In this document: positions 1 through 64,000 of the stretch, piece after piece
Position numbering within the stretch: position 1 is the first letter of the stretch
How the letters are laid out: every line of letters begins with the position of its first letter
NCBI RefSeq assembly: GCF_900130075.1
Contig: NZ_LT671418.1
Span: forward strand, 1,612,001-1,676,000
Direction of reading: 5' to 3'
DNA: 64,000 nt
DNA from: Herminiimonas arsenitoxidans
Lineage (GTDB): Bacteria > Pseudomonadota > Gammaproteobacteria > Burkholderiales > Burkholderiaceae_D
Translations under genes and position numbers: made by a program
Notes under the pieces: generated by a model
What the model was told of the DNA's origin: nothing
What the model saw: the letters and a program-made list of their open reading frames with translations, nothing else
Databases searched by the model: none

Positions 1-1
1 C

Positions 2-163
2 ACGATGAATCCGGATACACGTCGCCTGTTGCCAGTCACACTCGGCGAGTTCGATCTGGAAGCATCAGAATCACGCTTCAATATGTTGATGGGCAAAGGC
101 GAAGCCGCTGCACGTCGTACATGGATAGAAGAACACGGCAACGAAGCAGAGGCCGATATCTGA
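2..163 (+). CDS. parE: DNA topoisomerase IV subunit B, C-terminal end (partial)
   Basis: The frame is open from the window edge to TGA at 161-163 and gives the last 53 or so residues. The visible tail contains MNPDTRRLLPV, FNMLMGKGEAAARR and ends GNEAEADI, the typical ParE C-terminus (TOPRIM side of the GyrB/ParE family). ParE is the ATPase subunit that pairs with ParC to decatenate daughter chromosomes, and parC lies one gene downstream. The stop overlaps the ATG of the next gene (TGATG), suggesting translational coupling. Confidence 0.9.
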   Translation, partial: TMNPDTRRLLPVTLGEFDLEASESRFNMLMGKGEAAARRTWIEEHGNEAEADI

Positions 164-969
164 TGTTGTCGATGCGCGCGTTTCTGCTGGCCTTGTCGCT
201 ATCTGTACTATCCGCTGCTGCGCATGCGGATATCTACAGCTACACCGACGCCAATGGTGACGCGCATTTTGCGACAGAAAAACTGGATCAGCGCTATCAA
301 CTGTTCGCGCGTGGCGATCAAGCCTTGCATGCATCCCAGCTTACGCCACTGACCGAACTAAGCGAACCGGAAGCATCTGCAGAATCAGAATCGCCGCTTT
401 CACATTTTCTATCGCAACATCCGAATCTGCAGAAGTACGAAAAGCTGTTGAATGATGTCGCCAGCGATTTCAATCTCGATCCTGCTTTGCTGAAGGCAGT
501 CGTGACCGTCGAATCCAGCTTCAATCCCAAAGTTGTGTCGCCTAAAGGTGCTGTCGGCTTGATGCAAGTGATGCCGGCGACCGCAGAACGTTTCGGCCTG
601 CATGCAGATCGCAAAAAAAGCGTTAGGCAAAAGCTGACCGATCCGGAAACCAATATCCGCATCGGCGCGCGTTACCTCAGCTTCCTGCGCGATATGTTCC
701 CGCATCAACAACAACTTGTCGTTGCCTCGTATAACGCAGGTGAAGGTGCAGTACAAAAATACAATAACGCGATTCCGCCGTATCAAGAGACGCGTAATTA
801 CGTCAAGCTGGTAACCCAGTTTTACAAGATGTTTCAACCAGCGACGCCAGCGGATACAGCAACATCAGATGAACCGAGTTATTCGAATCAGCTCGATTCC
901 AAACGCGTTCATCTGATCATCCCCGGACGTCGCAATATCTCTGTCGAATCCATTACTTCCATCGAATAA
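163..969 (+). CDS. lytic transglycosylase, SLT domain
   Basis: A periplasmic murein-cleaving transglycosylase of about 268 residues. I place the start at the ATG at 163, which overlaps the parE stop; an upstream in-frame ATG at 121 lies inside parE and would spoil the signal peptide (MLSMRAFLLALSLSVLSAAAHA). After the signal comes a DUF4124-like stretch (IYSYTDANGDAHF). The SLT domain follows at roughly residues 100-225, with the catalytic Glu in VESSFNP, then GLMQVMPATA and VASYNAGEGAV. The short C-terminal extension is unassigned. The gene sits between parE and parC, with 15 bp to parC, so it is probably in one operon with them. Confidence 0.9.
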   Translation: MLSMRAFLLALSLSVLSAAAHADIYSYTDANGDAHFATEKLDQRYQLFARGDQALHASQLTPLTELSEPEASAESESPLSHFLSQHPNLQKYEKLLNDVASDFNLDPALLKAVVTVESSFNPKVVSPKGAVGLMQVMPATAERFGLHADRKKSVRQKLTDPETNIRIGARYLSFLRDMFPHQQQLVVASYNAGEGAVQKYNNAIPPYQETRNYVKLVTQFYKMFQPATPADTATSDEPSYSNQLDSKRVHLIIPGRRNISVESITSIE

Positions 970-984
970 TTTTCCAGAATAATA

Positions 985-3297
985 ATGACTGATCAAGCCA
1001 ATCTTTTTGAATCTGTACCAGCCGATGGCGGCGAAGCACTGACACTGGCCACATTTGCCGAACGCGCTTATCTGGATTACGCCATTTCCGTCGTCAAGGG
1101 CCGCGCCCTGCCGGATGTCTGCGACGGCCAGAAGCCGGTACAACGCCGCATCCTGTTTGCGATGAATGAACTGGGCTTGAACTCCGCTGCCAAACCGCGC
1201 AAATCAGCTGCGGTAGTCGGCGATGTACTCGGTAAGTTGCATCCACATGGCGATCAATCGGTATATGACGCGCTGGTGCGTATGGCGCAGGATTTCTCAC
1301 TGCGTTATCCACTGATCGACGGTCAAGGCAACTTCGGTTCGCGCGATGGCGATGGCGCCGCGGCCATGCGATACACCGAAGCACGTCTGACGCCCATCGC
1401 AAAATTGCTGATGGAAGAAATCGACATGGGCACCGTCGACTTCCAGCCCAACTACGACGGCTCAACCGAAGAACCAAAACTCTTACCTAGCCGTTTGCCT
1501 TTCGTATTATTGAATGGCGCATCCGGTATTGCAGTTGGTATGGCGACAGAAATTCCTTCGCACAATCTGCGTGAAGTCGCGACCGCAGCCGTCGCCATCA
1601 TCCGCAATCCAAAATTGACGCATGAAGAATTGATGGCGATAGTACCTGGCCCGGATTTCCCAGGCGGTGGTCAGATCATCACCTCACCAACCGCGATCAG
1701 CGACATCTATCGCAGCGGTCGTGGCAGCGTCAAGGTGCGCGCGACGTGGAAGATAGAAGACATGGCGCGTGGCCAATGGCAAGCGGTCGTGACTGAACTG
1801 CCGCACGGCACGTCATCACAACGCGTGCTGGAAGAAATCGAAGAACTGACCAATCCAAAAATCAAGCTCGGCAAAAAATCGCTGTCGCCAGATCAATTGG
1901 CATTGAAGCAAATCATGTTGGCGATGCTCGATACAGTACGTGATGAATCCGGTCGCGAAGCGCCAGTGCGTCTGGTGTTCGAACCGAAATCGAAAAATCA
2001 GGATCCGACCGAATTCACCAATATGCTGCTGGCGCATACCTCGCTGGAAACCAGCGTCTCCATTAACCTGGTGATGATAGGTGGTGACGGGCGACCACGA
2101 CAAAAATCGCTGGGCGATATTCTGCGTGAATGGATCGATTTCCGCTTCACCACGATTACACGTCGCTCGCAATTCAAGCTGCAAAAAGTCAACGACCGCA
2201 TCCATATTCTGGAAGGCCGCGAAGCGATCCTGCTCAACATCGACAAGGTCATCAAGATCATCCGTGAATCGGATGAACCGAAACCGGCATTGATGGATGC
2301 ATTCAGATTGTCCGAGCGTCAAGCCGACGACATACTGGAAATTCGTCTGCGCCAATTGGCACGACTGGAAACCATCAAGATTCAGCAAGAGCTGGCTGAA
2401 CTGCGTAGTGAGAAATCCACGCTACAAGACTTGCTCGACAATCCATCGTCGATGAAGCGTCTGGTCATCAAGGAAATCGAAGCCGATGAAAAACAATTCG
2501 GTGATGCACGCCGCACGCTGATCGAAGTTGCAGAGAAAGCGACTGTCGAAACCAAAGTCATCGATGAACCAGTCACCGTCGTGATCTCGCAAAAAGGCTG
2601 GGTACGCGCACGCACTGCGCACGGTCACGATGCTGCGCAATTCACCTTCAAGGCTGGCGACGCGCTGTACGACACCTTTGAGTGCCGCACCGTCGATACC
2701 TTGCTGGTATTCGGATCTAACGGCCGTATCTATTCGGTTCCGGTTTCCGCCCTGCCCGGTGCACGCGGCGATGGCGTCCCTATCACCACGCTGGTTGAAT
2801 TGGCGAGCGGCACACGCATCCTGCATTACTTCGCTGGCCCTGCCGATGTGACCTTGCTGCTGGCATCAACTGCCGGTTACGGCTTCACCGCCAAATCAGG
2901 CGACATGGTCAGCCGTACCCGTGGCGGCAAAGCCTTCATCACACTGGACGACGGCGACGAACCGTTGACACCACGCCCAGTAACAGCTGCGGCCAGCGCA
3001 ATTGCCTGCCTGTCGGAAAAAGGCCGTGTGTTGGTATTCGGCATAGATGAAATCAAATCGTTGGGCGCAGGTGGTCGCGGTGTGATTCTGATGGATCTGG
3101 AAAAGAACGAGAAACTGCTGGCAGCAGAACCGATCAGTCAACGCGGCGTCCTTGTCTCCGGCGCTGGACGCGGTGGCAAAGCGCAGGAAGTCTTGTTGTC
3201 GGCATCAGGACTTGCCGTACACATCGGCAAGCGTGCACGCAAAGGCAAGGCACTGGAATCGAAGATCAAGGCAACAACGCTGACAGCGCAAAAATAG
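985..3297 (+). CDS. parC: DNA topoisomerase IV subunit A
   Basis: A full-length ParC of 770 residues, the DNA-cleaving subunit of topoisomerase IV. The breakage-reunion domain includes the quinolone-resistance region near residue 87 ([12 protein letters not shown]). The catalytic tyrosine is in [11 protein letters not shown] near residue 130. The C-terminal half shows the beta-pinwheel repeats of the ParC type ([27 protein letters not shown]) and lacks the acidic GyrA tail. The parE end two genes upstream supports ParC rather than GyrA. The start at ATG 985 is the first good start after the upstream stop. Confidence 0.97.
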
Positions 3298-3310
3298 GTA
3301 GAACACCAGC

Positions 3311-4411
3311 ATGTCCAGTACGGAACCATCCAAACCTGTTTCTACTGTACCAACGGCTAAATCGAAGACGCGTCGTCGTCTTCGATTTATGCTGCTGCTA
3401 GCTTTGCTCGTTGCTGCTTATGGCCTCATCCATGCCTACCTCATTTCCCCTCCTCCGCTATACAAGAATAACTATCTGCAAGGCCCGATAGGCGGCGATT
3501 TTCTGAAGTGGCAATGGGAGCGCCTCACGCAAGGCTTGCCCAAGCCACCTGCTAACGGCTATCACTTCCCTATCGTCAAGCCAGAACCTGGCTGGCTGCA
3601 AGCCAACAAGACCGTTTCCACCGCAACGTGGATAGGTCATGCGACGGTGCTGGTACAAATGCGCGGCGTGAATATCCTGACCGATCCGATTTGGTCTGAG
3701 CGTGCATCACCATTCGCCTTCATGGGTCCGCAACGCAAGGTGCCGCCCGCTCTCGACTACGCGCAACTGCCGCATATTGATGTAGTGCTGATTTCGCATA
3801 ATCACTACGATCATCTGGATAAAGAAACCGTACTGAAACTGAATCAGCAGGCAGGTGGCGCGCCATTGTTCCTCGTGCCTCTTGGCATCAAGAGTTGGAT
3901 GGCCGATATCGGCATCAACAATGTGCAGGAGCTAGGCTGGTGGGATAAAACAGAAGTCAGCGGGCTCGACTTCAATTTCGTCCCGGTACAGCATTGGTCG
4001 GCACGCGGCTTGAACGATAGATTCCAAACCTTATGGGGCGGCTGGGCGGTGACGACGCCGACGAATACAGCAACGCCGCAGTCATTCTTCTTTGCCGGCG
4101 ATACAGGCTTCTCGAAAGATTTTGAAGATATAGGCAAACGCTTTGCACCCTTCGATCTGGCGCTACTGCCGATAGGCGCGTATGCGCCACGCTGGTTCAT
4201 GAAAGCACAACATGTCGATCCAGGCGAAGCGGTAAAGATACACAACAACATCCATGCACGACGTTCTATCGCCATACATTGGGGGACGTTTGAATTAGCG
4301 GATGAATCGCTGGATGAGCCGCCGAAAGCATTGGCGCAGGAATTGAGAAAGGCGCAGATTCCTGCAGCCGACTTCGTCGCGATCAAGCATGGAGAGATGG
4401 TGCGGTTCTAA
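3311..4411 (+). CDS. metallo-beta-lactamase-fold hydrolase, NAPE-PLD/UlaG-like
   Basis: A 366-residue protein with an N-terminal membrane anchor or signal (RFMLLLALLVAAYGLIHAYL, about residues 26-45). A metallo-beta-lactamase fold follows. Metal-ligand motifs visible are ISHNHYDHLDKET (about residue 160), AGDTGFSKDF and a late IAIHWGTFE. This set and the FAPFDLALLPIGAYAPRWFM stretch match the bacterial NAPE-phospholipase-D-like / UlaG-like branch. The substrate cannot be read from the sequence. It starts 13 bp after parC and may be cotranscribed. Confidence 0.8.
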   Translation: MSSTEPSKPVSTVPTAKSKTRRRLRFMLLLALLVAAYGLIHAYLISPPPLYKNNYLQGPIGGDFLKWQWERLTQGLPKPPANGYHFPIVKPEPGWLQANKTVSTATWIGHATVLVQMRGVNILTDPIWSERASPFAFMGPQRKVPPALDYAQLPHIDVVLISHNHYDHLDKETVLKLNQQAGGAPLFLVPLGIKSWMADIGINNVQELGWWDKTEVSGLDFNFVPVQHWSARGLNDRFQTLWGGWAVTTPTNTATPQSFFFAGDTGFSKDFEDIGKRFAPFDLALLPIGAYAPRWFMKAQHVDPGEAVKIHNNIHARRSIAIHWGTFELADESLDEPPKALAQELRKAQIPAADFVAIKHGEMVRF

Positions 4412-4508
4412 TGAGTGTGCTCAGCAATTGAGTAACGCCGTAAAGCAAGCACTTGATCACATGGTTAGTGCATCGCCATCCAAGAAAACTTACGTTATCA
4501 AATAAACG

Positions 4509-4536
4509 TCTGCTATCGGCCAAAAGCGGACATTCA
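4509..4536 (-). repeat. interspersed palindromic repeat, copy A
   Basis: A 28-bp unit whose reverse complement reads GAATGTCCGCTTTTGGCCG then ATAGCAGAC. It matches two further units at 6099-6127 and 9471-9501, all intergenic. The outer arms (AATGTC/GCAGAC) are inverted, so the unit could fold. It lies in the 283-bp gap between the hydrolase and the next gene, which otherwise holds nothing recognisable. Confidence 0.6.
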
Positions 4537-4694
4537 CATACTTCTCCATATTTATGGGATGTTTGCACGTAGGCAACTCGGCAATACTCCATGCTTAAGC
4601 TGAAATACGCAAACGCGTATTTTGATTCGCACATAACCCTTCCTTCAAGCGGATGTCTACCAGCGCCGCTTAAGTCAAACGTAGGCCATCGACT

Positions 4695-5117
4695 ATGACT
4701 GTCCAATACTTTCGCTTGCTTCTCATCGTTTCCTTTGTTATCGGCGTCATCGGGGGCGGGATTGACCTCGTGTTTCCCGAACTATTGCCGGAAAAATTTC
4801 ATGAAGCCCAAGGGCAATATGCGCAGTACGATACGTTTTCAACGTCGTTTTTGCTATTTCTTATTGGTTCAGCGATAGCTATATTCGTTGTGGCCATCGT
4901 GAGCTTTTACGGCCTGTACCGGCTACGTCCTTGGGCTCCGCGCCTCTCGCTTGTTTTCACATCATTGGCACTGCTTTTTCTAGTTTTCGCGGGGCCGTCT
5001 GCGCAATCCGGTATTGCAGTTGCTGCGTGTTATCTCTCGTCATATATTTGGGGCGCTGTAATAGTGTTTGCATTTTTTGCTCCATTTAACGCACATTTCC
5101 GACGCGGAAATGGCTAA
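4695..5117 (+). CDS. small integral membrane protein, unknown
   Basis: A 140-residue protein that I do not recognise. It has four probable membrane segments: residues 7-28 (LLLIVSFVIGVIGGGIDLVF), 50-75 (LLFLIGSAIAIFVVAIVSFYG), 82-102 and 108-130. It ends in a short basic tail. There is no catalytic motif. It is 12 bp upstream of an acetyltransferase gene and probably shares its transcript. Its base composition is more AT-rich than parC, in keeping with an accessory origin for the 4.4-9.6 kb stretch. Confidence 0.6.
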   Translation: MTVQYFRLLLIVSFVIGVIGGGIDLVFPELLPEKFHEAQGQYAQYDTFSTSFLLFLIGSAIAIFVVAIVSFYGLYRLRPWAPRLSLVFTSLALLFLVFAGPSAQSGIAVAACYLSSYIWGAVIVFAFFAPFNAHFRRGNG

Positions 5118-5129
5118 CCCTTCCTACAC

Positions 5130-5543
5130 ATGGCATACGAAATAAGAACTGGACCAGATATTGAATGGCAAGAGGTAGCGAACCTTTTCGAAGCAGTCGG
5201 CTGGGGGACTAAATATGATGAATTGTCAGTCCAGCGCTCAATGCAAGCTTATCCTCATGTCGCTTACGCACGAGATACGGCCGGTAATCTCATCGGATAT
5301 GTGACAGCATTTAGTGACGGTGCTTTTAGCACTATGCTCGGAGAGCTAGTGGTACATCCTGCGGCACAAAAACAAGGTGTTGGAAAGTCTTTACTAGCAA
5401 CCGTGGAAATGAGATTTCCTAACGTTCCTGTCACGGTCAAAGCTCTTGGTAACGCAAAGAAGTTTTTTGAGGCCTGTGGCTATCGAGTGCCAAATGTAGA
5501 AGTAACTTTCATGTTTAAAACGCTCCGCACCGTTACGGCATAA
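5130..5543 (+). CDS. GNAT-family N-acetyltransferase
   Basis: A 137-residue single-domain GNAT protein. The acetyl-CoA-binding motif A is visible as LVVHPAAQKQGVGKSLLATVE (about residues 72-92; core QGVGKS). The later F-F-E-A-C-G-Y-R element (about 112-119) fits motif B. The substrate is unknown. It lies 12 bp after the membrane-protein gene and 114 bp before the tautomerase gene. The start at ATG 5130 gives the usual family length. Confidence 0.8.
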   Translation: MAYEIRTGPDIEWQEVANLFEAVGWGTKYDELSVQRSMQAYPHVAYARDTAGNLIGYVTAFSDGAFSTMLGELVVHPAAQKQGVGKSLLATVEMRFPNVPVTVKALGNAKKFFEACGYRVPNVEVTFMFKTLRTVTA

Positions 5544-5657
5544 CTATCCACTTTAGAGAAGACTTTGAGAGATTATGACAACTGAAAAAAATCCCATCAG
5601 TATCACGCGACGCTTACTTAAATATCTGATCAATTTTTTTTAACCTTTGGAGTCCAA

Positions 5658-6065
5658 ATGCCATTCATTAGAAGCGCTGTAAAGCGAGGCACAACGCCTA
5701 AACAGAAACAAGCCATCGTCGATGGAATCCATCAAGCGCTCGTGGAAAGCATAGGCATGCCCACTGATGAGCTCTTCAATTTGGTGTCCGAGTACGAACC
5801 GGAAAACTTCTTCTATGACAGACGATTTAACGGGATTTCGCGATCGGACAGCCTCGTCGTTATCGAGATTACAATGCGTCGTGGTCGCAGTGATGCAATG
5901 AAGAAGGCGCTTTACGCAAACATCGCAACCAACCTGGAAAAGCTGGGTGGCATCTCGCCCAAGGACGTCTTTATCTTCACGCACGAAAATGATTACTCGG
6001 ACTGGTCTGTTGGAAACGGCTTGTTTGCAATGACCATTGCTCAGCAGAGAGGTTCTGATTCCTAA
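5658..6065 (+). CDS. tautomerase superfamily protein
   Basis: A 135-residue protein that begins MPFIRSAVKRGTTPKQKQ. Removal of Met would leave an N-terminal proline, the catalytic base in 4-oxalocrotonate-tautomerase-like enzymes. A good ribosome-binding site (TTTGGAG) sits 7 nt before the ATG. The length and the DELFNLVSEYEPENFFYD stretch match the longer, two-unit tautomerase/MIF-like group rather than the 62-residue 4-OT. The substrate is not inferable. Confidence 0.75.
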   Translation: MPFIRSAVKRGTTPKQKQAIVDGIHQALVESIGMPTDELFNLVSEYEPENFFYDRRFNGISRSDSLVVIEITMRRGRSDAMKKALYANIATNLEKLGGISPKDVFIFTHENDYSDWSVGNGLFAMTIAQQRGSDS

Positions 6066-6098
6066 AGCTGGCTTAACAATTTCTTCGCTGGATCGCGG

Positions 6099-6127
6099 AT
6101 GTCCGCTTTGGGTCGTAAGCAGACATT
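6099..6127 (+). repeat. interspersed palindromic repeat, copy B
   Basis: ATGTCCGCTTTGGGTCGTAA followed by GCAGACATTC. This is the best palindrome of the three copies: ATGTCCGC pairs with GCAGACAT apart from one position. It lies 21 bp before the first copy of the 168-bp direct repeat. Confidence 0.6.
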
Positions 6128-6147
6128 CAATGAATTCGACGAAGGAG

Positions 6148-6315
6148 GTACATCAAGAGCCTACTAAGCTCTTAATGTACCGACAGAATGCTAAGGAAAT
6201 CAAAGCGTTAGATGGCCCGTTGAAAAACTGGGCCATTTTTTATGGCAGGTCGGTGATCAGTCCAGAGATTTTCACGAAGTAGGAAGGTGTAAGTAGACTG
6301 TATACACACCAATGT
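6148..6315 (+). repeat. 168-bp direct repeat, copy 1 (hairpin plus terminator)
   Basis: It aligns without gaps to 9281-9448, about 85% identical by eye. The 5' part is a long inverted repeat: GTACATCAAGAGC (6148-6160) against GCTCTTAATGTAC (6168-6180). A conserved CGACAGAATGCTAAGGAAA tract follows, then a rho-independent terminator at 6212-6241. The 3' end is CTGTATACACACCAATGT. Together the two copies bracket the autotransporter gene. I do not recognise the family. Confidence 0.85.
6212..6241 (+). terminator. rho-independent terminator in repeat copy 1
   Basis: The stem is ATGGCCC (6212-6218) with GGGCCAT (6230-6236), an 11-nt A-rich loop and a six-T run. It would end transcripts from the acetyltransferase/tautomerase side before the autotransporter promoter region. 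Confidence 0.85.
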
Positions 6316-6714
6316 GTGATTCGAACACTTGATCGGAAATGTGAGTTTTCGATCCAAAGCGGCATGGCACCGCTCATCACTCATCCGCAAAATACCGCCG
6401 AAATATACTTAAAAAATATCTATTTTCAGTGATGTTCAATCAGACGCATTCGTGTATTCTGTTGCCCGTAAAACATCAAACCAAAATACAAAATACAAAA
6501 GACAGGCGCAGATATCCGGATATCTGAACTGATCTGAGCAAAAAAATAGTGATCTAACATCCCCTTGATAGATGTGGCACCGCTGGTCGCGCAAGCGATT
6601 TATGACGATGTCGAGGGAGTGGTCGGTCAGCACAGCAGCCCCTATTTTTGATGGGGCAGTAGTGCGTCGACCAAAGCGAATACCGACATATTAAACAATT
6701 AGCTACCCTACATC
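6316..6714. other. intergenic region upstream of the autotransporter gene
   Basis: About 400 bp without a convincing gene. It is AT-rich around 6400-6500. A GCCCC/GGGGC inverted repeat flanks TATTTTTGAT near 6636-6655, a possible attenuator or terminator stem. The autotransporter promoter must lie here, but no clear -35/-10 pair stands out. Confidence 0.4.
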
Positions 6715-9249
6715 ATGTCTATAAAATCTAAAAAGCGTCGCTTGCAACTGCCTTCAGTACAACAAGGTAGCAAACTTTCAGTCATCGTTTTGGCGGTCGG
6801 CTTTGCACTGGGTAATAGCACTCATGCCAATGCCGCGTGTATGCCCGCTAGCTTCATTTCTTTTACGCTTTTCGGCCCTGAAGGCTGTGTGGCGTGGAGT
6901 GCTGGAGATTTTACGGTGACCAGCACCGGGACGCTTAGTGGAGCAGCAAACGCTGTCGAGGTATCAGGCGTCGTAGGCACACTGGACAACAATGGCGTAA
7001 TCAACGGCACTAATTCCGGTATCCACAACACGGGCGCTATGACCGCCCTGAACAACAACAAGACCATTTCAGGCGGTGCCTATGGTATTCATAGCGACAA
7101 CGGTAGCAGCATCACTTCGCTGCATAACACTGCCACCGGTACAATTAGTGGTGACACCGGCGTTCTGGCAGGAAACCTGACCCCATCTGGCTCGATCACC
7201 ATTACGACCATCACCAACGACGGTACCATCTCGGGCAACATGGGTGTCGGCACCAGTACCAATGCGACTATCGGTACCTTGGTTAATACCGGCACCATCA
7301 CAGGCGCTCAGGGCGGCATTGGCAATGCAGGCAATATCAACATATTGAACAATAGCGGAACCATCTCAAGCAACGATTATGCGATTTATAACGCAGCAAG
7401 CGGCACCTTTGGCTCTATCACCAATAGCGGAACCATCTCAAGCAACGGTTATGCGATTTATAACGCAGGAGCCGGCACCCTTGGCCCTATCACCAATAGC
7501 GGTACGATCGCCGGTTCGATCCGGAACGACTCTGCCAATAACCTGACTATCAACGGTGCCAGCGGTGCCAGTTTCGGGATTTTGACAGGCTCCAGCGCAG
7601 GCCTAGACACCACTGATCAAGGTCTCATCACCAATACTTCGTCAAACCTTATCTTCAACTCCGGCAATCTGCTGCTGAACAATAACATCAACGTCGGCAC
7701 CCGCACGGTTAGCAACACCGCAGCCACGCTGCAGGTCAATAACGGCATTACCGTCACTGGCAATTACAATCAAGGCGCTGGCGCAACCCTGCTCATAGGC
7801 GTCGCGAATGGTGCAGTAGCAACAGGCGCCGTTAACTCTGATAACGGTTACGGTCGTTTGGTGGTTTCAGGTAGCGCCACGATTGCTGCCGGTTCAGCGG
7901 TCACGTTAAAACCATTAACTACCTACGCCTTCGCTGCAGGTCAACGCTTTGTCGTCGTGACTGCGGCTGGTGCCGCTAGCTACAACGAGAATGCATTGAA
8001 TTATGCTGCCTCCGGCTATACAGGATCCCTCTCTGGTAGCACTGTGACGTCCGGTGGCACTAACAATCTGGTAGTTACGCTGGGAACCAATCCTGCCACA
8101 CCAGCAACGTCTTCCCCTGCAACCGTACCGAATGCTGTCGCTGCACTTGGCGGGCTATCTCGCTACACAGGGATCGATCCGGCTCTTTTAAATCTGTTCA
8201 ATGCCGGTCAGGCAATGAATCTGGGTTCGACTGCCGATGCCAATCGCGCTGGCCGTCAGTTAAATCCTGTCTCATCGCCGGTAAGCAGTCAGGCAGTCAC
8301 TGCGCCAACAGTCGATACACTTAATATCGTGGCCGCCCATACTGATAGTTTGCGTTTGGCACAAACCGGCAGAGCCAGCGGTCTCTCCGCTGGTTCGGCA
8401 GCATCTGCTACCGGCGTCTGGGGACAAGCTTTCGCTGGGCAAGCCAGACAGGATGAGCGTAATGATGTCAGTGCTTATCGTGCCAATTATAGTGGCCTGT
8501 TATTTGGCGTTGACCAGCAGTTGGATGAACGCTGGAATATCGGCGGGGCATTCAGTTATAGCAATGCTCGCATCCGTGACACCGGTAGCAATGCAGGTGA
8601 TTCCAGTGATGTGGACGCTTACGGTTTGCTGGCTTACGGTAGTTATAGTGGTCAGCCTTGGTATCTGAATTTCTCTGCAGGCGCAGTCCAGCAACGTTAC
8701 GCCACGACCCGCACCGTCAGCTTCCCTGGTTTCGCTGGCGTTGCTACTGGCAAGTTCGACGGCATGCAGTATGTGGCGAAGGCTGAAGTAGGTTATCCAC
8801 TGGCCACAGGTAGTGTCACCACCACCCCGTTATTAGGTCTGACCTATAGCCGCTTGAATCAGGATGCCTATACGGAAAGCGGCGGCAACGGCGCTGCGCT
8901 GGCCGTTGGCTCAACTAGCGTCAACTCGCTGCAAAGTGATCTGGGTGTTAAATTCGAACGCGAACTGACGACTTCGTATGGGAATTTGATACCGAGCCTG
9001 AAACTGGCTTGGCGTCATGAATTTGACAATAATCGTGTGGCGACCAATGCACGTTTTGCAGCAGATCCAAGTGGCGCAACCAGCTTTACGTCGCTTGGTG
9101 TCAGCCCGATCAAGAATTCGGCGATGATCTCTTTGGGCGCGACGCTGTTACGCCAGAAGAATCTGAGCTTGTCTGTCCGTTATGACTTACAGACAGGATC
9201 AGGCTTCCTTGCCCAGAGTGGCAGCTTACGTTTGCGCAAATTGTTTTAA
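6715..9249 (+). CDS. autotransporter (type Va) with beta-helical passenger
   Basis: An 844-residue outer-membrane autotransporter. The long basic N-terminus and hydrophobic core (LSVIVLAVGFALGNSTHANA) form an extended signal. The passenger (about residues 45-500) is rich in N, G, T and S, with repeated 'ITNSGTI' turns typical of a right-handed beta-helix. A Pro/Ala/Thr linker (ATPATSSPATVP) precedes the C-terminal part. The beta-barrel covers about 575-844, starting near GVWGQAFAGQARQDERN and ending SGSLRLRKLF with the terminal Phe needed for barrel insertion. There is no protease triad, so an adhesin role is likely (inference). The gene is isolated and bracketed by the 168-bp repeats. Confidence 0.9.
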   Translation: MSIKSKKRRLQLPSVQQGSKLSVIVLAVGFALGNSTHANAACMPASFISFTLFGPEGCVAWSAGDFTVTSTGTLSGAANAVEVSGVVGTLDNNGVINGTNSGIHNTGAMTALNNNKTISGGAYGIHSDNGSSITSLHNTATGTISGDTGVLAGNLTPSGSITITTITNDGTISGNMGVGTSTNATIGTLVNTGTITGAQGGIGNAGNINILNNSGTISSNDYAIYNAASGTFGSITNSGTISSNGYAIYNAGAGTLGPITNSGTIAGSIRNDSANNLTINGASGASFGILTGSSAGLDTTDQGLITNTSSNLIFNSGNLLLNNNINVGTRTVSNTAATLQVNNGITVTGNYNQGAGATLLIGVANGAVATGAVNSDNGYGRLVVSGSATIAAGSAVTLKPLTTYAFAAGQRFVVVTAAGAASYNENALNYAASGYTGSLSGSTVTSGGTNNLVVTLGTNPATPATSSPATVPNAVAALGGLSRYTGIDPALLNLFNAGQAMNLGSTADANRAGRQLNPVSSPVSSQAVTAPTVDTLNIVAAHTDSLRLAQTGRASGLSAGSAASATGVWGQAFAGQARQDERNDVSAYRANYSGLLFGVDQQLDERWNIGGAFSYSNARIRDTGSNAGDSSDVDAYGLLAYGSYSGQPWYLNFSAGAVQQRYATTRTVSFPGFAGVATGKFDGMQYVAKAEVGYPLATGSVTTTPLLGLTYSRLNQDAYTESGGNGAALAVGSTSVNSLQSDLGVKFERELTTSYGNLIPSLKLAWRHEFDNNRVATNARFAADPSGATSFTSLGVSPIKNSAMISLGATLLRQKNLSLSVRYDLQTGSGFLAQSGSLRLRKLF
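7351..7506 (+). repeat. tandem 72-bp coding repeat in the passenger
   Basis: AATAGCGGAACCATCTCAAG recurs exactly 72 bp later (7351 and 7423), and a third, diverged start lies at 7495. This is a 24-residue protein repeat (NSGTISSN.YAIYNA.) forming successive coils of the passenger helix. It is a likely site of length variation between strains. Confidence 0.75.
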
Positions 9250-9280
9250 TTTGCAGAGCTGGATGTCTCTGTCGTGGAGA

Positions 9281-9448
9281 GTACATCAAGAGCTTTCTAA
9301 GCTCTTGATGCACCGACAGAATGCTAAGGAAATCAAACTGTTAAATGGCCCGTTGAAAAACTGGGCCATTTTTTATGGAAGGTCGGTGATTGTTCAGGCG
9401 ATTCCAAAGATGTGGGAAGGTGTAAGTTGGCTGTATACACACCAATGT
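9281..9448 (+). repeat. 168-bp direct repeat, copy 2
   Basis: The same length and orientation as 6148-6315, starting 31 bp after the autotransporter stop. The hairpin is GTACATCAAGAGC (9281-9293) with GCTCTTGATGCAC (9301-9313). The stem is kept although several bases differ from copy 1. The terminator is at 9345-9374. Sequence after the terminator is less conserved until the GTATACACACCAATGT end. Confidence 0.85.
9345..9374 (+). terminator. rho-independent terminator after the autotransporter
   Basis: ATGGCCC (9345-9351) pairs with GGGCCAT (9363-9369) and is followed by a run of six T. It is identical in stem and loop to the copy-1 terminator and probably ends the autotransporter mRNA. Confidence 0.85.
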
Positions 9449-9470
9449 CTGGCTAACGAACTTTTATGGC

Positions 9471-9501
9471 GATGTCAGCTTTCGGCCAAAAGCGGACATT
9501 C
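9471..9501 (-). repeat. interspersed palindromic repeat, copy C
   Basis: The reverse complement reads GAATGTCCGCTTTTGGCCG then AAAGCTGACATC. It shares 19 bases with copy A. It lies between repeat copy 2 and the IS21 remnant. Confidence 0.55.
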
Positions 9502-9560
9502 AAAATCACTGCCACATATTCATGGCATATCCACATAAAGGATTCAGCATTAAGGGAAGA

Positions 9561-10037
9561 TGTTGATTTGCATCGAAAACTGACCCACTTAGCCGCATAA
9601 TTTGCATCCAAAACTGACCCACGTTTAGAACACAATCCTACTTACCAAAGTGAGTAGGAGATATGGAGTGATCGACGTGGCATTACTTGGAATTATTCGA
9701 CGCTGGCACCTTCGTGACCACGTGTCCTTGAGAGAGATATCCAAACGATTGGGTATCTCTCGAAATACAGCCAGACGTTATCTACGCGCTGAAACTGTCG
9801 AACCAGCCTACGCTGATCGACGTTCTCCGACTTCTCTCGACAAATACGCGTTCAAGCTTTCAGCCTGGTTAAAGACCGAGACAACGAAATCACGCAAGCA
9901 ACGACGGACTTTGAAACAGATGCACATCGACTTGCGCGCATTGGGATATGAAGGGTCCTATGACCGGGTCGCAGCCTTCGCCAGACAGTGGAAGGTGGAT
10001 CAATTAGAGAGGGTCAACTCTGCGAGCAAATCAACAC
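9561..10037 (+). mobile_element. IS21-family insertion sequence, left-end remnant
   Basis: The left terminus starts TGTTGATTTGCATC at 9561. It has two direct copies of a transposase-binding repeat, TTTGCATCGAAAACTGACC (9567) and TTTGCATCCAAAACTGACC (9601), the usual arrangement at IS21 ends. The istA frame that follows is cut after about 129 residues, and neither istB nor a right end is present. The 3' breakpoint near 10037 is estimated from where the protein stops resembling IstA. Confidence 0.8.
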
Positions 10038-10063
10038 GGAGTATAAGTGACCGAATTAAGTGA
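9650..10063 (+). pseudogene. istA: truncated IS21 transposase IstA (N-terminal part)
   Basis: A 137-codon open frame. The N-terminal HTH (ISKRLGISRNTARRYL) and the downstream YADRRSPTSLDKY and GYDR-type text (GYEGSYDRVAAFARQWK) are typical of IstA. The integrase core (DDE) that would begin around residue 130 is missing, and the last few residues (SISDRIK) come from unrelated sequence. IstA is normally around 500 residues, so this is a non-functional remnant. The annotated ATG may not be the original start: the natural one could be the ATG inside GVIDVALL or further upstream. Confidence 0.8.
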
Positions 10064-10241
10064 CAACTTTGAGATGCTACGAGATCGCAACTTGCTTTGC
10101 GTATTAATGGTTCCCTCATTCTAATACTCACTTTTTCGCTGAATCCTAGCTTTCACCTTACTCAAAAACATATTATTTCAACAATTAAATAATTAGCTTG
10201 ACAAAAGATTCCATAGATATAATCCTCCGAAACAATGGGCA

Positions 10242-10253
10242 ATTGTATACAAT
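10242..10253. promoter_or_regulatory. GntR-type operator candidate 1
   Basis: ATTGTATACAAT is a perfect 12-bp palindrome of the (N)GT(N)AC(N) class bound by FadR/FCD-type GntR regulators. It lies 65 bp before the tctC-like start. A second near-palindrome is centred 22 bp downstream. Confidence 0.55.
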
Positions 10254-10264
10254 CATATCTGTTC

Positions 10265-10274
10265 TTGTATGCAA
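10265..10274. promoter_or_regulatory. GntR-type operator candidate 2
   Basis: TTGTATGCAA has one mismatch from the palindrome at 10242-10253. The two centres are 22 bp apart (about two helical turns), which suits cooperative binding of dimers. Confidence 0.45.
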
Positions 10275-10317
10275 ACGACTTATTAATATAAAAAATACAA
10301 TTTTTGGAGACAAGATC

Positions 10318-11283
10318 ATGAAACTTAGAATTCCCCTCTTAGTGCTGGCTGGACTTTGCCTATCCGTCAGTGCGTTTGCACAGACCTGGCCCACGCGACC
10401 GGTGACGCTGATCGTACCGTTCCCTCCGGGTGGCGGAACCGACGCTTTTGCACGTCCGTTGGCGGCACAACTGAGCAAACAGCTCGGCAAGACGGTCATC
10501 ATCGATAATCGCGGTGGCGGAGGCGGCACTCTTGGTGCGGGCGTAGCAGCGAAGTCCCCACCTGATGGATACACATTTTTCATAGGTGCAGCGCATCATG
10601 CAATTGCACCGGCGCTGTATCCAAAGCTCGCTTACGATCTGCAAAAAGATTTCATCCCGATTACCGTTATTGCCACGCCACCACAGGTGATCGTAGTCAA
10701 CACCCAGCGCGTTCCGGTACAGGATCTGAAAGGTTTGCTGGATTACGTCAGAAAGAATCCTGGCAAGCTGAACTTCGGCTCGGCCGGTAACGGCACCTCG
10801 CATCATTTGGCGGGTGAACTGTTCAAGATCCAAACCAAGACCTTCATTACCCATATTCCATACCGCGGTGCTGGTCCAGCGCTACAGGACTTGATCGGGG
10901 GGCAGCTCGATCTCATGTTCGACGGGCTCGGTTCCTCAGCCAGCCATGTGAAGAGCGGCCGCATCAAGGCACTTGCCGTCGCATCGGCCAAGCGTGCACC
11001 GGGCTTTCCCGACGTTCCGACGGCTGCGGAAGCCGGTGTACCAGGCTATGAAGTATCCACTTGGTACGGTCTGTGGGCAATCAAGGGCACTCCACCCGAG
11101 GTGGTTGAGCGCATGACGGAAGAAGTCAAGAAAGCGCTAGCATCCCCGGAAATCCAGCAGAACTGGACGAGTGCCGGCTCGGATATTCCGAACATGTCAC
11201 AGGCGGAATTTACTACGATGATCGCGTCCGAAATAGCGCGCTGGGGGCAGGTCGTCAAGAGCTCGGGCGTCAAGCTGGAATAA
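10318..11283 (+). CDS. tripartite tricarboxylate transporter substrate-binding protein (TctC/Bug)
   Basis: A 321-residue periplasmic solute receptor. ATG 10318 has TTTTTGGAG 9 nt upstream and opens directly into a signal peptide (MKLRIPLLVLAGLCLSVSAFAQ). Upstream in-frame codons lack one. Bug-family hallmarks follow: WPTRPVTLIVPFPPGGGTDAFAR, the glycine-rich NRGGGGGTLGAG loop, and PDGYTF. The mature fold spans the remainder. No TctA/TctB membrane genes are adjacent, so this is an orphan receptor, as is common in Burkholderiales. The ligand (a carboxylate) is unknown. Confidence 0.9.
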   Translation: MKLRIPLLVLAGLCLSVSAFAQTWPTRPVTLIVPFPPGGGTDAFARPLAAQLSKQLGKTVIIDNRGGGGGTLGAGVAAKSPPDGYTFFIGAAHHAIAPALYPKLAYDLQKDFIPITVIATPPQVIVVNTQRVPVQDLKGLLDYVRKNPGKLNFGSAGNGTSHHLAGELFKIQTKTFITHIPYRGAGPALQDLIGGQLDLMFDGLGSSASHVKSGRIKALAVASAKRAPGFPDVPTAAEAGVPGYEVSTWYGLWAIKGTPPEVVERMTEEVKKALASPEIQQNWTSAGSDIPNMSQAEFTTMIASEIARWGQVVKSSGVKLE

Positions 11284-11431
11284 GAGTGCCCGACCTTGAA
11301 CATGCAGCAGTGCAACTGGCATGCATGTCGCGCCCCGGCTGCTGAGACATAGCCCTGCTGCACATACTCAACAGTGCAGTGATCATCGGATGCGATCTAA
11401 AAATACACTCATTCGAAACCACCCACTCAAT

Positions 11432-11468
11432 AAAAAAGCCGCCCAGTCAAAAACTGAGCGGCTTTTTT
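11432..11468. terminator. bidirectional rho-independent terminator
   Basis: A-rich tract, then GCCGCCCAGT, a CAAAA loop, ACTGAGCGGC (one mismatch) and TTTTTT. It lies between the convergent tctC-like gene and the aminotransferase gene, with an A run on one side and a T run on the other. Confidence 0.9.
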
Positions 11469-11483
11469 ACATCAGGCTAACAA

Positions 11484-12677
11484 TCAAATTTTCGCTGCGA
11501 TCAGCTTCGCCAACTTGGCGACGCCTTCACGAATTTTCTCCGGTGGCACGGTAACAAAACTCAAGCGCAAAGTATTCTTCTCAGGCTCGTTCGCATAGAA
11601 CGGTGCACCCGGTACGAATGCAACGTGTTGCGCAATCGCTTCTTCCAACAGTTTCATACCGTCGATATGCTCAGGCAGCGTTACCCAAATAAACATGCCG
11701 CCTTCTGGTTTATTCCACTTCACGCCAGCAGGGAAAAATTCCGTCAACGCATCCAGCATGACCTGACATTGATTCGCATACAGCGTGCGTATCGATGGAA
11801 TATGTTTCTCGAGGAAACCATCCTTGATCGCTTCGTACACCACCATCTGCGTCAATTGCGATGTATGCAGATCGGCAGCTTGTTTGGCTTGTTCCAGTTT
11901 GCGGATCAGCGGTACTGGTGCGACTACATAGCCGAGGCGTATGCCTGGTGTCAGCACTTTGGAAAACGAGCCCATGTAAATCACGCCGCTCGGATTCATC
12001 GTCAGCATTTTCGGCAATGGTTCACCGCGATAGCTGAGCGCGCCGTAAGGATCATCTTCGATCAAAGGCAAGCCAAGTCGTGCGCAGGTTTCAACCAATG
12101 CAATACGGCGCTCAACCGACAGGGTGCGGCCGGTTGGATTCTGGAAATTCGGCAAGGCGTACAACAAGCGTGCACCGTCTGCGATTTTTTCCACTTCTTC
12201 CGGCAGCAAACCGTAGTCGTCAGTCGGGATGGAAACAAAGCGCGGCTGATACACCGAGAAAGCTTGCAAGGCACCCAGATAGCTCGGCGTTTCTACCAAG
12301 ACTTTGCTGTCATCTTCGATCAATACTTTGCCGAGCAAATCCAGCGCTTGCTGCGAACCGGATACCATCAAGACCTGATCCGGTGTAATCGTCACGCCAT
12401 CGATAGACAGGGAATTCGCGATCCACTCACGCAAAGGCGCATAACCGTCGCTAGGACCGTATTGCAAAGCAATCTTGCCTTGATTCGACAAGACGGTATC
12501 GAAGGCCGCTTTCATGTGCTCGACCGGGAATGTTTCCGGCGACGGCAAACCACCGGCGAAGGAAATGATGTCCGGGCGCATCGTGATTTTCAGGATCTCG
12601 CGGATGACCGAGCTTTGCAGTTGCTCTGCACGTTTAGCGAATTGCCAATTGATCGGCGTTGGATGTTCGATTTTCAT
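11484..12677 (-). CDS. PLP-dependent aminotransferase (2-aminoadipate/LysN type)
   Basis: A 397-residue fold-type I aminotransferase. Visible elements are IISFAGGLPSPETFPVE near the N-terminus, the substrate and cofactor region VSGSQQALDLLGKVLIEDD, LYALPNFQNPTG, EDDPYGALSY, and the PLP-lysine motif GSFSKVLTPGIRLGYV (about residues 227-242). The length and text match the 2-aminoadipate/aromatic class related to the MocR C-terminal domain, but without the DNA-binding domain. It heads away from RidA, EamA and LysE genes on the same strand. Together they suggest amino-acid turnover and export. Confidence 0.85.
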   Translation of the reverse strand: MKIEHPTPINWQFAKRAEQLQSSVIREILKITMRPDIISFAGGLPSPETFPVEHMKAAFDTVLSNQGKIALQYGPSDGYAPLREWIANSLSIDGVTITPDQVLMVSGSQQALDLLGKVLIEDDSKVLVETPSYLGALQAFSVYQPRFVSIPTDDYGLLPEEVEKIADGARLLYALPNFQNPTGRTLSVERRIALVETCARLGLPLIEDDPYGALSYRGEPLPKMLTMNPSGVIYMGSFSKVLTPGIRLGYVVAPVPLIRKLEQAKQAADLHTSQLTQMVVYEAIKDGFLEKHIPSIRTLYANQCQVMLDALTEFFPAGVKWNKPEGGMFIWVTLPEHIDGMKLLEEAIAQHVAFVPGAPFYANEPEKNTLRLSFVTVPPEKIREGVAKLAKLIAAKI

Positions 12678-12735
12678 GATGACTTCACGGTATAAACAAG
12701 GCTCACGCCCCGGCGTTCCGGGGCATATATATTTC

Positions 12736-13194
12736 TTAGATTATTTCAGCGATTAATTCGATTTCCACGCAAGCGCCGAGCGGGATTTGCGCCACGCCGA
12801 ATGCGGAACGTGCATGCACGCCTTGTGCGCCGAATATTTCGCCGAACAATTCGGATGCGCCATTGGTGACCAGATGTTGTTCGGTATAGTCGCCAGTCGA
12901 ATTAACGAGGCTCATGACCTTGACGATGCGTTTGACACGATTCAGATCGCCACCGCATGCTGCTTGCAAGGTTGCGATCAAATCGATGGCGACGCCGCGT
13001 GCTGCCAGTTTGGCTTCATCGGTGGTCATGTTCTTGCCCAGTTGACCAACCCAAGGCTTGCCGTCTTTTTTGGCGATATGGCCTGAAAGAAAAACCGTGT
13101 TGCCGCTTTGTACGTACATGACGTAAGCCGCAGCAGGCGTCGCGACGGCAGGCAATTCGATATTCAATGCTTTCAGTTTGTCGTAAAAAGACAT
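12736..13194 (-). CDS. RidA/YjgF-family protein
   Basis: A 152-residue RidA-family enamine/imine deaminase relative. I start at the ATG at 13194, preceded by GGAGC 5 nt away; the frame extends further upstream without a better site. Typical segments are VQSGNTVFLSGHIAKKDGKPW, GQLGKNMTTDEAKLAARGVAID and the C-terminal GARSAFGVAQIPLGACVEIE. The length and text fit the longer 'RidA-like/endoribonuclease L-PSP' subgroup. Lying between the aminotransferase and exporter genes fits removal of reactive imine intermediates made by PLP enzymes. Confidence 0.85.
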   Translation of the reverse strand: MSFYDKLKALNIELPAVATPAAAYVMYVQSGNTVFLSGHIAKKDGKPWVGQLGKNMTTDEAKLAARGVAIDLIATLQAACGGDLNRVKRIVKVMSLVNSTGDYTEQHLVTNGASELFGEIFGAQGVHARSAFGVAQIPLGACVEIELIAEII

Positions 13195-13384
13195 AAGTGC
13201 TCCAAAAATTGATGCCATTCCGCGCAATGCAGGAATGGCAATTAACAGATGTCCGTGAACGCGATGTTGGCTAGATGCCATCATATTCCCGACGATCACG
13301 GAAAGAATACCCGTGATTATCTCAAATCCTCGGCTTTCCTTCCCAACTATCGTCGCTACACAGCGTGAGTAAGGACATCTATAT

Positions 13385-14293
13385 TCAATTTTTGCGCTTG
13401 ATAGGCATCTTTCTCCCGATGGCCACGACGGCAATAATGGCGAGTGCAAACAGGAAGGTGCGCCATTCCAGTAACTCTCCCAGAATCACAGCCGCACCCA
13501 GCAAGGTCAGAAAGGGTTGTATCAATTGCACTTGTCCTACACGTGCAATGCCACCCAAAGCCAAACCCTTGTACCAAAAGAAGAAGCCGATAAACATCGA
13601 GAACAACGAGACATAAGCAAAACCGACCCACGCCGCCGGCGAAGCGCTCACACCGTGCTGCCAACCCAACCACACTGTGATCGGCAAAACGATAGGCATG
13701 GATAACACCAGCGCCCATGAAATCACTTGTTGCCCGCCCATCGTCTGCGACAAACGTCCACCTTCGGCGTAACCCATGGCAGCCGCAATCACTGCGAGGA
13801 ATAAAGCGAGGTCGGCAATATGCAATTCGCCACCGCCCTGCTGCAATGCAAACGCAACAACCAAACCACTACCAACGACTGCCGCAATCCAGAAACCGAT
13901 GGATGGCCGCTCACCAAAACGCAGTGCCCCGAACAAGGCGGTCGCCAGCGGCAAGATGCCCAGAATGATCGCTCCATGCGAGGCAGGTACATAAGCCATC
14001 GCGAGCGACGAAAATACCGGGAAGCCAACCACCACGCCCAACGCAGTAATCAGCAACGATTTCATCTGTGTTTTATTCGGGCGTACGGCACCACTCCACC
14101 ATAGCAAAACGGCAGAACAGATTGCCGCCACCACGGCACGACCAAGCGCGACGAAGACTGGATGCAATTCAGCGACAGCGACCCGGGTAAACGGCAAAGT
14201 CAGGCTGAATAGCGCCACGCCGATTGCACCCAACAGCATGCCTTTGGTTTCTGGTGTCATAGCGACAGAACTTACTATGGAATCGTGACTCAT
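13385..14293 (-). CDS. DMT-superfamily (EamA) transporter
   Basis: A 302-residue ten-helix permease with two EamA repeats. The start at 14293 overlaps the lysE stop (ATGA), so the two genes are translationally coupled. Hydrophobic helices run throughout (for example GMLLGAIGVALFSLTLPF, GAIILGILPLATALFGALRF, VQLIQPFLTLLGAAVILGE), with a basic tail RKMPIKRKN. EamA members usually export amino acids or metabolites; pairing with LysE supports that (inference). Confidence 0.85.
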   Translation of the reverse strand: MSHDSIVSSVAMTPETKGMLLGAIGVALFSLTLPFTRVAVAELHPVFVALGRAVVAAICSAVLLWWSGAVRPNKTQMKSLLITALGVVVGFPVFSSLAMAYVPASHGAIILGILPLATALFGALRFGERPSIGFWIAAVVGSGLVVAFALQQGGGELHIADLALFLAVIAAAMGYAEGGRLSQTMGGQQVISWALVLSMPIVLPITVWLGWQHGVSASPAAWVGFAYVSLFSMFIGFFFWYKGLALGGIARVGQVQLIQPFLTLLGAAVILGELLEWRTFLFALAIIAVVAIGRKMPIKRKN

Positions 14294-14880
14294 GACCAGA
14301 TCGCCAATGCTGAATACAAGGTCAAAGTAATCATGATTGCGCAAAACAAACGCTGCCATTTAGCCTGCGTCAGATAACGTCGCAACATCGCGCCGGTACC
14401 AGCCCAGATACCGATACAAGGCAAATTGACCACGCTGAATATCAGACAGAACACGACGATCGCAAACCATACCGGCTGCATAGGCGGCAGGAAGGCGGAA
14501 GCACCAGTCACCGCCATCACCCACGCCTTGGGATTAGCAAATTGAAAAAGTGCCGCACCGATAAAAGACATCGGGCGCGCGCTATCGTCCTCACCTTGGT
14601 TGAATGCCATGCTGCGCAACTGCCACGCTAGATACACCAGATAAGTAGAACCTATCGTTTTCAACACAAGATGCAAAACAGGCATCGCCACAATCAAACT
14701 ACCAATACCAGCCGCGCACAACGCCAGGATCACGCCAAAGCCGAAGACGACGCCCAGCATGTGCGGAATGCAACGCACAAAACCGAAACGAATACCGGAC
14801 GAGGTCAGCATGATGTTGTTCGGTCCCGGCGTGATGGAGGAGACGAAGGCGAACAGTGAAAGCGGTAACAGGGATTCCAT
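14290..14880 (-). CDS. LysE/RhtB-family amino-acid exporter
   Basis: A 196-residue, six-helix exporter. I start at the ATG at 14880 (MESLLPLSLFAFVSSITPGPNN), which gives the normal family length. The longer frame upstream is not membrane-like. The hallmark SITPGPNNIMLTSSG is present. It is divergent from the MocR-type regulator gene at 15006, a classic arrangement of regulator and target exporter. The island insertion has broken that regulator. Confidence 0.88.
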   Translation of the reverse strand: MESLLPLSLFAFVSSITPGPNNIMLTSSGIRFGFVRCIPHMLGVVFGFGVILALCAAGIGSLIVAMPVLHLVLKTIGSTYLVYLAWQLRSMAFNQGEDDSARPMSFIGAALFQFANPKAWVMAVTGASAFLPPMQPVWFAIVVFCLIFSVVNLPCIGIWAGTGAMLRRYLTQAKWQRLFCAIMITLTLYSALAIWS

Positions 14881-14958
14881 ATTGTTCCAAGAGGATGCAA
14901 AGCGATCTAAGGCTTTGCTGTTTTTATCGTCAAAACATCGTAATCGACAAAACCAATA

Positions 14959-14970
14959 CAGTACCAGTAC
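14959..14970. promoter_or_regulatory. tandem CAGTAC operator candidate for the MocR regulator
   Basis: CAGTACCAGTAC is two exact 6-bp direct repeats, preceded by a related CCAATAC, in the 125-bp lysE/mocR divergent region. MocR/PdxR regulators are known to bind direct repeats in such intergenic regions, so this is a reasonable candidate site. Confidence 0.45.
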
Positions 14971-15005
14971 ACTTAAGGAATTAATATTCTCACTGTCACG
15001 GTAAA

Positions 15006-15674
15006 ATGACCAATACAGCCAAACCGAACAAGGCCGCTGCAGCACCCCATAGCGAAACGCCTCACCCGTTGATATCGCGCGAAGCCAGCGGTTCACTGAT
15101 AGAGCAAATCGTGCAACTGGTCACTGCGCGCATAGACGATAAATTGCTGCGCACCGGCGCACGCATGCCGTCGATCCGACAGTTCTCTGATCAGCACAAG
15201 GTGTCGCGCTTCACCGTAGTGGAAGCCTACGACCGTCTGGTCGCCGGCGGCTTGCTGGAATCGCGCCGCGGCTCCGGCTTCTATGTACGCGACCGCGCGC
15301 CTATGCTGGCACCACGCGCACAACGCACGAACACCGCGCCACAGCCAGTCGATGTGGTTTGGCTGGTGCGCAATATGTTCCGCCAGTTGCCACCGCAACA
15401 AATGCCCGGCGTCGGCCTCTTGCCCAACGAATGGTTGGATGGTGATCTGGTCGCCAATGCCTTGCGCGCCGTCAGCCGACAGAAGCTGTCTCTGCAATAC
15501 GGCAATCCACAAGGTTTCTTGCCGCTACGCCAGCAACTGCAATTGAAACTGGCCGAGCTGGAAATTTCCGCAACACCCGATCAGTTCGTCACCACCTTGG
15601 GTGTAACGCAAGCACTGGATCTGGTTGCACGTCATTACGTGCAACCCGGCGACACCATCTTTGTCGATGATCCT
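15006..15674 (+). pseudogene. MocR-type regulator, 5' part (gene split by the island)
   Basis: Codons 1-223 of a GntR/aminotransferase fusion regulator. The N-terminal winged helix is intact (MPSIRQFSDQHKVSRFTVVE, GLLESRRGSGFYVRD). The aminotransferase domain begins near residue 120 and reaches FVDDP, where homology stops. The frame then reads 24 residues of island DNA to a stop at 15744-15746. The other 263 residues are at 53386-54177. Added together the fragments give a 486-residue protein, against 487 for the island homologue at 15960. The truncated product would keep the DNA-binding domain, so it might still occupy lysE operator sites. Confidence 0.93.
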
Positions 15675-15678
15675 CCGC

Positions 15679-15691
15679 TTATATTGACCTT
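15679..15691 (+). repeat. island terminal inverted repeat, left
   Basis: TTATATTGACCTT matches the inward-reading right end (TTATCTTTACTTT) at 10 of 13 positions. It begins 4 bp inside the left boundary. Confidence 0.6.
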
Positions 15692-15959
15692 ATTTTGTCC
15701 CAAAAGAATTGGAAAGCGGGTTAGCCTCGGAAATAATGTTTATTAAGCAGTGATACATTTAAATTGTCTCAGATAATGGCGACACAAATTATGTGGTCAG
15801 TAAGCTACACCGTCGCACTCAAGCGACGAAGTAATGCAAGTGAGTATTCCCCATAAAAGTAGTCACGACGGATTATTCAAGCTGAAATGGACAGACGCTC
15901 TCGAAAAGAAGGTCGATTCGCCTGTGCATCGTATAGCGCGTGAAGTCCCGGCAGATTGC

Positions 15960-17423
15960 TTACACGCCAAATAAATTAGAGAAACACCGCAATACTGCGG
16001 CATCCTGCATAGCACCTACATTTATTCTCATCCAATGAGAGGCGGCTTGAGTTGGAGAGAACAACGCTCCAGGGGCTAACAACACTCCCTCGCGCATGGC
16101 ACGTTCAGCAAAAACATTTGTGTCAGATTCAGTATCTACCCAAAGAAACATTCCAGCAGAAGGCGCGGTAGGCACCGACAATCCAAATTTCTCCAATGAT
16201 CTTGTCGCCTCCTCACGTGCTGTATCGAGTCGAAGGCGCAATCGCTGAACGTGTTTTCGGTAATATCCTTCTGCAAGAATTTTATAGACTACCCGTTCTC
16301 CAACTTCCGACGAAGTTAAAGTTGCCAAAATTTTTCTATCTGTGAGTTGCCGTGCAATTTCAGCTGAACAAGCTATGAAGCCCACGCGAAGGTTCGCTGC
16401 GAGAGTTTTAGAAAATCCACCAAGATATATAACTCGATTTAGCTGATCTAAAGTTGCAACTCGTGTACCCGGTTGTTGATTACCATCAGGTTCGAGATCA
16501 CAATAAATGTCGTCTTCGACGATCGTGAAATCAAATTTTTCCGCAATATTTAATACTCGAAAAGCTTTGGACGACGATAGTGAAGTAGATGTCGGATTAT
16601 GAAGAATTGAGTTAAGTACGTACAACTTAGGGCGATGCAGTTCAGCCAAATGTTCCAACGCTGCAATATCGGGGCCATCGGCCTCTCGCGGAACGCCAAT
16701 TACTTTTGCCCCCACCGAGGCAAAACTGGCGAACATAAGAAACCAAGCAGGGTCATCTACGAATACAACATCACCAGGCGCAAGAAAATGGCGCGCAACT
16801 ATGTCTAATCCTTGAGTGACACCAGAAGTTGTGACTATCTGTTCAGGCGTTGCACCAATCTCAATCTCAGCGAGCTTTAACTGAAGTTGCTGGCGAAGTG
16901 GCAAATAGCCTTCAGGAGTTCCGTAATGAAATATCTGATTAGAACTCTCACGCGCAACAGAACGAAAACTATTTCCAACAATTCCTGTACTCATCCATTC
17001 GGGAGGGAGTAATCCCGAACCAGGCATCGCTTGCGCTGGATGCTGACGAAACATAGTTCGTACTAACCATGCTATGTCTAAATGCTGTGGAGCGGCAATA
17101 TCTGAGCGAGCCGAACTTCTTGGAATAGTTATATGCCTACGTTCCTTTACGAAAAAACCGGAACCGCGGCGAGAGTCCAAATACCCATTCGCTACTAGTC
17201 GATCATATGCTTCTACAACAGTAAATTTTGAGATTGAATATTCTTCAGCACAAACACGAATTGAAGGTAATTTAACACCGCTTCTAATAACCTTGTCATC
17301 AATCTTCGACTGAATCTGCATTACCAATTGCTGCACCAAAGAAGTATTGCCATCCTTCGTCAAAAAGTCAGGTCCCGAGATCGTTGGATCTCGCTTGATT
17401 AAAGAATTAATTCGTTTCGACAT
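15960..17423 (-). CDS. MocR-type regulator, island-borne homologue of the disrupted gene
   Basis: An intact 487-residue GntR-type winged helix (KLPSIRVCAEEYSISKFTVVE, SRRGSGFFVKE) fused to a fold-type I aminotransferase domain. The PLP-lysine motif is GGFSKTLAANLRVGF. By eye it is roughly 60% identical over its full length to the regulator split by the island, and it has the same architecture to within one residue. It is antisense to the split gene and only about 285 bp inside the left island end. Its coding sequence contains the same target region in diverged form (GATGACCCTGCTTGG). A trans-complementing or replacement role is inferred. Confidence 0.92.
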   Translation of the reverse strand: MSKRINSLIKRDPTISGPDFLTKDGNTSLVQQLVMQIQSKIDDKVIRSGVKLPSIRVCAEEYSISKFTVVEAYDRLVANGYLDSRRGSGFFVKERRHITIPRSSARSDIAAPQHLDIAWLVRTMFRQHPAQAMPGSGLLPPEWMSTGIVGNSFRSVARESSNQIFHYGTPEGYLPLRQQLQLKLAEIEIGATPEQIVTTSGVTQGLDIVARHFLAPGDVVFVDDPAWFLMFASFASVGAKVIGVPREADGPDIAALEHLAELHRPKLYVLNSILHNPTSTSLSSSKAFRVLNIAEKFDFTIVEDDIYCDLEPDGNQQPGTRVATLDQLNRVIYLGGFSKTLAANLRVGFIACSAEIARQLTDRKILATLTSSEVGERVVYKILAEGYYRKHVQRLRLRLDTAREEATRSLEKFGLSVPTAPSAGMFLWVDTESDTNVFAERAMREGVLLAPGALFSPTQAASHWMRINVGAMQDAAVLRCFSNLFGV

Positions 17424-17519
17424 TTCTCAAATTATCCTTAGTACAACATCAAAAAACAGCTCGAGCCTTAGCCTAGAAGGTGCAACAGTTAGACAAATCA
17501 AACATGCGGTGAATTATCC

Positions 17520-17804
17520 TTACGTTTTGATATTCATAGCCTTCAACTCACCATCAACACGAAGAAGTAATTCTTTATATTTGACATTTTCTGCTCTGCA
17601 ATACGCCAATATCAGTAGTGTCGCGGGGTGCACTTCCATCACACCGGACAACTCATCAACCTTTTCCAAGGTGGGTGATTTCATACTTCGTTCTAGGCTA
17701 CTTAAATAAGTTCTGCTCGATACATCCGAAAAATCCTCTTGCGTCAGGCCTTTTCTAGTCCTTAACTCCCGCAGTGCCGTCGCGAACCCATTTCGAGAAT
17801 TCAT
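17520..17804 (-). CDS. XRE-family HTH transcriptional regulator
   Basis: A 94-residue Cro/CI-type protein. I start at the ATG at 17804, which has GGGAGA 5 nt upstream. The frame stays open to 17873, but the upstream residues are not HTH-like. The HTH covers about residues 8-62 (LRELRTRKGLTQEDFSDVSS, YLSSLERSMKSPTLEKVDEL). The C-terminal tail is charged. It precedes the island MocR gene by 96 bp on the same strand and is divergent from the exonuclease gene. It may control left-end genes and itself: an inverted GAACACT/AGTGTTC pair lies upstream. Confidence 0.85.
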   Translation of the reverse strand: MNSRNGFATALRELRTRKGLTQEDFSDVSSRTYLSSLERSMKSPTLEKVDELSGVMEVHPATLLILAYCRAENVKYKELLLRVDGELKAMNIKT

Positions 17805-17840
17805 CCGTGTCTCCCATAAAAGACACGATGTACTCATAAC

Positions 17841-17871
17841 GAACACTTTAGAACTACAATCTATAGTGTTC
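17841..17871. promoter_or_regulatory. inverted repeat upstream of the XRE regulator
   Basis: GAACACT (17841-17847) and AGTGTTC (17865-17871) are 7-bp inverted arms 17 bp apart, in the divergent region between the XRE gene and the exonuclease gene. CTATAGTGTT within it recurs exactly at 47576-47585 near the other island end. Confidence 0.4.
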
Positions 17872-18011
17872 ATTTAGCTTTGCAGCATTGTGATCGTCAC
17901 TAGAGAAATAAGAAATTCCGGTGCATTCAATATTGATCGAAGGCGAGACCGACCAAACGAAACTTTTACCAAACTGGGCTAGCGATCCGGTATTTTAACT
18001 AGAGGGGCTGT

Positions 18012-18479
18012 ATGAATGTATTTCTAGATACTGAGTTCACGGATTTTCTTGAACCCCACCTTATCAGTTTAGGAATGGCATCCGAATACGGAGAGGATTT
18101 TTACGCGGAGGTTCCATACCCAGATTGCGCTTGCTCCACATTCGTACGTGAAGTAGTCGTGCCATTGTTGCGGAAAATTCCTCATTCATACGTCACTGTC
18201 GACAACCTTCATCTGGAAATTATTAAATGGCTTGAAATTGTCCGCCGGAACAAAGAGGAAGTTTTTATCTGCGTAGACTCTCAGATTGATTGGGATTTAT
18301 TTTGTGAGGCCTTGGATTGCCGCGTGCCGCCATGGTGTAACTATAAGCTAGTGAGCAACGAGATCGTCGAACTGATGCTTTACGATTTTTTTAAGCATTC
18401 CGGTTTGCCGGAGCATCACTCACTGTACGACGCCCAGGCGAATCGACACGCGTACCGTCCGCATCAACCAAAAAAATAA
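18012..18479 (+). CDS. DEDDh 3'-5' exonuclease, RNase T/Rv2179c-like
   Basis: A 155-residue protein beginning MNVFLDTEFTDF, where D6 and E8 form the first DEDD motif. A mid-protein Asp lies in VDSQIDWDLF. The last motif, HHSLYDAQANRHAY (about residues 134-147), supplies the catalytic His/Asp with the 'DA.AN' text seen in Rv2179c-like exoribonucleases. The ribosome-binding site AGAGGGG sits 7 nt upstream. The target nucleic acid is unknown. It is the first gene of a two-gene plus-strand unit at the left end, followed after about 180 bp by the zinc-ribbon protein gene. Confidence 0.8.
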   Translation: MNVFLDTEFTDFLEPHLISLGMASEYGEDFYAEVPYPDCACSTFVREVVVPLLRKIPHSYVTVDNLHLEIIKWLEIVRRNKEEVFICVDSQIDWDLFCEALDCRVPPWCNYKLVSNEIVELMLYDFFKHSGLPEHHSLYDAQANRHAYRPHQPKK

Positions 18480-18656
18480 TAATCATTGACATCATAAGTG
18501 CCCAGCACTTATCAAGGAATGCATGTTTATGTCAGTTCTTTCGTGGAACATGGTTCGAACGCAAGATAAGAATAGACAAAAAAATAGTGGTGCCGTATTC
18601 CGTCGACGTATCGTCGTCGATGCTGCATGAAAAATACTCAACGAGGGAGGGAGAAC

Positions 18657-20009
18657 GTGATAGACGTGGAAATTTATTCAGACGATCCGGACGATCATGT
18701 TTTGGTGGATCGCTATTGGGCAATGAATGAAGATGGAAAATTTAAAGAGAATGTTTCGAATCTTCTACCCCATAAGGAAATCAAAAATGTCCATCAACTA
18801 ACAGAACACATTTCTCAAGTTTCCCAAGCTTGGGATCGAGGGCAGATTTGCTCACATTGCGAAGGTTTTCATCAAGTATTCGTCCGTGCAGACGTAAAGC
18901 GAAGCAAACAAAAAATAAAGACGCCCTGCGCCGGTTGCCGAAACCTTGACGAAAAAAATCAACACGCAGAGAAATTACGACTCCGCGAACTTCTTGAAAA
19001 ACTTACAGAAGACAATCTAGCGACTGATTGTGAATATAGTGAGATTTCTGATGATGCTGCATTGATTCTTCTTGCATTACATCGAGCTATTAATCCTCGT
19101 TTGCTTTCCGGTACATTCATGTACCGGGACTGTGCAACTTTAACTCCATCAGACTCCGATTTTTTTATCGATAAGTTATGCAATTCTAGAATTCTCTTGC
19201 CTCACTATCTGGCCGCCAAAGACGGCACTTACAGTCTTAACGGTGATGAAATATGGCACTACCCTGCACAAGCCTGCTTCTTCCTTGTCCCCGATTCCAA
19301 GCTTGGTAAAAGCGAGATTGCATTATCAATATTAGAAAACCGCAACTATAAAGATAATCTTGCCCTCCGAAATCTATGGCTCGACTACGCTGTAGCAGAC
19401 TGCCATCGATACCTCATAGATCAATGCAACGACTACGACTTCCACCTAGAAGAAGAAGAGTTAAATCAGATGAAAAGCATCTTTAGAACAGCACTTGAAA
19501 TTTATAGCGTAAGCGAGCTGTGGTCGATGGTCTGGATGATAGTCAAAGATGCCGCAAGCCTTTCACAAAAAACTTACTCCAACAGTCGAAAAGCCTCGGC
19601 AACGATACCTGGTAAAGCGCAACGATTCCTCGTTAAAGTATCAAAAGGTGAAAACACATTAAAGCAATGGGCTAGACGCGAACAACATACAGAGGGAACG
19701 CTTGGCCAAGTTTTTTGGGATTACTTCAGCATAGATGCAGCCACCACCGGATGTGAAGTATTTCGCATATTTGACGTCGTTCCGAGTTCAGATAACGTCG
19801 GTCCTCTTATTTTGCCGTCGAAAGAATTAATGGCAAAAGCTCGAGCGGATGGGATAGAGGCAGAGGTTCTTATTTGCTTGGCAGGCTCTATTCGCCAAGG
19901 TCTTAGCGTCATAGAAGCTATTCATGAAGTACTGCGACAATATTCGGGACTTGGATTGCCCCAAGGAAGTGAGTTTGATGAAGAGCCCGAAGACCTCGGT
20001 AACGACTGA
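18657..20009 (+). CDS. unknown protein with a CxxC-CxxC zinc-ribbon-like region
   Basis: About 450 residues, which I do not recognise. I choose the GTG at 18657 because GAGGGAGGGAG ends 2 nt before it; an in-frame ATG at 18627 has no such site. Near the N-terminus two CxxC knuckles (ICSHCEGFH and PCAGCRN, about 27 residues apart) suggest zinc binding. The middle is predicted helical, with a Trp-rich stretch (ELWSMVWMIVKD). The C-terminus is acidic (EFDEEPEDLGND). It has no enzyme motif, signal or membrane segment. It belongs to the AT-rich left module of the island beside the exonuclease. Confidence 0.65.
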   Translation: MIDVEIYSDDPDDHVLVDRYWAMNEDGKFKENVSNLLPHKEIKNVHQLTEHISQVSQAWDRGQICSHCEGFHQVFVRADVKRSKQKIKTPCAGCRNLDEKNQHAEKLRLRELLEKLTEDNLATDCEYSEISDDAALILLALHRAINPRLLSGTFMYRDCATLTPSDSDFFIDKLCNSRILLPHYLAAKDGTYSLNGDEIWHYPAQACFFLVPDSKLGKSEIALSILENRNYKDNLALRNLWLDYAVADCHRYLIDQCNDYDFHLEEEELNQMKSIFRTALEIYSVSELWSMVWMIVKDAASLSQKTYSNSRKASATIPGKAQRFLVKVSKGENTLKQWARREQHTEGTLGQVFWDYFSIDAATTGCEVFRIFDVVPSSDNVGPLILPSKELMAKARADGIEAEVLICLAGSIRQGLSVIEAIHEVLRQYSGLGLPQGSEFDEEPEDLGND

Positions 20010-20193
20010 TCTTATAGAACTGTAGGAAGAGCTTGCCGCATGATTGCATCGTAAAGTTCACACTGACTGCTTTTCTTAATACCCTGTATAGAAACAGGAC
20101 GTTGCGCACACCGTATCGAAAGCAAAGCATGGAACGTCCACTATTATGCCGTGGCAGACATCCTTTACGACCGCAATCGGACATCGGCTTCCA

Positions 20194-20230
20194 GCACTGG
20201 GCGTGGAGTTATTCAATGCACGCCCAGTGC
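20194..20230. repeat. 11-bp perfect inverted repeat
   Basis: GCACTGGGCGT (20194-20204) and ACGCCCAGTGC (20220-20230) flank a 15-nt spacer, in the 240-bp convergent region between the zinc-ribbon gene and the PstS-like gene. There is no T-run, so it is not a classical terminator. It could be a transcription barrier or protein site. Confidence 0.6.
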
Positions 20231-20249
20231 ATCTATTAATACAGTTCTT

Positions 20250-21251
20250 CTACTCCTTTGGGTCGCGACGTAACAACTCGGCAACGGAGACGCCGATTTC
20301 AGCGTCACCACCGAAAGCTGTACCAGTTTTCTTGTTGGTGAAATTAGTCAACGCGTGTTTATAATCCTTGTCGGTCAAAGGAATATATTTCACTTCCTTT
20401 ACCAGCTTCTGTGCGTTCTTCAAGTAGAACTCGACGAACTCTTTGACTTCGCTTCTTTCGGCCGCCTTCACACTTACATAGATAAACAACGGGCGTGCAA
20501 GCGGCTGGTAAGTGCCGTCCATGACGGATTTCACAGAAGGTGCTACAGCAGGTTTGCCTGCCTTATGGACGATCGGAACAACTTTGAGACGCTTGCTGTT
20601 ATCGAGGTAATACGCATAGCCAAAATAGCCGATCGCATTTACGTCACGTGCAACACCTTGCACGACAACATTGTCGTCTTCCGACGATGTGTAGTCAGTA
20701 CGGCTGGACTTTGTCTTGCCCATAATCGCATCTGTGAAGTAATCAAATGTGCCGGAGTCTGCGCCTGCGCCAAATAATTTGATCGGGGCATCAGGCCAAG
20801 CTGGATTGACTTGATTCCATTTGGTGATTGTTCCTTGTGCTGCCGGCTCCCACATCTTCTTCAGTTCTTCTACTGTGATTTTGGTCAAGAACTTATTTTT
20901 CGGATTTACAACTACCGTTAGTGCATCGAATGCGATTGGCAGCTCTACATACTTGATCCCGTTCTTTGCGCACTCATCCATTTCTTTTTTCAGGATTGGA
21001 CGGGAAGCATTTGAAATATCAGTTTCGCCTTTACAGAATTTTTTAAAGCCACCACCAGTGCCAGCAATACCAGTCGTCACTTTGACAGCGCCACTTTTCA
21101 TGTCCTGAAAGTCATCAGCGACAGCTTCTGTAATCGGGAACACGGTGCTGGAACCATCGATTTTGATAAATGTTTGTGCTTGTGCTGGTGCGACACACAA
21201 GGCAGTTGTCAATAATAACAGTGGCGACAGCGTTTGAAAACTAAGTTTCAT
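20250..21251 (-). CDS. PstS-like phosphate/oxyanion-binding protein (second copy)
   Basis: A 333-residue periplasmic binding protein with a signal peptide ([19 protein letters not shown]...AQAQ). PstS-fold anion-binding text is visible: [45 protein letters not shown] and [16 protein letters not shown]. It belongs to the PstS/SphX branch with SSTVFP rather than the branch of the operon-encoded PstS at 31362. It lies 53 bp after the PilJ-N protein gene on the same strand, with no pstCAB here. It may therefore present phosphate or arsenate to a sensor rather than to a permease, or it may feed the Pst permease 10 kb away. Confidence 0.88.
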
Positions 21252-21304
21252 GGCGAATCCTTTGTAGTTAAATACGGTGGTAAATCTGAGGGAATGTTTC
21301 TAAA

Positions 21305-22105
21305 TCATTTCCAGCGAGCGGACGTCAAACTATCAAGCGGTAGTGCATAGCTGATGTGAACAATTTCAATCATTTGCTCCGCAATTCGGTCGCTGGTTGT
21401 AGCGATATTGCGAAGTTCGGTTTGATTGGTGCCTGCTGAAGTCAGGGCAGTTTGATAGAAGATCCATTGTTGACGGGCCAACTCAACGCGTGAACTCAGT
21501 AGCCGATCAGAACCTGCTTCTTCGGCCAGTAGATTTAAACCGTTTTGAAACTCAATTCTTGATTGAATGAGATCGACTTGTAGGCCTTGCTTGGAAAGCA
21601 TCGATTTATCGAGAGATCTCAAGAGAACGATTTTTGCCATTCGCTGCGCGAGTGATGCCTGCCGTAATGCGAGTGCAACGACACGCGAACTGGTGTCGTT
21701 GGTATCAGACTCCAATGAAAAAGCCAGCGTATTGAGTTTGTTTAGTAAGTCTTCGTTGACGTCGTACATCACGCCTGCGTTGCTGGCGTTTAGTTTCGGC
21801 AATCCATCCATTTGACCAGTCAGGGCTATGTTGGCTCGCGTTAGTGCTCGTGTCGTTTTAGTAGACTTGTCCGCTAAACCATTGAGTTCCTGGCGCATTT
21901 TCAAAATGGAGGCAATCGAGCGCTCACGTTCGCGCTGCACCTGGTCACCGAGGATTCCCAGCGTCATTTGCAAACTCAGCTTGTAGCTACGTTCCGACTC
22001 GATTCGAAAAATTCCGACTGTCAATAAGGGAGGTATGGATTCTTTAATACTCGGAGCTGCAACTTTAGAAAATGCAGTTGTCGTGCCCGCTAAAGATAGG
22101 ATCAA
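21305..22105 (-). CDS. periplasmic PilJ-N/NarX-like sensor-domain protein
   Basis: About 266 residues, mostly helical. It has two copies of a 'type IV pili methyl-accepting chemotaxis transducer N-terminal' type unit. The diagnostic text is ALRQASLAQRMAKIVLL near residue 150, and ESERSYKLSLQMT at 36-48 may be the first unit. The frame's only start codon is TTG at 22105. In-frame codons upstream, back to a TAA, would complete a better signal peptide (FPRQATCFAAILILSLA). So the start is non-canonical, or the 5' end carries a mutation. No transmembrane or kinase domain is present. It precedes the PstS-like gene, forming a two-gene periplasmic unit. Confidence 0.7.
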   Translation of the reverse strand: MILSLAGTTTAFSKVAAPSIKESIPPLLTVGIFRIESERSYKLSLQMTLGILGDQVQRERERSIASILKMRQELNGLADKSTKTTRALTRANIALTGQMDGLPKLNASNAGVMYDVNEDLLNKLNTLAFSLESDTNDTSSRVVALALRQASLAQRMAKIVLLRSLDKSMLSKQGLQVDLIQSRIEFQNGLNLLAEEAGSDRLLSSRVELARQQWIFYQTALTSAGTNQTELRNIATTSDRIAEQMIEIVHISYALPLDSLTSARWK

Positions 22106-22503
22106 TATGGCTGCAAAGCAGGTCGCTTGACGTGGAAATTGGCGCCATTGTTACCAGGCAATAATTACAAGCGCTAATTACACTGCTAAAGCTGTATCAC
22201 ACACCGTTGTCCTGGGTCTCAATAGATTTTGTCGCAATTGCCTAATTAACAGATAACTTCTTCTTCAAATATTCACAATGTTTGATATGGCAGTCCACAA
22301 CTTTGAAACACTGTGAATGTTTCCTAACGTCACTTCCCTGTCACACGGCGCATCTACAATTCTAATTAATTGGTAATACGTATGTAATACGGCAGCTTTA
22401 GTCGTGAACCGCCTTATAAGCCGTAAATATTTTGTCCATCAAAACGCAGGTTACCTGCGCTATCAATCGCAAAAGAGAAAAATTGCAAATCGATTTCGAC
22501 ATC
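22106..22503. other. divergent control region between the PilJ-N/pstS unit and siaABCD
   Basis: An AT-rich region of about 400 bp with no gene of its own. It holds a Pho-box-like repeat at 22327-22344. A TTG at 22432 would extend SiaA, but lacks a ribosome-binding site. The inverted text CACTGTGAATG/CATTCACAATG-like near 22270-22320 was not resolved further. Confidence 0.4.
22327..22344 (+). promoter_or_regulatory. Pho-box-like site upstream of siaA
   Basis: ACGTCAC-TTCC-CTGTCAC has two heptamers spaced 4 bp apart, against the PhoB consensus CTGTCAT-N4-CTGTCAT. The second heptamer fits at six of seven positions and the first at four of seven. Confidence 0.45.
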
Positions 22504-23742
22504 ATGTCCGCCATTAACTCGGCGCAATCGAACACCTCTGCAAGAGCACTCGCCGTGGCTGTTCCGACCATTTCTTGCGATCAATCCAATGCGCAGGTGC
22601 TGGAGGTCTTTAGTCAAAACCGTGAGTTGATTAGCTTGCCAGTTCTAGAAGGCGAGCATCCGATTGGTTTAATAAGTCGAAATATATTCATGTCGCAAAT
22701 GTCCAAGCCGTACTACAGAGAGCTATACGAAAAGAAAACATGTATTGCGTTCATGGATAAAAACCCGCTGATCGTACAGGCGGATACTTATGTAGAAACG
22801 TTAGCTGCACTTGCAGTTGAATCAGGCGATAAAACTTTAGCAGATGGCTTTTTGGTTATTGAAAATGGTCAGTTTCTTGGCCTAGGTTCTGGCTTGGACC
22901 TCATGCGCATGATGGTTGATCTTCAAACAGAAAAGAACCTGCAGGTAATGCAAAGCATCGATTATGCGAGCACAATTCAGCGCGCAATGATGAGTACGTC
23001 TCGTAAAGCGATGAGCGCAACTCTAAAAGACGCCTGTTTGATTTGGGAACCGCGAGATTTGGTTGGCGGTGACTTTTACCATTTCGAACGTTTCAATGAA
23101 GGTTGGTTTGCCGCTGTTGCTGATTGCACGGGGCATGGAGTTCCTGGTGCCTTTTTAACTCTGATCGCTTCATCCTTATTGTCACAGGGCTTGAGCAAGT
23201 TGGGCCCTAAAGATCCTGCAATGCTTATGAGCGAAGTCAATCGCGGAATGAAACAGGCGCTTGGTCAATATGCTGACCAAAATCGTTTGTCAGAGTCTGA
23301 TGATGGTATGGATGCAGCATTCTTTTGGTTTAACGATGCGACATCTGAACTGACCTGCGCTAATGCAAAAGCGTCTTTATTTATTCTTATGCCAGATCAA
23401 GATGAAATCCAGACAATTGAGGGAAAACGCGTTGGAATTGGCTACGTCGACACCCCTAACGACATGTGCTGGGATAACAAAACAATTTCACTAACAGATG
23501 GTGCGATCTTGCTCAGTGCAACGGATGGCATTATTGACCAAATAGGCGGCATGAAGAATATCGCATTTGGCAAGCAACGCCTTCGCAAATTTATGCTCCG
23601 GCACCGGGACACATCTATGCCGCAGTTCGGACAGTTCTTAACATTAGAACAAAAAGCTTACCAAGGTTTGCACCGCCGTCGCGATGACATAACAGTCTTT
23701 GGCTTCCGGCTCAATACGCCGCATATCTCGCGATCAATTTAA
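22504..23742 (+). CDS. siaA: SiaA-like PP2C serine/threonine phosphatase with CBS-like sensor domain
   Basis: About 412 residues from ATG 22504. Residues 20-150 resemble a CBS-pair region (NRELISLPVLEGEHPIGLIS, NPLIVQADTYVETLAALAVE). The C-terminal SpoIIE-type PP2C domain shows metal motifs LVGGDFYHF, VADCTGHGVPGAFLT, DGMDAAFFW, SATDGIIDQ and RRDDITVFG. In Pseudomonas SiaA dephosphorylates SiaC and so controls the diguanylate cyclase SiaD; that protein is membrane-anchored with a HAMP domain. This version lacks membrane segments, so its input is cytoplasmic. It is the first gene of a siaABCD-type operon. Confidence 0.85.
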   Translation: MSAINSAQSNTSARALAVAVPTISCDQSNAQVLEVFSQNRELISLPVLEGEHPIGLISRNIFMSQMSKPYYRELYEKKTCIAFMDKNPLIVQADTYVETLAALAVESGDKTLADGFLVIENGQFLGLGSGLDLMRMMVDLQTEKNLQVMQSIDYASTIQRAMMSTSRKAMSATLKDACLIWEPRDLVGGDFYHFERFNEGWFAAVADCTGHGVPGAFLTLIASSLLSQGLSKLGPKDPAMLMSEVNRGMKQALGQYADQNRLSESDDGMDAAFFWFNDATSELTCANAKASLFILMPDQDEIQTIEGKRVGIGYVDTPNDMCWDNKTISLTDGAILLSATDGIIDQIGGMKNIAFGKQRLRKFMLRHRDTSMPQFGQFLTLEQKAYQGLHRRRDDITVFGFRLNTPHISRSI

Positions 23743-23771
23743 GTTAAAGCTACAAGGGAAGTCGAATCAAG

Positions 23772-24338
23772 ATGGGAAATAACACTGTAATCGATAATGT
23801 ACATACGCCTTGCGAATGTAGCGGACACAACCAAGTGATTTTCTATTACATGGGTTACTTCTCGCAAAATATCATTGCAGCGATGGCGGACTCAGTTAAA
23901 ACCCGCGTCGAATATATAGGGGCAGCCAGTCCTACTCGCCGTAAGCTATTTTCATCGTTTATAGAAATGGCGCAAAACATCATTCACTACTCGGCCGACT
24001 CAGTAGATACAGATGGCAAAACGGATGCCGAAATGCGTCGTGGGTCAGTATGTATTTCTGTGGAAAACGATCGCTATTACCTGACGTGCTCTAACTTGGT
24101 TCATGGAGAGATTGCCGATCGTTTACGCGAAAAATTAGAGCATTTGCGCACGCTTACTAATGAAGAAATTCGTTTGGAGTACAAGGAAACGTTACGCGCT
24201 GAAACTCCCCAAGAAAGCAAAGGCGCCGGCTTGGGTTTCTTGACAATGGCAAGAGATGCCAGCGAACCACTAGAATTTGAGTTTATCCCCGAAGGCGCAG
24301 ACGGGAACATGATGTTCTGCCTCAAAGCGACCATCTAA
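23772..24338 (+). CDS. siaB: SiaB-like protein kinase (SiaB family, DUF6272)
   Basis: 188 residues, 29 bp after siaA. The text YMGYFSQNIIAAMADSVKT, FIEMAQNIIHYSAD and KGAGLGFLTMARDAS resembles the GHKL-type ATP-binding fold of SiaB, which phosphorylates SiaC in the Sia switch. The N-box-like EMAQNIIHYS (about residues 60-69) and the glycine-rich ESKGAGLGFLTMA (about 152-164) fit that fold. It was identified mainly by length, position between siaA and siaC, and these motifs. Confidence 0.8.
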   Translation: MGNNTVIDNVHTPCECSGHNQVIFYYMGYFSQNIIAAMADSVKTRVEYIGAASPTRRKLFSSFIEMAQNIIHYSADSVDTDGKTDAEMRRGSVCISVENDRYYLTCSNLVHGEIADRLREKLEHLRTLTNEEIRLEYKETLRAETPQESKGAGLGFLTMARDASEPLEFEFIPEGADGNMMFCLKATI

Positions 24339-24392
24339 TTGGATTGCAAACGATATCGACAGACAGTTAGCACTCTCACTGAAAAGTAAAAT

Positions 24393-24782
24393 ATGAATAA
24401 TCTTTATATCCCTGCAAGCTCGAGTTCACCAGAGGTAGATTTTCGCTTTGACGAACATCGATTGCTTTTGAAAGGTGAGGCATATCCAGAAAATGCGGCA
24501 GTGTTTTGGGGTGCAATCATTGCATCTTTACATATATATCTTGCTCAGGTTAGTGCTAGTCAGCAGATAACAGTGCAAGTCGCGCTCTCTTACTTCAATA
24601 GTTCGAGCACAAAAATGCTTTTCTCACTGTTTAGCGCATTGAATGACAAGGCACAGTCAGGCAATGCAATTATTCTGGATTGGTATCACGATGAAGAAGA
24701 CGAAACGATTTTCGAATTCGGGCAAGAAATACATGAAGACTTTCCAGAACTGACATTCAACGATCATGCGGTGAGAACTTAA
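24393..24782 (+). CDS. siaC: SiaC-like STAS-type phospho-regulator (DUF1987)
   Basis: 129 residues. DUF1987 proteins are small acidic STAS-like regulators. Unphosphorylated SiaC binds and activates the cyclase SiaD, and SiaA/SiaB set its phosphorylation. The likely phospho-site is Thr73 in YFNSSSTKMLF, matching the SSTK context of Pseudomonas SiaC. The stop overlaps the siaD start by one base (TAATG), so the two are translationally coupled. Confidence 0.83.
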   Translation: MNNLYIPASSSSPEVDFRFDEHRLLLKGEAYPENAAVFWGAIIASLHIYLAQVSASQQITVQVALSYFNSSSTKMLFSLFSALNDKAQSGNAIILDWYHDEEDETIFEFGQEIHEDFPELTFNDHAVRT

Positions 24783-25558
24783 TGAGTGATACCGATCTCT
24801 TTGAAGCGGAAACAGCAGCGCTGAATTCAGCTTACGATGTTATAACGAAAGACGGCGCGTCCGGTGACGAGTGCAAAGCTGCACTAGACAATTTAGCGAA
24901 AAGTTTCCACCGGCTAATGCGCGAAACACGCCGCTTGATCGCACGCAGCGATCGCAAAGAACTCGAGCTCAATACTCTCAATTTTAAGCTTCAACAGTTA
25001 ACGTCAGAGCTTGATTACAAAGCTCGTCACGACAATCTTACTGGCGTATTAAACCGTGGCGCTGTGTTTGATCGAGCCGAACATTATTTAAAAACTAGTA
25101 CCCTTGCTTTAATTGTTTTAGATATCGATTTTTTCAAACGCATCAATGATGAATTTGGCCACCCGACGGGAGACTCTGTGCTGCGTGAACTGGTCCAAAA
25201 ATTAAAATCATCGCTTAACGGCATTGGTGAAATCGGTCGCGTCGGAGGTGAAGAGTTCACAGTTTTGTTGCCCAATCACAATAGTAGTGAAGCCATCATA
25301 ATCGCAGAAGACATACGTCGGGAAATTGCAGATAAAGCGTTTTCTTCATTGCCTAATATACATGTCACAGCGAGCTTTGGTGTTAGCTGGAGTGACACAA
25401 ACTGTGATTTTGAAGATGCGTATGGAAGGGCTGACGTTGCGTTATATAAAGCAAAACACAACGGTCGAAATCGTGTTGAGTTTGACTTAAGCACAGGATA
25501 TAGCACCATATTACAGCCGCATGATCTTATGACTCAAACATCCACTGTATTAATTTAG
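24782..25558 (+). CDS. siaD: SiaD-like GGDEF diguanylate cyclase
   Basis: 258 residues. An N-terminal helical coiled region (about 1-80, where SiaC would bind) is followed by a GGDEF domain. The active-site motif is GGEEF at residues 155-159, with DxDxFKRINDEFGHPTGD upstream, so the catalytic residues are intact. The usual inhibitory RxxD I-site five residues before GGEEF is absent (the text is NGIGEIGRV). Product feedback may therefore be missing. It would make c-di-GMP, favouring aggregation or biofilm. It ends the sia operon. Confidence 0.88.
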   Translation: MSDTDLFEAETAALNSAYDVITKDGASGDECKAALDNLAKSFHRLMRETRRLIARSDRKELELNTLNFKLQQLTSELDYKARHDNLTGVLNRGAVFDRAEHYLKTSTLALIVLDIDFFKRINDEFGHPTGDSVLRELVQKLKSSLNGIGEIGRVGGEEFTVLLPNHNSSEAIIIAEDIRREIADKAFSSLPNIHVTASFGVSWSDTNCDFEDAYGRADVALYKAKHNGRNRVEFDLSTGYSTILQPHDLMTQTSTVLI

Positions 25559-25817
25559 CCCTCTCGTTCCGCCTAATTACGTCATATCTCTTCTTACAAG
25601 CAACAATCTCGACGATCGCAATTCCTAAAAGCGCGCCCCAGATGGCAACCCATCTGCCATGTCGATGCTCTTCTATGACCTCTTCAATTTCTCAATATGC
25701 AATAATCAACTTTGTATATTCGCCAGTGGCGTCAACCTTCTGAATCCTGGAATTAAGAATTAGAGAGAGTCTATGACTTCATACGTAAATTGTTTTGCAA
25801 CCGTCAAAGTGCGATAA

Positions 25818-26468
25818 ATGAAAATCTTGGTTTTTCTAGGATCAGTAAGGAAAAGCACTCCACCGAGGCCGGCGAGGCTTGGCGAAAGAGTTTCGACGGC
25901 ATGCATTCACCGTATTCAACAAGGTGGTTGCGATGTCGAATTGATTGATCCGCTTGACTACCATTTTGATGCGGTTTTCAAGCCGCATTTCGCTTATGCT
26001 GAAGGGGCAGCCCCAGCTGATTTGGAAGGTTTAGCTAAAAAGATAAACGAAGCTGACGGCTATGTAATGATTAGCCCAGAATACAATCATTCGCTGAGTC
26101 CGGCGTTAGGAAATTTGCTTAATCACTTCGGCAGTTCGCTTTTCTCATTTAAACCTAGTGCAATCGTTACCTACTCTGCCGGCCAGTGGGGGGGAGTAAG
26201 GGCTGCGGTTGGAATGAGGACATTTCTTTCGGAGTTAGGCTGTCTACCCGTTTCTGCTATGGTCCACATCCCGAAAGCGCATGAAGTACTTAATGAAGAC
26301 GGAGTATTTTTAGAAACGGTTCAAAATAAATGGCATACCTATTTAGATCGAACTTTTTCTCAGCTTCAGTGGTGGGCATCTGCGGCGCTACAACAGCGTT
26401 TGGTTGGCAACACCGCTTTACAATCACCTTCATTTACGAAAACCCCATCTCAAAGAAATGCGCCGTAA
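25818..26468 (+). CDS. NAD(P)H-dependent FMN reductase
   Basis: A 216-residue flavodoxin-fold oxidoreductase beginning MKILVFLGSVRKSTPPRP, with the FMN-phosphate loop GSVRKST. The diagnostic ISPEYNHSLSPALGNLLNHF and SAGQWGGVRAAVGMR are present. It is related in fold to ArsH at 36691 but belongs to the general FMN-reductase family. The physiological electron acceptor is unknown. It stands alone, 259 bp after siaD in a gap without recognisable features. Its C-terminal tail after TYLDRTFSQLQWW is unusual and Gln/Thr-rich. Confidence 0.82.
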   Translation: MKILVFLGSVRKSTPPRPARLGERVSTACIHRIQQGGCDVELIDPLDYHFDAVFKPHFAYAEGAAPADLEGLAKKINEADGYVMISPEYNHSLSPALGNLLNHFGSSLFSFKPSAIVTYSAGQWGGVRAAVGMRTFLSELGCLPVSAMVHIPKAHEVLNEDGVFLETVQNKWHTYLDRTFSQLQWWASAALQQRLVGNTALQSPSFTKTPSQRNAP

Positions 26469-26500
26469 TCCGCTGCATGGCCGACCCGTTAGGTTTTCAT

Positions 26501-27106
26501 TTATGACTGCTTCAGCAAGTTATATTCATGGTCGTCGCCTTGCCTAATTCGAGAGGAAATGTCTGGCCATAATTGCGAAGGAGATTTTCCTAATGCAAGC
26601 GCGATGGCGCAACGGACTTTCCTAGTCCCGCTTCCACTGGCCGCTCCAGAAAGCATAATCGGTGCATCTTTACCGAAAATTCCAATACATGCTGCTAACT
26701 CTCTATTGGAGCGTCGTCCAAATTTTTTTATCAGCAAGGCGCGAACTGGTGTTCGGTTCCGAAAACCTGAAGTCAAAACTCCAGGCTTATGAGTGCAGTT
26801 ATTTAGGACTTGTAGCAAAACAGCCGGTTTGACTAACGGCGGCGGCGGAACACCTGCCTTTTCTGCGTCGCCTATCCAATCAGAAATTGCTTGCTGAACG
26901 CGCTCTAATGCTTCTGCGTAAGTCGCTCCGTTAGCACTACATGCCGGTAGCTCGGGAACGTTTGCGACAAAAGCATCGCCATCGTGGTAGAGAAAAATCT
27001 TATATAAAGGCTGCTTGGAGATATTGCATACCAATGTATGATTTTTTAACGAATCATGCATAACTGGATCCCGAGATGGAATACTTGGTTCAGGGAGCAT
27101 TATCAA
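26501..27106 (-). CDS. HicB-like protein with C-terminal Ner-type HTH region, no HicA partner
   Basis: 201 residues. Residues about 35-85 match the HicB partial RNase-H-like fold (YKIFLYHDGDAFVANVPELP, GATYAEALERVQQAISDWI). The C-terminal third (about 125-190) reads like a Ner/Nlp-type winged region (GTRKVRCAIALALGKSPSQLWPDI). HicB antitoxins normally pair with a 60-residue HicA toxin; none is next to it. It may be a stand-alone DNA-binding regulator. Several in-frame Met codons precede the domain, so the start (27106 or 27061) is uncertain. It sits just downstream of phoB on the same strand. Confidence 0.6.
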   Translation of the reverse strand: MIMLPEPSIPSRDPVMHDSLKNHTLVCNISKQPLYKIFLYHDGDAFVANVPELPACSANGATYAEALERVQQAISDWIGDAEKAGVPPPPLVKPAVLLQVLNNCTHKPGVLTSGFRNRTPVRALLIKKFGRRSNRELAACIGIFGKDAPIMLSGAASGSGTRKVRCAIALALGKSPSQLWPDISSRIRQGDDHEYNLLKQS

Positions 27107-27164
27107 TACTAGTAATCAAATAATTAAAAAAGAGGCTGGTCAAATAACTGATGAATTACGTTGC

Positions 27165-27857
27165 TTATAATTTTGCAGAAAGCATATAACCCACACTGCG
27201 TATCGTCTTTACCAGAGGCTCCGCCTCTTGTAGTACTTTTCGCAGACGCAATACATGAACATCGACCGTCCTCTCCTCAATAACGACATGGTCTCCCCAT
27301 ACTTTGTCGAGCAATTGGCTCCTAGAAAAAACTCTATCGGGGTGAGCAAGTAGGAATTTCAGGAGCTTGAACTCCGATGGGCCGATGTTGATTGGCCGCT
27401 CATTTACGCTGACACTACAATTCACCGAGTCAAGCGAAATGGGACCTACTACAAGCATTTTTTTAGAATGCTCAGGTGCCCTTCGTCTCAATAACGCATT
27501 AATCCTGGCAGTTAACTCCCCTGGGGAAAATGGCTTGGTTATGTAATCGTCTGCTCCTTTGTTAAGGCCAGCCACTTTGTCCTCTTCCATGCTTTTTGCA
27601 GTCAGCATAATGACGGGAAGCTCACTGAATTGTCGATCTGCTCTTATTTGAGACAATAGGTGCAACCCGCTTTGGTCAGGCAACATCCAGTCAAGCAAGA
27701 CCAAATTCGTCGTCCTTCGGTGGATAAAATCCCAGGCGTCCTTTGTACTGTGAACCGCCGATACAGCCCACCCTGCCTGCTTGAGAGAGAATGAGATGAG
27801 CTCGACGATCGCAAGCTCATCCTCGACGATCAGAATATGCGGAACTAGGGACAACAT
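27165..27857 (-). CDS. phoB: phosphate regulon response regulator PhoB
   Basis: A 230-residue OmpR/PhoB-class regulator. The receiver domain has the acidic pair in IVEDELAIVEL, the phospho-Asp in LVLLDWMLPDQSG (near residue 57), Thr in VIMLTAKS and Lys in DDYITKPFSP. The C-terminal winged helix has RVFSRSQLLDKVWGDHVVIEERTVDVHVLRLRK (shown in part; recognition helix ERTVDVHVLRLR). The last gene of pstSCAB-phoU-phoB. No phoR follows, so the partner kinase must lie outside this window. Confidence 0.93.
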   Translation of the reverse strand: MLSLVPHILIVEDELAIVELISFSLKQAGWAVSAVHSTKDAWDFIHRRTTNLVLLDWMLPDQSGLHLLSQIRADRQFSELPVIMLTAKSMEEDKVAGLNKGADDYITKPFSPGELTARINALLRRRAPEHSKKMLVVGPISLDSVNCSVSVNERPINIGPSEFKLLKFLLAHPDRVFSRSQLLDKVWGDHVVIEERTVDVHVLRLRKVLQEAEPLVKTIRSVGYMLSAKL

Positions 27858-27861
27858 CTAA

Positions 27862-28569
27862 TCAAGCAGGGATGTTTGATTTTGAAGATGCAAAATCCGT
27901 ATGTCGTATATCTTTTCCTTCCACCACATAAACGACATATTCCGCAATATTCTTGGCGTGGTCGCCAATTCTCTCAATCGCTTTAGCTATCCAAAGAGTA
28001 TCGAGCGCAGCGGAAATCGTTCGAGGATCTTCCATCATGAATGTAATCAAATTGCGCATGATCGCGCGAAACTCATAATCAACAAGTTCGTCCCGTGCTA
28101 TCAGCGCCGCGGCGGAAGAATCATCTAGTCGAGCATATATATCCAATGCATCGTGCAACATACTGGTTGCGCTTGACGCCATGACTCGAATTGCTTCGTA
28201 GTGATTAACGGTGTTAACTGATCCGCGCACATGTAACTGCTTTGAAACTCGCGCTATCTTCGTAGCCTCATCACCGATACGTTCCAAATCCGTGATCACT
28301 TTCATCGTTGCCATGACTGCTCGTAGATCGTTAGCAGCCGGTTGTCTCTTCACGATCAAATGACTGCATTCATCGTCCAATGACACTTCGAGACGGTTAA
28401 CGTTTGCATCTCCGGCTATAACTTGCTCAGCTTGAGGGATATTGCCAGTTCTAAAACTAGCGAGCGCATCGTGCAACTGACTTTCAACCATGCCACCCAT
28501 TAATAACACTTTGGAGCGAATAGACTCCAAATCCAAGTCGTACTGTTTTGACGAGTGATCTCCAGACAT
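27862..28569 (-). CDS. phoU: phosphate transport regulator PhoU
   Basis: 235 residues from the ATG at 28569, which has GGAGA 6 nt upstream. The open frame reaches 28704, but that part overlaps pstB and is not PhoU-like. Two three-helix bundles carry the metal-binding E/DxxxD repeats (EVSLDDECSHLI, RDELVDYEFRAIMR, WIAKAIERIGDHAKNIAEYVVYV; key text ERIGDHAKN). PhoU links Pst permease activity to PhoR/PhoB signalling. It is 4 bp before phoB. Confidence 0.92.
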   Translation of the reverse strand: MSGDHSSKQYDLDLESIRSKVLLMGGMVESQLHDALASFRTGNIPQAEQVIAGDANVNRLEVSLDDECSHLIVKRQPAANDLRAVMATMKVITDLERIGDEATKIARVSKQLHVRGSVNTVNHYEAIRVMASSATSMLHDALDIYARLDDSSAAALIARDELVDYEFRAIMRNLITFMMEDPRTISAALDTLWIAKAIERIGDHAKNIAEYVVYVVEGKDIRHTDFASSKSNIPA

Positions 28570-28627
28570 TGAATGTCTCCTAAAATTTGGCTGTAATTGA
28601 CTGCTAGCTTTGTAAAGAAATATCCGT

Positions 28628-29455
28628 TTAACCAAATCGGCCAGTAATGTAGTCTTGAGTTTCTTTTTTTGTCGGATGCATAAAAATCTGATCAGTCTCA
28701 CCAAATTCCACTAATTCACCGAGATACATGTAAGCAGTAAAATCTGAACATCGCGCAGCTTGTTGCATGTTGTGCGTGACGATAACGATGGTGTATTTCT
28801 GACGTAGTTCGGCGATAAGTTCTTCGATTTTTGCAGTCGAAATTGGATCCAAAGCTGAGGTGGGCTCATCCAATAATAGAACTTGCGGTCTAACCGCTAA
28901 GGCTCTCGCGATACACAAACGCTGTTGCTGTCCGCCAGACAGACCAAGGCCGCTCGCATTGAGTTTGTCCTTGACCTCATTCCATAACGCTGCATCTCTA
29001 AGCGCTTGTTCCACACGCTCATTCATTTCGCCTTTGTTTAATTTTTCGTGGTGGCGAATAGCGTAGGCCACGTTTTCATATACTGACATTGGAAATGGAA
29101 CTGGCTTTTGAAAAACCATTCCTACTTTTCCACGCAAACGATTCATTGAATATTTAGGATCCAATATATCTTCGCCATCAAGTAGTACTTTTCCTTTTGC
29201 GACTAACCCAGGATAGATCGCGTACATTTTGTTGAGAACCCTAAGCATCGTGGATTTACCACAGCCGGAAGGTCCAATGATGGCGGTTACTTGTGACGAT
29301 GGAATATCCAGCGTTACCTGTTTCAATGCAATTGAGTTTTTGTAATAAAACTCTAAATTTTGAATCGATATTTTGGTTTCAGATTTGATACGAATTTTGC
29401 TGGATGACTTACCCGTGTCGATATCAAATGCTGGGGTGGTTGCGATGTTATTCAT
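28628..29455 (-). CDS. pstB: phosphate ABC transporter ATPase PstB
   Basis: 275 residues. Walker A is GPSGCGKST, the signature is [15 protein letters not shown], Walker B is [12 protein letters not shown] and the switch His is in [11 protein letters not shown]. The PstB-specific [21 protein letters not shown] follows Walker A. The protein forms the cytoplasmic ATPase dimer of the PstSCAB importer. It overlaps the end of pstA by 8 bp. Confidence 0.96.
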
Positions 29456-30308
29456 GATGGCCTTGTGTTTTTCGAATGATTAAACGCGAGACAATGCTCA
29501 GCAGGAGAACGAAGAGCGTGACAATAAGTGCGCCAGCCCATGCGAGCGTATGCCATGCCTCATATGGACTCATCGCATACTGAAAAATAACAACCGGAAT
29601 ACTCGCTGTCGGCGAGTTAAGGCTGTTCGTCCAATACTGATTGTTTAGTGCAGTAAAAAGTAGCGGTGCTGTTTCGCCAGAAATACGTGCCAGAGCCAAA
29701 AGAATACCGGTCATGATTCCAGGAAGCGCTGCTCGGTATAGCACTTGAACAGTAACCTTCCATTGAGGAACACCAAGGGACAGCGCTGCCTCGCGCATTG
29801 CTTGCGGTACCAACCGCAACATCTCGTCCGTCGTACGCACTACAACAGGCAATACGATCAGAGATAATGCAAGCGCTCCAGCCCACCCGGAGAAATGACC
29901 TTGCTGACGTACAACCAGCGTGTAGATGAAAAGACCCAGAACGATCGAGGGAGCAGACAACAGAATGTCATTTACGAATCTGATCGCTTCACGCCATGCG
30001 GCACTTTTCGCATACTCCGCGAGATAGGTACCCGCAGCAATGCCGATTGGCGCTCCAATACCTATCGCGATACCGCTCATAACCAAACTACCAAAGAATG
30101 CGTTTGCTAATCCGCCCTCTTCACCTGGCGGTGGTGTCATTTGATAAAAAATTTCCGGCTTTAATGCAGATACTCCATATTTTAGGCACGTCCAAAGTAT
30201 CCAAACCAGCCAGAAAAGACCAAACAGAGTTGCAAGAGTACCTAAGCATTTCGCTGCGATATTACGTGCGTAGCGACGCTTATATAACCATGATGTTTCT
30301 TGAGTCAT
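29448..30308 (-). CDS. pstA: phosphate ABC transporter permease PstA
   Basis: 286 residues with six predicted inner-membrane helices. The ABC-permease EAA loop includes [21 protein letters not shown], and [26 protein letters not shown] is PstA-typical (key [10 protein letters not shown]). It overlaps pstC by 4 bp and pstB by 8 bp, indicating a tightly coupled operon. Confidence 0.95.
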
Positions 30309-31285
30309 GACGATCCCTCCTTACGAGCCATGCTATGAAGCATTAATCGCGCAATCGCCAATACTACGAATGTCACAATGAACAGGATGAAGCCCAGTGC
30401 AATTAAAGACGACAAATAGACATCCGAATCAGCCTCTGTAAACTCATTCGCGATCGCGGCCGCAATCGAATTGCCTGGCATGAGTATCGACAAAGATAAT
30501 TGATGAGCATTGCCCAACACAAAAGTGACCGCCATTGTTTCGCCTAATGCACGTCCAAGTCCAAGGAATATGCCCCCGACCACTGCAGATCGGCAATAAG
30601 GTAAAACTATGTTCCACACCACTTCCCAATTGGTCGCACCTAATGCATAAGCCGATTCTTTTAGGCTAGTTGGCACGGTACGGAAAACATCGCGCATGAT
30701 CGATGAGATGAATGGTATGACCATGATTGCCAGGACTGTTCCTGCGGTCAGCATTCCGATACCTAATGGTGGACCTTGGAAAACGGGCCCTATGATTGGA
30801 AGACTTCCGAGATAGTCATTCACCCAAGGCAGTATGTGGTCGGCCATAAAAGGCACAAATACAAATAAACCCCACATGCCATAGATGATTGATGGGATAC
30901 CTGCCAGCAGTTCTACTGCGGCGGAAACAGGCCCTCGCAACCATGTCGGTGCGATTTCAGTGAGGTAAAACGCGATACCGAAACTTATTGGTACGGCTAT
31001 AACCATGGCAATGGCGGAGCTGACCAAGGTACCGATGATTGGTACTGCGGCACCGAAATTCTTACCAACGGCGTCCCATTCTGCATTCGTAAAAAATCCC
31101 CAGCCAAAAGTCTCAAAAGCGAGACGCCCCCCCCAAAGCATAGCTAAGGCTGCGGCAAGGAGAATGAACATTACAAATGCTGCGGCAGAGGCAACTCCCC
31201 AACGGAATAAATTGTCTGTGCCAGCATCTTTATCTATGTGCTTACTGATAACAGGATTACTTAAAACTGCACTCATTTGGCCCAC
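30305..31285 (-). CDS. pstC: phosphate ABC transporter permease PstC
   Basis: 326 residues with six to seven membrane helices. PstC text includes ELLAGIPSIIYGMWGLFVFVP, LKESAYALGATNWEVVWNIVLP (the EAA loop) and GLGRALGETMAVTFVLGN, whose Arg and Glu are the conserved phosphate-path residues. It pairs with PstA. A hairpin lies between it and the upstream pstS. Confidence 0.95.
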   Translation of the reverse strand: MGQMSAVLSNPVISKHIDKDAGTDNLFRWGVASAAAFVMFILLAAALAMLWGGRLAFETFGWGFFTNAEWDAVGKNFGAAVPIIGTLVSSAIAMVIAVPISFGIAFYLTEIAPTWLRGPVSAAVELLAGIPSIIYGMWGLFVFVPFMADHILPWVNDYLGSLPIIGPVFQGPPLGIGMLTAGTVLAIMVIPFISSIMRDVFRTVPTSLKESAYALGATNWEVVWNIVLPYCRSAVVGGIFLGLGRALGETMAVTFVLGNAHQLSLSILMPGNSIAAAIANEFTEADSDVYLSSLIALGFILFIVTFVVLAIARLMLHSMARKEGSS

Positions 31286-31318
31286 ACTTTCTGGAATTAC
31301 TGTTTTGAAGCATCGAAG

Positions 31319-31345
31319 AGTGCAGAGGGACGGCCCCTCTGCACT
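31319..31345 (-). promoter_or_regulatory. intercistronic hairpin between pstS and pstC
   Basis: AGTGCAGAGGG (31319-31329) and CCCTCTGCACT (31335-31345) form an 11-bp perfect stem with a 5-nt loop and no T-run. Stable stems after pstS are known to stabilise or partly end the upstream cistron, giving more binding protein than permease. Confidence 0.7.
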
Positions 31346-31361
31346 TATGTCATAGAAGTAC

Positions 31362-32372
31362 TTACTTGATTTCTTTTGCCCAGTAAGCTTCGATTTGCTT
31401 CACCAGATTGTCAGGCAGACTCACATAGTGCAATTCTTCAGCTTGAGGTTTTCCATCTTCCAATGCCCAAGTGAAGAATTCGAGTGCCGCCTTGGTTTGC
31501 TCAGGCTTTTTTGGTTTTTCGTACATCATGACGAACACGGTTGCTGCGATTGGCCAAGATTCGGCACCAGGAGCATCCGTGATAACCAGATAGAAGTCTT
31601 TCGTTTTTGACCATTCAGCATTTGACGCTGCAGCTTTAAACGACGCCATTGTTGGTTTTACGAATTTACCGTCGCGGTTTTTAACCTGAGCGGTATCCAT
31701 TTTATTAACTGCCGCGTAAGCCAACTCAACATATCCGATCGAATTTTTGATTTGCTTTACGTATGCGGCGACGCCTTCATTACCTTTACCGCCAACGCCC
31801 AAAGGCCATTGAACAGATGTGCCTTCACCGATTTTTGTTTTCCACTCGTCGCTTACTTTGGAAAGGTAGTTGACCCAGTTAAAGGTTGTGCCGGAACCAT
31901 CCGAGCGATGAACCACGTTAATCATTGCATCTGGCAAAGCGACGCCCGGATTTAACGATTTAATTGCAGGATCATTCCAACGTTTAATTTTTCCGAGAAA
32001 AATGTCCGCCAGTACCGGGCCGGTAAATTTCACATCATTTGAATTCAAACCTGGAATATTCACGACCGGAACTACCCCTCCGATAACCAATGGAAATTGT
32101 GCCAAGCCCAGTTGCTGCAATTCTTCAGGTTTCATTGGCATGTCGGATGCACCGAAATCAACGGTAGCCGCTTTAATTTGTGCGATACCACCGCCAGAGC
32201 CAATCGATTGATAGTTGACTTTAACTTTTGTTTTCGCGTTGTAGTCTGAAGACCATTTCGAAAGAATTGGATAAACGAATGTTGATCCCGCGCCTGTGAT
32301 TTCTTCAGCTGAGGCGCAAATTGCAAAAGTTGATGAAAGAAGCGCGATCGCTAATTTTGCTTTTAATTTCAC
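31362..32372 (-). CDS. pstS: phosphate-binding protein PstS
   Basis: 336 residues with signal peptide (MKLKAKLAIALLSSTFAICASA). Phosphate-contact motifs are ITGAGSTFVYPILSKW, YQSIGSGGGIAQIKAATVDFGASD, VHRSDGSGTTFNWVNYLSK and GKGNEGVAAYV. The first gene of the pst operon, with a strong Pho box upstream. It is the classical PstS branch (GAGSTF), unlike the SphX-type copy at 20250. Confidence 0.96.
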   Translation of the reverse strand: MKLKAKLAIALLSSTFAICASAEEITGAGSTFVYPILSKWSSDYNAKTKVKVNYQSIGSGGGIAQIKAATVDFGASDMPMKPEELQQLGLAQFPLVIGGVVPVVNIPGLNSNDVKFTGPVLADIFLGKIKRWNDPAIKSLNPGVALPDAMINVVHRSDGSGTTFNWVNYLSKVSDEWKTKIGEGTSVQWPLGVGGKGNEGVAAYVKQIKNSIGYVELAYAAVNKMDTAQVKNRDGKFVKPTMASFKAAASNAEWSKTKDFYLVITDAPGAESWPIAATVFVMMYEKPKKPEQTKAALEFFTWALEDGKPQAEELHYVSLPDNLVKQIEAYWAKEIK

Positions 32373-32430
32373 GTTATTTCCTTGATAGAGGGTAAAGAGA
32401 AGGTCTTATGCTTGGTACTAATGCAATCGA

Positions 32431-32436
32431 ATTATA
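32431..32436 (-). promoter_or_regulatory. -10 element of the pst promoter
   Basis: TATAAT on the minus strand, 10 bp downstream of the Pho box, which replaces the -35 element in PhoB-activated promoters. Confidence 0.65.
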
Positions 32437-32446
32437 AAAACCCTTT

Positions 32447-32464
32447 ATGACATCAATATGACAG
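32447..32464 (-). promoter_or_regulatory. Pho box of the pst operon
   Basis: The minus strand reads CTGTCAT-ATTG-ATGTCAT: two heptamers at the canonical 11-bp period, the first a perfect match to the PhoB consensus. It is correctly placed before a TATAAT. Confidence 0.85.
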
Positions 32465-32513
32465 TTCCAAAAATGTAGAAATATAGAATAATAAAAATGT
32501 CGTTTTTATGACC

Positions 32514-32531
32514 AAGTCATTAAAGCGTCAT
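32514..32531 (+). promoter_or_regulatory. second Pho-box-like repeat
   Basis: AAGTCAT-TAAA-GCGTCAT has 11-bp periodicity and conserved GTCAT cores. It faces the ars operon, about 250 bp from arsR, or acts as an upstream site for pst. Confidence 0.4.
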
Positions 32532-32742
32532 AAATAAATGCGTTACTAGCAACTGCTCCCATTAATTACTCCAGTCTAGGCAAGCTACTAATCCACTAAG
32601 AATAGCCGTAGCCAGCCAGACAAAAGGTCTGAGTCTTAAAAGGGCACGCCGTCGAAAATAGAAATGTCTCATTAATTCCCCTTGAATAGCTTGTACTAAG
32701 GCGTACAGGCTCAATCCGAGTGGATTTTAGGCAAATTAGAGA

Positions 32743-32763
32743 TATAATTCAATAATTATTGAA
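32743..32763 (+). promoter_or_regulatory. ars promoter -10 overlapped by ArsR operator palindrome
   Basis: TATAAT at 32743-32748 overlaps the 16-bp perfect palindrome TTCAATAATTATTGAA (32748-32763). This lies 23 bp before the arsR ATG. The ATTCA(A)...TTGAAT form is typical of ArsR/SmtB operators, so autorepression is likely. Confidence 0.65.
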
Positions 32764-32786
32764 ATGTAGAATTAGAGAATATTCAA

Positions 32787-33128
32787 ATGAATGACAAAAA
32801 TATAATTAGTGCATTGTCAGCACTCGCACAAGAATCGCGACTGGCCGTTTTCAGGCTGTTGGTGCAGCGTGGTCCGGAAGGTATGGCCGCAACCAAAATC
32901 GGCGATCAACTGGCGATTCCCCCATCGTCGATGTCGTTCCATTTGAAAGAATTGTCACATGCAGGACTTGTGACCTCGCGTAACGAAGGCCGTTTCGTTA
33001 TTTATTCTGCCAATTTTGAAACAATGAATGGTCTTATCGGCTTTCTTACCGAGAACTGCTGCGGAGGGAATATTTGCACTCCCGGAAGCGAATGCACCGT
33101 TCCTGCTTTAGAGAACATTCAAAGCTAA
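32787..33128 (+). CDS. arsR: ArsR-family arsenite-responsive repressor
   Basis: 113 residues with a winged helix (TKIGDQLAIPPSSMSFHLKELSHAGLV; recognition SSMSFHLKEL). It lacks the ELCVCDL-type cysteine pair of the E. coli plasmid repressor. Instead it has C-terminal cysteines C91, C92, C97 and C103 (ENCCGGNICTPGSEC), resembling the Acidithiobacillus-type As(III) site built from a C-terminal CC...C set. It is the first gene of the plus-strand ars operon and divergent from pstS. Confidence 0.92.
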   Translation: MNDKNIISALSALAQESRLAVFRLLVQRGPEGMAATKIGDQLAIPPSSMSFHLKELSHAGLVTSRNEGRFVIYSANFETMNGLIGFLTENCCGGNICTPGSECTVPALENIQS

Positions 33129-33166
33129 TCACACGATTTTCCCGTCACTGCTCAAAGGATTACGAA

Positions 33167-33679
33167 ATGACCGATCAACAAAACGATAAAACTTACAACG
33201 TACTTTTCCTGTGCACAGGTAACTCGGCTAGAAGCATCATGGCTGAAGCTTTTCTGACGACCGTAGGTAAAGGTCGCTTCCGTGGCTATAGCGCGGGGAG
33301 CCATCCAGGCGGCACAGTCAATCCATTTGCAATCGAACAGATTGCTCATACAGGCTATCCTGCGGAAAATTTACGAAGCAAAAGTTGGGATGAATATGCC
33401 GCGCCCGATGCGCCACAAATGGATTTCATCATTACAGTGTGCGACAACGCAGCTGGTGAGGTATGTCCAATCTGGCCAGGGCATCCAGTCTCTGCCCATT
33501 GGGGATTTGAAGATCCAGCAGCAGCCACTGGCACTGATGAAGAGAAGCGTGCTGTGTTTTCTAAAATTGCAAAACAAATTTCTGTTCGCGTAAATCTTTT
33601 AAGTAACCTCTCAATTCATTTACTTGAAAAATCCGCCATCAAGCGTGAAATGGATGCGATTGGCGCAAACAAGTTTTAA
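33167..33679 (+). CDS. arsC: arsenate reductase, low-molecular-weight phosphatase type
   Basis: 170 residues from ATG 33167 (AAGGA 7 nt upstream); the longer frame upstream overlaps arsR. The P-loop CTGNSARS starts at Cys16. The redox pair Cys92 and Cys100 lies in VCDNAAGEVCPIWPG, fitting the LMW-PTPase ArsC mechanism with thioredoxin- or mycothiol-independent disulfide relay. HWGFEDPAA is family-typical. It converts arsenate to arsenite for ArsB. Confidence 0.93.
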   Translation: MTDQQNDKTYNVLFLCTGNSARSIMAEAFLTTVGKGRFRGYSAGSHPGGTVNPFAIEQIAHTGYPAENLRSKSWDEYAAPDAPQMDFIITVCDNAAGEVCPIWPGHPVSAHWGFEDPAAATGTDEEKRAVFSKIAKQISVRVNLLSNLSIHLLEKSAIKREMDAIGANKF

Positions 33680-33685
33680 TTTTCA

Positions 33686-33711
33686 AAGGGGGCTTTCTCG
33701 TTAGCCCCCTT
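33686..33711 (+). terminator. terminator-like hairpin between arsC and arsB
   Basis: AAGGGGGCT and AGCCCCCTT form a 9-bp perfect stem with an 8-nt loop, followed by a T-rich but interrupted tract (CATTCTTTTG). It may attenuate rather than end transcription, since arsB and the later genes need the upstream promoter or one of their own. Confidence 0.65.
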
Positions 33712-33775
33712 CATTCTTTTGCATCATCCCATCTTTTTTCAAAAGCAATTAGATTAAGCATCAAAGGATAGTCAC

Positions 33776-35059
33776 GTGCTTACAGCATTTTCAATTTTTT
33801 TAATTACTCTCACGCTTGTTATTTGGCAACCTCGCGGTTTAGGTATTGGCTGGAGTGCTAGTTTCGGAGCCACTGGGGCTCTACTGCTGGGAGTTATTCA
33901 GTTAGCCGATATTCCTGTTGTATGGAACATTGTCTGGAATGCGACAGCGACGTTTATAGCAATCATTGTCATCAGCTTAATACTTGATAAGGCAGGTTTT
34001 TTTGAGTGGGCGGCCCTACATGTTGCTCGCTGGGGTGGTGGCAGTGGTCGAAAGTTGTTTGTGTTGCTGGTACTACTAGGTGCATTTGTTGCTGCTCTTT
34101 TTGCAAACGACGGCGCGGCATTGATTCTTACTCCAATCGTCATTGCAATGCTGTTGGCTTTGAAATTTTCCGAGCGGTCTACGCTTGCATTTGTTATGGC
34201 TGCGGGGTTTATCGCAGACACGGCGAGCCTGCCGTTAGTGGTTTCTAATTTGGTTAATATTGTCTCTGCCGACTTTTTTAATATTGGATTTACACAATAT
34301 GCTTCTGTGATGGTGCCAGTAAATTGTGTCGCAGTAATCGCAACGTTGCTTGTGTTGATTTGGTATTTCAGACGTGACATTCCGAGTCGATATAACTTGG
34401 AACAGGTCAAAACTCCATCAAGCGCGATTAAAGATCGGGCAACATTTTTTGCCGGCTGGTGGGTGCTTGCATGGCTGCTGATTGGTTTTTTTTGGCTTGA
34501 AAGTTTTGGCATTCCTATCAGTGCTATCGCTGCAGCAGGTGCTGTAGTGTTGTTGCTTGTGGCTGCAAAAGGTCATGTCATTGAAACGCGGGAAGTAGTT
34601 AAGAATGCGCCTTGGCAAATTGTCTTCTTTTCCTTAGGGATGTATTTAGTTGTATACGGTTTAAGAAATGCTGGCCTGACAAATTATCTTACCGCTTTCT
34701 TAAACGAATTCGCCCAACACGGTGTGTGGGGTGCTGCATTTGGAACAGGGATTCTTACCGCTTTATTGTCTTCGATCATGAACAATATGCCGACCGTGTT
34801 GGTAGGGGCATTATCGATTGATGCAACAATTGCACAGGGCACTGTACGCGAAGCGATGATCTATGCAAATGTCATCGGTAGTGATCTGGGACCAAAGATT
34901 ACTCCGATTGGTAGCTTAGCTACTTTGCTTTGGTTACATGTCCTATCCAGCAAAGGAATCAATATTTCCTGGGGCTACTATTTTAGAGTAGGTGCAGTAC
35001 TCACAATCCCAGTTCTGCTAATGACATTGGCCGCTCTGGCAATACGTCTTAGTTTGTAA
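33776..35059 (+). CDS. arsB: arsenite efflux permease ArsB
   Basis: 427 residues with 11-12 predicted membrane helices. The N-terminus [26 protein letters not shown] is ArsB-typical. [45 protein letters not shown] and [17 protein letters not shown] carry the conserved polar residues of the ion-transporter superfamily. The length equals E. coli ArsB. It probably begins at GTG 33776. It exports As(III) or Sb(III) using the proton gradient. No arsA is present. Confidence 0.95.
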
Positions 35060-35062
35060 GAA

Positions 35063-36253
35063 ATGTCGTCGCGGATAAAGGCAATCCGTTGGGCAATCCC
35101 TAGCCTTGGCCTTACGCAAATTGTAGGTTGGGGTTCCATGTTTTATGCGTATGGCGTGCTGATGCAGCCAATGGAAATAGAGCTTCAAACAACACGTTCT
35201 GTCGTTGTTGGTGCCTATTCGATCGCGCTACTGATATCCGGCTTTCTATCACCGGTAGCAGGTGCAATCATCGATAAACTCGGGGGGCGCTTACTCATGG
35301 GCGCGGGCTCTCTACTTGCCTTCATTATGCTAGCCCTACTAGCCAACGTGCACAGTGTTACAGGTCTGTATCTAGTGTGGGCCGGGATCGGCATTGCAAT
35401 GAGTGCAACGCTTTATCAATCGTCATTTGCTGTCCTCACGCAGATTTGCGGAAGTGATTATCGACGCGCGATTACTTCACTGACTCTATTTGGTGGATTT
35501 GCAAGCACTGTATTTTGGCCACTGACACAAGCTCTATCTGATCACTTTGGATGGAGAGAGACATGGATGATTTATGCAGCAGCTAATCTACTTATTTGTC
35601 TCCCCATTCATGCACTTTTACCAAAATTGTCTGGCCCGATTCAGTCAGAATCACCTAACGATTCAGTAAAACAAGGCCTGAGCGCAATTGTGCGTGAGCG
35701 AAGTTTTTTATTTCTCACATCCGCTGTTACATTCAATGCCTTGGTGTTTTCAGCGATGTCACTGCATCTGATGTCGATTTTACAAAGCAGAGGTGTATCA
35801 CCTTCGCATGCGGCTTTAATTGGAGCGTTGATAGGGCCGATGCAGGTGTTGGGGCGGATTCTTGAATCAACGATCGGAAGGAAAACGACATCCCACAAAG
35901 TAGGAAGAGTTGCGATGTGGCTTTTACCATTGGCGCTGGTACTTTTATTTGCGCCGAAAGAGTGGATATTAATTTACGGCGCATTCGCAGCACTCTATGG
36001 CATCAGTAATGGAGTGATGACCATTGTGCGCGGGACATTGCCTGCTGAACTGTATGGTCGAGAGATTTATGGTGCTGTCAGCGGAGCAATGGCTGCTCCA
36101 GTAATGATCGCAATCGCCGCAGGTCCTTTTGTAGCATCTCTCTTGTATTCCTCTACCGGGGGATATGTTGGCACTATCATAGTTCTAATTGCCTTAGGAA
36201 CATTCGGGTCGATTTTATTTATATGTGGGCGACCTTCGCGAAAAGGTTACTGA
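35063..36253 (+). CDS. MFS transporter of the ars cluster
   Basis: 396 residues with twelve predicted helices, 3 bp after arsB. MFS text: GAIIDKLGGRLLMGAG (motif A-like between helices 2 and 3) and IGRKTTSHKVGR in the middle loop. MFS permeases of this type often sit between arsB and arsH in beta-proteobacterial ars clusters. Whether the substrate is inorganic arsenic, an organoarsenical or something else cannot be decided here. Its end is 25 bp before the TTG start of arsC2. Confidence 0.85.
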   Translation: MSSRIKAIRWAIPSLGLTQIVGWGSMFYAYGVLMQPMEIELQTTRSVVVGAYSIALLISGFLSPVAGAIIDKLGGRLLMGAGSLLAFIMLALLANVHSVTGLYLVWAGIGIAMSATLYQSSFAVLTQICGSDYRRAITSLTLFGGFASTVFWPLTQALSDHFGWRETWMIYAAANLLICLPIHALLPKLSGPIQSESPNDSVKQGLSAIVRERSFLFLTSAVTFNALVFSAMSLHLMSILQSRGVSPSHAALIGALIGPMQVLGRILESTIGRKTTSHKVGRVAMWLLPLALVLLFAPKEWILIYGAFAALYGISNGVMTIVRGTLPAELYGREIYGAVSGAMAAPVMIAIAAGPFVASLLYSSTGGYVGTIIVLIALGTFGSILFICGRPSRKGY

Positions 36254-36278
36254 TTCAGCATCTGTACGGAGAAATATC

Positions 36279-36710
36279 TTGAAGATTTTTATTTATCATA
36301 ATCTCGAATGTGGAACATCACGAAACACCTTGGCTTTGATTCGCAATACGGGTGTGGAGCCAACTATTGTTGAGTATCTCAAACACATCCCTACTCGGGC
36401 GGAACTTACCGCATTAATTTCTGATGCTGGACTTACCGTAAGAGCGGCCATTCGAGAAAAAGGTACGCCTTATTTAGAATTAGGACTGGATAATCTGGCG
36501 ATACCCGATAATGAGTTGCTGGATGCAATGCTCGCCCATCCGATATTAATCAATCGGCCTTTTGTGCAATCACCGCTCGGAACGCGTCTATGTCGTCCTT
36601 CGGAATTAGTACTCGAAATATTGCCGTTGCCACAACGGGCCGCATTCTCCAAAGAGGATGGTGAAATCATAATTAACGCGGAGGGACAACGTGTCAAAAA
36701 ATCTAACTGA
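36279..36710 (+). CDS. arsC: arsenate reductase, glutaredoxin-linked (ArsC E. coli type)
   Basis: 143 residues. I start at TTG 36279 because GGAG lies 7 nt upstream and the protein then opens correctly as [16 protein letters not shown]. An upstream in-frame ATG at 36225 lies inside the MFS gene. The catalytic Cys11 is in the HNxxCGTSRN motif. The Arg residues that stabilise the covalent intermediate lie in [17 protein letters not shown]. It reduces arsenate with glutathione/glutaredoxin. It is a second, unrelated arsenate reductase in the same operon. Confidence 0.92.
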
Positions 36711-37413
36711 CTTGCCTAACATCGCGCCTGAACTGTTTCGCTCACCACTAGCATCTGACTTTACGGCTGTCGCTAAATCGACTCATCCGCCTCGGTTCTT
36801 ATTGTTATACGGCTCAGTACGTGAGCGCTCATATAGTCGCTTATTGACGATGGAAGCGGCACGGCTACTGGAAGCAATGGGGGGCGAAGTGGAAGTTTTC
36901 GACCCACGAGGATTACCACTGCCTGATAGTGAGCCGGACAGCCATCCTAAGGTAGTAGAGCTACGAGAATTAGCACAATGGGCCGAAGGCATGGTGTGGT
37001 CGTCACCTGAACGCCATGGCGCAATGACAGGAATTATGAAGGCTCAGATTGATTGGATTCCATTGACTATGGGTGCAGTTCGTCCGACACAAGGCAAAAC
37101 TTTAGCTGTTATGGAAGTCTCTGGCGGATCCCAATCATTCAACGCAGTCAATCAAATGCGCATTCTTGGCCGTTGGATGAGGATGATCACAATTCCAAAT
37201 CAATCTTCTGTTGCTAAGGCATTTTTGGAGTTTGATGAAGATGGTCGCATGAAGCCATCCTCGTACTACGAGCGTGTCGTGGATGTAATGGAAGAACTTT
37301 ACAAATTTACTTTATTAACCCGAGATGTTTCTAACTATTTGGTAGATCGGTACAGCGAAAGAAAAGAAAGTGCCGAAGAGTTAAGTAAGCGAGTAAACCA
37401 GAGAGCCATTTAA
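36691..37413 (+). CDS. arsH: ArsH NADPH-dependent flavin oxidoreductase
   Basis: 240 residues beginning at GTG 36691, with GGAGG 6 nt upstream and a 20-bp overlap with arsC2. The flavodoxin-like fold has the FMN loop [39 protein letters not shown] and [20 protein letters not shown] are ArsH hallmarks. ArsH proteins reduce flavins/quinones, and some oxidise trivalent organoarsenicals. The last gene of the ars operon, convergent with the aioR side. Confidence 0.95.
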
Positions 37414-37437
37414 TTCGATTGGCGGATAGTGGGACGA

Positions 37438-38049
37438 TCAACTTAATTGAGCTGATTGTCCTGATAAAGCGTTAGTAACCTGATCAAGATAAGCGCCAGC
37501 AAATCTATTTCCATGCTTAGATTCTCGTAAGGCCATATGCCATTGACCCACGATTGACATCAAACCTGATGCTTCTTTTGTTCTTTCGATTCTATGAATT
37601 AGTTCTGCGGCCATCAGCCCCAAGTATGTCGTTGCGGTGGAAGTCATGAAATTTTTTATTTCACGAATTTTTTCCGCATCTTGGATCAGTTCGACATTGG
37701 AGAGGGAAATTCTGGTCGTATGCTGCGATGTTTCTACAATATTGACGCTTCCTTCTTTCGCGTCGCCTGCATGTTTTAATGACTGAGCTTGTACAGTCGA
37801 TTTAGTAGATTTAGCTGAAACTTCAGTTGGGACAATGAAGTTTTGGTCCACTAGATAAGATACGATTTCTTCCAGTTTTTGCTCAGGAATCATTTCAAAA
37901 ATGGTCGAAAATCTTTTAGCTCCATCCATCACTATAAGCACTCGGCGTTGTAATGGGTTCAAACCGAAGCAACGCATTGCCACTTCGCCACGTCCTTTTT
38001 CTGTTTTGCTAAATACCGTATCAGGCCGATATGATGTTGAGAGTTGCAT
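37438..38049 (-). CDS. unknown protein downstream of aioR
   Basis: 203 residues. The N-terminal 75 residues (SKTEKGRGEVAMRCFGLNPL, RRVLIVMDGAKRFSTIFEMIP, LVDQNFIVP) resemble the short winged-helix-like region found in many Burkholderiales hypothetical proteins. A low-complexity Ser/Thr linker follows, then a helical C-terminus (IREIKNFMTSTATTYLGLMAAELIHRIERTK). There is no signal or membrane segment. It lies 125 bp after aioR on the same strand and probably belongs to the regulatory unit aioX-aioS-aioR. Function unknown. Confidence 0.7.
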   Translation of the reverse strand: MQLSTSYRPDTVFSKTEKGRGEVAMRCFGLNPLQRRVLIVMDGAKRFSTIFEMIPEQKLEEIVSYLVDQNFIVPTEVSAKSTKSTVQAQSLKHAGDAKEGSVNIVETSQHTTRISLSNVELIQDAEKIREIKNFMTSTATTYLGLMAAELIHRIERTKEASGLMSIVGQWHMALRESKHGNRFAGAYLDQVTNALSGQSAQLS

Positions 38050-38174
38050 AGAAATACTCCACTCGCAGATTCGAGTTTTTAAGAATAGCGGAGTAATGTG
38101 ACGGTAGTATTTCAGTCAAGCAACCATGCCAATTCATCAAGCATCTAGCAATCATACGGCACTGGAAAATGCTG

Positions 38175-39533
38175 CTATGATTCTGTTCCCTTGATACCTA
38201 ATTTGCGAGTTTTTTCCCAAAGCGTCTTGCGACTAATGCCGAGTGCTGCTGCAGTTTGCGCCATTTGTCCACTGTAATGAGCAAGAACTTGTACCAAATA
38301 GCGTCGCTCTTGTTCTCGATTGAATTCGGCAAGTGGAATGATCTGTGGCTGTACCGCTCCCGAAATTCCAACCGATGGATTGAATATTGCGGCAGCAACA
38401 TCTGAAATTTGCGCTTCAAAATCATCAGGCCTCAACAGCGGATGTGCTGTTAATAAACAAGCCCGTTCAATTGCATGTTTCAATTCACGGATATTCCCTC
38501 GCCAGGGCAATGTGCAGAGAAAAGTGATGGTGGGCTCAGACAACATCCGTGGAGAGGTTGGATGTGCTTGATTCCATTGTTCTAAGAACTGACGCGCTAG
38601 CCATGCAATATCCTCCAGTCTTTCTCTTAGTGGTGGTACACGTAACTGGATGATGTTAATTCTGTAATACAGATCTTCACGAAATCTTCCTGCTTTAACC
38701 TCTTCACGAACGTCACGGTGAGTTGCAGCAATCAATCTAAAGTTAACTTTAATTGGCTTTTCGCTTCCCAGCCTGGTCAATGTCCGTTCTTGCAAAACGC
38801 GTAATAGACGTACTTGCGCCGCAGGTGCTAGCTCCCCAATCTCATCAAGAAAAACCGTTCCATCATTGGCCTGTTCAAAGTATCCGCGATGCGACTTTGC
38901 CGCACCTGTAAAAGCGCCACGTTCGTAACCGAAAAGCTCAGCCTCCATCATCCCTTCTGGCAATGCGCCGCAGTTCACAGCAACAAAAGGCTTGCTGGCC
39001 GTATGCGCACTACGATGAAGTAAACGAGCAAGTTCTTCTTTTCCAGATCCTGATTCACCGGTGACCAAAACCGAGGTCCATTGCTCCCCCATCTTTACAA
39101 CCATTTCTTCCAAACGTTGAATTTCGTGTGAAATACCTAGCGTTGGCGCACGCGCAGCTGTAATTGGCAAACTTCCCGCAGTGAGTAAACGAATCTTGCC
39201 TATCATTGACTCCAAATCAAGCGGCTTGATCAGATAATCTGCCGCTCCCTGCGCTAACAAACGTTCGGCCTGTTGCTGTGTTCCGTAGCCGGTAATAAAA
39301 ATCGCTGGGTAATCTAAATTGCCATTTCCGCGCGCACGTTCAAACATCATTTCACCACTTAGATCCGGTAAGCGGATATCGGATACTAAGCAGTCGAACT
39401 TTCGTTGTTTCATGCGACTTAATGCGGCAACGGCAGACTGAACCCACTCGTAATCAATGTTCTCGATCGCAAACCGGTCACAAATTGATTCGCCCATAAT
39501 GGCGTCGTCTTCCACCAGCAATACGCTAGTCAT
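38175..39533 (-). CDS. aioR: arsenite-responsive sigma-54 activator AioR (AoxR)
   Basis: About 452 residues from the ATG at 39533 (TTGGAGG 6 nt upstream, overlapping the aioS end). The receiver domain starts SVLLVEDDAIMGE, with phospho-Asp in CLVSDIRLPDLSG and Lys in AADYLIKPLD. The AAA+ domain has Walker A TGESGSGKEEL, the sigma-54-contacting GAFTGA loop and RLGSEKPIKVNFRLIAATHRD. The C-terminal Fis-type helix is MAQTAAALGISRKTLWEKTRK. It would activate the -24/-12 promoter upstream of aioB. Confidence 0.95.
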   Translation of the reverse strand: MTSVLLVEDDAIMGESICDRFAIENIDYEWVQSAVAALSRMKQRKFDCLVSDIRLPDLSGEMMFERARGNGNLDYPAIFITGYGTQQQAERLLAQGAADYLIKPLDLESMIGKIRLLTAGSLPITAARAPTLGISHEIQRLEEMVVKMGEQWTSVLVTGESGSGKEELARLLHRSAHTASKPFVAVNCGALPEGMMEAELFGYERGAFTGAAKSHRGYFEQANDGTVFLDEIGELAPAAQVRLLRVLQERTLTRLGSEKPIKVNFRLIAATHRDVREEVKAGRFREDLYYRINIIQLRVPPLRERLEDIAWLARQFLEQWNQAHPTSPRMLSEPTITFLCTLPWRGNIRELKHAIERACLLTAHPLLRPDDFEAQISDVAAAIFNPSVGISGAVQPQIIPLAEFNREQERRYLVQVLAHYSGQMAQTAAALGISRKTLWEKTRKLGIKGTES

Positions 39534-40965
39534 GTGATGCCTCCAACGGTGCAATAAAAGTTGCTACGGTCCCTCGGCCATTAATAGTCGGTTCAATCTT
39601 AAGTGCACCTCCAATTTGGCGAGTTAAACGAAAACATACCCACAGACCTAAACCGATGCGCCCATGCTGATCGGGTGTCGGAGCAGATTCCTCAGTTGCC
39701 GAAAATGGGCCACCATCGTTCTTGACTCGAACGAACAGTGCCCGTTCGACTACCTTTACTTGAACTTCGACCCGAACTAACGCGGCATTGATTGCATTGA
39801 GTACGAGGTTCAATACGATTTGCCGGACCGGTACAGAGCGCAGTCCTAATTCGCTTTGATCATCAACTATCTGCCAGACAACATCGATATCACGCTTTAA
39901 GGCGATTGGTTCAGACAGCGTTTGTAAATCATCAAAATCTTTCCAGGTCAATACGGTGTGCTCTCTGCGTGCTTGGGACATTAATGCCGAAATCGAATCT
40001 TGTATTTGCTGCAGTCCGCGCTCTAGTAGGTTGGCAGTTTTCTCAACGAATGGATCACTTATGCCTCTCAGACGCAAGTTACTGATTGCATTTAGCATCC
40101 CCCCTAAAGGATTGTTGACTTCATGTGCAAGACTGGAAGCAAGTTTTCCTGCCATTGCCATTCGCTCTGCAATTTGCATCTGCATTTCCAGATCGCGTGA
40201 GCGATGCAATTCGGCATGCATCGAAATAAACTGTTTAGTTAATTGACTAATTTCATCAGTACCAGCTCCGTCTAACTTCATGCTGTTACGACTCAAACTA
40301 TCGTTTTCTTCAATCGTAGCCATAGCCGTTCGCAAACGATTAAGTGGACTGACTAATTTACGCCCCAACCACCACCCAAACGGAATGACAAATGCTAGCG
40401 CGAGCGTTCCATAACCTAGCACTCTAAACAACAAATCACGTAATTTGGGAAGAGTGGCATCCTTCCGCGAATAGACAACAACTGTCGCGAGTGGATCACC
40501 ATCTTCTGACACTGCCATTGTTGCAGCACCATAGACCATTTCATCATCGTGACCACCAAGCGAAAAGATACGATGGCTTAGTCCCTCTCGTCTTGCTTGT
40601 TCTGACAATAGAAGTAGAGAGGACGGTAAATGATCTCTGGATCCGGAAACAGGATATTTGATAGGGTCCGAGGCAACTAATGGAATGTTATCTTTGCTGA
40701 TAACTACGATTTCGGTACTTGAATCCTGGGCAACGGCTGCGTTGATTTGTTGGTAGATGTCCCATATTTCTTCGCGTCCAATCGCACCGCGCGCTGAGGT
40801 TGCTAGGGTGCTAGAAATTTGCTGTACCCGCGTCATGGATTCAGCTCCTATATAAGACGCGAGCAAATAATAGGTCACCATAAAGATGCCAAACGCGGAC
40901 GCCACACTCACAACGCATAGCGCGAGCGGAACCTTAATTAAATAAGAAAATTGATCCAGTCGCAT
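39526..40965 (-). CDS. aioS: arsenite-responsive sensor histidine kinase AioS (AoxS)
   Basis: 479 residues. A membrane helix lies at about 13-35, a periplasmic domain at about 36-180 and a second helix at about 182-202. A HAMP-like region then leads to the H-box SSLAHEVNNPLGG with His281. The ATPase domain shows NLVLNAINAA and GRIGLGLWV. It autophosphorylates and passes phosphate to AioR. It overlaps aioR by 8 bp and follows aioX by 27 bp, forming one minus-strand operon. Confidence 0.94.
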   Translation of the reverse strand: MRLDQFSYLIKVPLALCVVSVASAFGIFMVTYYLLASYIGAESMTRVQQISSTLATSARGAIGREEIWDIYQQINAAVAQDSSTEIVVISKDNIPLVASDPIKYPVSGSRDHLPSSLLLLSEQARREGLSHRIFSLGGHDDEMVYGAATMAVSEDGDPLATVVVYSRKDATLPKLRDLLFRVLGYGTLALAFVIPFGWWLGRKLVSPLNRLRTAMATIEENDSLSRNSMKLDGAGTDEISQLTKQFISMHAELHRSRDLEMQMQIAERMAMAGKLASSLAHEVNNPLGGMLNAISNLRLRGISDPFVEKTANLLERGLQQIQDSISALMSQARREHTVLTWKDFDDLQTLSEPIALKRDIDVVWQIVDDQSELGLRSVPVRQIVLNLVLNAINAALVRVEVQVKVVERALFVRVKNDGGPFSATEESAPTPDQHGRIGLGLWVCFRLTRQIGGALKIEPTINGRGTVATFIAPLEASHD

Positions 40966-40992
40966 GGCTATACTCGTTTTAGTTGCAGCTTG

Positions 40993-41895
40993 CTAGCGAC
41001 CTACGCGCTTCATCATGGCGGCAATGCCATCGAACATCGCAGGTCGACCTGAAATAAATTTGTCCAATCGAAGCTCCGCCAGGAGCTGCCTGCCTGCCTC
41101 AGTTTGATTCATTTCTATCAACGCGCCACGCAAACTTGTCAGTACGACAGGGTCGATATTTTTGGTACATACGAACGGTGGAAAGCCAAACATCTCAGAT
41201 TTTTTGAGAATGCGCGTGTTGATTGTGGCCTCAGGTGTGAGTTCATTTACGCTATCCCACACGTACCCGTCTACGGCGCCGGCATCAGCTAATCCAGATG
41301 ACACTGCGGTAATTACATTTTGATGGCCAAACGCAAAAAATGATTTCCTGAAGAATGTGCTGTCACGTTGCCCAAGATCATTCAAGCAATCCTGTGCATA
41401 TAAAAATCCGGAGTTAGACAAGGGGTCGGAATATGCGAAGACCTTACTTTTCAAGTCTGCAAATTTTTTGATTCCCTTAGAAGTAGGTCCGGTAATTATG
41501 TAGGCATGATAGGTCGGTGTTCCCTCATAAACGGGTACTGCGATCAGTTGCATCTGTGCCCGGTAACGAACGAATGGGTAACCACAGAGCCATGCCGCTG
41601 CAAGGCGTCCATTAAGTAATTGCTCCACGATATCGGCGTAGCTGCGTCGCTGCACAAATACTACTGGTCTTCCCAACACGCTTTCTAAGTGATCACGAAA
41701 ACGCGCCAAAAATCCAGAGCGTTCATCTAGGAATACTGGAGTTAACCCAATTCTTATAGGCTGAGCTGCGTTAACTGGAGTAACTAAACTAACAGTAACG
41801 AGCCCAGCTATTCCTGTAAGCACGCGTCGACGTTGCAACCGAAGGGTATAGGCACTCACGTTACGAAATCCAGACACAAGCAACTTGGGAAACAT
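40993..41895 (-). CDS. aioX: periplasmic arsenite-binding sensor protein AioX
   Basis: About 300 residues from the ATG at 41895; a longer start at 41952 is possible. The signal has twin arginines (LQRRRVLTGIAGLV), perhaps Tat-exported. The protein belongs to the PhnD/phosphonate-binding fold (PIRIGLTPVFLDERSGFL, RSYADIVEQLLNGRLAAAWLCGYPF). Cys104 in AAAWLCGYPF matches the cysteine known to bind As(III) in AioX of other arsenite oxidisers. It delivers the arsenite signal to AioS. It is divergent from aioBA. Confidence 0.92.
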   Translation of the reverse strand: MFPKLLVSGFRNVSAYTLRLQRRRVLTGIAGLVTVSLVTPVNAAQPIRIGLTPVFLDERSGFLARFRDHLESVLGRPVVFVQRRSYADIVEQLLNGRLAAAWLCGYPFVRYRAQMQLIAVPVYEGTPTYHAYIITGPTSKGIKKFADLKSKVFAYSDPLSNSGFLYAQDCLNDLGQRDSTFFRKSFFAFGHQNVITAVSSGLADAGAVDGYVWDSVNELTPEATINTRILKKSEMFGFPPFVCTKNIDPVVLTSLRGALIEMNQTEAGRQLLAELRLDKFISGRPAMFDGIAAMMKRVGR

Positions 41896-42075
41896 ACTAT
41901 AGCCTATGAATTTCGTCGCGCGATTATTATCGGGAGAGAAAACTATCTCCATGAATAGCCTTTGGCTACAGTCGTGTTACCAAATAGGAACGCGACGTAA
42001 CCATATCGTAACGCCGCAAATTTTCATGCACCGCACCAAACAAATTAAATCAAACACTTAGCTCGTTAAGTCAGT

Positions 42076-42090
42076 TGGCATGGTGCTTGC
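42076..42090 (+). promoter_or_regulatory. sigma-54 promoter of aioBA
   Basis: TGGCATGGTGCTTGC places GG and GC exactly 10 bp apart (-24/-12), agreeing with the RpoN consensus TGGCAC-N5-TTGC at nearly every conserved position. It lies 38 bp before the aioB ATG, and AioR has the matching GAFTGA loop. Confidence 0.9.
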
Positions 42091-42128
42091 GAATACATGT
42101 CCACATTATAAAAACGGAGACATGATTC

Positions 42129-42650
42129 ATGGAACATCAAACTAGTCGGCGCAATTTCTTGAAAATTGCAGGATCGTCAGCAGCGGTTGCTGGTGCGGGG
42201 CTCGTGAGTGGAAATGCAAACGCGGCTCCTGCTAAACTAAACGTCGGTGCGACAACCTTGCCTTATCCAACTGCAGTTGTCGCTAAAGCAAAGGGACTGA
42301 AGGTAGATGCTCCAGTCAGTTTTAATTATCCAGATGCATCGTCACCTTGCGTAGCTATCAAAATGGGCCAGCCAACACCTGGTGGCGTGGGCCCAAATAA
42401 CGACATTGTTGCGCATAGCATTTTATGTACTCATATGGGATGCCCTGTCTCTTATGACACTAGCGCTAAGACATTCAAGTGTCCATGTCATTTCTCAATC
42501 TTCGATCCTGATAACCATGGACAGATGGTGTGTGGGCAAGCAACCGAAAATCTTCCTCAAATTCAACTTAGCTACAACGCTGCGAATGACACCGTCACCG
42601 CAATTGGCGTGACCGGCCTGATTTATGGCCGTCAATCCAACATTCTGTGA
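42129..42650 (+). CDS. aioB: arsenite oxidase small (Rieske) subunit AioB
   Basis: 173 residues with a Tat signal ([15 protein letters not shown]). The [2Fe-2S] ligands are Cys100 and His102 (CTHMGC) and Cys118 and His121 (CPCHFS). Cys105 and Cys120, the pair that can form the Rieske disulfide, are both present. The subunit takes electrons from the molybdenum subunit and passes them to cytochrome c in the periplasm. It is the first gene of the aio operon, 18 bp before aioA. Confidence 0.97.
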
Positions 42651-42668
42651 AATAGGGAGATCATTATC

Positions 42669-45149
42669 ATGAGTAAAAATCGAGACCGCGTGGCTTTACC
42701 TCCCGTCAACGCGCAGAAGACAAATATGACCTGTCATTTCTGCATTGTCGGTTGTGGATACCATGTCTATAAGTGGGATGAAAACAAAGAAGGTGGCCGT
42801 GCCGCAAACCAAAATGCACTTGGCTTAGATTTCACAAAACAGTTACCGCCTTTTGCGACCACGCTAACACCGGCGATGACCAATGTCATTACAGCGAAAA
42901 ATGGCAAGCGCTCCAATATCATGATCATTCCTGATAAAGAGTGCGTAGTGAATCAAGGACTAAGCTCTACCCGAGGCGGAAAAATGGCTGGATATATGTA
43001 TGCAGCCGATGGCATCACCGCGGACCGGTTGATGTACCCGCGTTTTTATGCTGGTGATCAATGGCTTGACACGTCGTGGGACCATGCAATGGCCATCTAC
43101 GCGGGACTTACCAAGAAGATTCTTGATCAGGGAAATGTACGCGACATCATGTTTGCGACATTCGATCATGGTGGTGCAGGTGGTGGCTTTGAAAACACTT
43201 GGGGTTCAGGCAAGTTGATGTTTAGTGCTATTCAGACTCCAACTGTCCGCATCCATAATCGACCCGCCTACAATTCCGAGTGCCATGCAACGCGTGAAAT
43301 GGGCATTGGCGAATTGAATAACAGCTATGAAGACGCGCAAGTAGCCGACGTTATTTGGTCGATCGGAAACAACCCCTACGAAACGCAAACCAACTATTTC
43401 CTGAATCATTGGCTGCCGAATCTGAACGGCTCTACAGAAGAGAAAAAGAAACAATGGTTTGCAGGAGAGCCTGTTGGTCCTGGACGTATGATTTTTGTCG
43501 ATCCTCGACGGACTACTTCGATCGCGATTGCCGAGCAAACTGCAAAAGATCGAGTACTGCATCTCGATATCAATCCCGGAACCGATGTCGCACTTTTCAA
43601 TGGCCTTCTGACCTACGTTGTTCAGCAGGGTTGGGTCGCCAAGGAATTTATTGCGCAACATACTGTTGGCTTTGAAGATGCAGTCAAGACTAACCAGATG
43701 AGCCTGGCTGATTGCAGCCGCATTACCGGCGTATCAGAAGACAAATTACGTCAAGCTGCCGAGTGGTCATACAAACCGAAAGCGCCAGGGAAAATGCCAC
43801 GCACTATGCACGCATACGAAAAAGGCATTATCTGGGGCAATGATAATTACAACATTCAATCATCACTATTGGATTTGGTGATTGCTACTCAGAATGTCGG
43901 TCGTCGTGGCACCGGTTGTGTGCGCATGGGTGGACATCAAGAAGGATATGTACGCCCTCCACATCCAACAGGAGAAAAAATATACGTTGATCAAGAAATC
44001 ATCCAAGGTAAAGGACGGATGATGACCTGGTGGGGCTGCAACAACTTCCAGACAAGCAACAATGCCCAAGCTTTGCGTGAAGTGAGCCTGCGTCGAAGTC
44101 AGATCGTCAAGGACGCAATGAGTAAAGCTCGCGGTGCCTCTGCAGCGGAGATGGTTGACATCATCTACGACGCGACTAGCAAAGGCGGTCTGTTTGTAAC
44201 CAGTATCAATCTTTATCCTACCAAGTTATCTGAAGCTGCTCACCTCATGTTGCCGGCAGCGCATCCAGGCGAAATGAATCTCACATCGATGAATGGCGAA
44301 CGTCGCATGCGTCTGTCAGAAAAATTCATGGATGCGCCGGGTGATGCGTTACCGGATTGCCTGATTGCTGCAAAGGCCGCTAATACGCTCAAGGCGATGT
44401 ACGAAGCCGAAGGCAAACCTGACATGGCCAAGCGTTTTTCTGGCTTCGATTGGAAAACTGAAGAAGATGCATTTAATGATGGTTTCCGTCGTGCCGGCCA
44501 ACCCGGAGCTGGCCCTATAGACAGTCAAGGTGGCGATACCGGTGTACTTGCAACATATGCATTGTTGCGAGCGGCGGGGACCAATGGCGTACAACTACCA
44601 ATCAAACGAGTTGAAAATGGCAAGATGATCGGCACAGCCATTCATTACGACGACAATAAGTTTGATACCAAGGATGGCAAAGCCCATTTCAAACCAGCTC
44701 CCTGGAATGGCTTACCCAAGCCGGTGGAAGCACAAAAAGCTAAGCACAAATTCTGGCTTAACAATGGGCGGGCCAATGAAGTATGGCAATCTGCCTACCA
44801 TGATCAGTACAACGACTTCGTTAAAAGTCGATACCCGCTTGCCTATATCGAGCTAAATCCTGGTGATGCTCAATCCCTAGGGGTTACGGCAGGCGACGTA
44901 GTGGAAGTGTTCAATGATTATGGCTCTACTTTCGCAATGGCTTATCCGGTAAAAGATATGAAGCCATCACATACATTCATGCTTTTTGGATACGTCAATG
45001 GCATACAGGGTGATGTGACCACCGATTGGGTAGATAGAAATATCATTCCTTACTACAAAGGAACGTGGGGTAGCGTGCGACGTATCGGCTCTATCGAGCA
45101 GTACAAGAAAACGGTGTCCACAAAACGGCGCGCATTTGATAACGCGTAG
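42669..45149 (+). CDS. aioA: arsenite oxidase large (molybdopterin) subunit AioA
   Basis: 826 residues, the normal AioA length. The [3Fe-4S] motif is C22-x2-C25-x3-C29 (CHFCIVGC), without a fourth cysteine. Molybdopterin-guanine dinucleotide-binding text includes [34 protein letters not shown] and [18 protein letters not shown] [17 protein letters not shown]. It has no signal of its own and is exported on the AioB Tat signal. It oxidises As(III) to As(V) in the periplasm. The sequence is intact. Confidence 0.97.
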
Positions 45150-45177
45150 TCAACCCTGATAACGTCATGGCCAGGCG

Positions 45178-45789
45178 ATGGAAACATCGCTTGTTTCAAC
45201 AATGCATATGTCTAACACGCACTTTGTGATTCCACCAGAAGCAGTTCTTGACCATCTGATGACTCGGTTTTCTATGGGAATCAAACATTTAGTTGAGCCC
45301 GGACCAAATGATATTCAACTGAGACAAATTGCACATATTGCATTACGTGCGCCTGATCACGGTGAGTTGGTTCCATTTCGTCTTTGTGTTGTGCAAGGCA
45401 ACGGTCGAGAACGACTCGCTGATTTGTTCGAAACTTACGCTAGATCAAACGACAAAGATGATGAAGCTTGTGCGATTGAACGGGAACGTGCATTACGGGC
45501 TCCGATGTCGATTGCTGTCATTAGTAAAGTGATTAACCATCCAGTGGTGCCCGTGCACGAGCAATGGGCTTGTATTGGCGGGGCCGTCACAAACATTCTT
45601 AATGCCATTCACTTAATGGGGTTCGCGGGAAAGATGCTTAGTGGGGAAAAGGTACGCAATCCACTAATTATTGATGCGTTCTGCGATACCAATGAGACCT
45701 TACTTGGCTGGATATCGATAGGCACTCCAACTAAGTCGTTAGGGACGCGCCATGAAAAATCCGTCGACGCGATTCTTTCATATTTTTAA
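45178..45789 (+). CDS. aoxC: nitroreductase-family protein of the aio operon
   Basis: 203 residues of the FMN-dependent nitroreductase family. Typical text is IALRAPDHGELVPFRLCVVQ near the N-terminus (the usual RxSPDHG-like loop), AIERERALRAPMSIAVIS and GGAVTNILNAIHLMGFAGKM. This position after aioA is the gene called aoxC in Herminiimonas. Its role in arsenite oxidation is not established. An internal ATG at 45202 is an alternative start. Confidence 0.85.
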   Translation: METSLVSTMHMSNTHFVIPPEAVLDHLMTRFSMGIKHLVEPGPNDIQLRQIAHIALRAPDHGELVPFRLCVVQGNGRERLADLFETYARSNDKDDEACAIERERALRAPMSIAVISKVINHPVVPVHEQWACIGGAVTNILNAIHLMGFAGKMLSGEKVRNPLIIDAFCDTNETLLGWISIGTPTKSLGTRHEKSVDAILSYF

Positions 45790-45880
45790 TCGGTGAAGAG
45801 CTAGATGAAATAGCTCCCATCGCGACAATCATATTTATCTTCTATCTCCATTAGAAATTCACTTACCCGCTATAAGGAAC

Positions 45881-46204
45881 TTGTTCATGAAATATGTCAT
45901 TGCTATTGGTATTTTCTGCTTTTCATTTTCAGCCACGGCTGCAGTCGATGCGGATAAAGCAAAAGGTATCGCAGGTAAAAGTGCATGTATGAGCTGCCAC
46001 GGTATAAACAATAAAATTGTTGGACCTGGTTTCAATGAAATTGCTAATAAATACAAAGGAAATAAAACCGCAGTTGCAGCGCTAGCAAAAAAAGTTAAAG
46101 CTGGCGGTTCAGGTGTTTGGGGATCAACTCCTATGCCCGCTAATAATCTATCGGATGCAGATGCAAAACTTGTTGTTGAATGGATATTAGCTGGAGCGAA
46201 ATAG
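45881..46204 (+). CDS. aoxD: periplasmic c-type cytochrome of the aio operon
   Basis: 107 residues. Signal peptide MKYVIAIGIFCFSFSATAA, then one haem motif C34-M-S-C37-H38 and a Met ligand in STPMPANN. It is a class I c552-type cytochrome. It probably receives electrons from the AioB Rieske centre and hands them to the oxidase. It is the last gene of the operon (aoxD in the older naming), 91 bp after aoxC. Confidence 0.92.
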   Translation: MFMKYVIAIGIFCFSFSATAAVDADKAKGIAGKSACMSCHGINNKIVGPGFNEIANKYKGNKTAVAALAKKVKAGGSGVWGSTPMPANNLSDADAKLVVEWILAGAK

Positions 46205-46637
46205 TTGATATTCGAGAGGTGGATTTGCTCATTAAATTGCCCTTTTTTAACTAACCAACCACCTTTCGCCGTCATCGAAGGCGGCGACTCCACCATAAGA
46301 ACTGTCAAATCCGGTGGGCATATTCTTATTTATGTCCGACTTGACTGCTAGACGCTCGGTCATTGTAAAAATCGGCTTTGAAGTCTTTAAATAAATTGCC
46401 AATTGCATTTAGAAGCCATTATTGGCTGCAATGATCATCTCGTTGATCCCAAATTTTAATGCCAGCTATCAGCCGAATGTCAAACTAAAAGAGATTAACG
46501 AATTGAAGAGAGCGATTTACTTGCTGTTAGTGGCAATGTTGATGCTGATAAAGATAGAAAAACTGGCTGGAGCTGTTGGTGGTGAGGCTATGACAAGTTA
46601 AGATTTGAATTATCGTGTTTTACAACGAAAGCTTAAT
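46205..46637. other. intergenic region with possible 56-residue ORF
   Basis: About 430 bp with no clear gene. A frame from ATG 46431 to TAA 46601 encodes 56 residues with a hydrophobic patch (RAIYLLLVAMLMLIKIEKL), but no convincing ribosome-binding site. It may be a small membrane peptide or debris of a decayed gene. No terminator was found after aoxD. Confidence 0.3.
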
Positions 46638-47426
46638 ATGCGTCTTCTCATCCTATCTGATCTTCATCATGAGCTTTGGCGCGAGCGTGCTCCAGTCATT
46701 GATATTTCGGCTAGTCGACCAGATGCCGTTATTCTTGCTGGAGATATTAATACAGGAGCGAAAGCTGTTGAATGGGCAGCATGCACCTTTCCAAAAATAC
46801 CCGTACTTTATATACATGGAAACCATGAGTCGTACGGAAAAAATTTAGAGGAAGTCCAGAACGAAATAGAGTTAGCCTGTTACGCTGCAGGGAATATTCA
46901 CTTTCTGAATTGCGGTGAATACGTATTTCGTGACGTTCGATTTTTGGGCGCGACGATGTGGACAGATTTTCGTCTATTTGGTGATGATGACCGCCAAGCT
47001 GCTATGCGAGAAGCAGAAGCAGTAATGGTGGACTACAAGCGTATTAGATTAGCTAACAAGGGCTATCGCAAACTGCGAGCCGGCGACACGGCTCAATTTC
47101 ATTCTCTTCATAAGTCTTGGCTCAGAACAAAACTCGCAGAGTCATTTCCTGGAAAGACTGTCGTAATCACACATATGGCACCATCTATATTATCTGTCTC
47201 GGAAAGATACACATCCGATCCAATATCAGCGAGCTATGCTTCTCGTTTGGATGAGATGGTTAGTCAAAGTGATATTTGGATTCATGGTCATATGCATGAA
47301 TCATTTGACTATCGAATTGGAAAATGCCGAGTTGTATGCAATCCATGTGGTTATATGACGCGTAGTGGTGAAATCGAAAATGAACAGTTCGATCCCAATT
47401 TTATTATTGAAATTGATGAAATATAA
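46638..47426 (+). CDS. calcineurin-like metallophosphoesterase
   Basis: 262 residues from ATG 46638; a longer start at 46605 is less likely. All metal motifs are present in order: SDLHHELW, AGDINTG, HGNHESYG, ITHMAPS and HGHMHESFD. It is a soluble two-metal phosphoesterase with unknown substrate. It stands between the aio operon and the recombinase genes and seems to be unrelated cargo. Confidence 0.85.
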   Translation: MRLLILSDLHHELWRERAPVIDISASRPDAVILAGDINTGAKAVEWAACTFPKIPVLYIHGNHESYGKNLEEVQNEIELACYAAGNIHFLNCGEYVFRDVRFLGATMWTDFRLFGDDDRQAAMREAEAVMVDYKRIRLANKGYRKLRAGDTAQFHSLHKSWLRTKLAESFPGKTVVITHMAPSILSVSERYTSDPISASYASRLDEMVSQSDIWIHGHMHESFDYRIGKCRVVCNPCGYMTRSGEIENEQFDPNFIIEIDEI

Positions 47427-47572
47427 TTTCTTTAACAAGTTTGAGATACATTTTAAAAATCATTTCTATTAGAGAGAAATCGAGTTTTAAGGTGCCGTTA
47501 ATTCAGTTGAGTATTCATACCAAACTAATCCAAAAAATTTAGCCCACAATAACATCTGTTCAAATTATCAAT

Positions 47573-47584
47573 ACACTATAGTGT
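47573..47584. repeat. 12-bp perfect palindrome downstream of ginD
   Basis: ACACTATAGTGT, followed by TTCGTTGACAAAGATAGTG. The 10-mer CTATAGTGTT spanning its right half also occurs upstream of the XRE gene at 17861-17870, so both may be bound by that regulator. Confidence 0.45.
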
Positions 47585-47652
47585 TTCGTTGACAAAGATA
47601 GTGAATTTCAGGTGCCGGTTGCAGACCCAAGCAGATTGCTCTTTAGCGGCAG

Positions 47653-48105
47653 TCAGGAAACGAGTTTTGGCCCTACAACTTTTCTTTTAAGCTCCGCAAT
47701 TTCACGTTCCTTCTCTGCCAATGTCTTATCGCGCATATCGAGTGCTTGATTCAAAATAAATATTTCCTGCCTTGCGGCACGAATATTTTCGTCGTACTCT
47801 TCCTTATTTTGGATGGCTGCATTTTTTAGATTTTTATTGTCTGCCACGACATATCTGTACTTATCCTCAACAGCATGCGACTGTTCAACACTAGGTAAGA
47901 AATTTTCTTTTTTCTTATGCTTTTTGTATTCAAGAACAACGTTCGGATATCTATTAAAAGTCGCTCTCGACAGGCCAGCTTCATGCGCAATATTTTCCTG
48001 AGTCATTCGTCCGTCGGTTTTTTCTGAAATTCCAATAGCGATCCTATTTAACGCTGCAAACAATTGTGTCTCAGTTGAAGTTATTTCTTTGATGTTATCT
48101 GACAT
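47653..48105 (-). CDS. ginD: GinD/TnpC-like small HTH and coiled-coil protein
   Basis: 150 residues. The N-terminus carries an HTH (MTQENIAHEAGLSRATFNRYP, about residues 35-55; recognition LSRATFNRY). A long charged coiled coil follows (YKKHKKKENF, RAARQEIFILNQALDMRDKTLAEKEREIAELKRK; key ending AEKEREIAELKRK). The plan resembles TnpC of Tn554 and the fourth gene of GInt islands, accessory DNA-binding proteins for recombination. It lies 2 bp after ginC. Confidence 0.78.
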   Translation of the reverse strand: MSDNIKEITSTETQLFAALNRIAIGISEKTDGRMTQENIAHEAGLSRATFNRYPNVVLEYKKHKKKENFLPSVEQSHAVEDKYRYVVADNKNLKNAAIQNKEEYDENIRAARQEIFILNQALDMRDKTLAEKEREIAELKRKVVGPKLVS

Positions 48106-48107
48106 TC

Positions 48108-50087
48108 TTAACTGGTACCGTTCAATTGATTCAGAATACGGAGGGATTTCGCGATGTCATCTTTAAGCGCAATTTTTTGTGGCATGGAGACATTTTTATG
48201 ATTAAGCATCGCCTGGGCATCATTGATTTGAGCCTGCCAAATTGGTAGGTGATTTTTAGATATGCAACTGTTTGCACAGCGTTCAGGATAACAAGCGTTA
48301 ATAACTGGTTTATCTGGTAGGTCGGATTTCGTATTGCTTAGGCACAATGCGCGATCTCGCTGAAAGAGACAATAATTTAGAAGTCCAACATGAAGATTGC
48401 GGCGATTATTCTCAATAAAGTATTGAAGACTATTCTTTTTTAAGTCACCAGCCACTCCCTTAAATTCGTTAAGCAATTCATTTCCCCGTGCTCCAGCGAG
48501 AGCGCCTTCTTGAATATCGTCCCAAATCTGGGCGAGAAATTCCTCGTTTGCAGAAAATTCCTCAATAGCCAAATCACGAATCCAAGACTCATCTTTACCG
48601 GCATAACCCAAAAAAGTCGTCAATTTGACGTGCTTGTAGTGAAGCATTCCGGCAATCAATCCGAAAGGCTCTCGCGCAATTCGGCTTGCAAGGGTACGAC
48701 GGGGCTGCCGCATCGTAAAATTCCATTTCTTTCCGTCTACGAGTGGAAGTTGATATGCACCTTGTATCGCTACATCCAGCCGAGCCCCGAATTTTTTTAA
48801 TGCGAGTGACATAGCGTCTGGACCAAGAGGAAGAATTGAGCCTTTAGTTGAGCGTCCTAAGGAGTCCTTACGTAGGTCACTCTGAAATTGTTCGCCAGCC
48901 CCGCGATACCAGCTCCGAATAAATAATTCATTACAATCACGATGCGAACGAGCATAACTAGTAATTTTTTTTATAATATGGCACGCCTGATAAACCGGTC
49001 TATTCACTTCCCAAATTAGTTGTCGGTCGATATCACCCTTGACCATTCGGGAAATCACTGTGTATCGCTTTGATACACCGTCGACATCCGTTTGTTCTTG
49101 AAATCCGTGAACCTGAATCAGTGCCAACTCGGATTCACGAATTCCGGACAAACAAGAAACCACGACGAGGCAAGCTTCGTAAAGAGTAAATAATTCAAAT
49201 CTTAAGTCCTCAACGTTTGCCCACGTTTTGCGCCAGGCAATACCCGAATTCGGATTGATAGAAAAATCCACTATCGCGTTGAGTATCGGCTTTACTTCTC
49301 TCGTCGTGAAGTTGTTTGCAGCAAAGTTCTTGGCCTTACTCGCAACGGGCAATACATTTTTTCGTATGTTTTCTATGACACTCTGGCCAGCGAGTATGTC
49401 ATCTGAAAAATATTCTACGTAATCAAGAGCAGCACATAAAAAGCGATCCCAGACATCTTTGGGAATTAAAGGAGTTCTGTTCTCCTCAGTTCCTTGACGC
49501 TTTTTTCCCAAATATTTAAATATTGAATGCCCATGCAATGGACTTATCAGTAACGGCTGAGATACGCGCTTGTTATAGCTGTAATAGGATTGAAGTGCAC
49601 GAATTCGGACATCAACCCAATCCAGATCGGCAGCCTCAGTTTTAATTCTTTTCCCAAGGGCCTGACCTCTGCGGTTTATTAGCCAACTCACATAGTCTTG
49701 AATATCGTGATGACTGATATTGGCCCCCTCAAAGATTTTTCTCGATTGTAAATACTCAACAAATAATGCTAAGTAACGAGCCTCATGTTGCACTGTCTTC
49801 ATATCACATGCGTAGTTTTCCCCAATGGGATGGTACAGACGGGCATATGAATATTCCATAATGGATATTGCGATCAAATAATGAGTTTCCCAAACATTAG
49901 AAAAGATACTCTGCCAGTTGACCTTCGCCCCCTTAATTAAGGTTCTCGATTCGACTAAATCCGTTTGATCCCAAATCAAGTCACTAAATACGGAAAGTCG
50001 CCCGATTGGGGAATCCGGAGGTACAAGTTTACTAACGATTTTTAACTCAATAGGAGCTCTGTGCTGCGGATAGCATGCGTTACTCAT
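48108..50087 (-). CDS. ginC: tyrosine recombinase GinC
   Basis: 659 residues, a large integrase-like protein. The catalytic domain is in the second half: box I Arg in LSGIRESELALIQV, box II in TMRQPRRTLASRIARE, and the final LHYKHVKLTTFLGY with the candidate nucleophilic Tyr. The C-terminus is cysteine-rich (CLFQRDRALCLSN, ACYPERCANSC), suggesting metal binding. It starts at 50087 by a 1-bp overlap with ginB. It is the third recombinase of the operon. Confidence 0.85.
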   Translation of the reverse strand: MSNACYPQHRAPIELKIVSKLVPPDSPIGRLSVFSDLIWDQTDLVESRTLIKGAKVNWQSIFSNVWETHYLIAISIMEYSYARLYHPIGENYACDMKTVQHEARYLALFVEYLQSRKIFEGANISHHDIQDYVSWLINRRGQALGKRIKTEAADLDWVDVRIRALQSYYSYNKRVSQPLLISPLHGHSIFKYLGKKRQGTEENRTPLIPKDVWDRFLCAALDYVEYFSDDILAGQSVIENIRKNVLPVASKAKNFAANNFTTREVKPILNAIVDFSINPNSGIAWRKTWANVEDLRFELFTLYEACLVVVSCLSGIRESELALIQVHGFQEQTDVDGVSKRYTVISRMVKGDIDRQLIWEVNRPVYQACHIIKKITSYARSHRDCNELFIRSWYRGAGEQFQSDLRKDSLGRSTKGSILPLGPDAMSLALKKFGARLDVAIQGAYQLPLVDGKKWNFTMRQPRRTLASRIAREPFGLIAGMLHYKHVKLTTFLGYAGKDESWIRDLAIEEFSANEEFLAQIWDDIQEGALAGARGNELLNEFKGVAGDLKKNSLQYFIENNRRNLHVGLLNYCLFQRDRALCLSNTKSDLPDKPVINACYPERCANSCISKNHLPIWQAQINDAQAMLNHKNVSMPQKIALKDDIAKSLRILNQLNGTS

Positions 50088-52045
50088 TAAGCCTCCCTTA
50101 AATGAGGGGAAACATAAAATGGCACTTCTTCAGCTTGAATTTTTGCCCATTCCAGGGTTGTAGTTGGGAATCTTGGAAGAATAGATTTAGTAATTGCAGA
50201 ATAAGGAAGACCGAATTTATGACTCCAATCAATAGGGCTCAGCAGCTTCCGTTGCTCCTCCATGAACGATTTAAACTTCACAAGACGAGGCAAGATTCGA
50301 CTTGTCCACAGTGCATTTTCACAACTAAAGCATTGCCAAGGATCGTTGCACGGCGTCTCTGGTATACCCCCAGGCTTGTTGTAGAAGTCCCGGCAGCTCG
50401 CTATAAACACGTCTTGTTCTCCAGACAGAATTGAAACGATTTTTTCTTCTGACTCAGAAAGTTGTCTGGCTAGCGTTGCGATTTCTTCTTCTGTTTCGAC
50501 ATTCTTTAAAACGACTATTCCTCTAGCCTCTTGAACGACTTTGTCCTGTGCGATACGTATTGTTTGGTTGTGAACATGATGGGTTGCATCATTTGTCAGA
50601 TAATGAAAGGCCGTGGTATTTAAGGCTTGCTTACCATGATGTTTTAGCGTCTTGCTACTAACATTAGCCAAATTTCCGCTTTTCAAATATGCGTTTGTTG
50701 CAACTGTTTTGCGCGTCTGCCTGAAGCCAAACTTCAAAAACTCACCATTTCGATCACGTAAATTATGTGCCTCCATAAAACCAATCAAAGTATAAGATCC
50801 TTGAATTAGTCCGTTTGAAACATACATTGTCGCTTCATATGTCAACACGGCTGCTTGTCCCAGATACGGAGAGCCCGGGCTAGCTTTTCGATGTGCCAGC
50901 CACAACTGATTTTTTGCGTCTTCGTTTGCGAATGGAACAAGTGACTCGGTTATTTTTAACACCAACTTAATCAAGGCAATCGGAGATGTACTACCGCGAT
51001 TAGAAAGTGCGATCTGCATTTGTTCATGGCTACCGCGCTGTTTTTTGAACTCGACTATCGTTTTGCCACCTTCTTCACCTTTTAAGCAATCACGTGTCAA
51101 AGTCAGCAAAGAGTCAGCATTCAGACCACTCTTTATGGAAAGGAGAACCATAAACGGGACTAGATCCTTATAACTTGGGTATAGATGAGATATGAGCTCC
51201 GAAGGAGTGTTGAAAGTACAGTTATCAGATGCAACACTTCGATTACTAAAAAAGCGAGATAGAAGACAGTTCCGCATCAAAGTACGAGAAGGAAACTGCC
51301 CTTTTAAAACGTTGACCAAATACCAAAGATTATTAGCTTTACTATTCCAGCCAGTGGTAAATATGGATTTTGAATTCCACGGTTGCTTAAAATGACCAAC
51401 TAAACGCGGATCCTGTCCTTGAGTTAATAACGTTTTTCCTAGTTCCAGCCTGTCAATAACCTCTGATATCTCTTTTTTTGCCGCATCAATAAGTTTCACT
51501 TGTTCGTCATGCGAGTAGGGCTGAACTGCGCAAGTAGTGGCATCACTGCGCCTAAGCGACCGCAACGGTATGTCCAAATCGCTGTTAACAGCCCCTGAAA
51601 CGGGTGAATCAACCGCTTGCAATATTTTTAATAAATTGGCGATACAAAGATAACTTCTCCCTGCAGTAGCGTTTCCAAAATTAGAGTGCAACCATTTTCT
51701 AAAATCGATCAATGTATCCAGAGTAAGATCTTTAGTACTCGTTTCCTTCGGAATCCAATCCGGTTTCATCTCATCCAGATATCTCACCAAGCGATTGAGA
51801 GAATCACGCTTTTGTCGTATTGCTTGAAAATGCTTCCCTGGTGAATTAATTACTTCACGATTCCACAGGACATGCATTAATGGGCCAAATAATTTTGGCC
51901 TCGAAGAACACTTTTGAAAAGTCAGTCCTCTACCTTCTCGAACTATTCCTGCTAGATCCCACTTCCAAGGCAATATTGACGGCATTAAAAACGTTTCGTT
52001 AAACTGAACGTCATTTACTGTAAATGGATTGTTTCGCGCTTTCAT
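50087..52045 (-). CDS. ginB: tyrosine recombinase GinB (TnpB of Tn554-like)
   Basis: 652 residues. The integrase fold is recognisable, but the box I arginine seems replaced (SGLNADSLLTLTRD). Box II reads FRQTRKTVATNAYL, with Arg in the usual His place, and the C-terminal LKHHGKQALNTTAFHYL supplies His and the candidate Tyr. The tail has several cysteines (SCRDFYNKPGG, PCNDPWQCFSCEN). The large size and Cys tail match TnpB of Tn554. It may be a structural or specificity partner rather than an independent strand-cutting enzyme. It overlaps ginA by one base. Confidence 0.85.
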   Translation of the reverse strand: MKARNNPFTVNDVQFNETFLMPSILPWKWDLAGIVREGRGLTFQKCSSRPKLFGPLMHVLWNREVINSPGKHFQAIRQKRDSLNRLVRYLDEMKPDWIPKETSTKDLTLDTLIDFRKWLHSNFGNATAGRSYLCIANLLKILQAVDSPVSGAVNSDLDIPLRSLRRSDATTCAVQPYSHDEQVKLIDAAKKEISEVIDRLELGKTLLTQGQDPRLVGHFKQPWNSKSIFTTGWNSKANNLWYLVNVLKGQFPSRTLMRNCLLSRFFSNRSVASDNCTFNTPSELISHLYPSYKDLVPFMVLLSIKSGLNADSLLTLTRDCLKGEEGGKTIVEFKKQRGSHEQMQIALSNRGSTSPIALIKLVLKITESLVPFANEDAKNQLWLAHRKASPGSPYLGQAAVLTYEATMYVSNGLIQGSYTLIGFMEAHNLRDRNGEFLKFGFRQTRKTVATNAYLKSGNLANVSSKTLKHHGKQALNTTAFHYLTNDATHHVHNQTIRIAQDKVVQEARGIVVLKNVETEEEIATLARQLSESEEKIVSILSGEQDVFIASCRDFYNKPGGIPETPCNDPWQCFSCENALWTSRILPRLVKFKSFMEEQRKLLSPIDWSHKFGLPYSAITKSILPRFPTTTLEWAKIQAEEVPFYVSPHLREA

Positions 52046-53280
52046 TACGACGACTCTCCAGATAACGAGCGCTCGTCAATTTCGAATCCCTCACAATCAC
52101 TGGAAATGTCAATCATGTCAGTTATTTCATCAACATAATCGAGATAGATAAACGTAGTCGTTACACATGCATGTCCCATCAACCGCGAAAGCACACGCAG
52201 TGGGTCGTAAACCATTCTTTTATATGCTTCACTTCTTGAATTAACAGGCACAGTTTGCCTTGTCAACATTTGTCGAATCATTCCGGAAAGCGTATAGATT
52301 GCATAACTATGACGCAGCATATGTGGATGCGTCTTGAAGCTGAATCCACTAACATCGCCTGCGACGCGCATCATCTTATAAAACGCACTGTATGTAGCTG
52401 GACGTCCCAATGAGGTCAGGAATAAAAAATCTTCATCCTTGATATCTGTATTGCCCTTTATTAAGCAGGCCTTCCTTCGCTTAATTGCATCGGCGCGATC
52501 CCATTCTATGTACCGCCTTACATCTCTTAACCAACTTTTTGGTACACGCACGGTGCGTTCTTTGTTACCTTTTCCAAGCACTGTTAGCGGGCATGTATTA
52601 AGACCATTGAAAAAAATACTGTCTGGATCTGGAAGCATCGACAGTTTGATGGTAACTGCCTCCTCTGCACGTAATCCGGTGCGAAATAAAAGTCTAACGT
52701 AAAGAGCATTTCGCAGCCCTTCCTTAGTAGCCATAATCCTTGGAAGATAGATTTCTAGGAAATCATGTTCAGTCATATATTTAATATCTTTATTACGAGA
52801 CCTTTCTTTAAGATTCGTTGAAGGGGTATGGGAAGTCTGGTTTAAATACGGCCCTGCCAACATTTTTGTTGTGTATTCGAAAGGAACACATTCAACATGC
52901 CCCTCTTGTTGAGCCCATTCATAAAACCGCCTTAATGCTGCAGCGAAAACATTCCAGGAAGCAGATGAGATTTTTAGCGGACCAGATTGAATTCTTCGTA
53001 ATCTGTAATAAACCAACCAATCTTCAGACGAGGCATTTCGCCATGTTTTCTCTCTTCTAATCAAGAATCGAAAAAATAAGCTAAGTTGCTCAGCATACGT
53101 ACGCCAGGTATTTGGACTCGGAGATCCAGGAGCAGCAAGAGATCTTAAAAAACTATTCAAAACTGCGTCGCATTGCCAATTTATATCTATGGTAAAAGGT
53201 TGTTGATCTACCAATCCCAGTTGCTCAATTAGGTGCGCCAAATGTGGGGTTCGATCTTGCTTCAAATAATAAATGTCCAA
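52045..53280 (-). CDS. ginA: tyrosine recombinase GinA (TnpA of Tn554-like)
   Basis: 411 residues with the complete catalytic set: Arg204 (TGLRAEEAV), Lys near 240 (LGKGNKERTV), His320 and Arg323 (HPHMLRHSYA), His370 (LMGHACV) and Tyr379 (TTTFIYLDY). The N-terminal SAM-like core-binding domain covers about 35-125. The start is TTG at 53280, with AAAGGA 8 nt upstream; no ATG or GTG fits. It is the first gene of ginABCD, about 105 bp from the right island end. Confidence 0.92.
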   Translation of the reverse strand: MDIYYLKQDRTPHLAHLIEQLGLVDQQPFTIDINWQCDAVLNSFLRSLAAPGSPSPNTWRTYAEQLSLFFRFLIRREKTWRNASSEDWLVYYRLRRIQSGPLKISSASWNVFAAALRRFYEWAQQEGHVECVPFEYTTKMLAGPYLNQTSHTPSTNLKERSRNKDIKYMTEHDFLEIYLPRIMATKEGLRNALYVRLLFRTGLRAEEAVTIKLSMLPDPDSIFFNGLNTCPLTVLGKGNKERTVRVPKSWLRDVRRYIEWDRADAIKRRKACLIKGNTDIKDEDFLFLTSLGRPATYSAFYKMMRVAGDVSGFSFKTHPHMLRHSYAIYTLSGMIRQMLTRQTVPVNSRSEAYKRMVYDPLRVLSRLMGHACVTTTFIYLDYVDEITDMIDISSDCEGFEIDERSLSGESS

Positions 53281-53370
53281 ACCGCGTTCCTTTGCACACG
53301 AAAATTAAATGTATTAAATACTAAATATTCCGGTGAATAAATAGGGATTTATCAATTGAGACATTCTTGA

Positions 53371-53383
53371 AAAGTAAAGATAA
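53371..53383 (-). repeat. island terminal inverted repeat, right
   Basis: Read inward it is TTATCTTTACTTT, matching the left repeat at 10 of 13 positions. It begins 2 bp inside the right boundary. Confidence 0.6.
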
Positions 53384-53385
53384 CA

Positions 53386-54177
53386 GCCTGGTTTCTGATG
53401 TTCGGTTCATTCGCAATGCTAGGTGCAAAAGTAGTGGGCATTCCGCGTCTATCCGATGGCCCGGATATCGCTCAGCTGGCAGAACTGGCTGCGTTACACC
53501 GGCCAAAATTATTCGTCATCAATTCCGTTCTGCACAATCCGACCTCGACCTCACTCTCTGCAGCCAAGGCGTTTCAGGTCTTGAAGATCGCCGAGCAATA
53601 CGATTTCATGATTGTCGAGGACGATATCTATTGCGATATGCATCCTGGTACTGCGGTACAGCCAGCCACACGCATAGCCGCACTCGACCAATTGAATCGC
53701 GTGATTTATCTGGGCGGATTTTCCAAAACACTGGCCGCCAATTTGCGCGTCGGCTTCATCGCCACCTCGCCAGAGATCGCCAAGCATTTGTGCGACCGCA
53801 AGATGCTGACCACGCTGACCACGACTGAGATTACCGAACGCGTGGTGTATCGCATCCTGTCCGAAGGACACTACCGCAAGCACGCCGACCGCCTGCGCAA
53901 CAAGCTAGATGCGGTGCGCGACAAGACCGTGCGACAAATGGAACGCATAGGTATCAAGATCAATATCAGCACACCAGCCGGTATGTTCGTCTGGACTGAT
54001 GTGGGCTGCGATAGCAATGCCCTGACCGAAAGAGCGATGGAGCATGGTTATCTGCTGGCGCCCGGCAGTCTGTTCTCGCCGAACCAGCTACCGTCGACCA
54101 ATATGCGCTTCAATGTGGCTGCCATGGCCGATCCCGGCATCATGCGCTTCCTGGAACGGGAGATAGGTCGATCTTGA
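53386..54177 (+). pseudogene. MocR-type regulator, 3' part (gene split by the island)
   Basis: Codons 224-486 of the split regulator, beginning AWFLMFGSF directly after the island. It contains the PLP-binding text FMIVEDDIYCDM and the lysine motif GGFSKTLAANLRVGF, and runs to the natural C-terminus. An internal ATG at 53398 could start a 259-residue aminotransferase-like fragment without DNA-binding domain. The frame joins the fragment at 15006-15674 precisely. Confidence 0.93.
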
Positions 54178-54335
54178 AATTGGCGATTTCGCCCCAATTT
54201 CCAAGCCAACGTTTTAAAAGTCTGGATTGACCTTCGCCGCGCGAAGCAACATCATTGCGGGTTGCGAATAAACAGCAGCTCCCGCTGTCAGACTTTCAAC
54301 AATATTTCCCTTATTTTTTGATTCCTGAGGACAAA

Positions 54336-56264
54336 ATGGCCGTTTCCGAACAAAAAAATCCAGAAAAGCAAACCCTAGGCTTTCAAGCTGAAGTAAAACA
54401 ATTGCTGCAACTGATGATTCACTCCTTGTATTCCAACAAGGAAATCTTCCTGCGCGAACTGGTCTCCAACGCATCCGATGCTGCCGACAAACTGCGCTTC
54501 GAAGCCATCAACAACGACGCCTTGTTTGAAAACGATTCCGAGCTGAAGATCAAAGTCAGCTTCGACAAGGAAAAGCGCACGATCACCATTTCCGACAACG
54601 GCATCGGCATGACGCGCGATGAAGCCATCGAGCATCTGGGCACTATCGCCAAATCCGGCACCAAGGAATTCTTCTCCCGCCTGTCTGGCGATCAACAAAA
54701 AGATGCAGCGCTGATCGGTCAATTCGGCGTCGGCTTCTACTCCGGCTTCATCATTGCAGATCGCATCACGGTAGAAACCCGTCGCGCCGGCACTGCTGCC
54801 AGCGAAGGCGTACGCTGGGAGTCCGAAGGCGCAGGCGACTTCACCGTTGAAGCCATCGACAAGCCAACACGCGGGTCCGACATCATTCTGCATCTGCGCG
54901 AAGGCGAAGACGAATTCCTGTCGTCATGGAAACTGAAATCCATCATCCGCAAATATTCCGACCACATCTCTCTGCCCATCATGATGCAGAAAGAAGAATG
55001 GGACGAAGAGAAAAAAGAAACCGTCGTACGCGACGAACTGGAAACCATCAATCAAGCCAGCGCATTGTGGGCGCGCAGCAAGAACGACATCACGCCAGAG
55101 CAATACGTAGAGTTCTACAAACACGTATCGCACGACTTCGGCGAACCGCTGACCTACACGCATAACCGCGTTGAAGGCCGCAGCGAATACACGCAATTGC
55201 TTTACATCCCGACGCAAGCACCATTCGACCTGTGGGATCGCAACAAACGCGGCGGCATCAAGCTCTACGTTAAGCGCGTCTTCATCATGGACGATGCCGA
55301 GCAATTGATGCCGGTCTACCTGCGCTTCGTCAAAGGCGTCATCGATTCAGTAGATTTGCCACTGAACGTCTCGCGTGAAATTCTGCAAGAATCACGCGAC
55401 GTCAAAGTGATCCGTGAAGGTTCGACCAAACGTGTATTGGGCATGCTGGAAGAACTGGCGAATGCCGACGAACAAGAGAAAAAAGACAAGTACACAACGT
55501 TCTGGAATGCCTTCGGCCAAGTGTTGAAAGAAGGCATAGGCGAAGACGCGACCAACAAGGAACGTATCGCCAAGTTGTTGCGCTTTGCTTCGACCCATAA
55601 CGACAACGATGCACAAACCGTCTCGTTCGCCGATTACGTGTCGCGCATGAAGGAAGGTCAGACCAAGATTTTCTACGCAACAGGCGAATCGTATAACGCT
55701 GCGAAGAACAGTCCGCATCTGGAAATCTTCCGCAAGAAAGGCATCGAAGTTCTGCTGCTGACCGACCGCGTTGATGAATGGATGCTGTCGTTTATTGAAG
55801 AATTCGAAGGCAAGGAATTGGCATCGGTAGCCAAAGGCGATCTCGATCTGGGTCAACTGGAAGATGAAGCTGAGAAGAAGCAACATCAGGAAACCGAAGA
55901 TCAATACAAGGAACTGGTCGCCAAGATGCAAACAGCCCTGGCCGATAAAGCCAAGGAAGTGCGCATCACTTTCCGTCTGACCGATTCGCCTGCATGTCTG
56001 GTAGCGGAAGAACATGAGTTGTCGGCCAACCTGATGCGCATGCTGAAAGCAGCTGGCCAGAATGCACCGGATGCCAAACCAATTCTGGAAATCAATCCAG
56101 ATCATCCATTGGTGCAACGTCTGAAATACGAAGAGGCGAAATTCGACGACTGGTCGAATATCTTGTTCGATCAGGCACTGCTGGCAGAAGGCGGCAACCT
56201 CAACGATCCAGCCGGATTCGTGAAGCGTTTGAATGAAATGTTGCTGGGATTGGCTGCGAAATAA
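54336..56264 (+). CDS. htpG: chaperone HtpG (Hsp90)
   Basis: 642 residues from ATG 54336, the start that gives the standard N-terminus ([32 protein letters not shown] in part). The GHKL ATPase motifs are [26 protein letters not shown] and [12 protein letters not shown]. The middle domain has the catalytic Arg loop ([11 protein letters not shown]). The C-terminal dimer domain lacks the eukaryotic MEEVD tail. It is a cytosolic ATP-dependent chaperone. It is core sequence restored to the higher-GC style after the island. Confidence 0.97.
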
Positions 56265-56307
56265 ATCCGAGACCCCGTATTTTTCATGGCTGAATCCGAG
56301 CCTAAAC

Positions 56308-56341
56308 AAAAAGCCGCGTTGTGAATAACGCGGCTTTTTTC
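56308..56341. terminator. rho-independent terminator after htpG
   Basis: AAAAAGCCGCGTT (56308-56320) pairs with AACGCGGCTTTTTT (56327-56340). The GC stem with A and T runs on both sides could work in both directions. Confidence 0.92.
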
Positions 56342-56561
56342 GTTCCAACGCATCCGATTTACAACGCTCATACATGCGTCCCGCCACTCTGCAATATCAG
56401 CAGGCAAAGAAGACCATCATGCTTTTCTGGCATCAAAAAAGAAAAATGTTTCTGAAACTGTCGTAATATTTCACATTGTTGCTCCCACGCAAGTGGGAAA
56501 AGAGGATTTAAAAAAATCCGATGTCTGTTTATTTTTGTTTGCTTTGATAGGGGAAAAAGAA

Positions 56562-57452
56562 ATGTCGAATCGTCTACTGCGTATCTTGCCGCTCTGCCTG
56601 ACCGGCGTCTTGCTGAGTGCCTGTTCCACCATGGACATGGGCAATAGCGGCGCAAAAACTGCTGCTACCGGATCAGCCGGCGGTGCCAATGCACAAAATG
56701 CCAATGCCTCACTCGAACGCTGCGACCGTCCGCTGGGCACCATGGCTATCATCGAAGATACCAGCGCACCTTGGTATGGTGTCCTGACCGGCCAATACAA
56801 ACTCGGTTCGACTGTTCCTGTCCTCAAGCTGCTGGTACAGCAATCAAACTGCTTCGTCGTAGTCGAACGCGGCCGTGGCATGACAGCCATGATGGGCGAG
56901 CGCCAATTGGAGCAATCCGGCGAATTGCGTAAAAAATCAAATTTCGGCAAAGGCAAAATAGTCGCAGCAGACTATGGCCTCAATCCATCGATTACCTTCA
57001 GCAACAACAACGCCGGTGGCATGGGTGGCAGCGTCGCCGGTTTGCTGGGCGGTGGTCTGGGTAGTGCAGTTGCCGGCCTGGCCGGCAACGTCAACAGCAA
57101 AGAAGCCAGCACATTGCTGAATCTGGTCGACAACCGCTCGGGCGTACAAATCGCAGCCGCTGAAGGTAGCGCCAAGAGCATGGACTTCGGTGCCATGGGC
57201 CAACTCTTCGGCTCCAGCGCACGCGGCAGTCTGGGTGGTTATTCCAACACGGCTGAAGGCAAAGTTATCGTAGCCGCCTTTACCGATTCTTATAACAACA
57301 TCGTGCGCGCGGTGAAAAACTACCGTCAACAAAACGTGGCTGGCGGTCTCGGTACCGGTGGTCAGCTTTCCGTTCAAGGTGACGATTCCAAACCAACTGC
57401 CAAGAAGAAAAAGGCTGCGGCCAAGCCAGCAGCAACAACAGCTGCTCAGTAA
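56562..57452 (+). CDS. CsgG-family outer-membrane lipoprotein
   Basis: 296 residues from ATG 56562 (AGGGGAAAAAGAA upstream). The lipobox is LLSACS (about residues 17-22). The CsgG-like fold is suggested by FVVVERGRGMTAMMGERQLEQSGE and KGKIVAADYGLNPSITFS. A glycine-rich loop (GGMGGSVAGLLGGGLGS) and a Lys/Ala-rich tail (KPTAKKKKAAAKPAAT) are additions. No curli genes are nearby, so it is not classical CsgG. It may be an outer-membrane assembly or penicillin-binding-protein-activator-like factor (inference). Confidence 0.75.
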   Translation: MSNRLLRILPLCLTGVLLSACSTMDMGNSGAKTAATGSAGGANAQNANASLERCDRPLGTMAIIEDTSAPWYGVLTGQYKLGSTVPVLKLLVQQSNCFVVVERGRGMTAMMGERQLEQSGELRKKSNFGKGKIVAADYGLNPSITFSNNNAGGMGGSVAGLLGGGLGSAVAGLAGNVNSKEASTLLNLVDNRSGVQIAAAEGSAKSMDFGAMGQLFGSSARGSLGGYSNTAEGKVIVAAFTDSYNNIVRAVKNYRQQNVAGGLGTGGQLSVQGDDSKPTAKKKKAAAKPAATTAAQ

Positions 57453-57502
57453 TCACTGAGGCGACACTGGCAAGTACCGAACAGTACTGCCATGTTCTTC
57501 GA

Positions 57503-57527
57503 TACGGCGACCAATATGGTCGCCGTA
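57503..57527. repeat. 10-bp inverted repeat
   Basis: TACGGCGACC and GGTCGCCGTA with a 5-nt AATAT loop, about 50 bp after the CsgG-like gene and without a T-run. A possible weak terminator or RNA-stability stem. Confidence 0.55.
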
Positions 57528-57613
57528 GTCATTTCCAGCGAGCTATTTGTGTTGCCATATTTCCCCCTGTTCCTATACAGTGAAGCGACTTCCACCCAAC
57601 CAGGAGTCGCAAA

Positions 57614-58003
57614 ATGAAAATAATCACGACCAGCTGTTTGTCCGCCCTGCTGTTGTTAGGCACCATCTCTGCCAGCCACGCTGCCGAGCCACTTACCGGC
57701 TGTGCGGCCAAACGCCAGGAAGTACACACCCAAATTGAGCAAGCCCGTGCACATGGCAACAAGGCACAGGAAAAGAAACTGAATATCGCACTCCAGAAAA
57801 TCATCGATCACTGCACCGATGAAGGCTTGCGACGTGAGCGCGAAGCCGACGTTAAGAAGAAAGAACATAAGGTAGCGGAACGTAAAGCCGAACTGGAAAA
57901 AGCCCAAGCCAGCGGCAAAACAAAGAAAATCACCAGCCAACAAAAAAAACTGCAAGAAGCAGAAACCGAACTACAAGAAGCCAAGGCTAAACTTTCGCAA
58001 TAA
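57614..58003 (+). CDS. DUF1090-family periplasmic protein
   Basis: 129 residues. Signal peptide MKIITTSCLSALLLLGTISASHA, then a highly charged helical rod (HTQIEQARAHGNKAQEKKL, ADVKKKEHKVAERKAELEKA). Two cysteines (GCAAK and HCTDEG) could form a disulfide, as in DUF1090/YqjC proteins. The ribosome-binding site CAGGAG is 7 nt upstream. Function unknown. Confidence 0.82.
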   Translation: MKIITTSCLSALLLLGTISASHAAEPLTGCAAKRQEVHTQIEQARAHGNKAQEKKLNIALQKIIDHCTDEGLRREREADVKKKEHKVAERKAELEKAQASGKTKKITSQQKKLQEAETELQEAKAKLSQ

Positions 58004-58042
58004 CTGTTGAACGGCCCCACATTCTGGGGGTCTTAATTGCAC

Positions 58043-58549
58043 ATGGAATTCAACTTCATTTCCCCCAGAAAGAACGCGCTGGTCTACATCATCAAGATCC
58101 TCTCCGGTTCATTGATCTTGTGGTACGGACTACGCGCGCTCGGTTTGCATGAGCCTTATTGGGCGATGATCTCGCTCATCATCGTGACCGAACCAGACAT
58201 GACCGTCGCCAAAGCCAACTTCAAGGCACGACTGGTCAACACCATTTCCGGCTGTGTGATCGCCTGCTTGTCATTGGTAATTTTTGGCGCGACCTTCTTC
58301 GCCATGCTGATCGCGATGACGCTGGCCGTCATCGTTGCCATGCTGTGGCAAAACTATCCAAGCAACTGGCGCTTGGGACCGGTGACGGTGGTGATTCTGA
58401 TGTCCGCTGCGTTTTCGGGTGGCGGCGTGGATGAAGAGTTGCATCTCGCACTATTGCGCGTATCCGAAGTCATGGCCGGTAGCATCGTCGCGTTGCTGCA
58501 AACCGTCATCTATATGCAAATCCAGAAATGGCAGCGCAATGATTCCTGA
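58043..58549 (+). CDS. FUSC/aromatic-acid-exporter-like inner-membrane protein
   Basis: 168 residues from ATG 58043. About five hydrophobic segments include NALVYIIKILSGSLILWYG, YWAMISLIIVTEPDMTVAKAN and VIACLSLVIFGATFFAMLIAM. The 'WAMISLIIVTEPD..VAKANFKAR..NT..G' text matches the membrane half of FUSC/YccS-type proteins. It is short, with no cytoplasmic domain. Transported substance unknown. Its end overlaps the acetyltransferase start by 11 bp. Confidence 0.75.
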   Translation: MEFNFISPRKNALVYIIKILSGSLILWYGLRALGLHEPYWAMISLIIVTEPDMTVAKANFKARLVNTISGCVIACLSLVIFGATFFAMLIAMTLAVIVAMLWQNYPSNWRLGPVTVVILMSAAFSGGGVDEELHLALLRVSEVMAGSIVALLQTVIYMQIQKWQRNDS

Positions 58550-59093
58550 ACTACGAGGCACACGCGTACTCTTGCGCGCGTGGAAGGATAGCGACCTTGC
58601 ACCTTTTGCTGCAATGAATGCTGATCCTGAAGTGATGCAACATTTCCCTGCCATCTTGAGTCGCAGCGAAAGCGATCAGCTCGTTGCACGTATACCTGAA
58701 TATTTTGAACAACATGGCTTCGGCTTATGGGCACTGGAAATTCCAGGTGAGTTTCCTTTTGCCGGCTTCGTTGGTCTGCTACGCGTATCTTTCGATGCGC
58801 ACTTCACACCCGCAGTAGAGATAGCTTGGCGCTTGACACGTTCAGCATGGGGAAAGTCTTATGCCACCGAAGCTGCGCAATGCGTGCTGAAGTATGCTTT
58901 TGAAGTAGAACAATTACAGGAAGTGGTCTCGTTCACCGTACCAGCCAATCTGCGCTCACAAGCCGTGATGCAACGCCTGGGCATGCATACCAAAGCTGAA
59001 GATAATTTCGAGCATCCGAAACTACCGTCTGGACATCCACTGCGAGAGCATGTTTTGTACAAACTCAAGCGCTCTGAATGGATATCCCAATAA
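58539..59093 (+). CDS. GNAT acetyltransferase, RimJ/RimL type
   Basis: 184 residues from ATG 58539. RimJ/RimL-type text: LRGTRVLLRAWKDSDLAPFAAMNADPEVM at the start, EIAWRLTRSAWGKSYATEAAQ (acetyl-CoA loop; core GKSYATEA) and VSFTVPANLRSQAVMQRLGM. It probably acetylates a small molecule or protein N-terminus. It follows the FUSC-like gene in an overlapping pair. Confidence 0.87.
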   Translation: MIPELRGTRVLLRAWKDSDLAPFAAMNADPEVMQHFPAILSRSESDQLVARIPEYFEQHGFGLWALEIPGEFPFAGFVGLLRVSFDAHFTPAVEIAWRLTRSAWGKSYATEAAQCVLKYAFEVEQLQEVVSFTVPANLRSQAVMQRLGMHTKAEDNFEHPKLPSGHPLREHVLYKLKRSEWISQ

Positions 59094-59131
59094 AAAACAC
59101 GCTTGCCACTTTTCTATAGCAAGCGTGTTTT
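59094..59131. terminator. bidirectional terminator
   Basis: AAAACACGCTTGC and GCAAGCGTGTTTT form a 13-bp perfect inverted repeat with a 12-nt loop, between the convergent acetyltransferase and ecotin genes. Confidence 0.9.
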
Positions 59132-59161
59132 CCTGATAGACAAAGAGCCTTACTTGCCTTA

Positions 59162-59638
59162 TCAACCCTGCATTATGCTTTTCACCTCTTCTCCAGCACG
59201 CCATATCCGATAACGCACCTCTACACCCTTAGGCACATACACCACCACAGGCAAACGGCTGTTATAACGAATCAGATAAGGATTGCCGCCTAGCGTAATA
59301 AAGCGAGCGACTTTGGGTGCATTCGGATCGACTGCCATCATAGTGCCAGCCAACGGTCCGACTTTAGGTACGACGTAACGTGTATAGCCCCAGCCTTCAA
59401 TATTTTTTTCTTCAATTTTCCCACCGAAGAAATAGCGATTTCTTTCATCGGTAGACACTTCTTTTCCGACTATCAGCTCCACCTTGAAGGCCGCCTCGTC
59501 CTCTTGCGGAGGAAGCTGCAGTACATGTCGCGTCATTCCCTTCTCAGGTAGAGGAAATGCTTTCATATCATCTGCGGCATGTGCAATCGGCATCACAATC
59601 AGTAATGCAAAAAATGTGGATATCCATGCTGTTTTCAT
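59162..59638 (-). CDS. eco: ecotin-type periplasmic serine protease inhibitor
   Basis: 158 residues. Signal peptide MKTAWISTFFALLIVMPIAHA. Ecotin text includes AFPLPEKGMTRHVLQLPP, GGKIEEKNIEGWGYTRYVVP and the reactive-site loop GPLAGTMMAVDPN, with Met at P1. The secondary loop YLIRYNSRLPVVVYVPKGVEVRYRIWRA is conserved. Ecotin of E. coli has a disulfide next to the reactive site; here both cysteines are replaced (DERNR and MAVD), so the loop is unbridged. It should protect against exogenous trypsin-like proteases. Confidence 0.9.
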   Translation of the reverse strand: MKTAWISTFFALLIVMPIAHAADDMKAFPLPEKGMTRHVLQLPPQEDEAAFKVELIVGKEVSTDERNRYFFGGKIEEKNIEGWGYTRYVVPKVGPLAGTMMAVDPNAPKVARFITLGGNPYLIRYNSRLPVVVYVPKGVEVRYRIWRAGEEVKSIMQG

Positions 59639-59689
59639 GCGTCCTCCTGAGGTCTGACATTGAAATTTTTAGAGATAAAAAACGTCGTT

Positions 59690-60439
59690 TTATCGCCCGC
59701 CTGTCACATCCAGAAAACTACCCGTTGTATAAGATGCCTTGTCCGATAACAGCCACAACACAGCTTGCGCCACTTCATGCGCTTCGCCGCCACGCTGCAT
59801 CGGGATATTGCCTTTGACGCGATCCACGCGTCCCGGCTCGCCGCCGCTGGCATGAATTTCTGTGTAGATTACACCCGGACGCACCGCATTGACGCGTATA
59901 CCTTCGGTTGCGACTTCTTTTGCCAAACCTACCGTCATGGTATCGATAGCACCTTTAGAGGCAGCATAATCGACATATTCACCCGGGCCACCGGCGCGTG
60001 CGGCGACCGATGAAGTATTGACGATGGCACCACCAGAGCCGCCATGCAATGTAGACATGCGCTTAACCGCTTCACGCGCACATAAAAAACTGCCGACTAT
60101 ATTCGTCGTAAAGATGCGCTGCATACGCGCCGCATCCATTTGATCGACGCGCATTTGTGTTTCCAGAATGCCGGCGTTGTTGACCAAGGCTGTCAAAGTG
60201 CCATATCGTTTATCGACGGTTTCAAACAAATGCAGAATATCGGCCTCCACCGCCACATCTGCAGCAACTGCCATAGCCTCACCGCCCGCTTGCACGATCG
60301 CATCGACCACAGCATCTGCTGCCGCCTTGTTCTTCACATAACTGATGCACACGGCATAGCCATCGGCTGCACCGAGTTTGGCAATCTCTGCACCTATCCC
60401 GCGACTACCACCAGTCACGATCATTATTTTTTTGCTCAT
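59690..60439 (-). CDS. short-chain dehydrogenase/reductase
   Basis: 249 residues. Rossmann motif TGGSRGIGAEIA, NNAGILE, catalytic Ser in VNTSSVAARAG, Tyr/Lys in YVDYAASKGAID, and PGVIYTEIHASGGEP after it. It is a classical SDR with NADP(H) preference suggested by SRG. The substrate is unknown. It resembles the glucose/3-oxoacyl reductase group. Confidence 0.9.
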   Translation of the reverse strand: MSKKIMIVTGGSRGIGAEIAKLGAADGYAVCISYVKNKAAADAVVDAIVQAGGEAMAVAADVAVEADILHLFETVDKRYGTLTALVNNAGILETQMRVDQMDAARMQRIFTTNIVGSFLCAREAVKRMSTLHGGSGGAIVNTSSVAARAGGPGEYVDYAASKGAIDTMTVGLAKEVATEGIRVNAVRPGVIYTEIHASGGEPGRVDRVKGNIPMQRGGEAHEVAQAVLWLLSDKASYTTGSFLDVTGGR

Positions 60440-60498
60440 GAAGCGTCCTTTGTATTTTCAATCGCGTCACATTGCATGCCCTACATTAAAATACCAGC

Positions 60499-60996
60499 AT
60501 GCCAGCTTCTAGCCAAACTTCCCTGCTGACCGGCTTTCCGCCTGTCATCGACCATCGAACTGAAATTTTGATTCTGGGCAGCTTCCCCGGCAAAGCTTCG
60601 TTGACTGCGCAACAATACTACGCGCACCCACGCAACCAATTCTGGCGCTTGATCTCCACCTTGATCAATGAAGATCTCGTCATACTGCCTTACGACGACA
60701 AGTTAAAGCGATTACAAGCTCATTCCATAGGCTTATGGGACGTGATCGCCGCTTGCGCACGCGAAGGTAGCCTGGATAGCGCTATCCGCTTGGCGCAGCA
60801 CAATGACTTTGCCCAACTCAAACAGGAATGTCCAAATCTGCGTCGTGTTTGCTTTAATGGCAAGACATCGGGCAAGCAGGAAGCCTTATTCGCCCAGGCC
60901 GGCTTTGAAACCTTCATCCTGCCCTCGTCCTCACCTGCCTACGCCATGATGACATTTGAGCAGAAGCTGACGGTTTGGCGCGGTATCATGCAGTAA
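60499..60996 (+). CDS. DNA-deoxyinosine glycosylase (uracil-DNA glycosylase family 6)
   Basis: 165 residues. UDG-superfamily motif I region ILILGSFPGKASLTAQQYYAHPRNQFW matches the family-6 (HDG/mug-like) signature (core GSFPG...YYAHPRNQFW), and motif II is LPSSSPAYAMM. It removes hypoxanthine, or uracil mismatches, from DNA. Lying opposite the SDR gene with about 60 bp between, it has its own promoter. Its stop is 26 bp before the spermidine-synthase-like start. Confidence 0.85.
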   Translation: MPASSQTSLLTGFPPVIDHRTEILILGSFPGKASLTAQQYYAHPRNQFWRLISTLINEDLVILPYDDKLKRLQAHSIGLWDVIAACAREGSLDSAIRLAQHNDFAQLKQECPNLRRVCFNGKTSGKQEALFAQAGFETFILPSSSPAYAMMTFEQKLTVWRGIMQ

Positions 60997-61022
60997 GTAA
61001 AAAAATCTCTCACACCGAATTC

Positions 61023-61853
61023 ATGCTGATCAAACGAAAATCCATAGAAGCCGACGCCAATCTGAAAAGTGGTCCCGGCAAAAAATCTCCTCCACCTGCC
61101 AAACCGAAACCAGTTCGCAAAGTGAAATTTGCGCCGGTCACGCTATCCGAACAATTCGGCATACGTTATCTGCATTTCGGTACCGAATGGGTGCAAGGCG
61201 CGATGCGCATCAGCAAGCCCGACTGGATAGAACTGGAATATGCGCAACAGATGATGGCGTGGATGCTGTTCAACGAGAAACCGCAGCACATCGTGCAACT
61301 CGGCCTCGGCACCGGCGCATTGACCAAGTTCAGCTATAAGCGTTTTCCCGAAACACGCGTCACTGCGGTCGATCTGAATCCATCCGTCATCACGATCTGC
61401 TACTCGATGTTCAAGCTGCCGCAGAATGACGAGCGCCTGACCGTGATCGAAATGGATGCGCTGGAATACGTCAATGATCCGGCCAATCTGGGGCGCATCG
61501 ATGCCTTGCAGGTTGATCTGTACGACGCCACTGCACGCGGCCCGGTGTTGGATACGCCAGAGTTTTATCAAGCCTGTGCTGCCTGTTTGACGCCGGATGG
61601 CATCATGACGGTCAACTTGTTCGGTGATCACCCAAGCTATGCAAAAAATCTGAGTGCTATGCACTTTGCATTCGATACAGTGATCTCCTTGCCAGAAGTT
61701 CATGAAGGCAATGTGATTGCCATCGCCTTCAATGCAAAACCCACACTGGATATGACCGCTCTGTACGAACGTGCGGCACAAATTACTGCAGCGACCAAGC
61801 TGCCGGCCAAATCGTGGGTAAATGGCATCAAGGCGTGGCAAGCACAGCAATAA
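61023..61853 (+). CDS. spermidine-synthase-like methyltransferase-fold protein
   Basis: 276 residues from ATG 61023. The polyamine-synthase-like Rossmann fold shows HIVQLGLGTGALTKFSYKRF, VTAVDLNPSVITICYSMF and LQVDLYDATARGPVLDTPEF. The basic N-terminal tail (GKKSPPPAKPKPVRKVKF) is unusual for SpeE. The gene lacks SpeE's full substrate loops, so it may not make spermidine. It is a stand-alone 'spermine/spermidine synthase family' member. Confidence 0.8.
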   Translation: MLIKRKSIEADANLKSGPGKKSPPPAKPKPVRKVKFAPVTLSEQFGIRYLHFGTEWVQGAMRISKPDWIELEYAQQMMAWMLFNEKPQHIVQLGLGTGALTKFSYKRFPETRVTAVDLNPSVITICYSMFKLPQNDERLTVIEMDALEYVNDPANLGRIDALQVDLYDATARGPVLDTPEFYQACAACLTPDGIMTVNLFGDHPSYAKNLSAMHFAFDTVISLPEVHEGNVIAIAFNAKPTLDMTALYERAAQITAATKLPAKSWVNGIKAWQAQQ

Positions 61854-61902
61854 CGACTAAACCGTGTGTTAACATCAGTCCAACTGTTCCATCTTACGGG
61901 TC

Positions 61903-63717
61903 ATGGTTATGCCAACTGCTTCCATCACATCAATTGCCACGAACAAGGCCCCGCCCAAGAAGCTGGATTTACAGCAGATTTTTACCTGGCTGCTGGCAGA
62001 TGGCATCGTTACAAAAGAAGGCGTCAAGGTCTTCTATAATCAGGCACAGAGCATTTACAAGAATGCATCGATAGCGATGCATCCCTTGGTGGCAGTAGCG
62101 CAATGCAAACTGCTGACTGCCAATGAACCGCACCGCCCCGTCACACTGGACTGGCTGACCGAATGGCTGGCGGGCAAAGTCAAATTACCGTTCTTCCGCA
62201 TAGACCCGCTCAAAATCGATTTCACCCGCGTCGCGGATGTGATGTCGGCTTCGTATGCAACACGCTTCCACATCCTGCCGGTTGAGCTCACGCCTAGCGA
62301 ATTGGTAGTCGCCACATCTGAACCCTTCTCAACCGAATGGGAAGCAGAGATTGCCAAGATCACCCGTCGCAACGTCAAACTGGTCATCGCCAATCCGCTC
62401 GATATCGCGCAATACACGACGCAATTTTTTGCGCTGGCAAAATCGATCAAGGGCGCGAAGAAGCTGAACGGCCAGGACGTTGCCTTACGCAACAACTTCG
62501 AACAATTAGTTGAACTGGGCAATCACAAACAAGTCGATGCCAACGATCAGCACATCATCAACATCGTCGATTGGTTGTGGCAATACGCGTTCGAGCAACG
62601 CGCGTCCGATATTCATCTGGAACCCAAGCGCGAATTCTGTGCGATACGCTTCCGTATCGATGGCGTGCTGCATCAGGTTTACCAAGTACCGCCAACCGTC
62701 ATGATCGCGATGACTGCGCGTATCAAGTTGCTAGGCCGTATGGACGTGATTGAAAAACGGAGGCCGCAAGACGGCCGTATCAAGACACGCACCAACAATG
62801 GCCAGGAAGTTGAATTACGTTTATCGACAATGCCAACCGCCTTCGGCGAAAAACTGGTGATGCGGATTTTTGATCCCGATGTCGTCGTTAAATCACTGCC
62901 TGAACTCGGCTTCCCGCCAGACGATGCAGAGCGTTGGGATAACCTGACAACCAGACCGCACGGCATCATACTCGTCACTGGTCCGACCGGTTCCGGCAAG
63001 ACCACGACGCTGTACACAACCTTAAAAGCGCTGGCGACCAGCGAAGTCAATGTCTGTACCGTGGAAGATCCGATTGAAATGGTTGAGGGATCGTTCAATC
63101 AAATGCAGGTGCAGCACGGCATCGATTTATCGTTCGCCGATGGCGTGCGCTCGCTGATGCGACAGGATCCCGACATCATCATGGTCGGCGAGATACGTGA
63201 TCTGGAAACGGCAGAGATGGCGATCCAGGCTGCGTTGACAGGCCACTTGGTGCTCTCCACACTGCACACCAACGATGCACCATCTGCCGTGATGCGCCTG
63301 CTGGAACTCGGCGTACCGTACTACCTGCTGGAATCAACCTTGATCGGCATCATGGCGCAGCGCCTGACACGCACCTTGTGCACACACTGCAAATCGCCAG
63401 ATGGCGAAATGCTGGACGACGTTTGGCTCAGCCTGAGTGAAGGCTGGGATCTGCCCAAACCTACCACCATCTATAGACCTGTTGGCTGTCCTGAATGCCG
63501 GCAAACCGGCTATCGCGGCCGTACCGGTTTGTATGAATTGCTGACTGTCACACAATCCTTCTCCAAAATGATCAAGGCAGAAACCGATATTCATCAATTG
63601 AAGCAGCAAAGCATAGCCGACGGTATGAAGCCGCTGCGACTGGCTGGTGCATTGAAAATCATCGAAGGCGTCACCACAGCAGAAGAAGTCTTGAAGGTGA
63701 CAGCAGCACTCACCTGA
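61903..63717 (+). CDS. GspE/PilB-family secretion or pilus ATPase
   Basis: 604 residues. The N-terminal MshEN-like region (about 85-200) precedes the ATPase. Motifs are Walker A VTGPTGSGKTTTLYTT, Asp box TVEDPIEMVEGSFNQMQV, Walker B DPDIIMVGEIRDLETAEMA, His box GHLVLSTLHTNDAPSA, and the zinc tetracysteine CTHC...CPEC near the C-terminus. It powers assembly of a type II secretion pseudopilus or type IV pilus. No other gsp/pil genes are visible in the window, so the exact system is unresolved. ATG 61909 is an alternative start. Confidence 0.9.
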   Translation: MVMPTASITSIATNKAPPKKLDLQQIFTWLLADGIVTKEGVKVFYNQAQSIYKNASIAMHPLVAVAQCKLLTANEPHRPVTLDWLTEWLAGKVKLPFFRIDPLKIDFTRVADVMSASYATRFHILPVELTPSELVVATSEPFSTEWEAEIAKITRRNVKLVIANPLDIAQYTTQFFALAKSIKGAKKLNGQDVALRNNFEQLVELGNHKQVDANDQHIINIVDWLWQYAFEQRASDIHLEPKREFCAIRFRIDGVLHQVYQVPPTVMIAMTARIKLLGRMDVIEKRRPQDGRIKTRTNNGQEVELRLSTMPTAFGEKLVMRIFDPDVVVKSLPELGFPPDDAERWDNLTTRPHGIILVTGPTGSGKTTTLYTTLKALATSEVNVCTVEDPIEMVEGSFNQMQVQHGIDLSFADGVRSLMRQDPDIIMVGEIRDLETAEMAIQAALTGHLVLSTLHTNDAPSAVMRLLELGVPYYLLESTLIGIMAQRLTRTLCTHCKSPDGEMLDDVWLSLSEGWDLPKPTTIYRPVGCPECRQTGYRGRTGLYELLTVTQSFSKMIKAETDIHQLKQQSIADGMKPLRLAGALKIIEGVTTAEEVLKVTAALT

Positions 63718-63779
63718 CAAGGCAACACATCAACGCAAGCCGTTCATCCCATCATGAACGACCATCTCGGAGAACAGTG

Positions 63780-64000
63780 ATGAATGGCACGATGAAATCC
63801 ATATTAGGTTTGTTCCTGACGTTTTGTTTGAGCACCGTCTACGCTCAAACCGCGGAAAAGGTCGTCGATATTCCGACCAGACCGGGCATAACGCAACGCA
63901 TGCTCGTAATCACACCACCCGCACCCAAAGCTGCTGTCATTTTGCTCGCTGGTGGTCATGGTGGCTTGCAAATTGCACCTGGTGGATCTATCCATTGGGG
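63780..64000 (+). CDS. secreted alpha/beta-hydrolase-like protein (partial, runs off the window)
   Basis: The frame is open from ATG 63780 to the window edge, about 73 residues. A signal peptide (MKSILGLFLTFCLSTVYA) is preceded by a short MNGT start. The mature part, VVDIPTRPGITQRMLVITPP then AAVILLAGGHGGLQI, resembles the first strands of the alpha/beta-hydrolase fold with an oxyanion HGG turn. The catalytic part lies beyond the window. GGAG lies 10-12 nt upstream. Confidence 0.65.
   Translation, partial: MNGTMKSILGLFLTFCLSTVYAQTAEKVVDIPTRPGITQRMLVITPPAPKAAVILLAGGHGGLQIAPGGSIHW

Follow-up and report, generated by a model that had tools for sequence, protein, structure and literature searches.

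A four-gene recombinase island that splits a MocR gene in Herminiimonas arsenitoxidans and carries a proposed stand-in for the broken gene

Some genomic islands and prophages restore the end of the tRNA or protein gene that they split, so that DNA carried by the element offsets the cost of its insertion. Several kinds of site-specific element with more than one tyrosine recombinase have been described. SEs carry an intA-tfp-intB-srap array at one end, in which the second of the four genes encodes a protein (Tfp) without the RHRY residues; imperfect inverted terminal repeats of 13-19 bp lie around a 6-bp spacer, transfer runs through a strand-biased circle, and recombination leaves no empty site. 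On insertion, the six bases of the site itself go to the intA-proximal end and the foreign six to the distal end (main text of PMC10214605). SEs have been published as gammaproteobacterial only, with none in Betaproteobacteria, and have a median length of 15.7 kb. GInts have been reported in Betaproteobacteria and have a median length of 34.9 kb (figure from the main text of PMC10214605). They insert site-specifically, carry large adaptive cargo and possess, at one end, a co-directional operon of three tyrosine-recombinase-type genes and a small one, all four of which are needed for excision and integration; their flanks are imperfect direct repeats of 10-17 nt, and the first catalytic arginine is missing in the third protein, GinC, and present in the second (main text of PMC5385486). 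Tn554 combines several recombinases with a short exchange region and insertion without target duplication, using three genes (tnpA, tnpB and tnpC) and, according to the main text of PMC10214605, no large recombinase-fold second protein.

The locus compared here with these systems lies in a 64,000-nt stretch of H. arsenitoxidans DNA (contig NZ_LT671418.1, positions 1,612,001-1,676,000), which we call the window and whose own coordinates are used throughout. An earlier note on this DNA had proposed that 223 and 264 codons of a MocR-type regulator gene flank a single island, that the joined pieces match an intact homologue, and that no base is lost, repeated or duplicated at the target. Both pieces were measured at these lengths, the 5' part at 15006-15674 (plus strand, 669 nt, 223 codons) and the 3' part at 53386-54177 (plus strand, 792 nt, 264 codons including the stop). 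Joined by script, they align with the intact gene of genome G009, presumably H. arsenicoxydans, over 1461 nt at 89.7% identity, and this empty-site alignment is ungapped, in agreement with the proposal. The junction was further compared among the best 20 loci, comprising the window (L007), a second split gene (genome G010, L013) and 18 unsplit relatives including G009; all 18 carry the uninterrupted orthologue with the anticipated DDPAWF-like junction, in the form DDP[A/G/S]W[F/Y]. In the 12 congeners searched, MocR is intact in nine, split in one (G010) and without a close match in two (G003, G005). GC content is 44.6% within the island versus 51.6% and 51.8% on its flanks. The target is a MocR gene and no tRNA gene, and the insertion has not duplicated it.

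The ends of this one island can indeed be placed to within a few bases, at a 28-bp intA-proximal terminal repeat (GTTATCTTTACTTTTCAAGAATGTCTCA; 53357-53384, minus strand) and a 25-bp intA-distal one (CTTATATTGACCTTATTTTGTCCCA; 15678-15702, plus strand). The two are imperfect inverted repeats with 10 of 15 outer bases alike; their inner tips, TGTCTCA and TGTCCCA, agree in six of seven positions, and ATAA and TTAT face each other across six bases, as expected from the repeats and spacer of SEs. The exchange point itself can be placed only to within 6 bp (15673-15678 and 53384-53389). This bears on the earlier description of the insertion as falling exactly between two codons: similarity does stop there, but the strands need not have been cut there. 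The two junctions differ in the third base of the proline codon, T on the left and A on the right, so the codon boundary marks the limit of similarity and not necessarily the point of strand cutting. On the sequence evidence, the codon-boundary position of the insertion is incidental, and the ends are better drawn as repeats around 6 bp.

If the empty site is taken as CTGCCT, as in intact G009, hand counts give five of six matching bases for the intA-proximal exchange region (CAGCCT, 53384-53389) and three of six for the distal one (CTCCGC, 15673-15678). The corresponding counts for Herminiimonas fonticola against the intact gene of genome G002 are five and two of six. In these two pairs the six bases of the site are best matched at the intA-proximal end, which is the direction described for SEs. 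The DNA just inside both junctions is common to the window island and the H. fonticola island. The 28-bp proximal end, with its GTTA...GTCTC layout, also occurs in the four islands in dut and the Noviherbaspirillum island described below, and the distal GTCTC box in four of these five; the Aeromonas distal end has an outer GTTAT and lacks the TGTCTCA box.

The recombinase module consists of four adjacent co-directional genes on the minus strand, read from 53280 to 47653. The first (52045-53280) occupies the intA/ginA position and encodes a tyrosine recombinase of 411 aa that matches Pfam Phage_integrase. The second (50087-52045) encodes a 652-aa protein with a recombinase fold and asparagine in place of the first catalytic arginine, the third (48108-50087) a large tyrosine recombinase of 659 aa, and the fourth (47653-48105), in the Srap/GinD position, a protein of 150 aa. 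Neighbours among the first three overlap by a single base, and two bases separate the third gene from the fourth. All nine alignment rows of the second protein share the asparagine and keep R445 and Y482; all six rows of the third keep R317, R463, H486 and Y495. Searches of Pfam and NCBIfam returned no match for three of the four proteins, and those of solved-structure sequences none for the second or third. The AlphaFold model of the second protein (mean pLDDT 70) has XerH as its best match (E 8e-6, probability 1.0, TM only 0.26), and the poor model of the third (pLDDT 60) has XerA (E 0.004).

Counterparts of the module with four genes in the same order lie on plasmids of Paraburkholderia, Serratia, Sinorhizobium and Klebsiella. 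On pBPHYT01 of Paraburkholderia phytofirmans (L032, 442-11942), two four-gene modules stand in tandem, and on pSinA of Sinorhizobium sp. M14 (L034, 4262-12271) a module adjoins mercury genes, merBA among them. Alphaproteobacterial contigs of about 6.1-6.2 kb (L049, L055, L056, L064) carry a relative of the third protein; the open reading frames of L049 and L055 include little besides the module, and these small contigs are perhaps cargo-free elements present in several copies. Two further Herminiimonas genomes (G004, L005; G007, L006) contain distant partial matches, at 25-29% identity, to the second module protein. A genome-collection scan with that protein alone found no relative, and the viral contigs searched contained no module. 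Even samples by order and class, under strict limits, yielded the module in 1 of 399, 1 of 369 and 1 of 399, always in the genome of the window, H. fonticola not being among those sampled.

With four genes that include a large recombinase-fold second protein, the closest kinds of element are SEs and GInts. On the basis of published descriptions, we place the window island in the SE/GInt kind, with no choice made between the two. It resembles SEs in its terminal set of four genes, in which the degenerate recombinase stands between two catalytic ones and the small protein comes last. It differs from them in its second protein, which, unlike Tfp, keeps Arg II and the tyrosine, in its betaproteobacterial host and in its length of 37.7 kb. 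The likeness to GInts lies in the four-gene operon at one end, with three recombinase-type genes and a small one, the large adaptive cargo and the site-specific insertion. Here, however, the module is reversed with respect to the first arginine, which is missing in the second protein and present in the third; the candidate direct repeats, GATCCTCCGC and GATAACAGCC, pair weakly; and the window and dut islands strike mid-gene and bring a whole homologue of their target.

The Tn554-like transposition suggested earlier holds insofar as the island has several tyrosine recombinases and a small protein, together with a short exchange region and no target duplication. The strict Tn554 type does not, since it has no place for four genes or the large degenerate second protein, and the target here is a MocR gene; we therefore consider a Tn554-family transposon highly improbable. 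RIT elements were also considered and rejected, as they require three recombinases of 315-410 aa with a catalytic tyrosine and 34-bp repeats, whereas the proteins here measure 411, 652 and 659 aa, a fourth gene is present and the ends are 28 and 25 bp. A single-integrase element is ruled out by gene content.

We think it likely that the island is a site-specific element of the SE/GInt kind whose last gene at the distal end is a stand-in for the broken host gene. In the mechanism that we propose, the element would extend from about 15678 to 53384, with the module at its right end and the arsenic cargo between the module and the far end. The two catalytic recombinases, the degenerate recombinase-fold protein encoded between them and the small helper would recombine the 28- and 25-bp ends with the host MocR site across the 6-bp region. 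Transfer would pass through a circle, a route that leaves no target bases lost or duplicated, and the exchange would follow a presumed rule for the six bases. The homologue at the distal end, which belongs to a separate lineage, would lower the cost of insertion. Unlike the islands and prophages that replace the tip of the gene they split, such an element would offer a whole divergent gene at its far end.

The stand-in reading draws on related islands. Insertion targets were determined for the six best relatives among the best 80 of 224; the remaining 74 loci are mostly from Alphaproteobacteria, with open reading frames listed for 29. One of the six is the H. fonticola island, one lies in a histone-deacetylase-type gene (L038), and four lie in dut (L039, L040, L041, L095). 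The dut-splitting islands come from Aeromonas, Massilia and two Chromobacterium, and Pfam models confirm that the split gene is dut. The dUTPase model has exactly three matches in each of these four genomes: the N-terminal part, the C-terminal part and a full copy, which in all four islands adjoins the C-terminal part on the intA-distal side and is the last gene of the island. No other full dut was found with this model in the four genomes. The island genes stop 87-120 bp from the distal end and do not contain the target DNA of the host. Identity among them, over three genera, is 72-98%, against 49-54% to the split host pieces.

As a control, 61 genomes of one host family were searched; dut has one match in 58 and two in one (G840), and the pattern of split plus full dut occurs in two, both of them islands already known. 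In E. coli genomes, the island dut used as query matches one place in 5374 of 5426, on the ordinary dut and over bases 632-699 of 701 only. In E. coli, dut is indispensable. This indispensability, together with the lack of any other full dut in the four genomes, makes a stand-in the plain reading, and the view that the dut islands carry a substitute for the gene they break is well supported by these sequence comparisons. The terminal homologues might instead be passive by-products, captured from earlier hosts through imprecise excision. In favour of capture, ordinary Burkholderiales dUTPases are among the near relatives of the island dUTPases, at about 80%. Against it, the island genes are alike across genera and devoid of the host's target DNA, and each is complete and set slightly inward of the end, unjoined to target remnants; we regard capture as quite unlikely.

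If the dut islands are read as carrying stand-ins, an island can break a normally indispensable gene, after which its host depends on retaining the island, and the divergent copy itself is no target. Such an element would be a natural counterpart of 'cleave and rescue'. The reading would also explain how an element can afford a mid-gene target in an indispensable gene, and suggests element addiction. No account of dut insertion or of a carried target copy was found in the open-access literature, most subscription papers and supplements lying outside this scope; the words 'dut' and 'dUTP' are absent from the main texts of PMC10214605 and PMC5385486.

In the window island, the proposed stand-in (15960-17423, minus strand) encodes a MocR homologue of 487 aa, and its stop codon lies 282 bp short of the distal end. 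This terminal gene has its 3' end toward the island end and runs antiparallel to the host gene; the island dut is oriented differently with respect to its split gene. It is 63% identical to the C-terminal part of the broken gene, and a near-copy of the target DNA persists in it at the homologous place. A clade with support of 99/96 unites it with the H. fonticola copy and four proteins from databases; the Oxalobacteraceae orthologues form a clade of their own (95/96), and the sister relation of the island and host clades is weakly supported (82/50). Between the two island copies, 55 of 79 differences fall at third codon positions, which indicates constraint. From its terminal position, the 3' end facing the terminus, its ancestry and this constraint, we infer that the island MocR may replace the host protein.

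A less probable but substantial alternative accepts the element as described and a true stand-in in the dut islands only, and takes the MocR homologue to be ordinary cargo that resembles the target by chance. MocR-type genes are common, with six matches in the genome of the window, and the island gene is divergent to a 155-aa gene that is also found in H. fonticola and that it may serve. Yet the three other matches listed are only 25-26% identical, as against the 63% of the island gene, which moreover has the terminal position and outward 3' end of the homologue in all four dut islands and was kept in H. fonticola while most other cargo differs. The alternative is also favoured by the Noviherbaspirillum island in the deacetylase gene (L038), which contains no copy of its target, intact relatives being present on other contigs; this island counts against the stand-in as a general rule. 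MocR and dut represent one evolutionary case each and are not independent replicates. The broader proposition, that a lineage of four-gene recombinase islands enters genes mid-gene and carries a divergent, working homologue of the target as its last gene, seems to us evenly balanced between right and wrong.

The second split gene, in H. fonticola S-94 (G010), is interrupted at the same codon as that of the window. The second protein of its module is 85% identical to that of the window, and the distal genes are shared over window positions 15958-20066 at 88.7-93.8% DNA identity. The remaining cargo of the H. fonticola island (L027, L028, L029) comprises chromate resistance, RND efflux and EamA genes and no arsenic genes, so that related backbones at a single site bear different metal cargo. 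The third recombinase gene of this island is divided over two contigs, one of which has a gene for a Mu-type transposase close to the break. One of its cargo genes, ThiF/DUF6791 by Pfam, gave the sole PADLOC matches (E1-E2 models, best E 8e-7).

The tree of the host MocR genes pairs the split gene of the window with G009 (98/90) and that of G010 with G002 (96/89), although the bootstrap is not fully settled. Since the two broken genes thus have different intact sisters, the site was probably hit twice, and two recent insertions offer the simplest reading. A single ancient insertion in an ancestral Herminiimonas, retained by two species and precisely lost from the others, would fit the third-position divergence between the modules (128/412 and 213/653 in two recombinase genes), which is near that of the host gene (96/260). 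It would, however, require precise loss in at least the two sister lineages, and besides the tree it has against it that third positions account for most differences between the split pieces and their intact sisters (59 of 68 and 64 of 75), the pattern of a recently broken gene; we hold it to be rather improbable. Two insertions remain our preferred reading. At third positions the two island MocR genes differ far less (55/488) than the recombinase genes, which indicates that not all parts of the islands share one history.

Next to the island MocR, two genes of 155 and 460 aa (18012-20009, plus strand) without Pfam or PADLOC match are also present in the H. fonticola island. The first block of cargo proper (20250-37413) contains a binding protein, a SpoIIE/DUF6272/SiaC/GGDEF module, pst-type genes with PhoU and a response regulator, as well as ArsB, MFS, ArsC, FMN reductase and LMW phosphatase genes. 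The second (37438-47426) encodes a sigma-54 response regulator, a histidine kinase, a phosphonate-type binding protein, a nitroreductase and a phosphoesterase, together with the small and large subunits of arsenite oxidase (42129-45149). Horizontal transfer of ars and pst genes in H. arsenitoxidans AS8 has already been suspected (PMC5670224). The arsenite-oxidation island now has exact ends and a likely mover, which would link the aio genes to recombination of the SE/GInt type.

Among the 30 genomes searched, aioA occurs in two, that of the window and G009. The G009 gene is 98% identical but lies elsewhere in the chromosome (L154, L155), within an arsenic gene block that is rearranged and has 69-87% DNA identity to that of the window; the G009 genome yields no match to the second module protein. 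In the first cargo block, genes for a SpoIIE-type phosphatase, DUF6272, SiaC (by Pfam) and GGDEF proteins stand in a row at 22432-25558, an arrangement that we take to resemble a SiaABCD-type signalling module.
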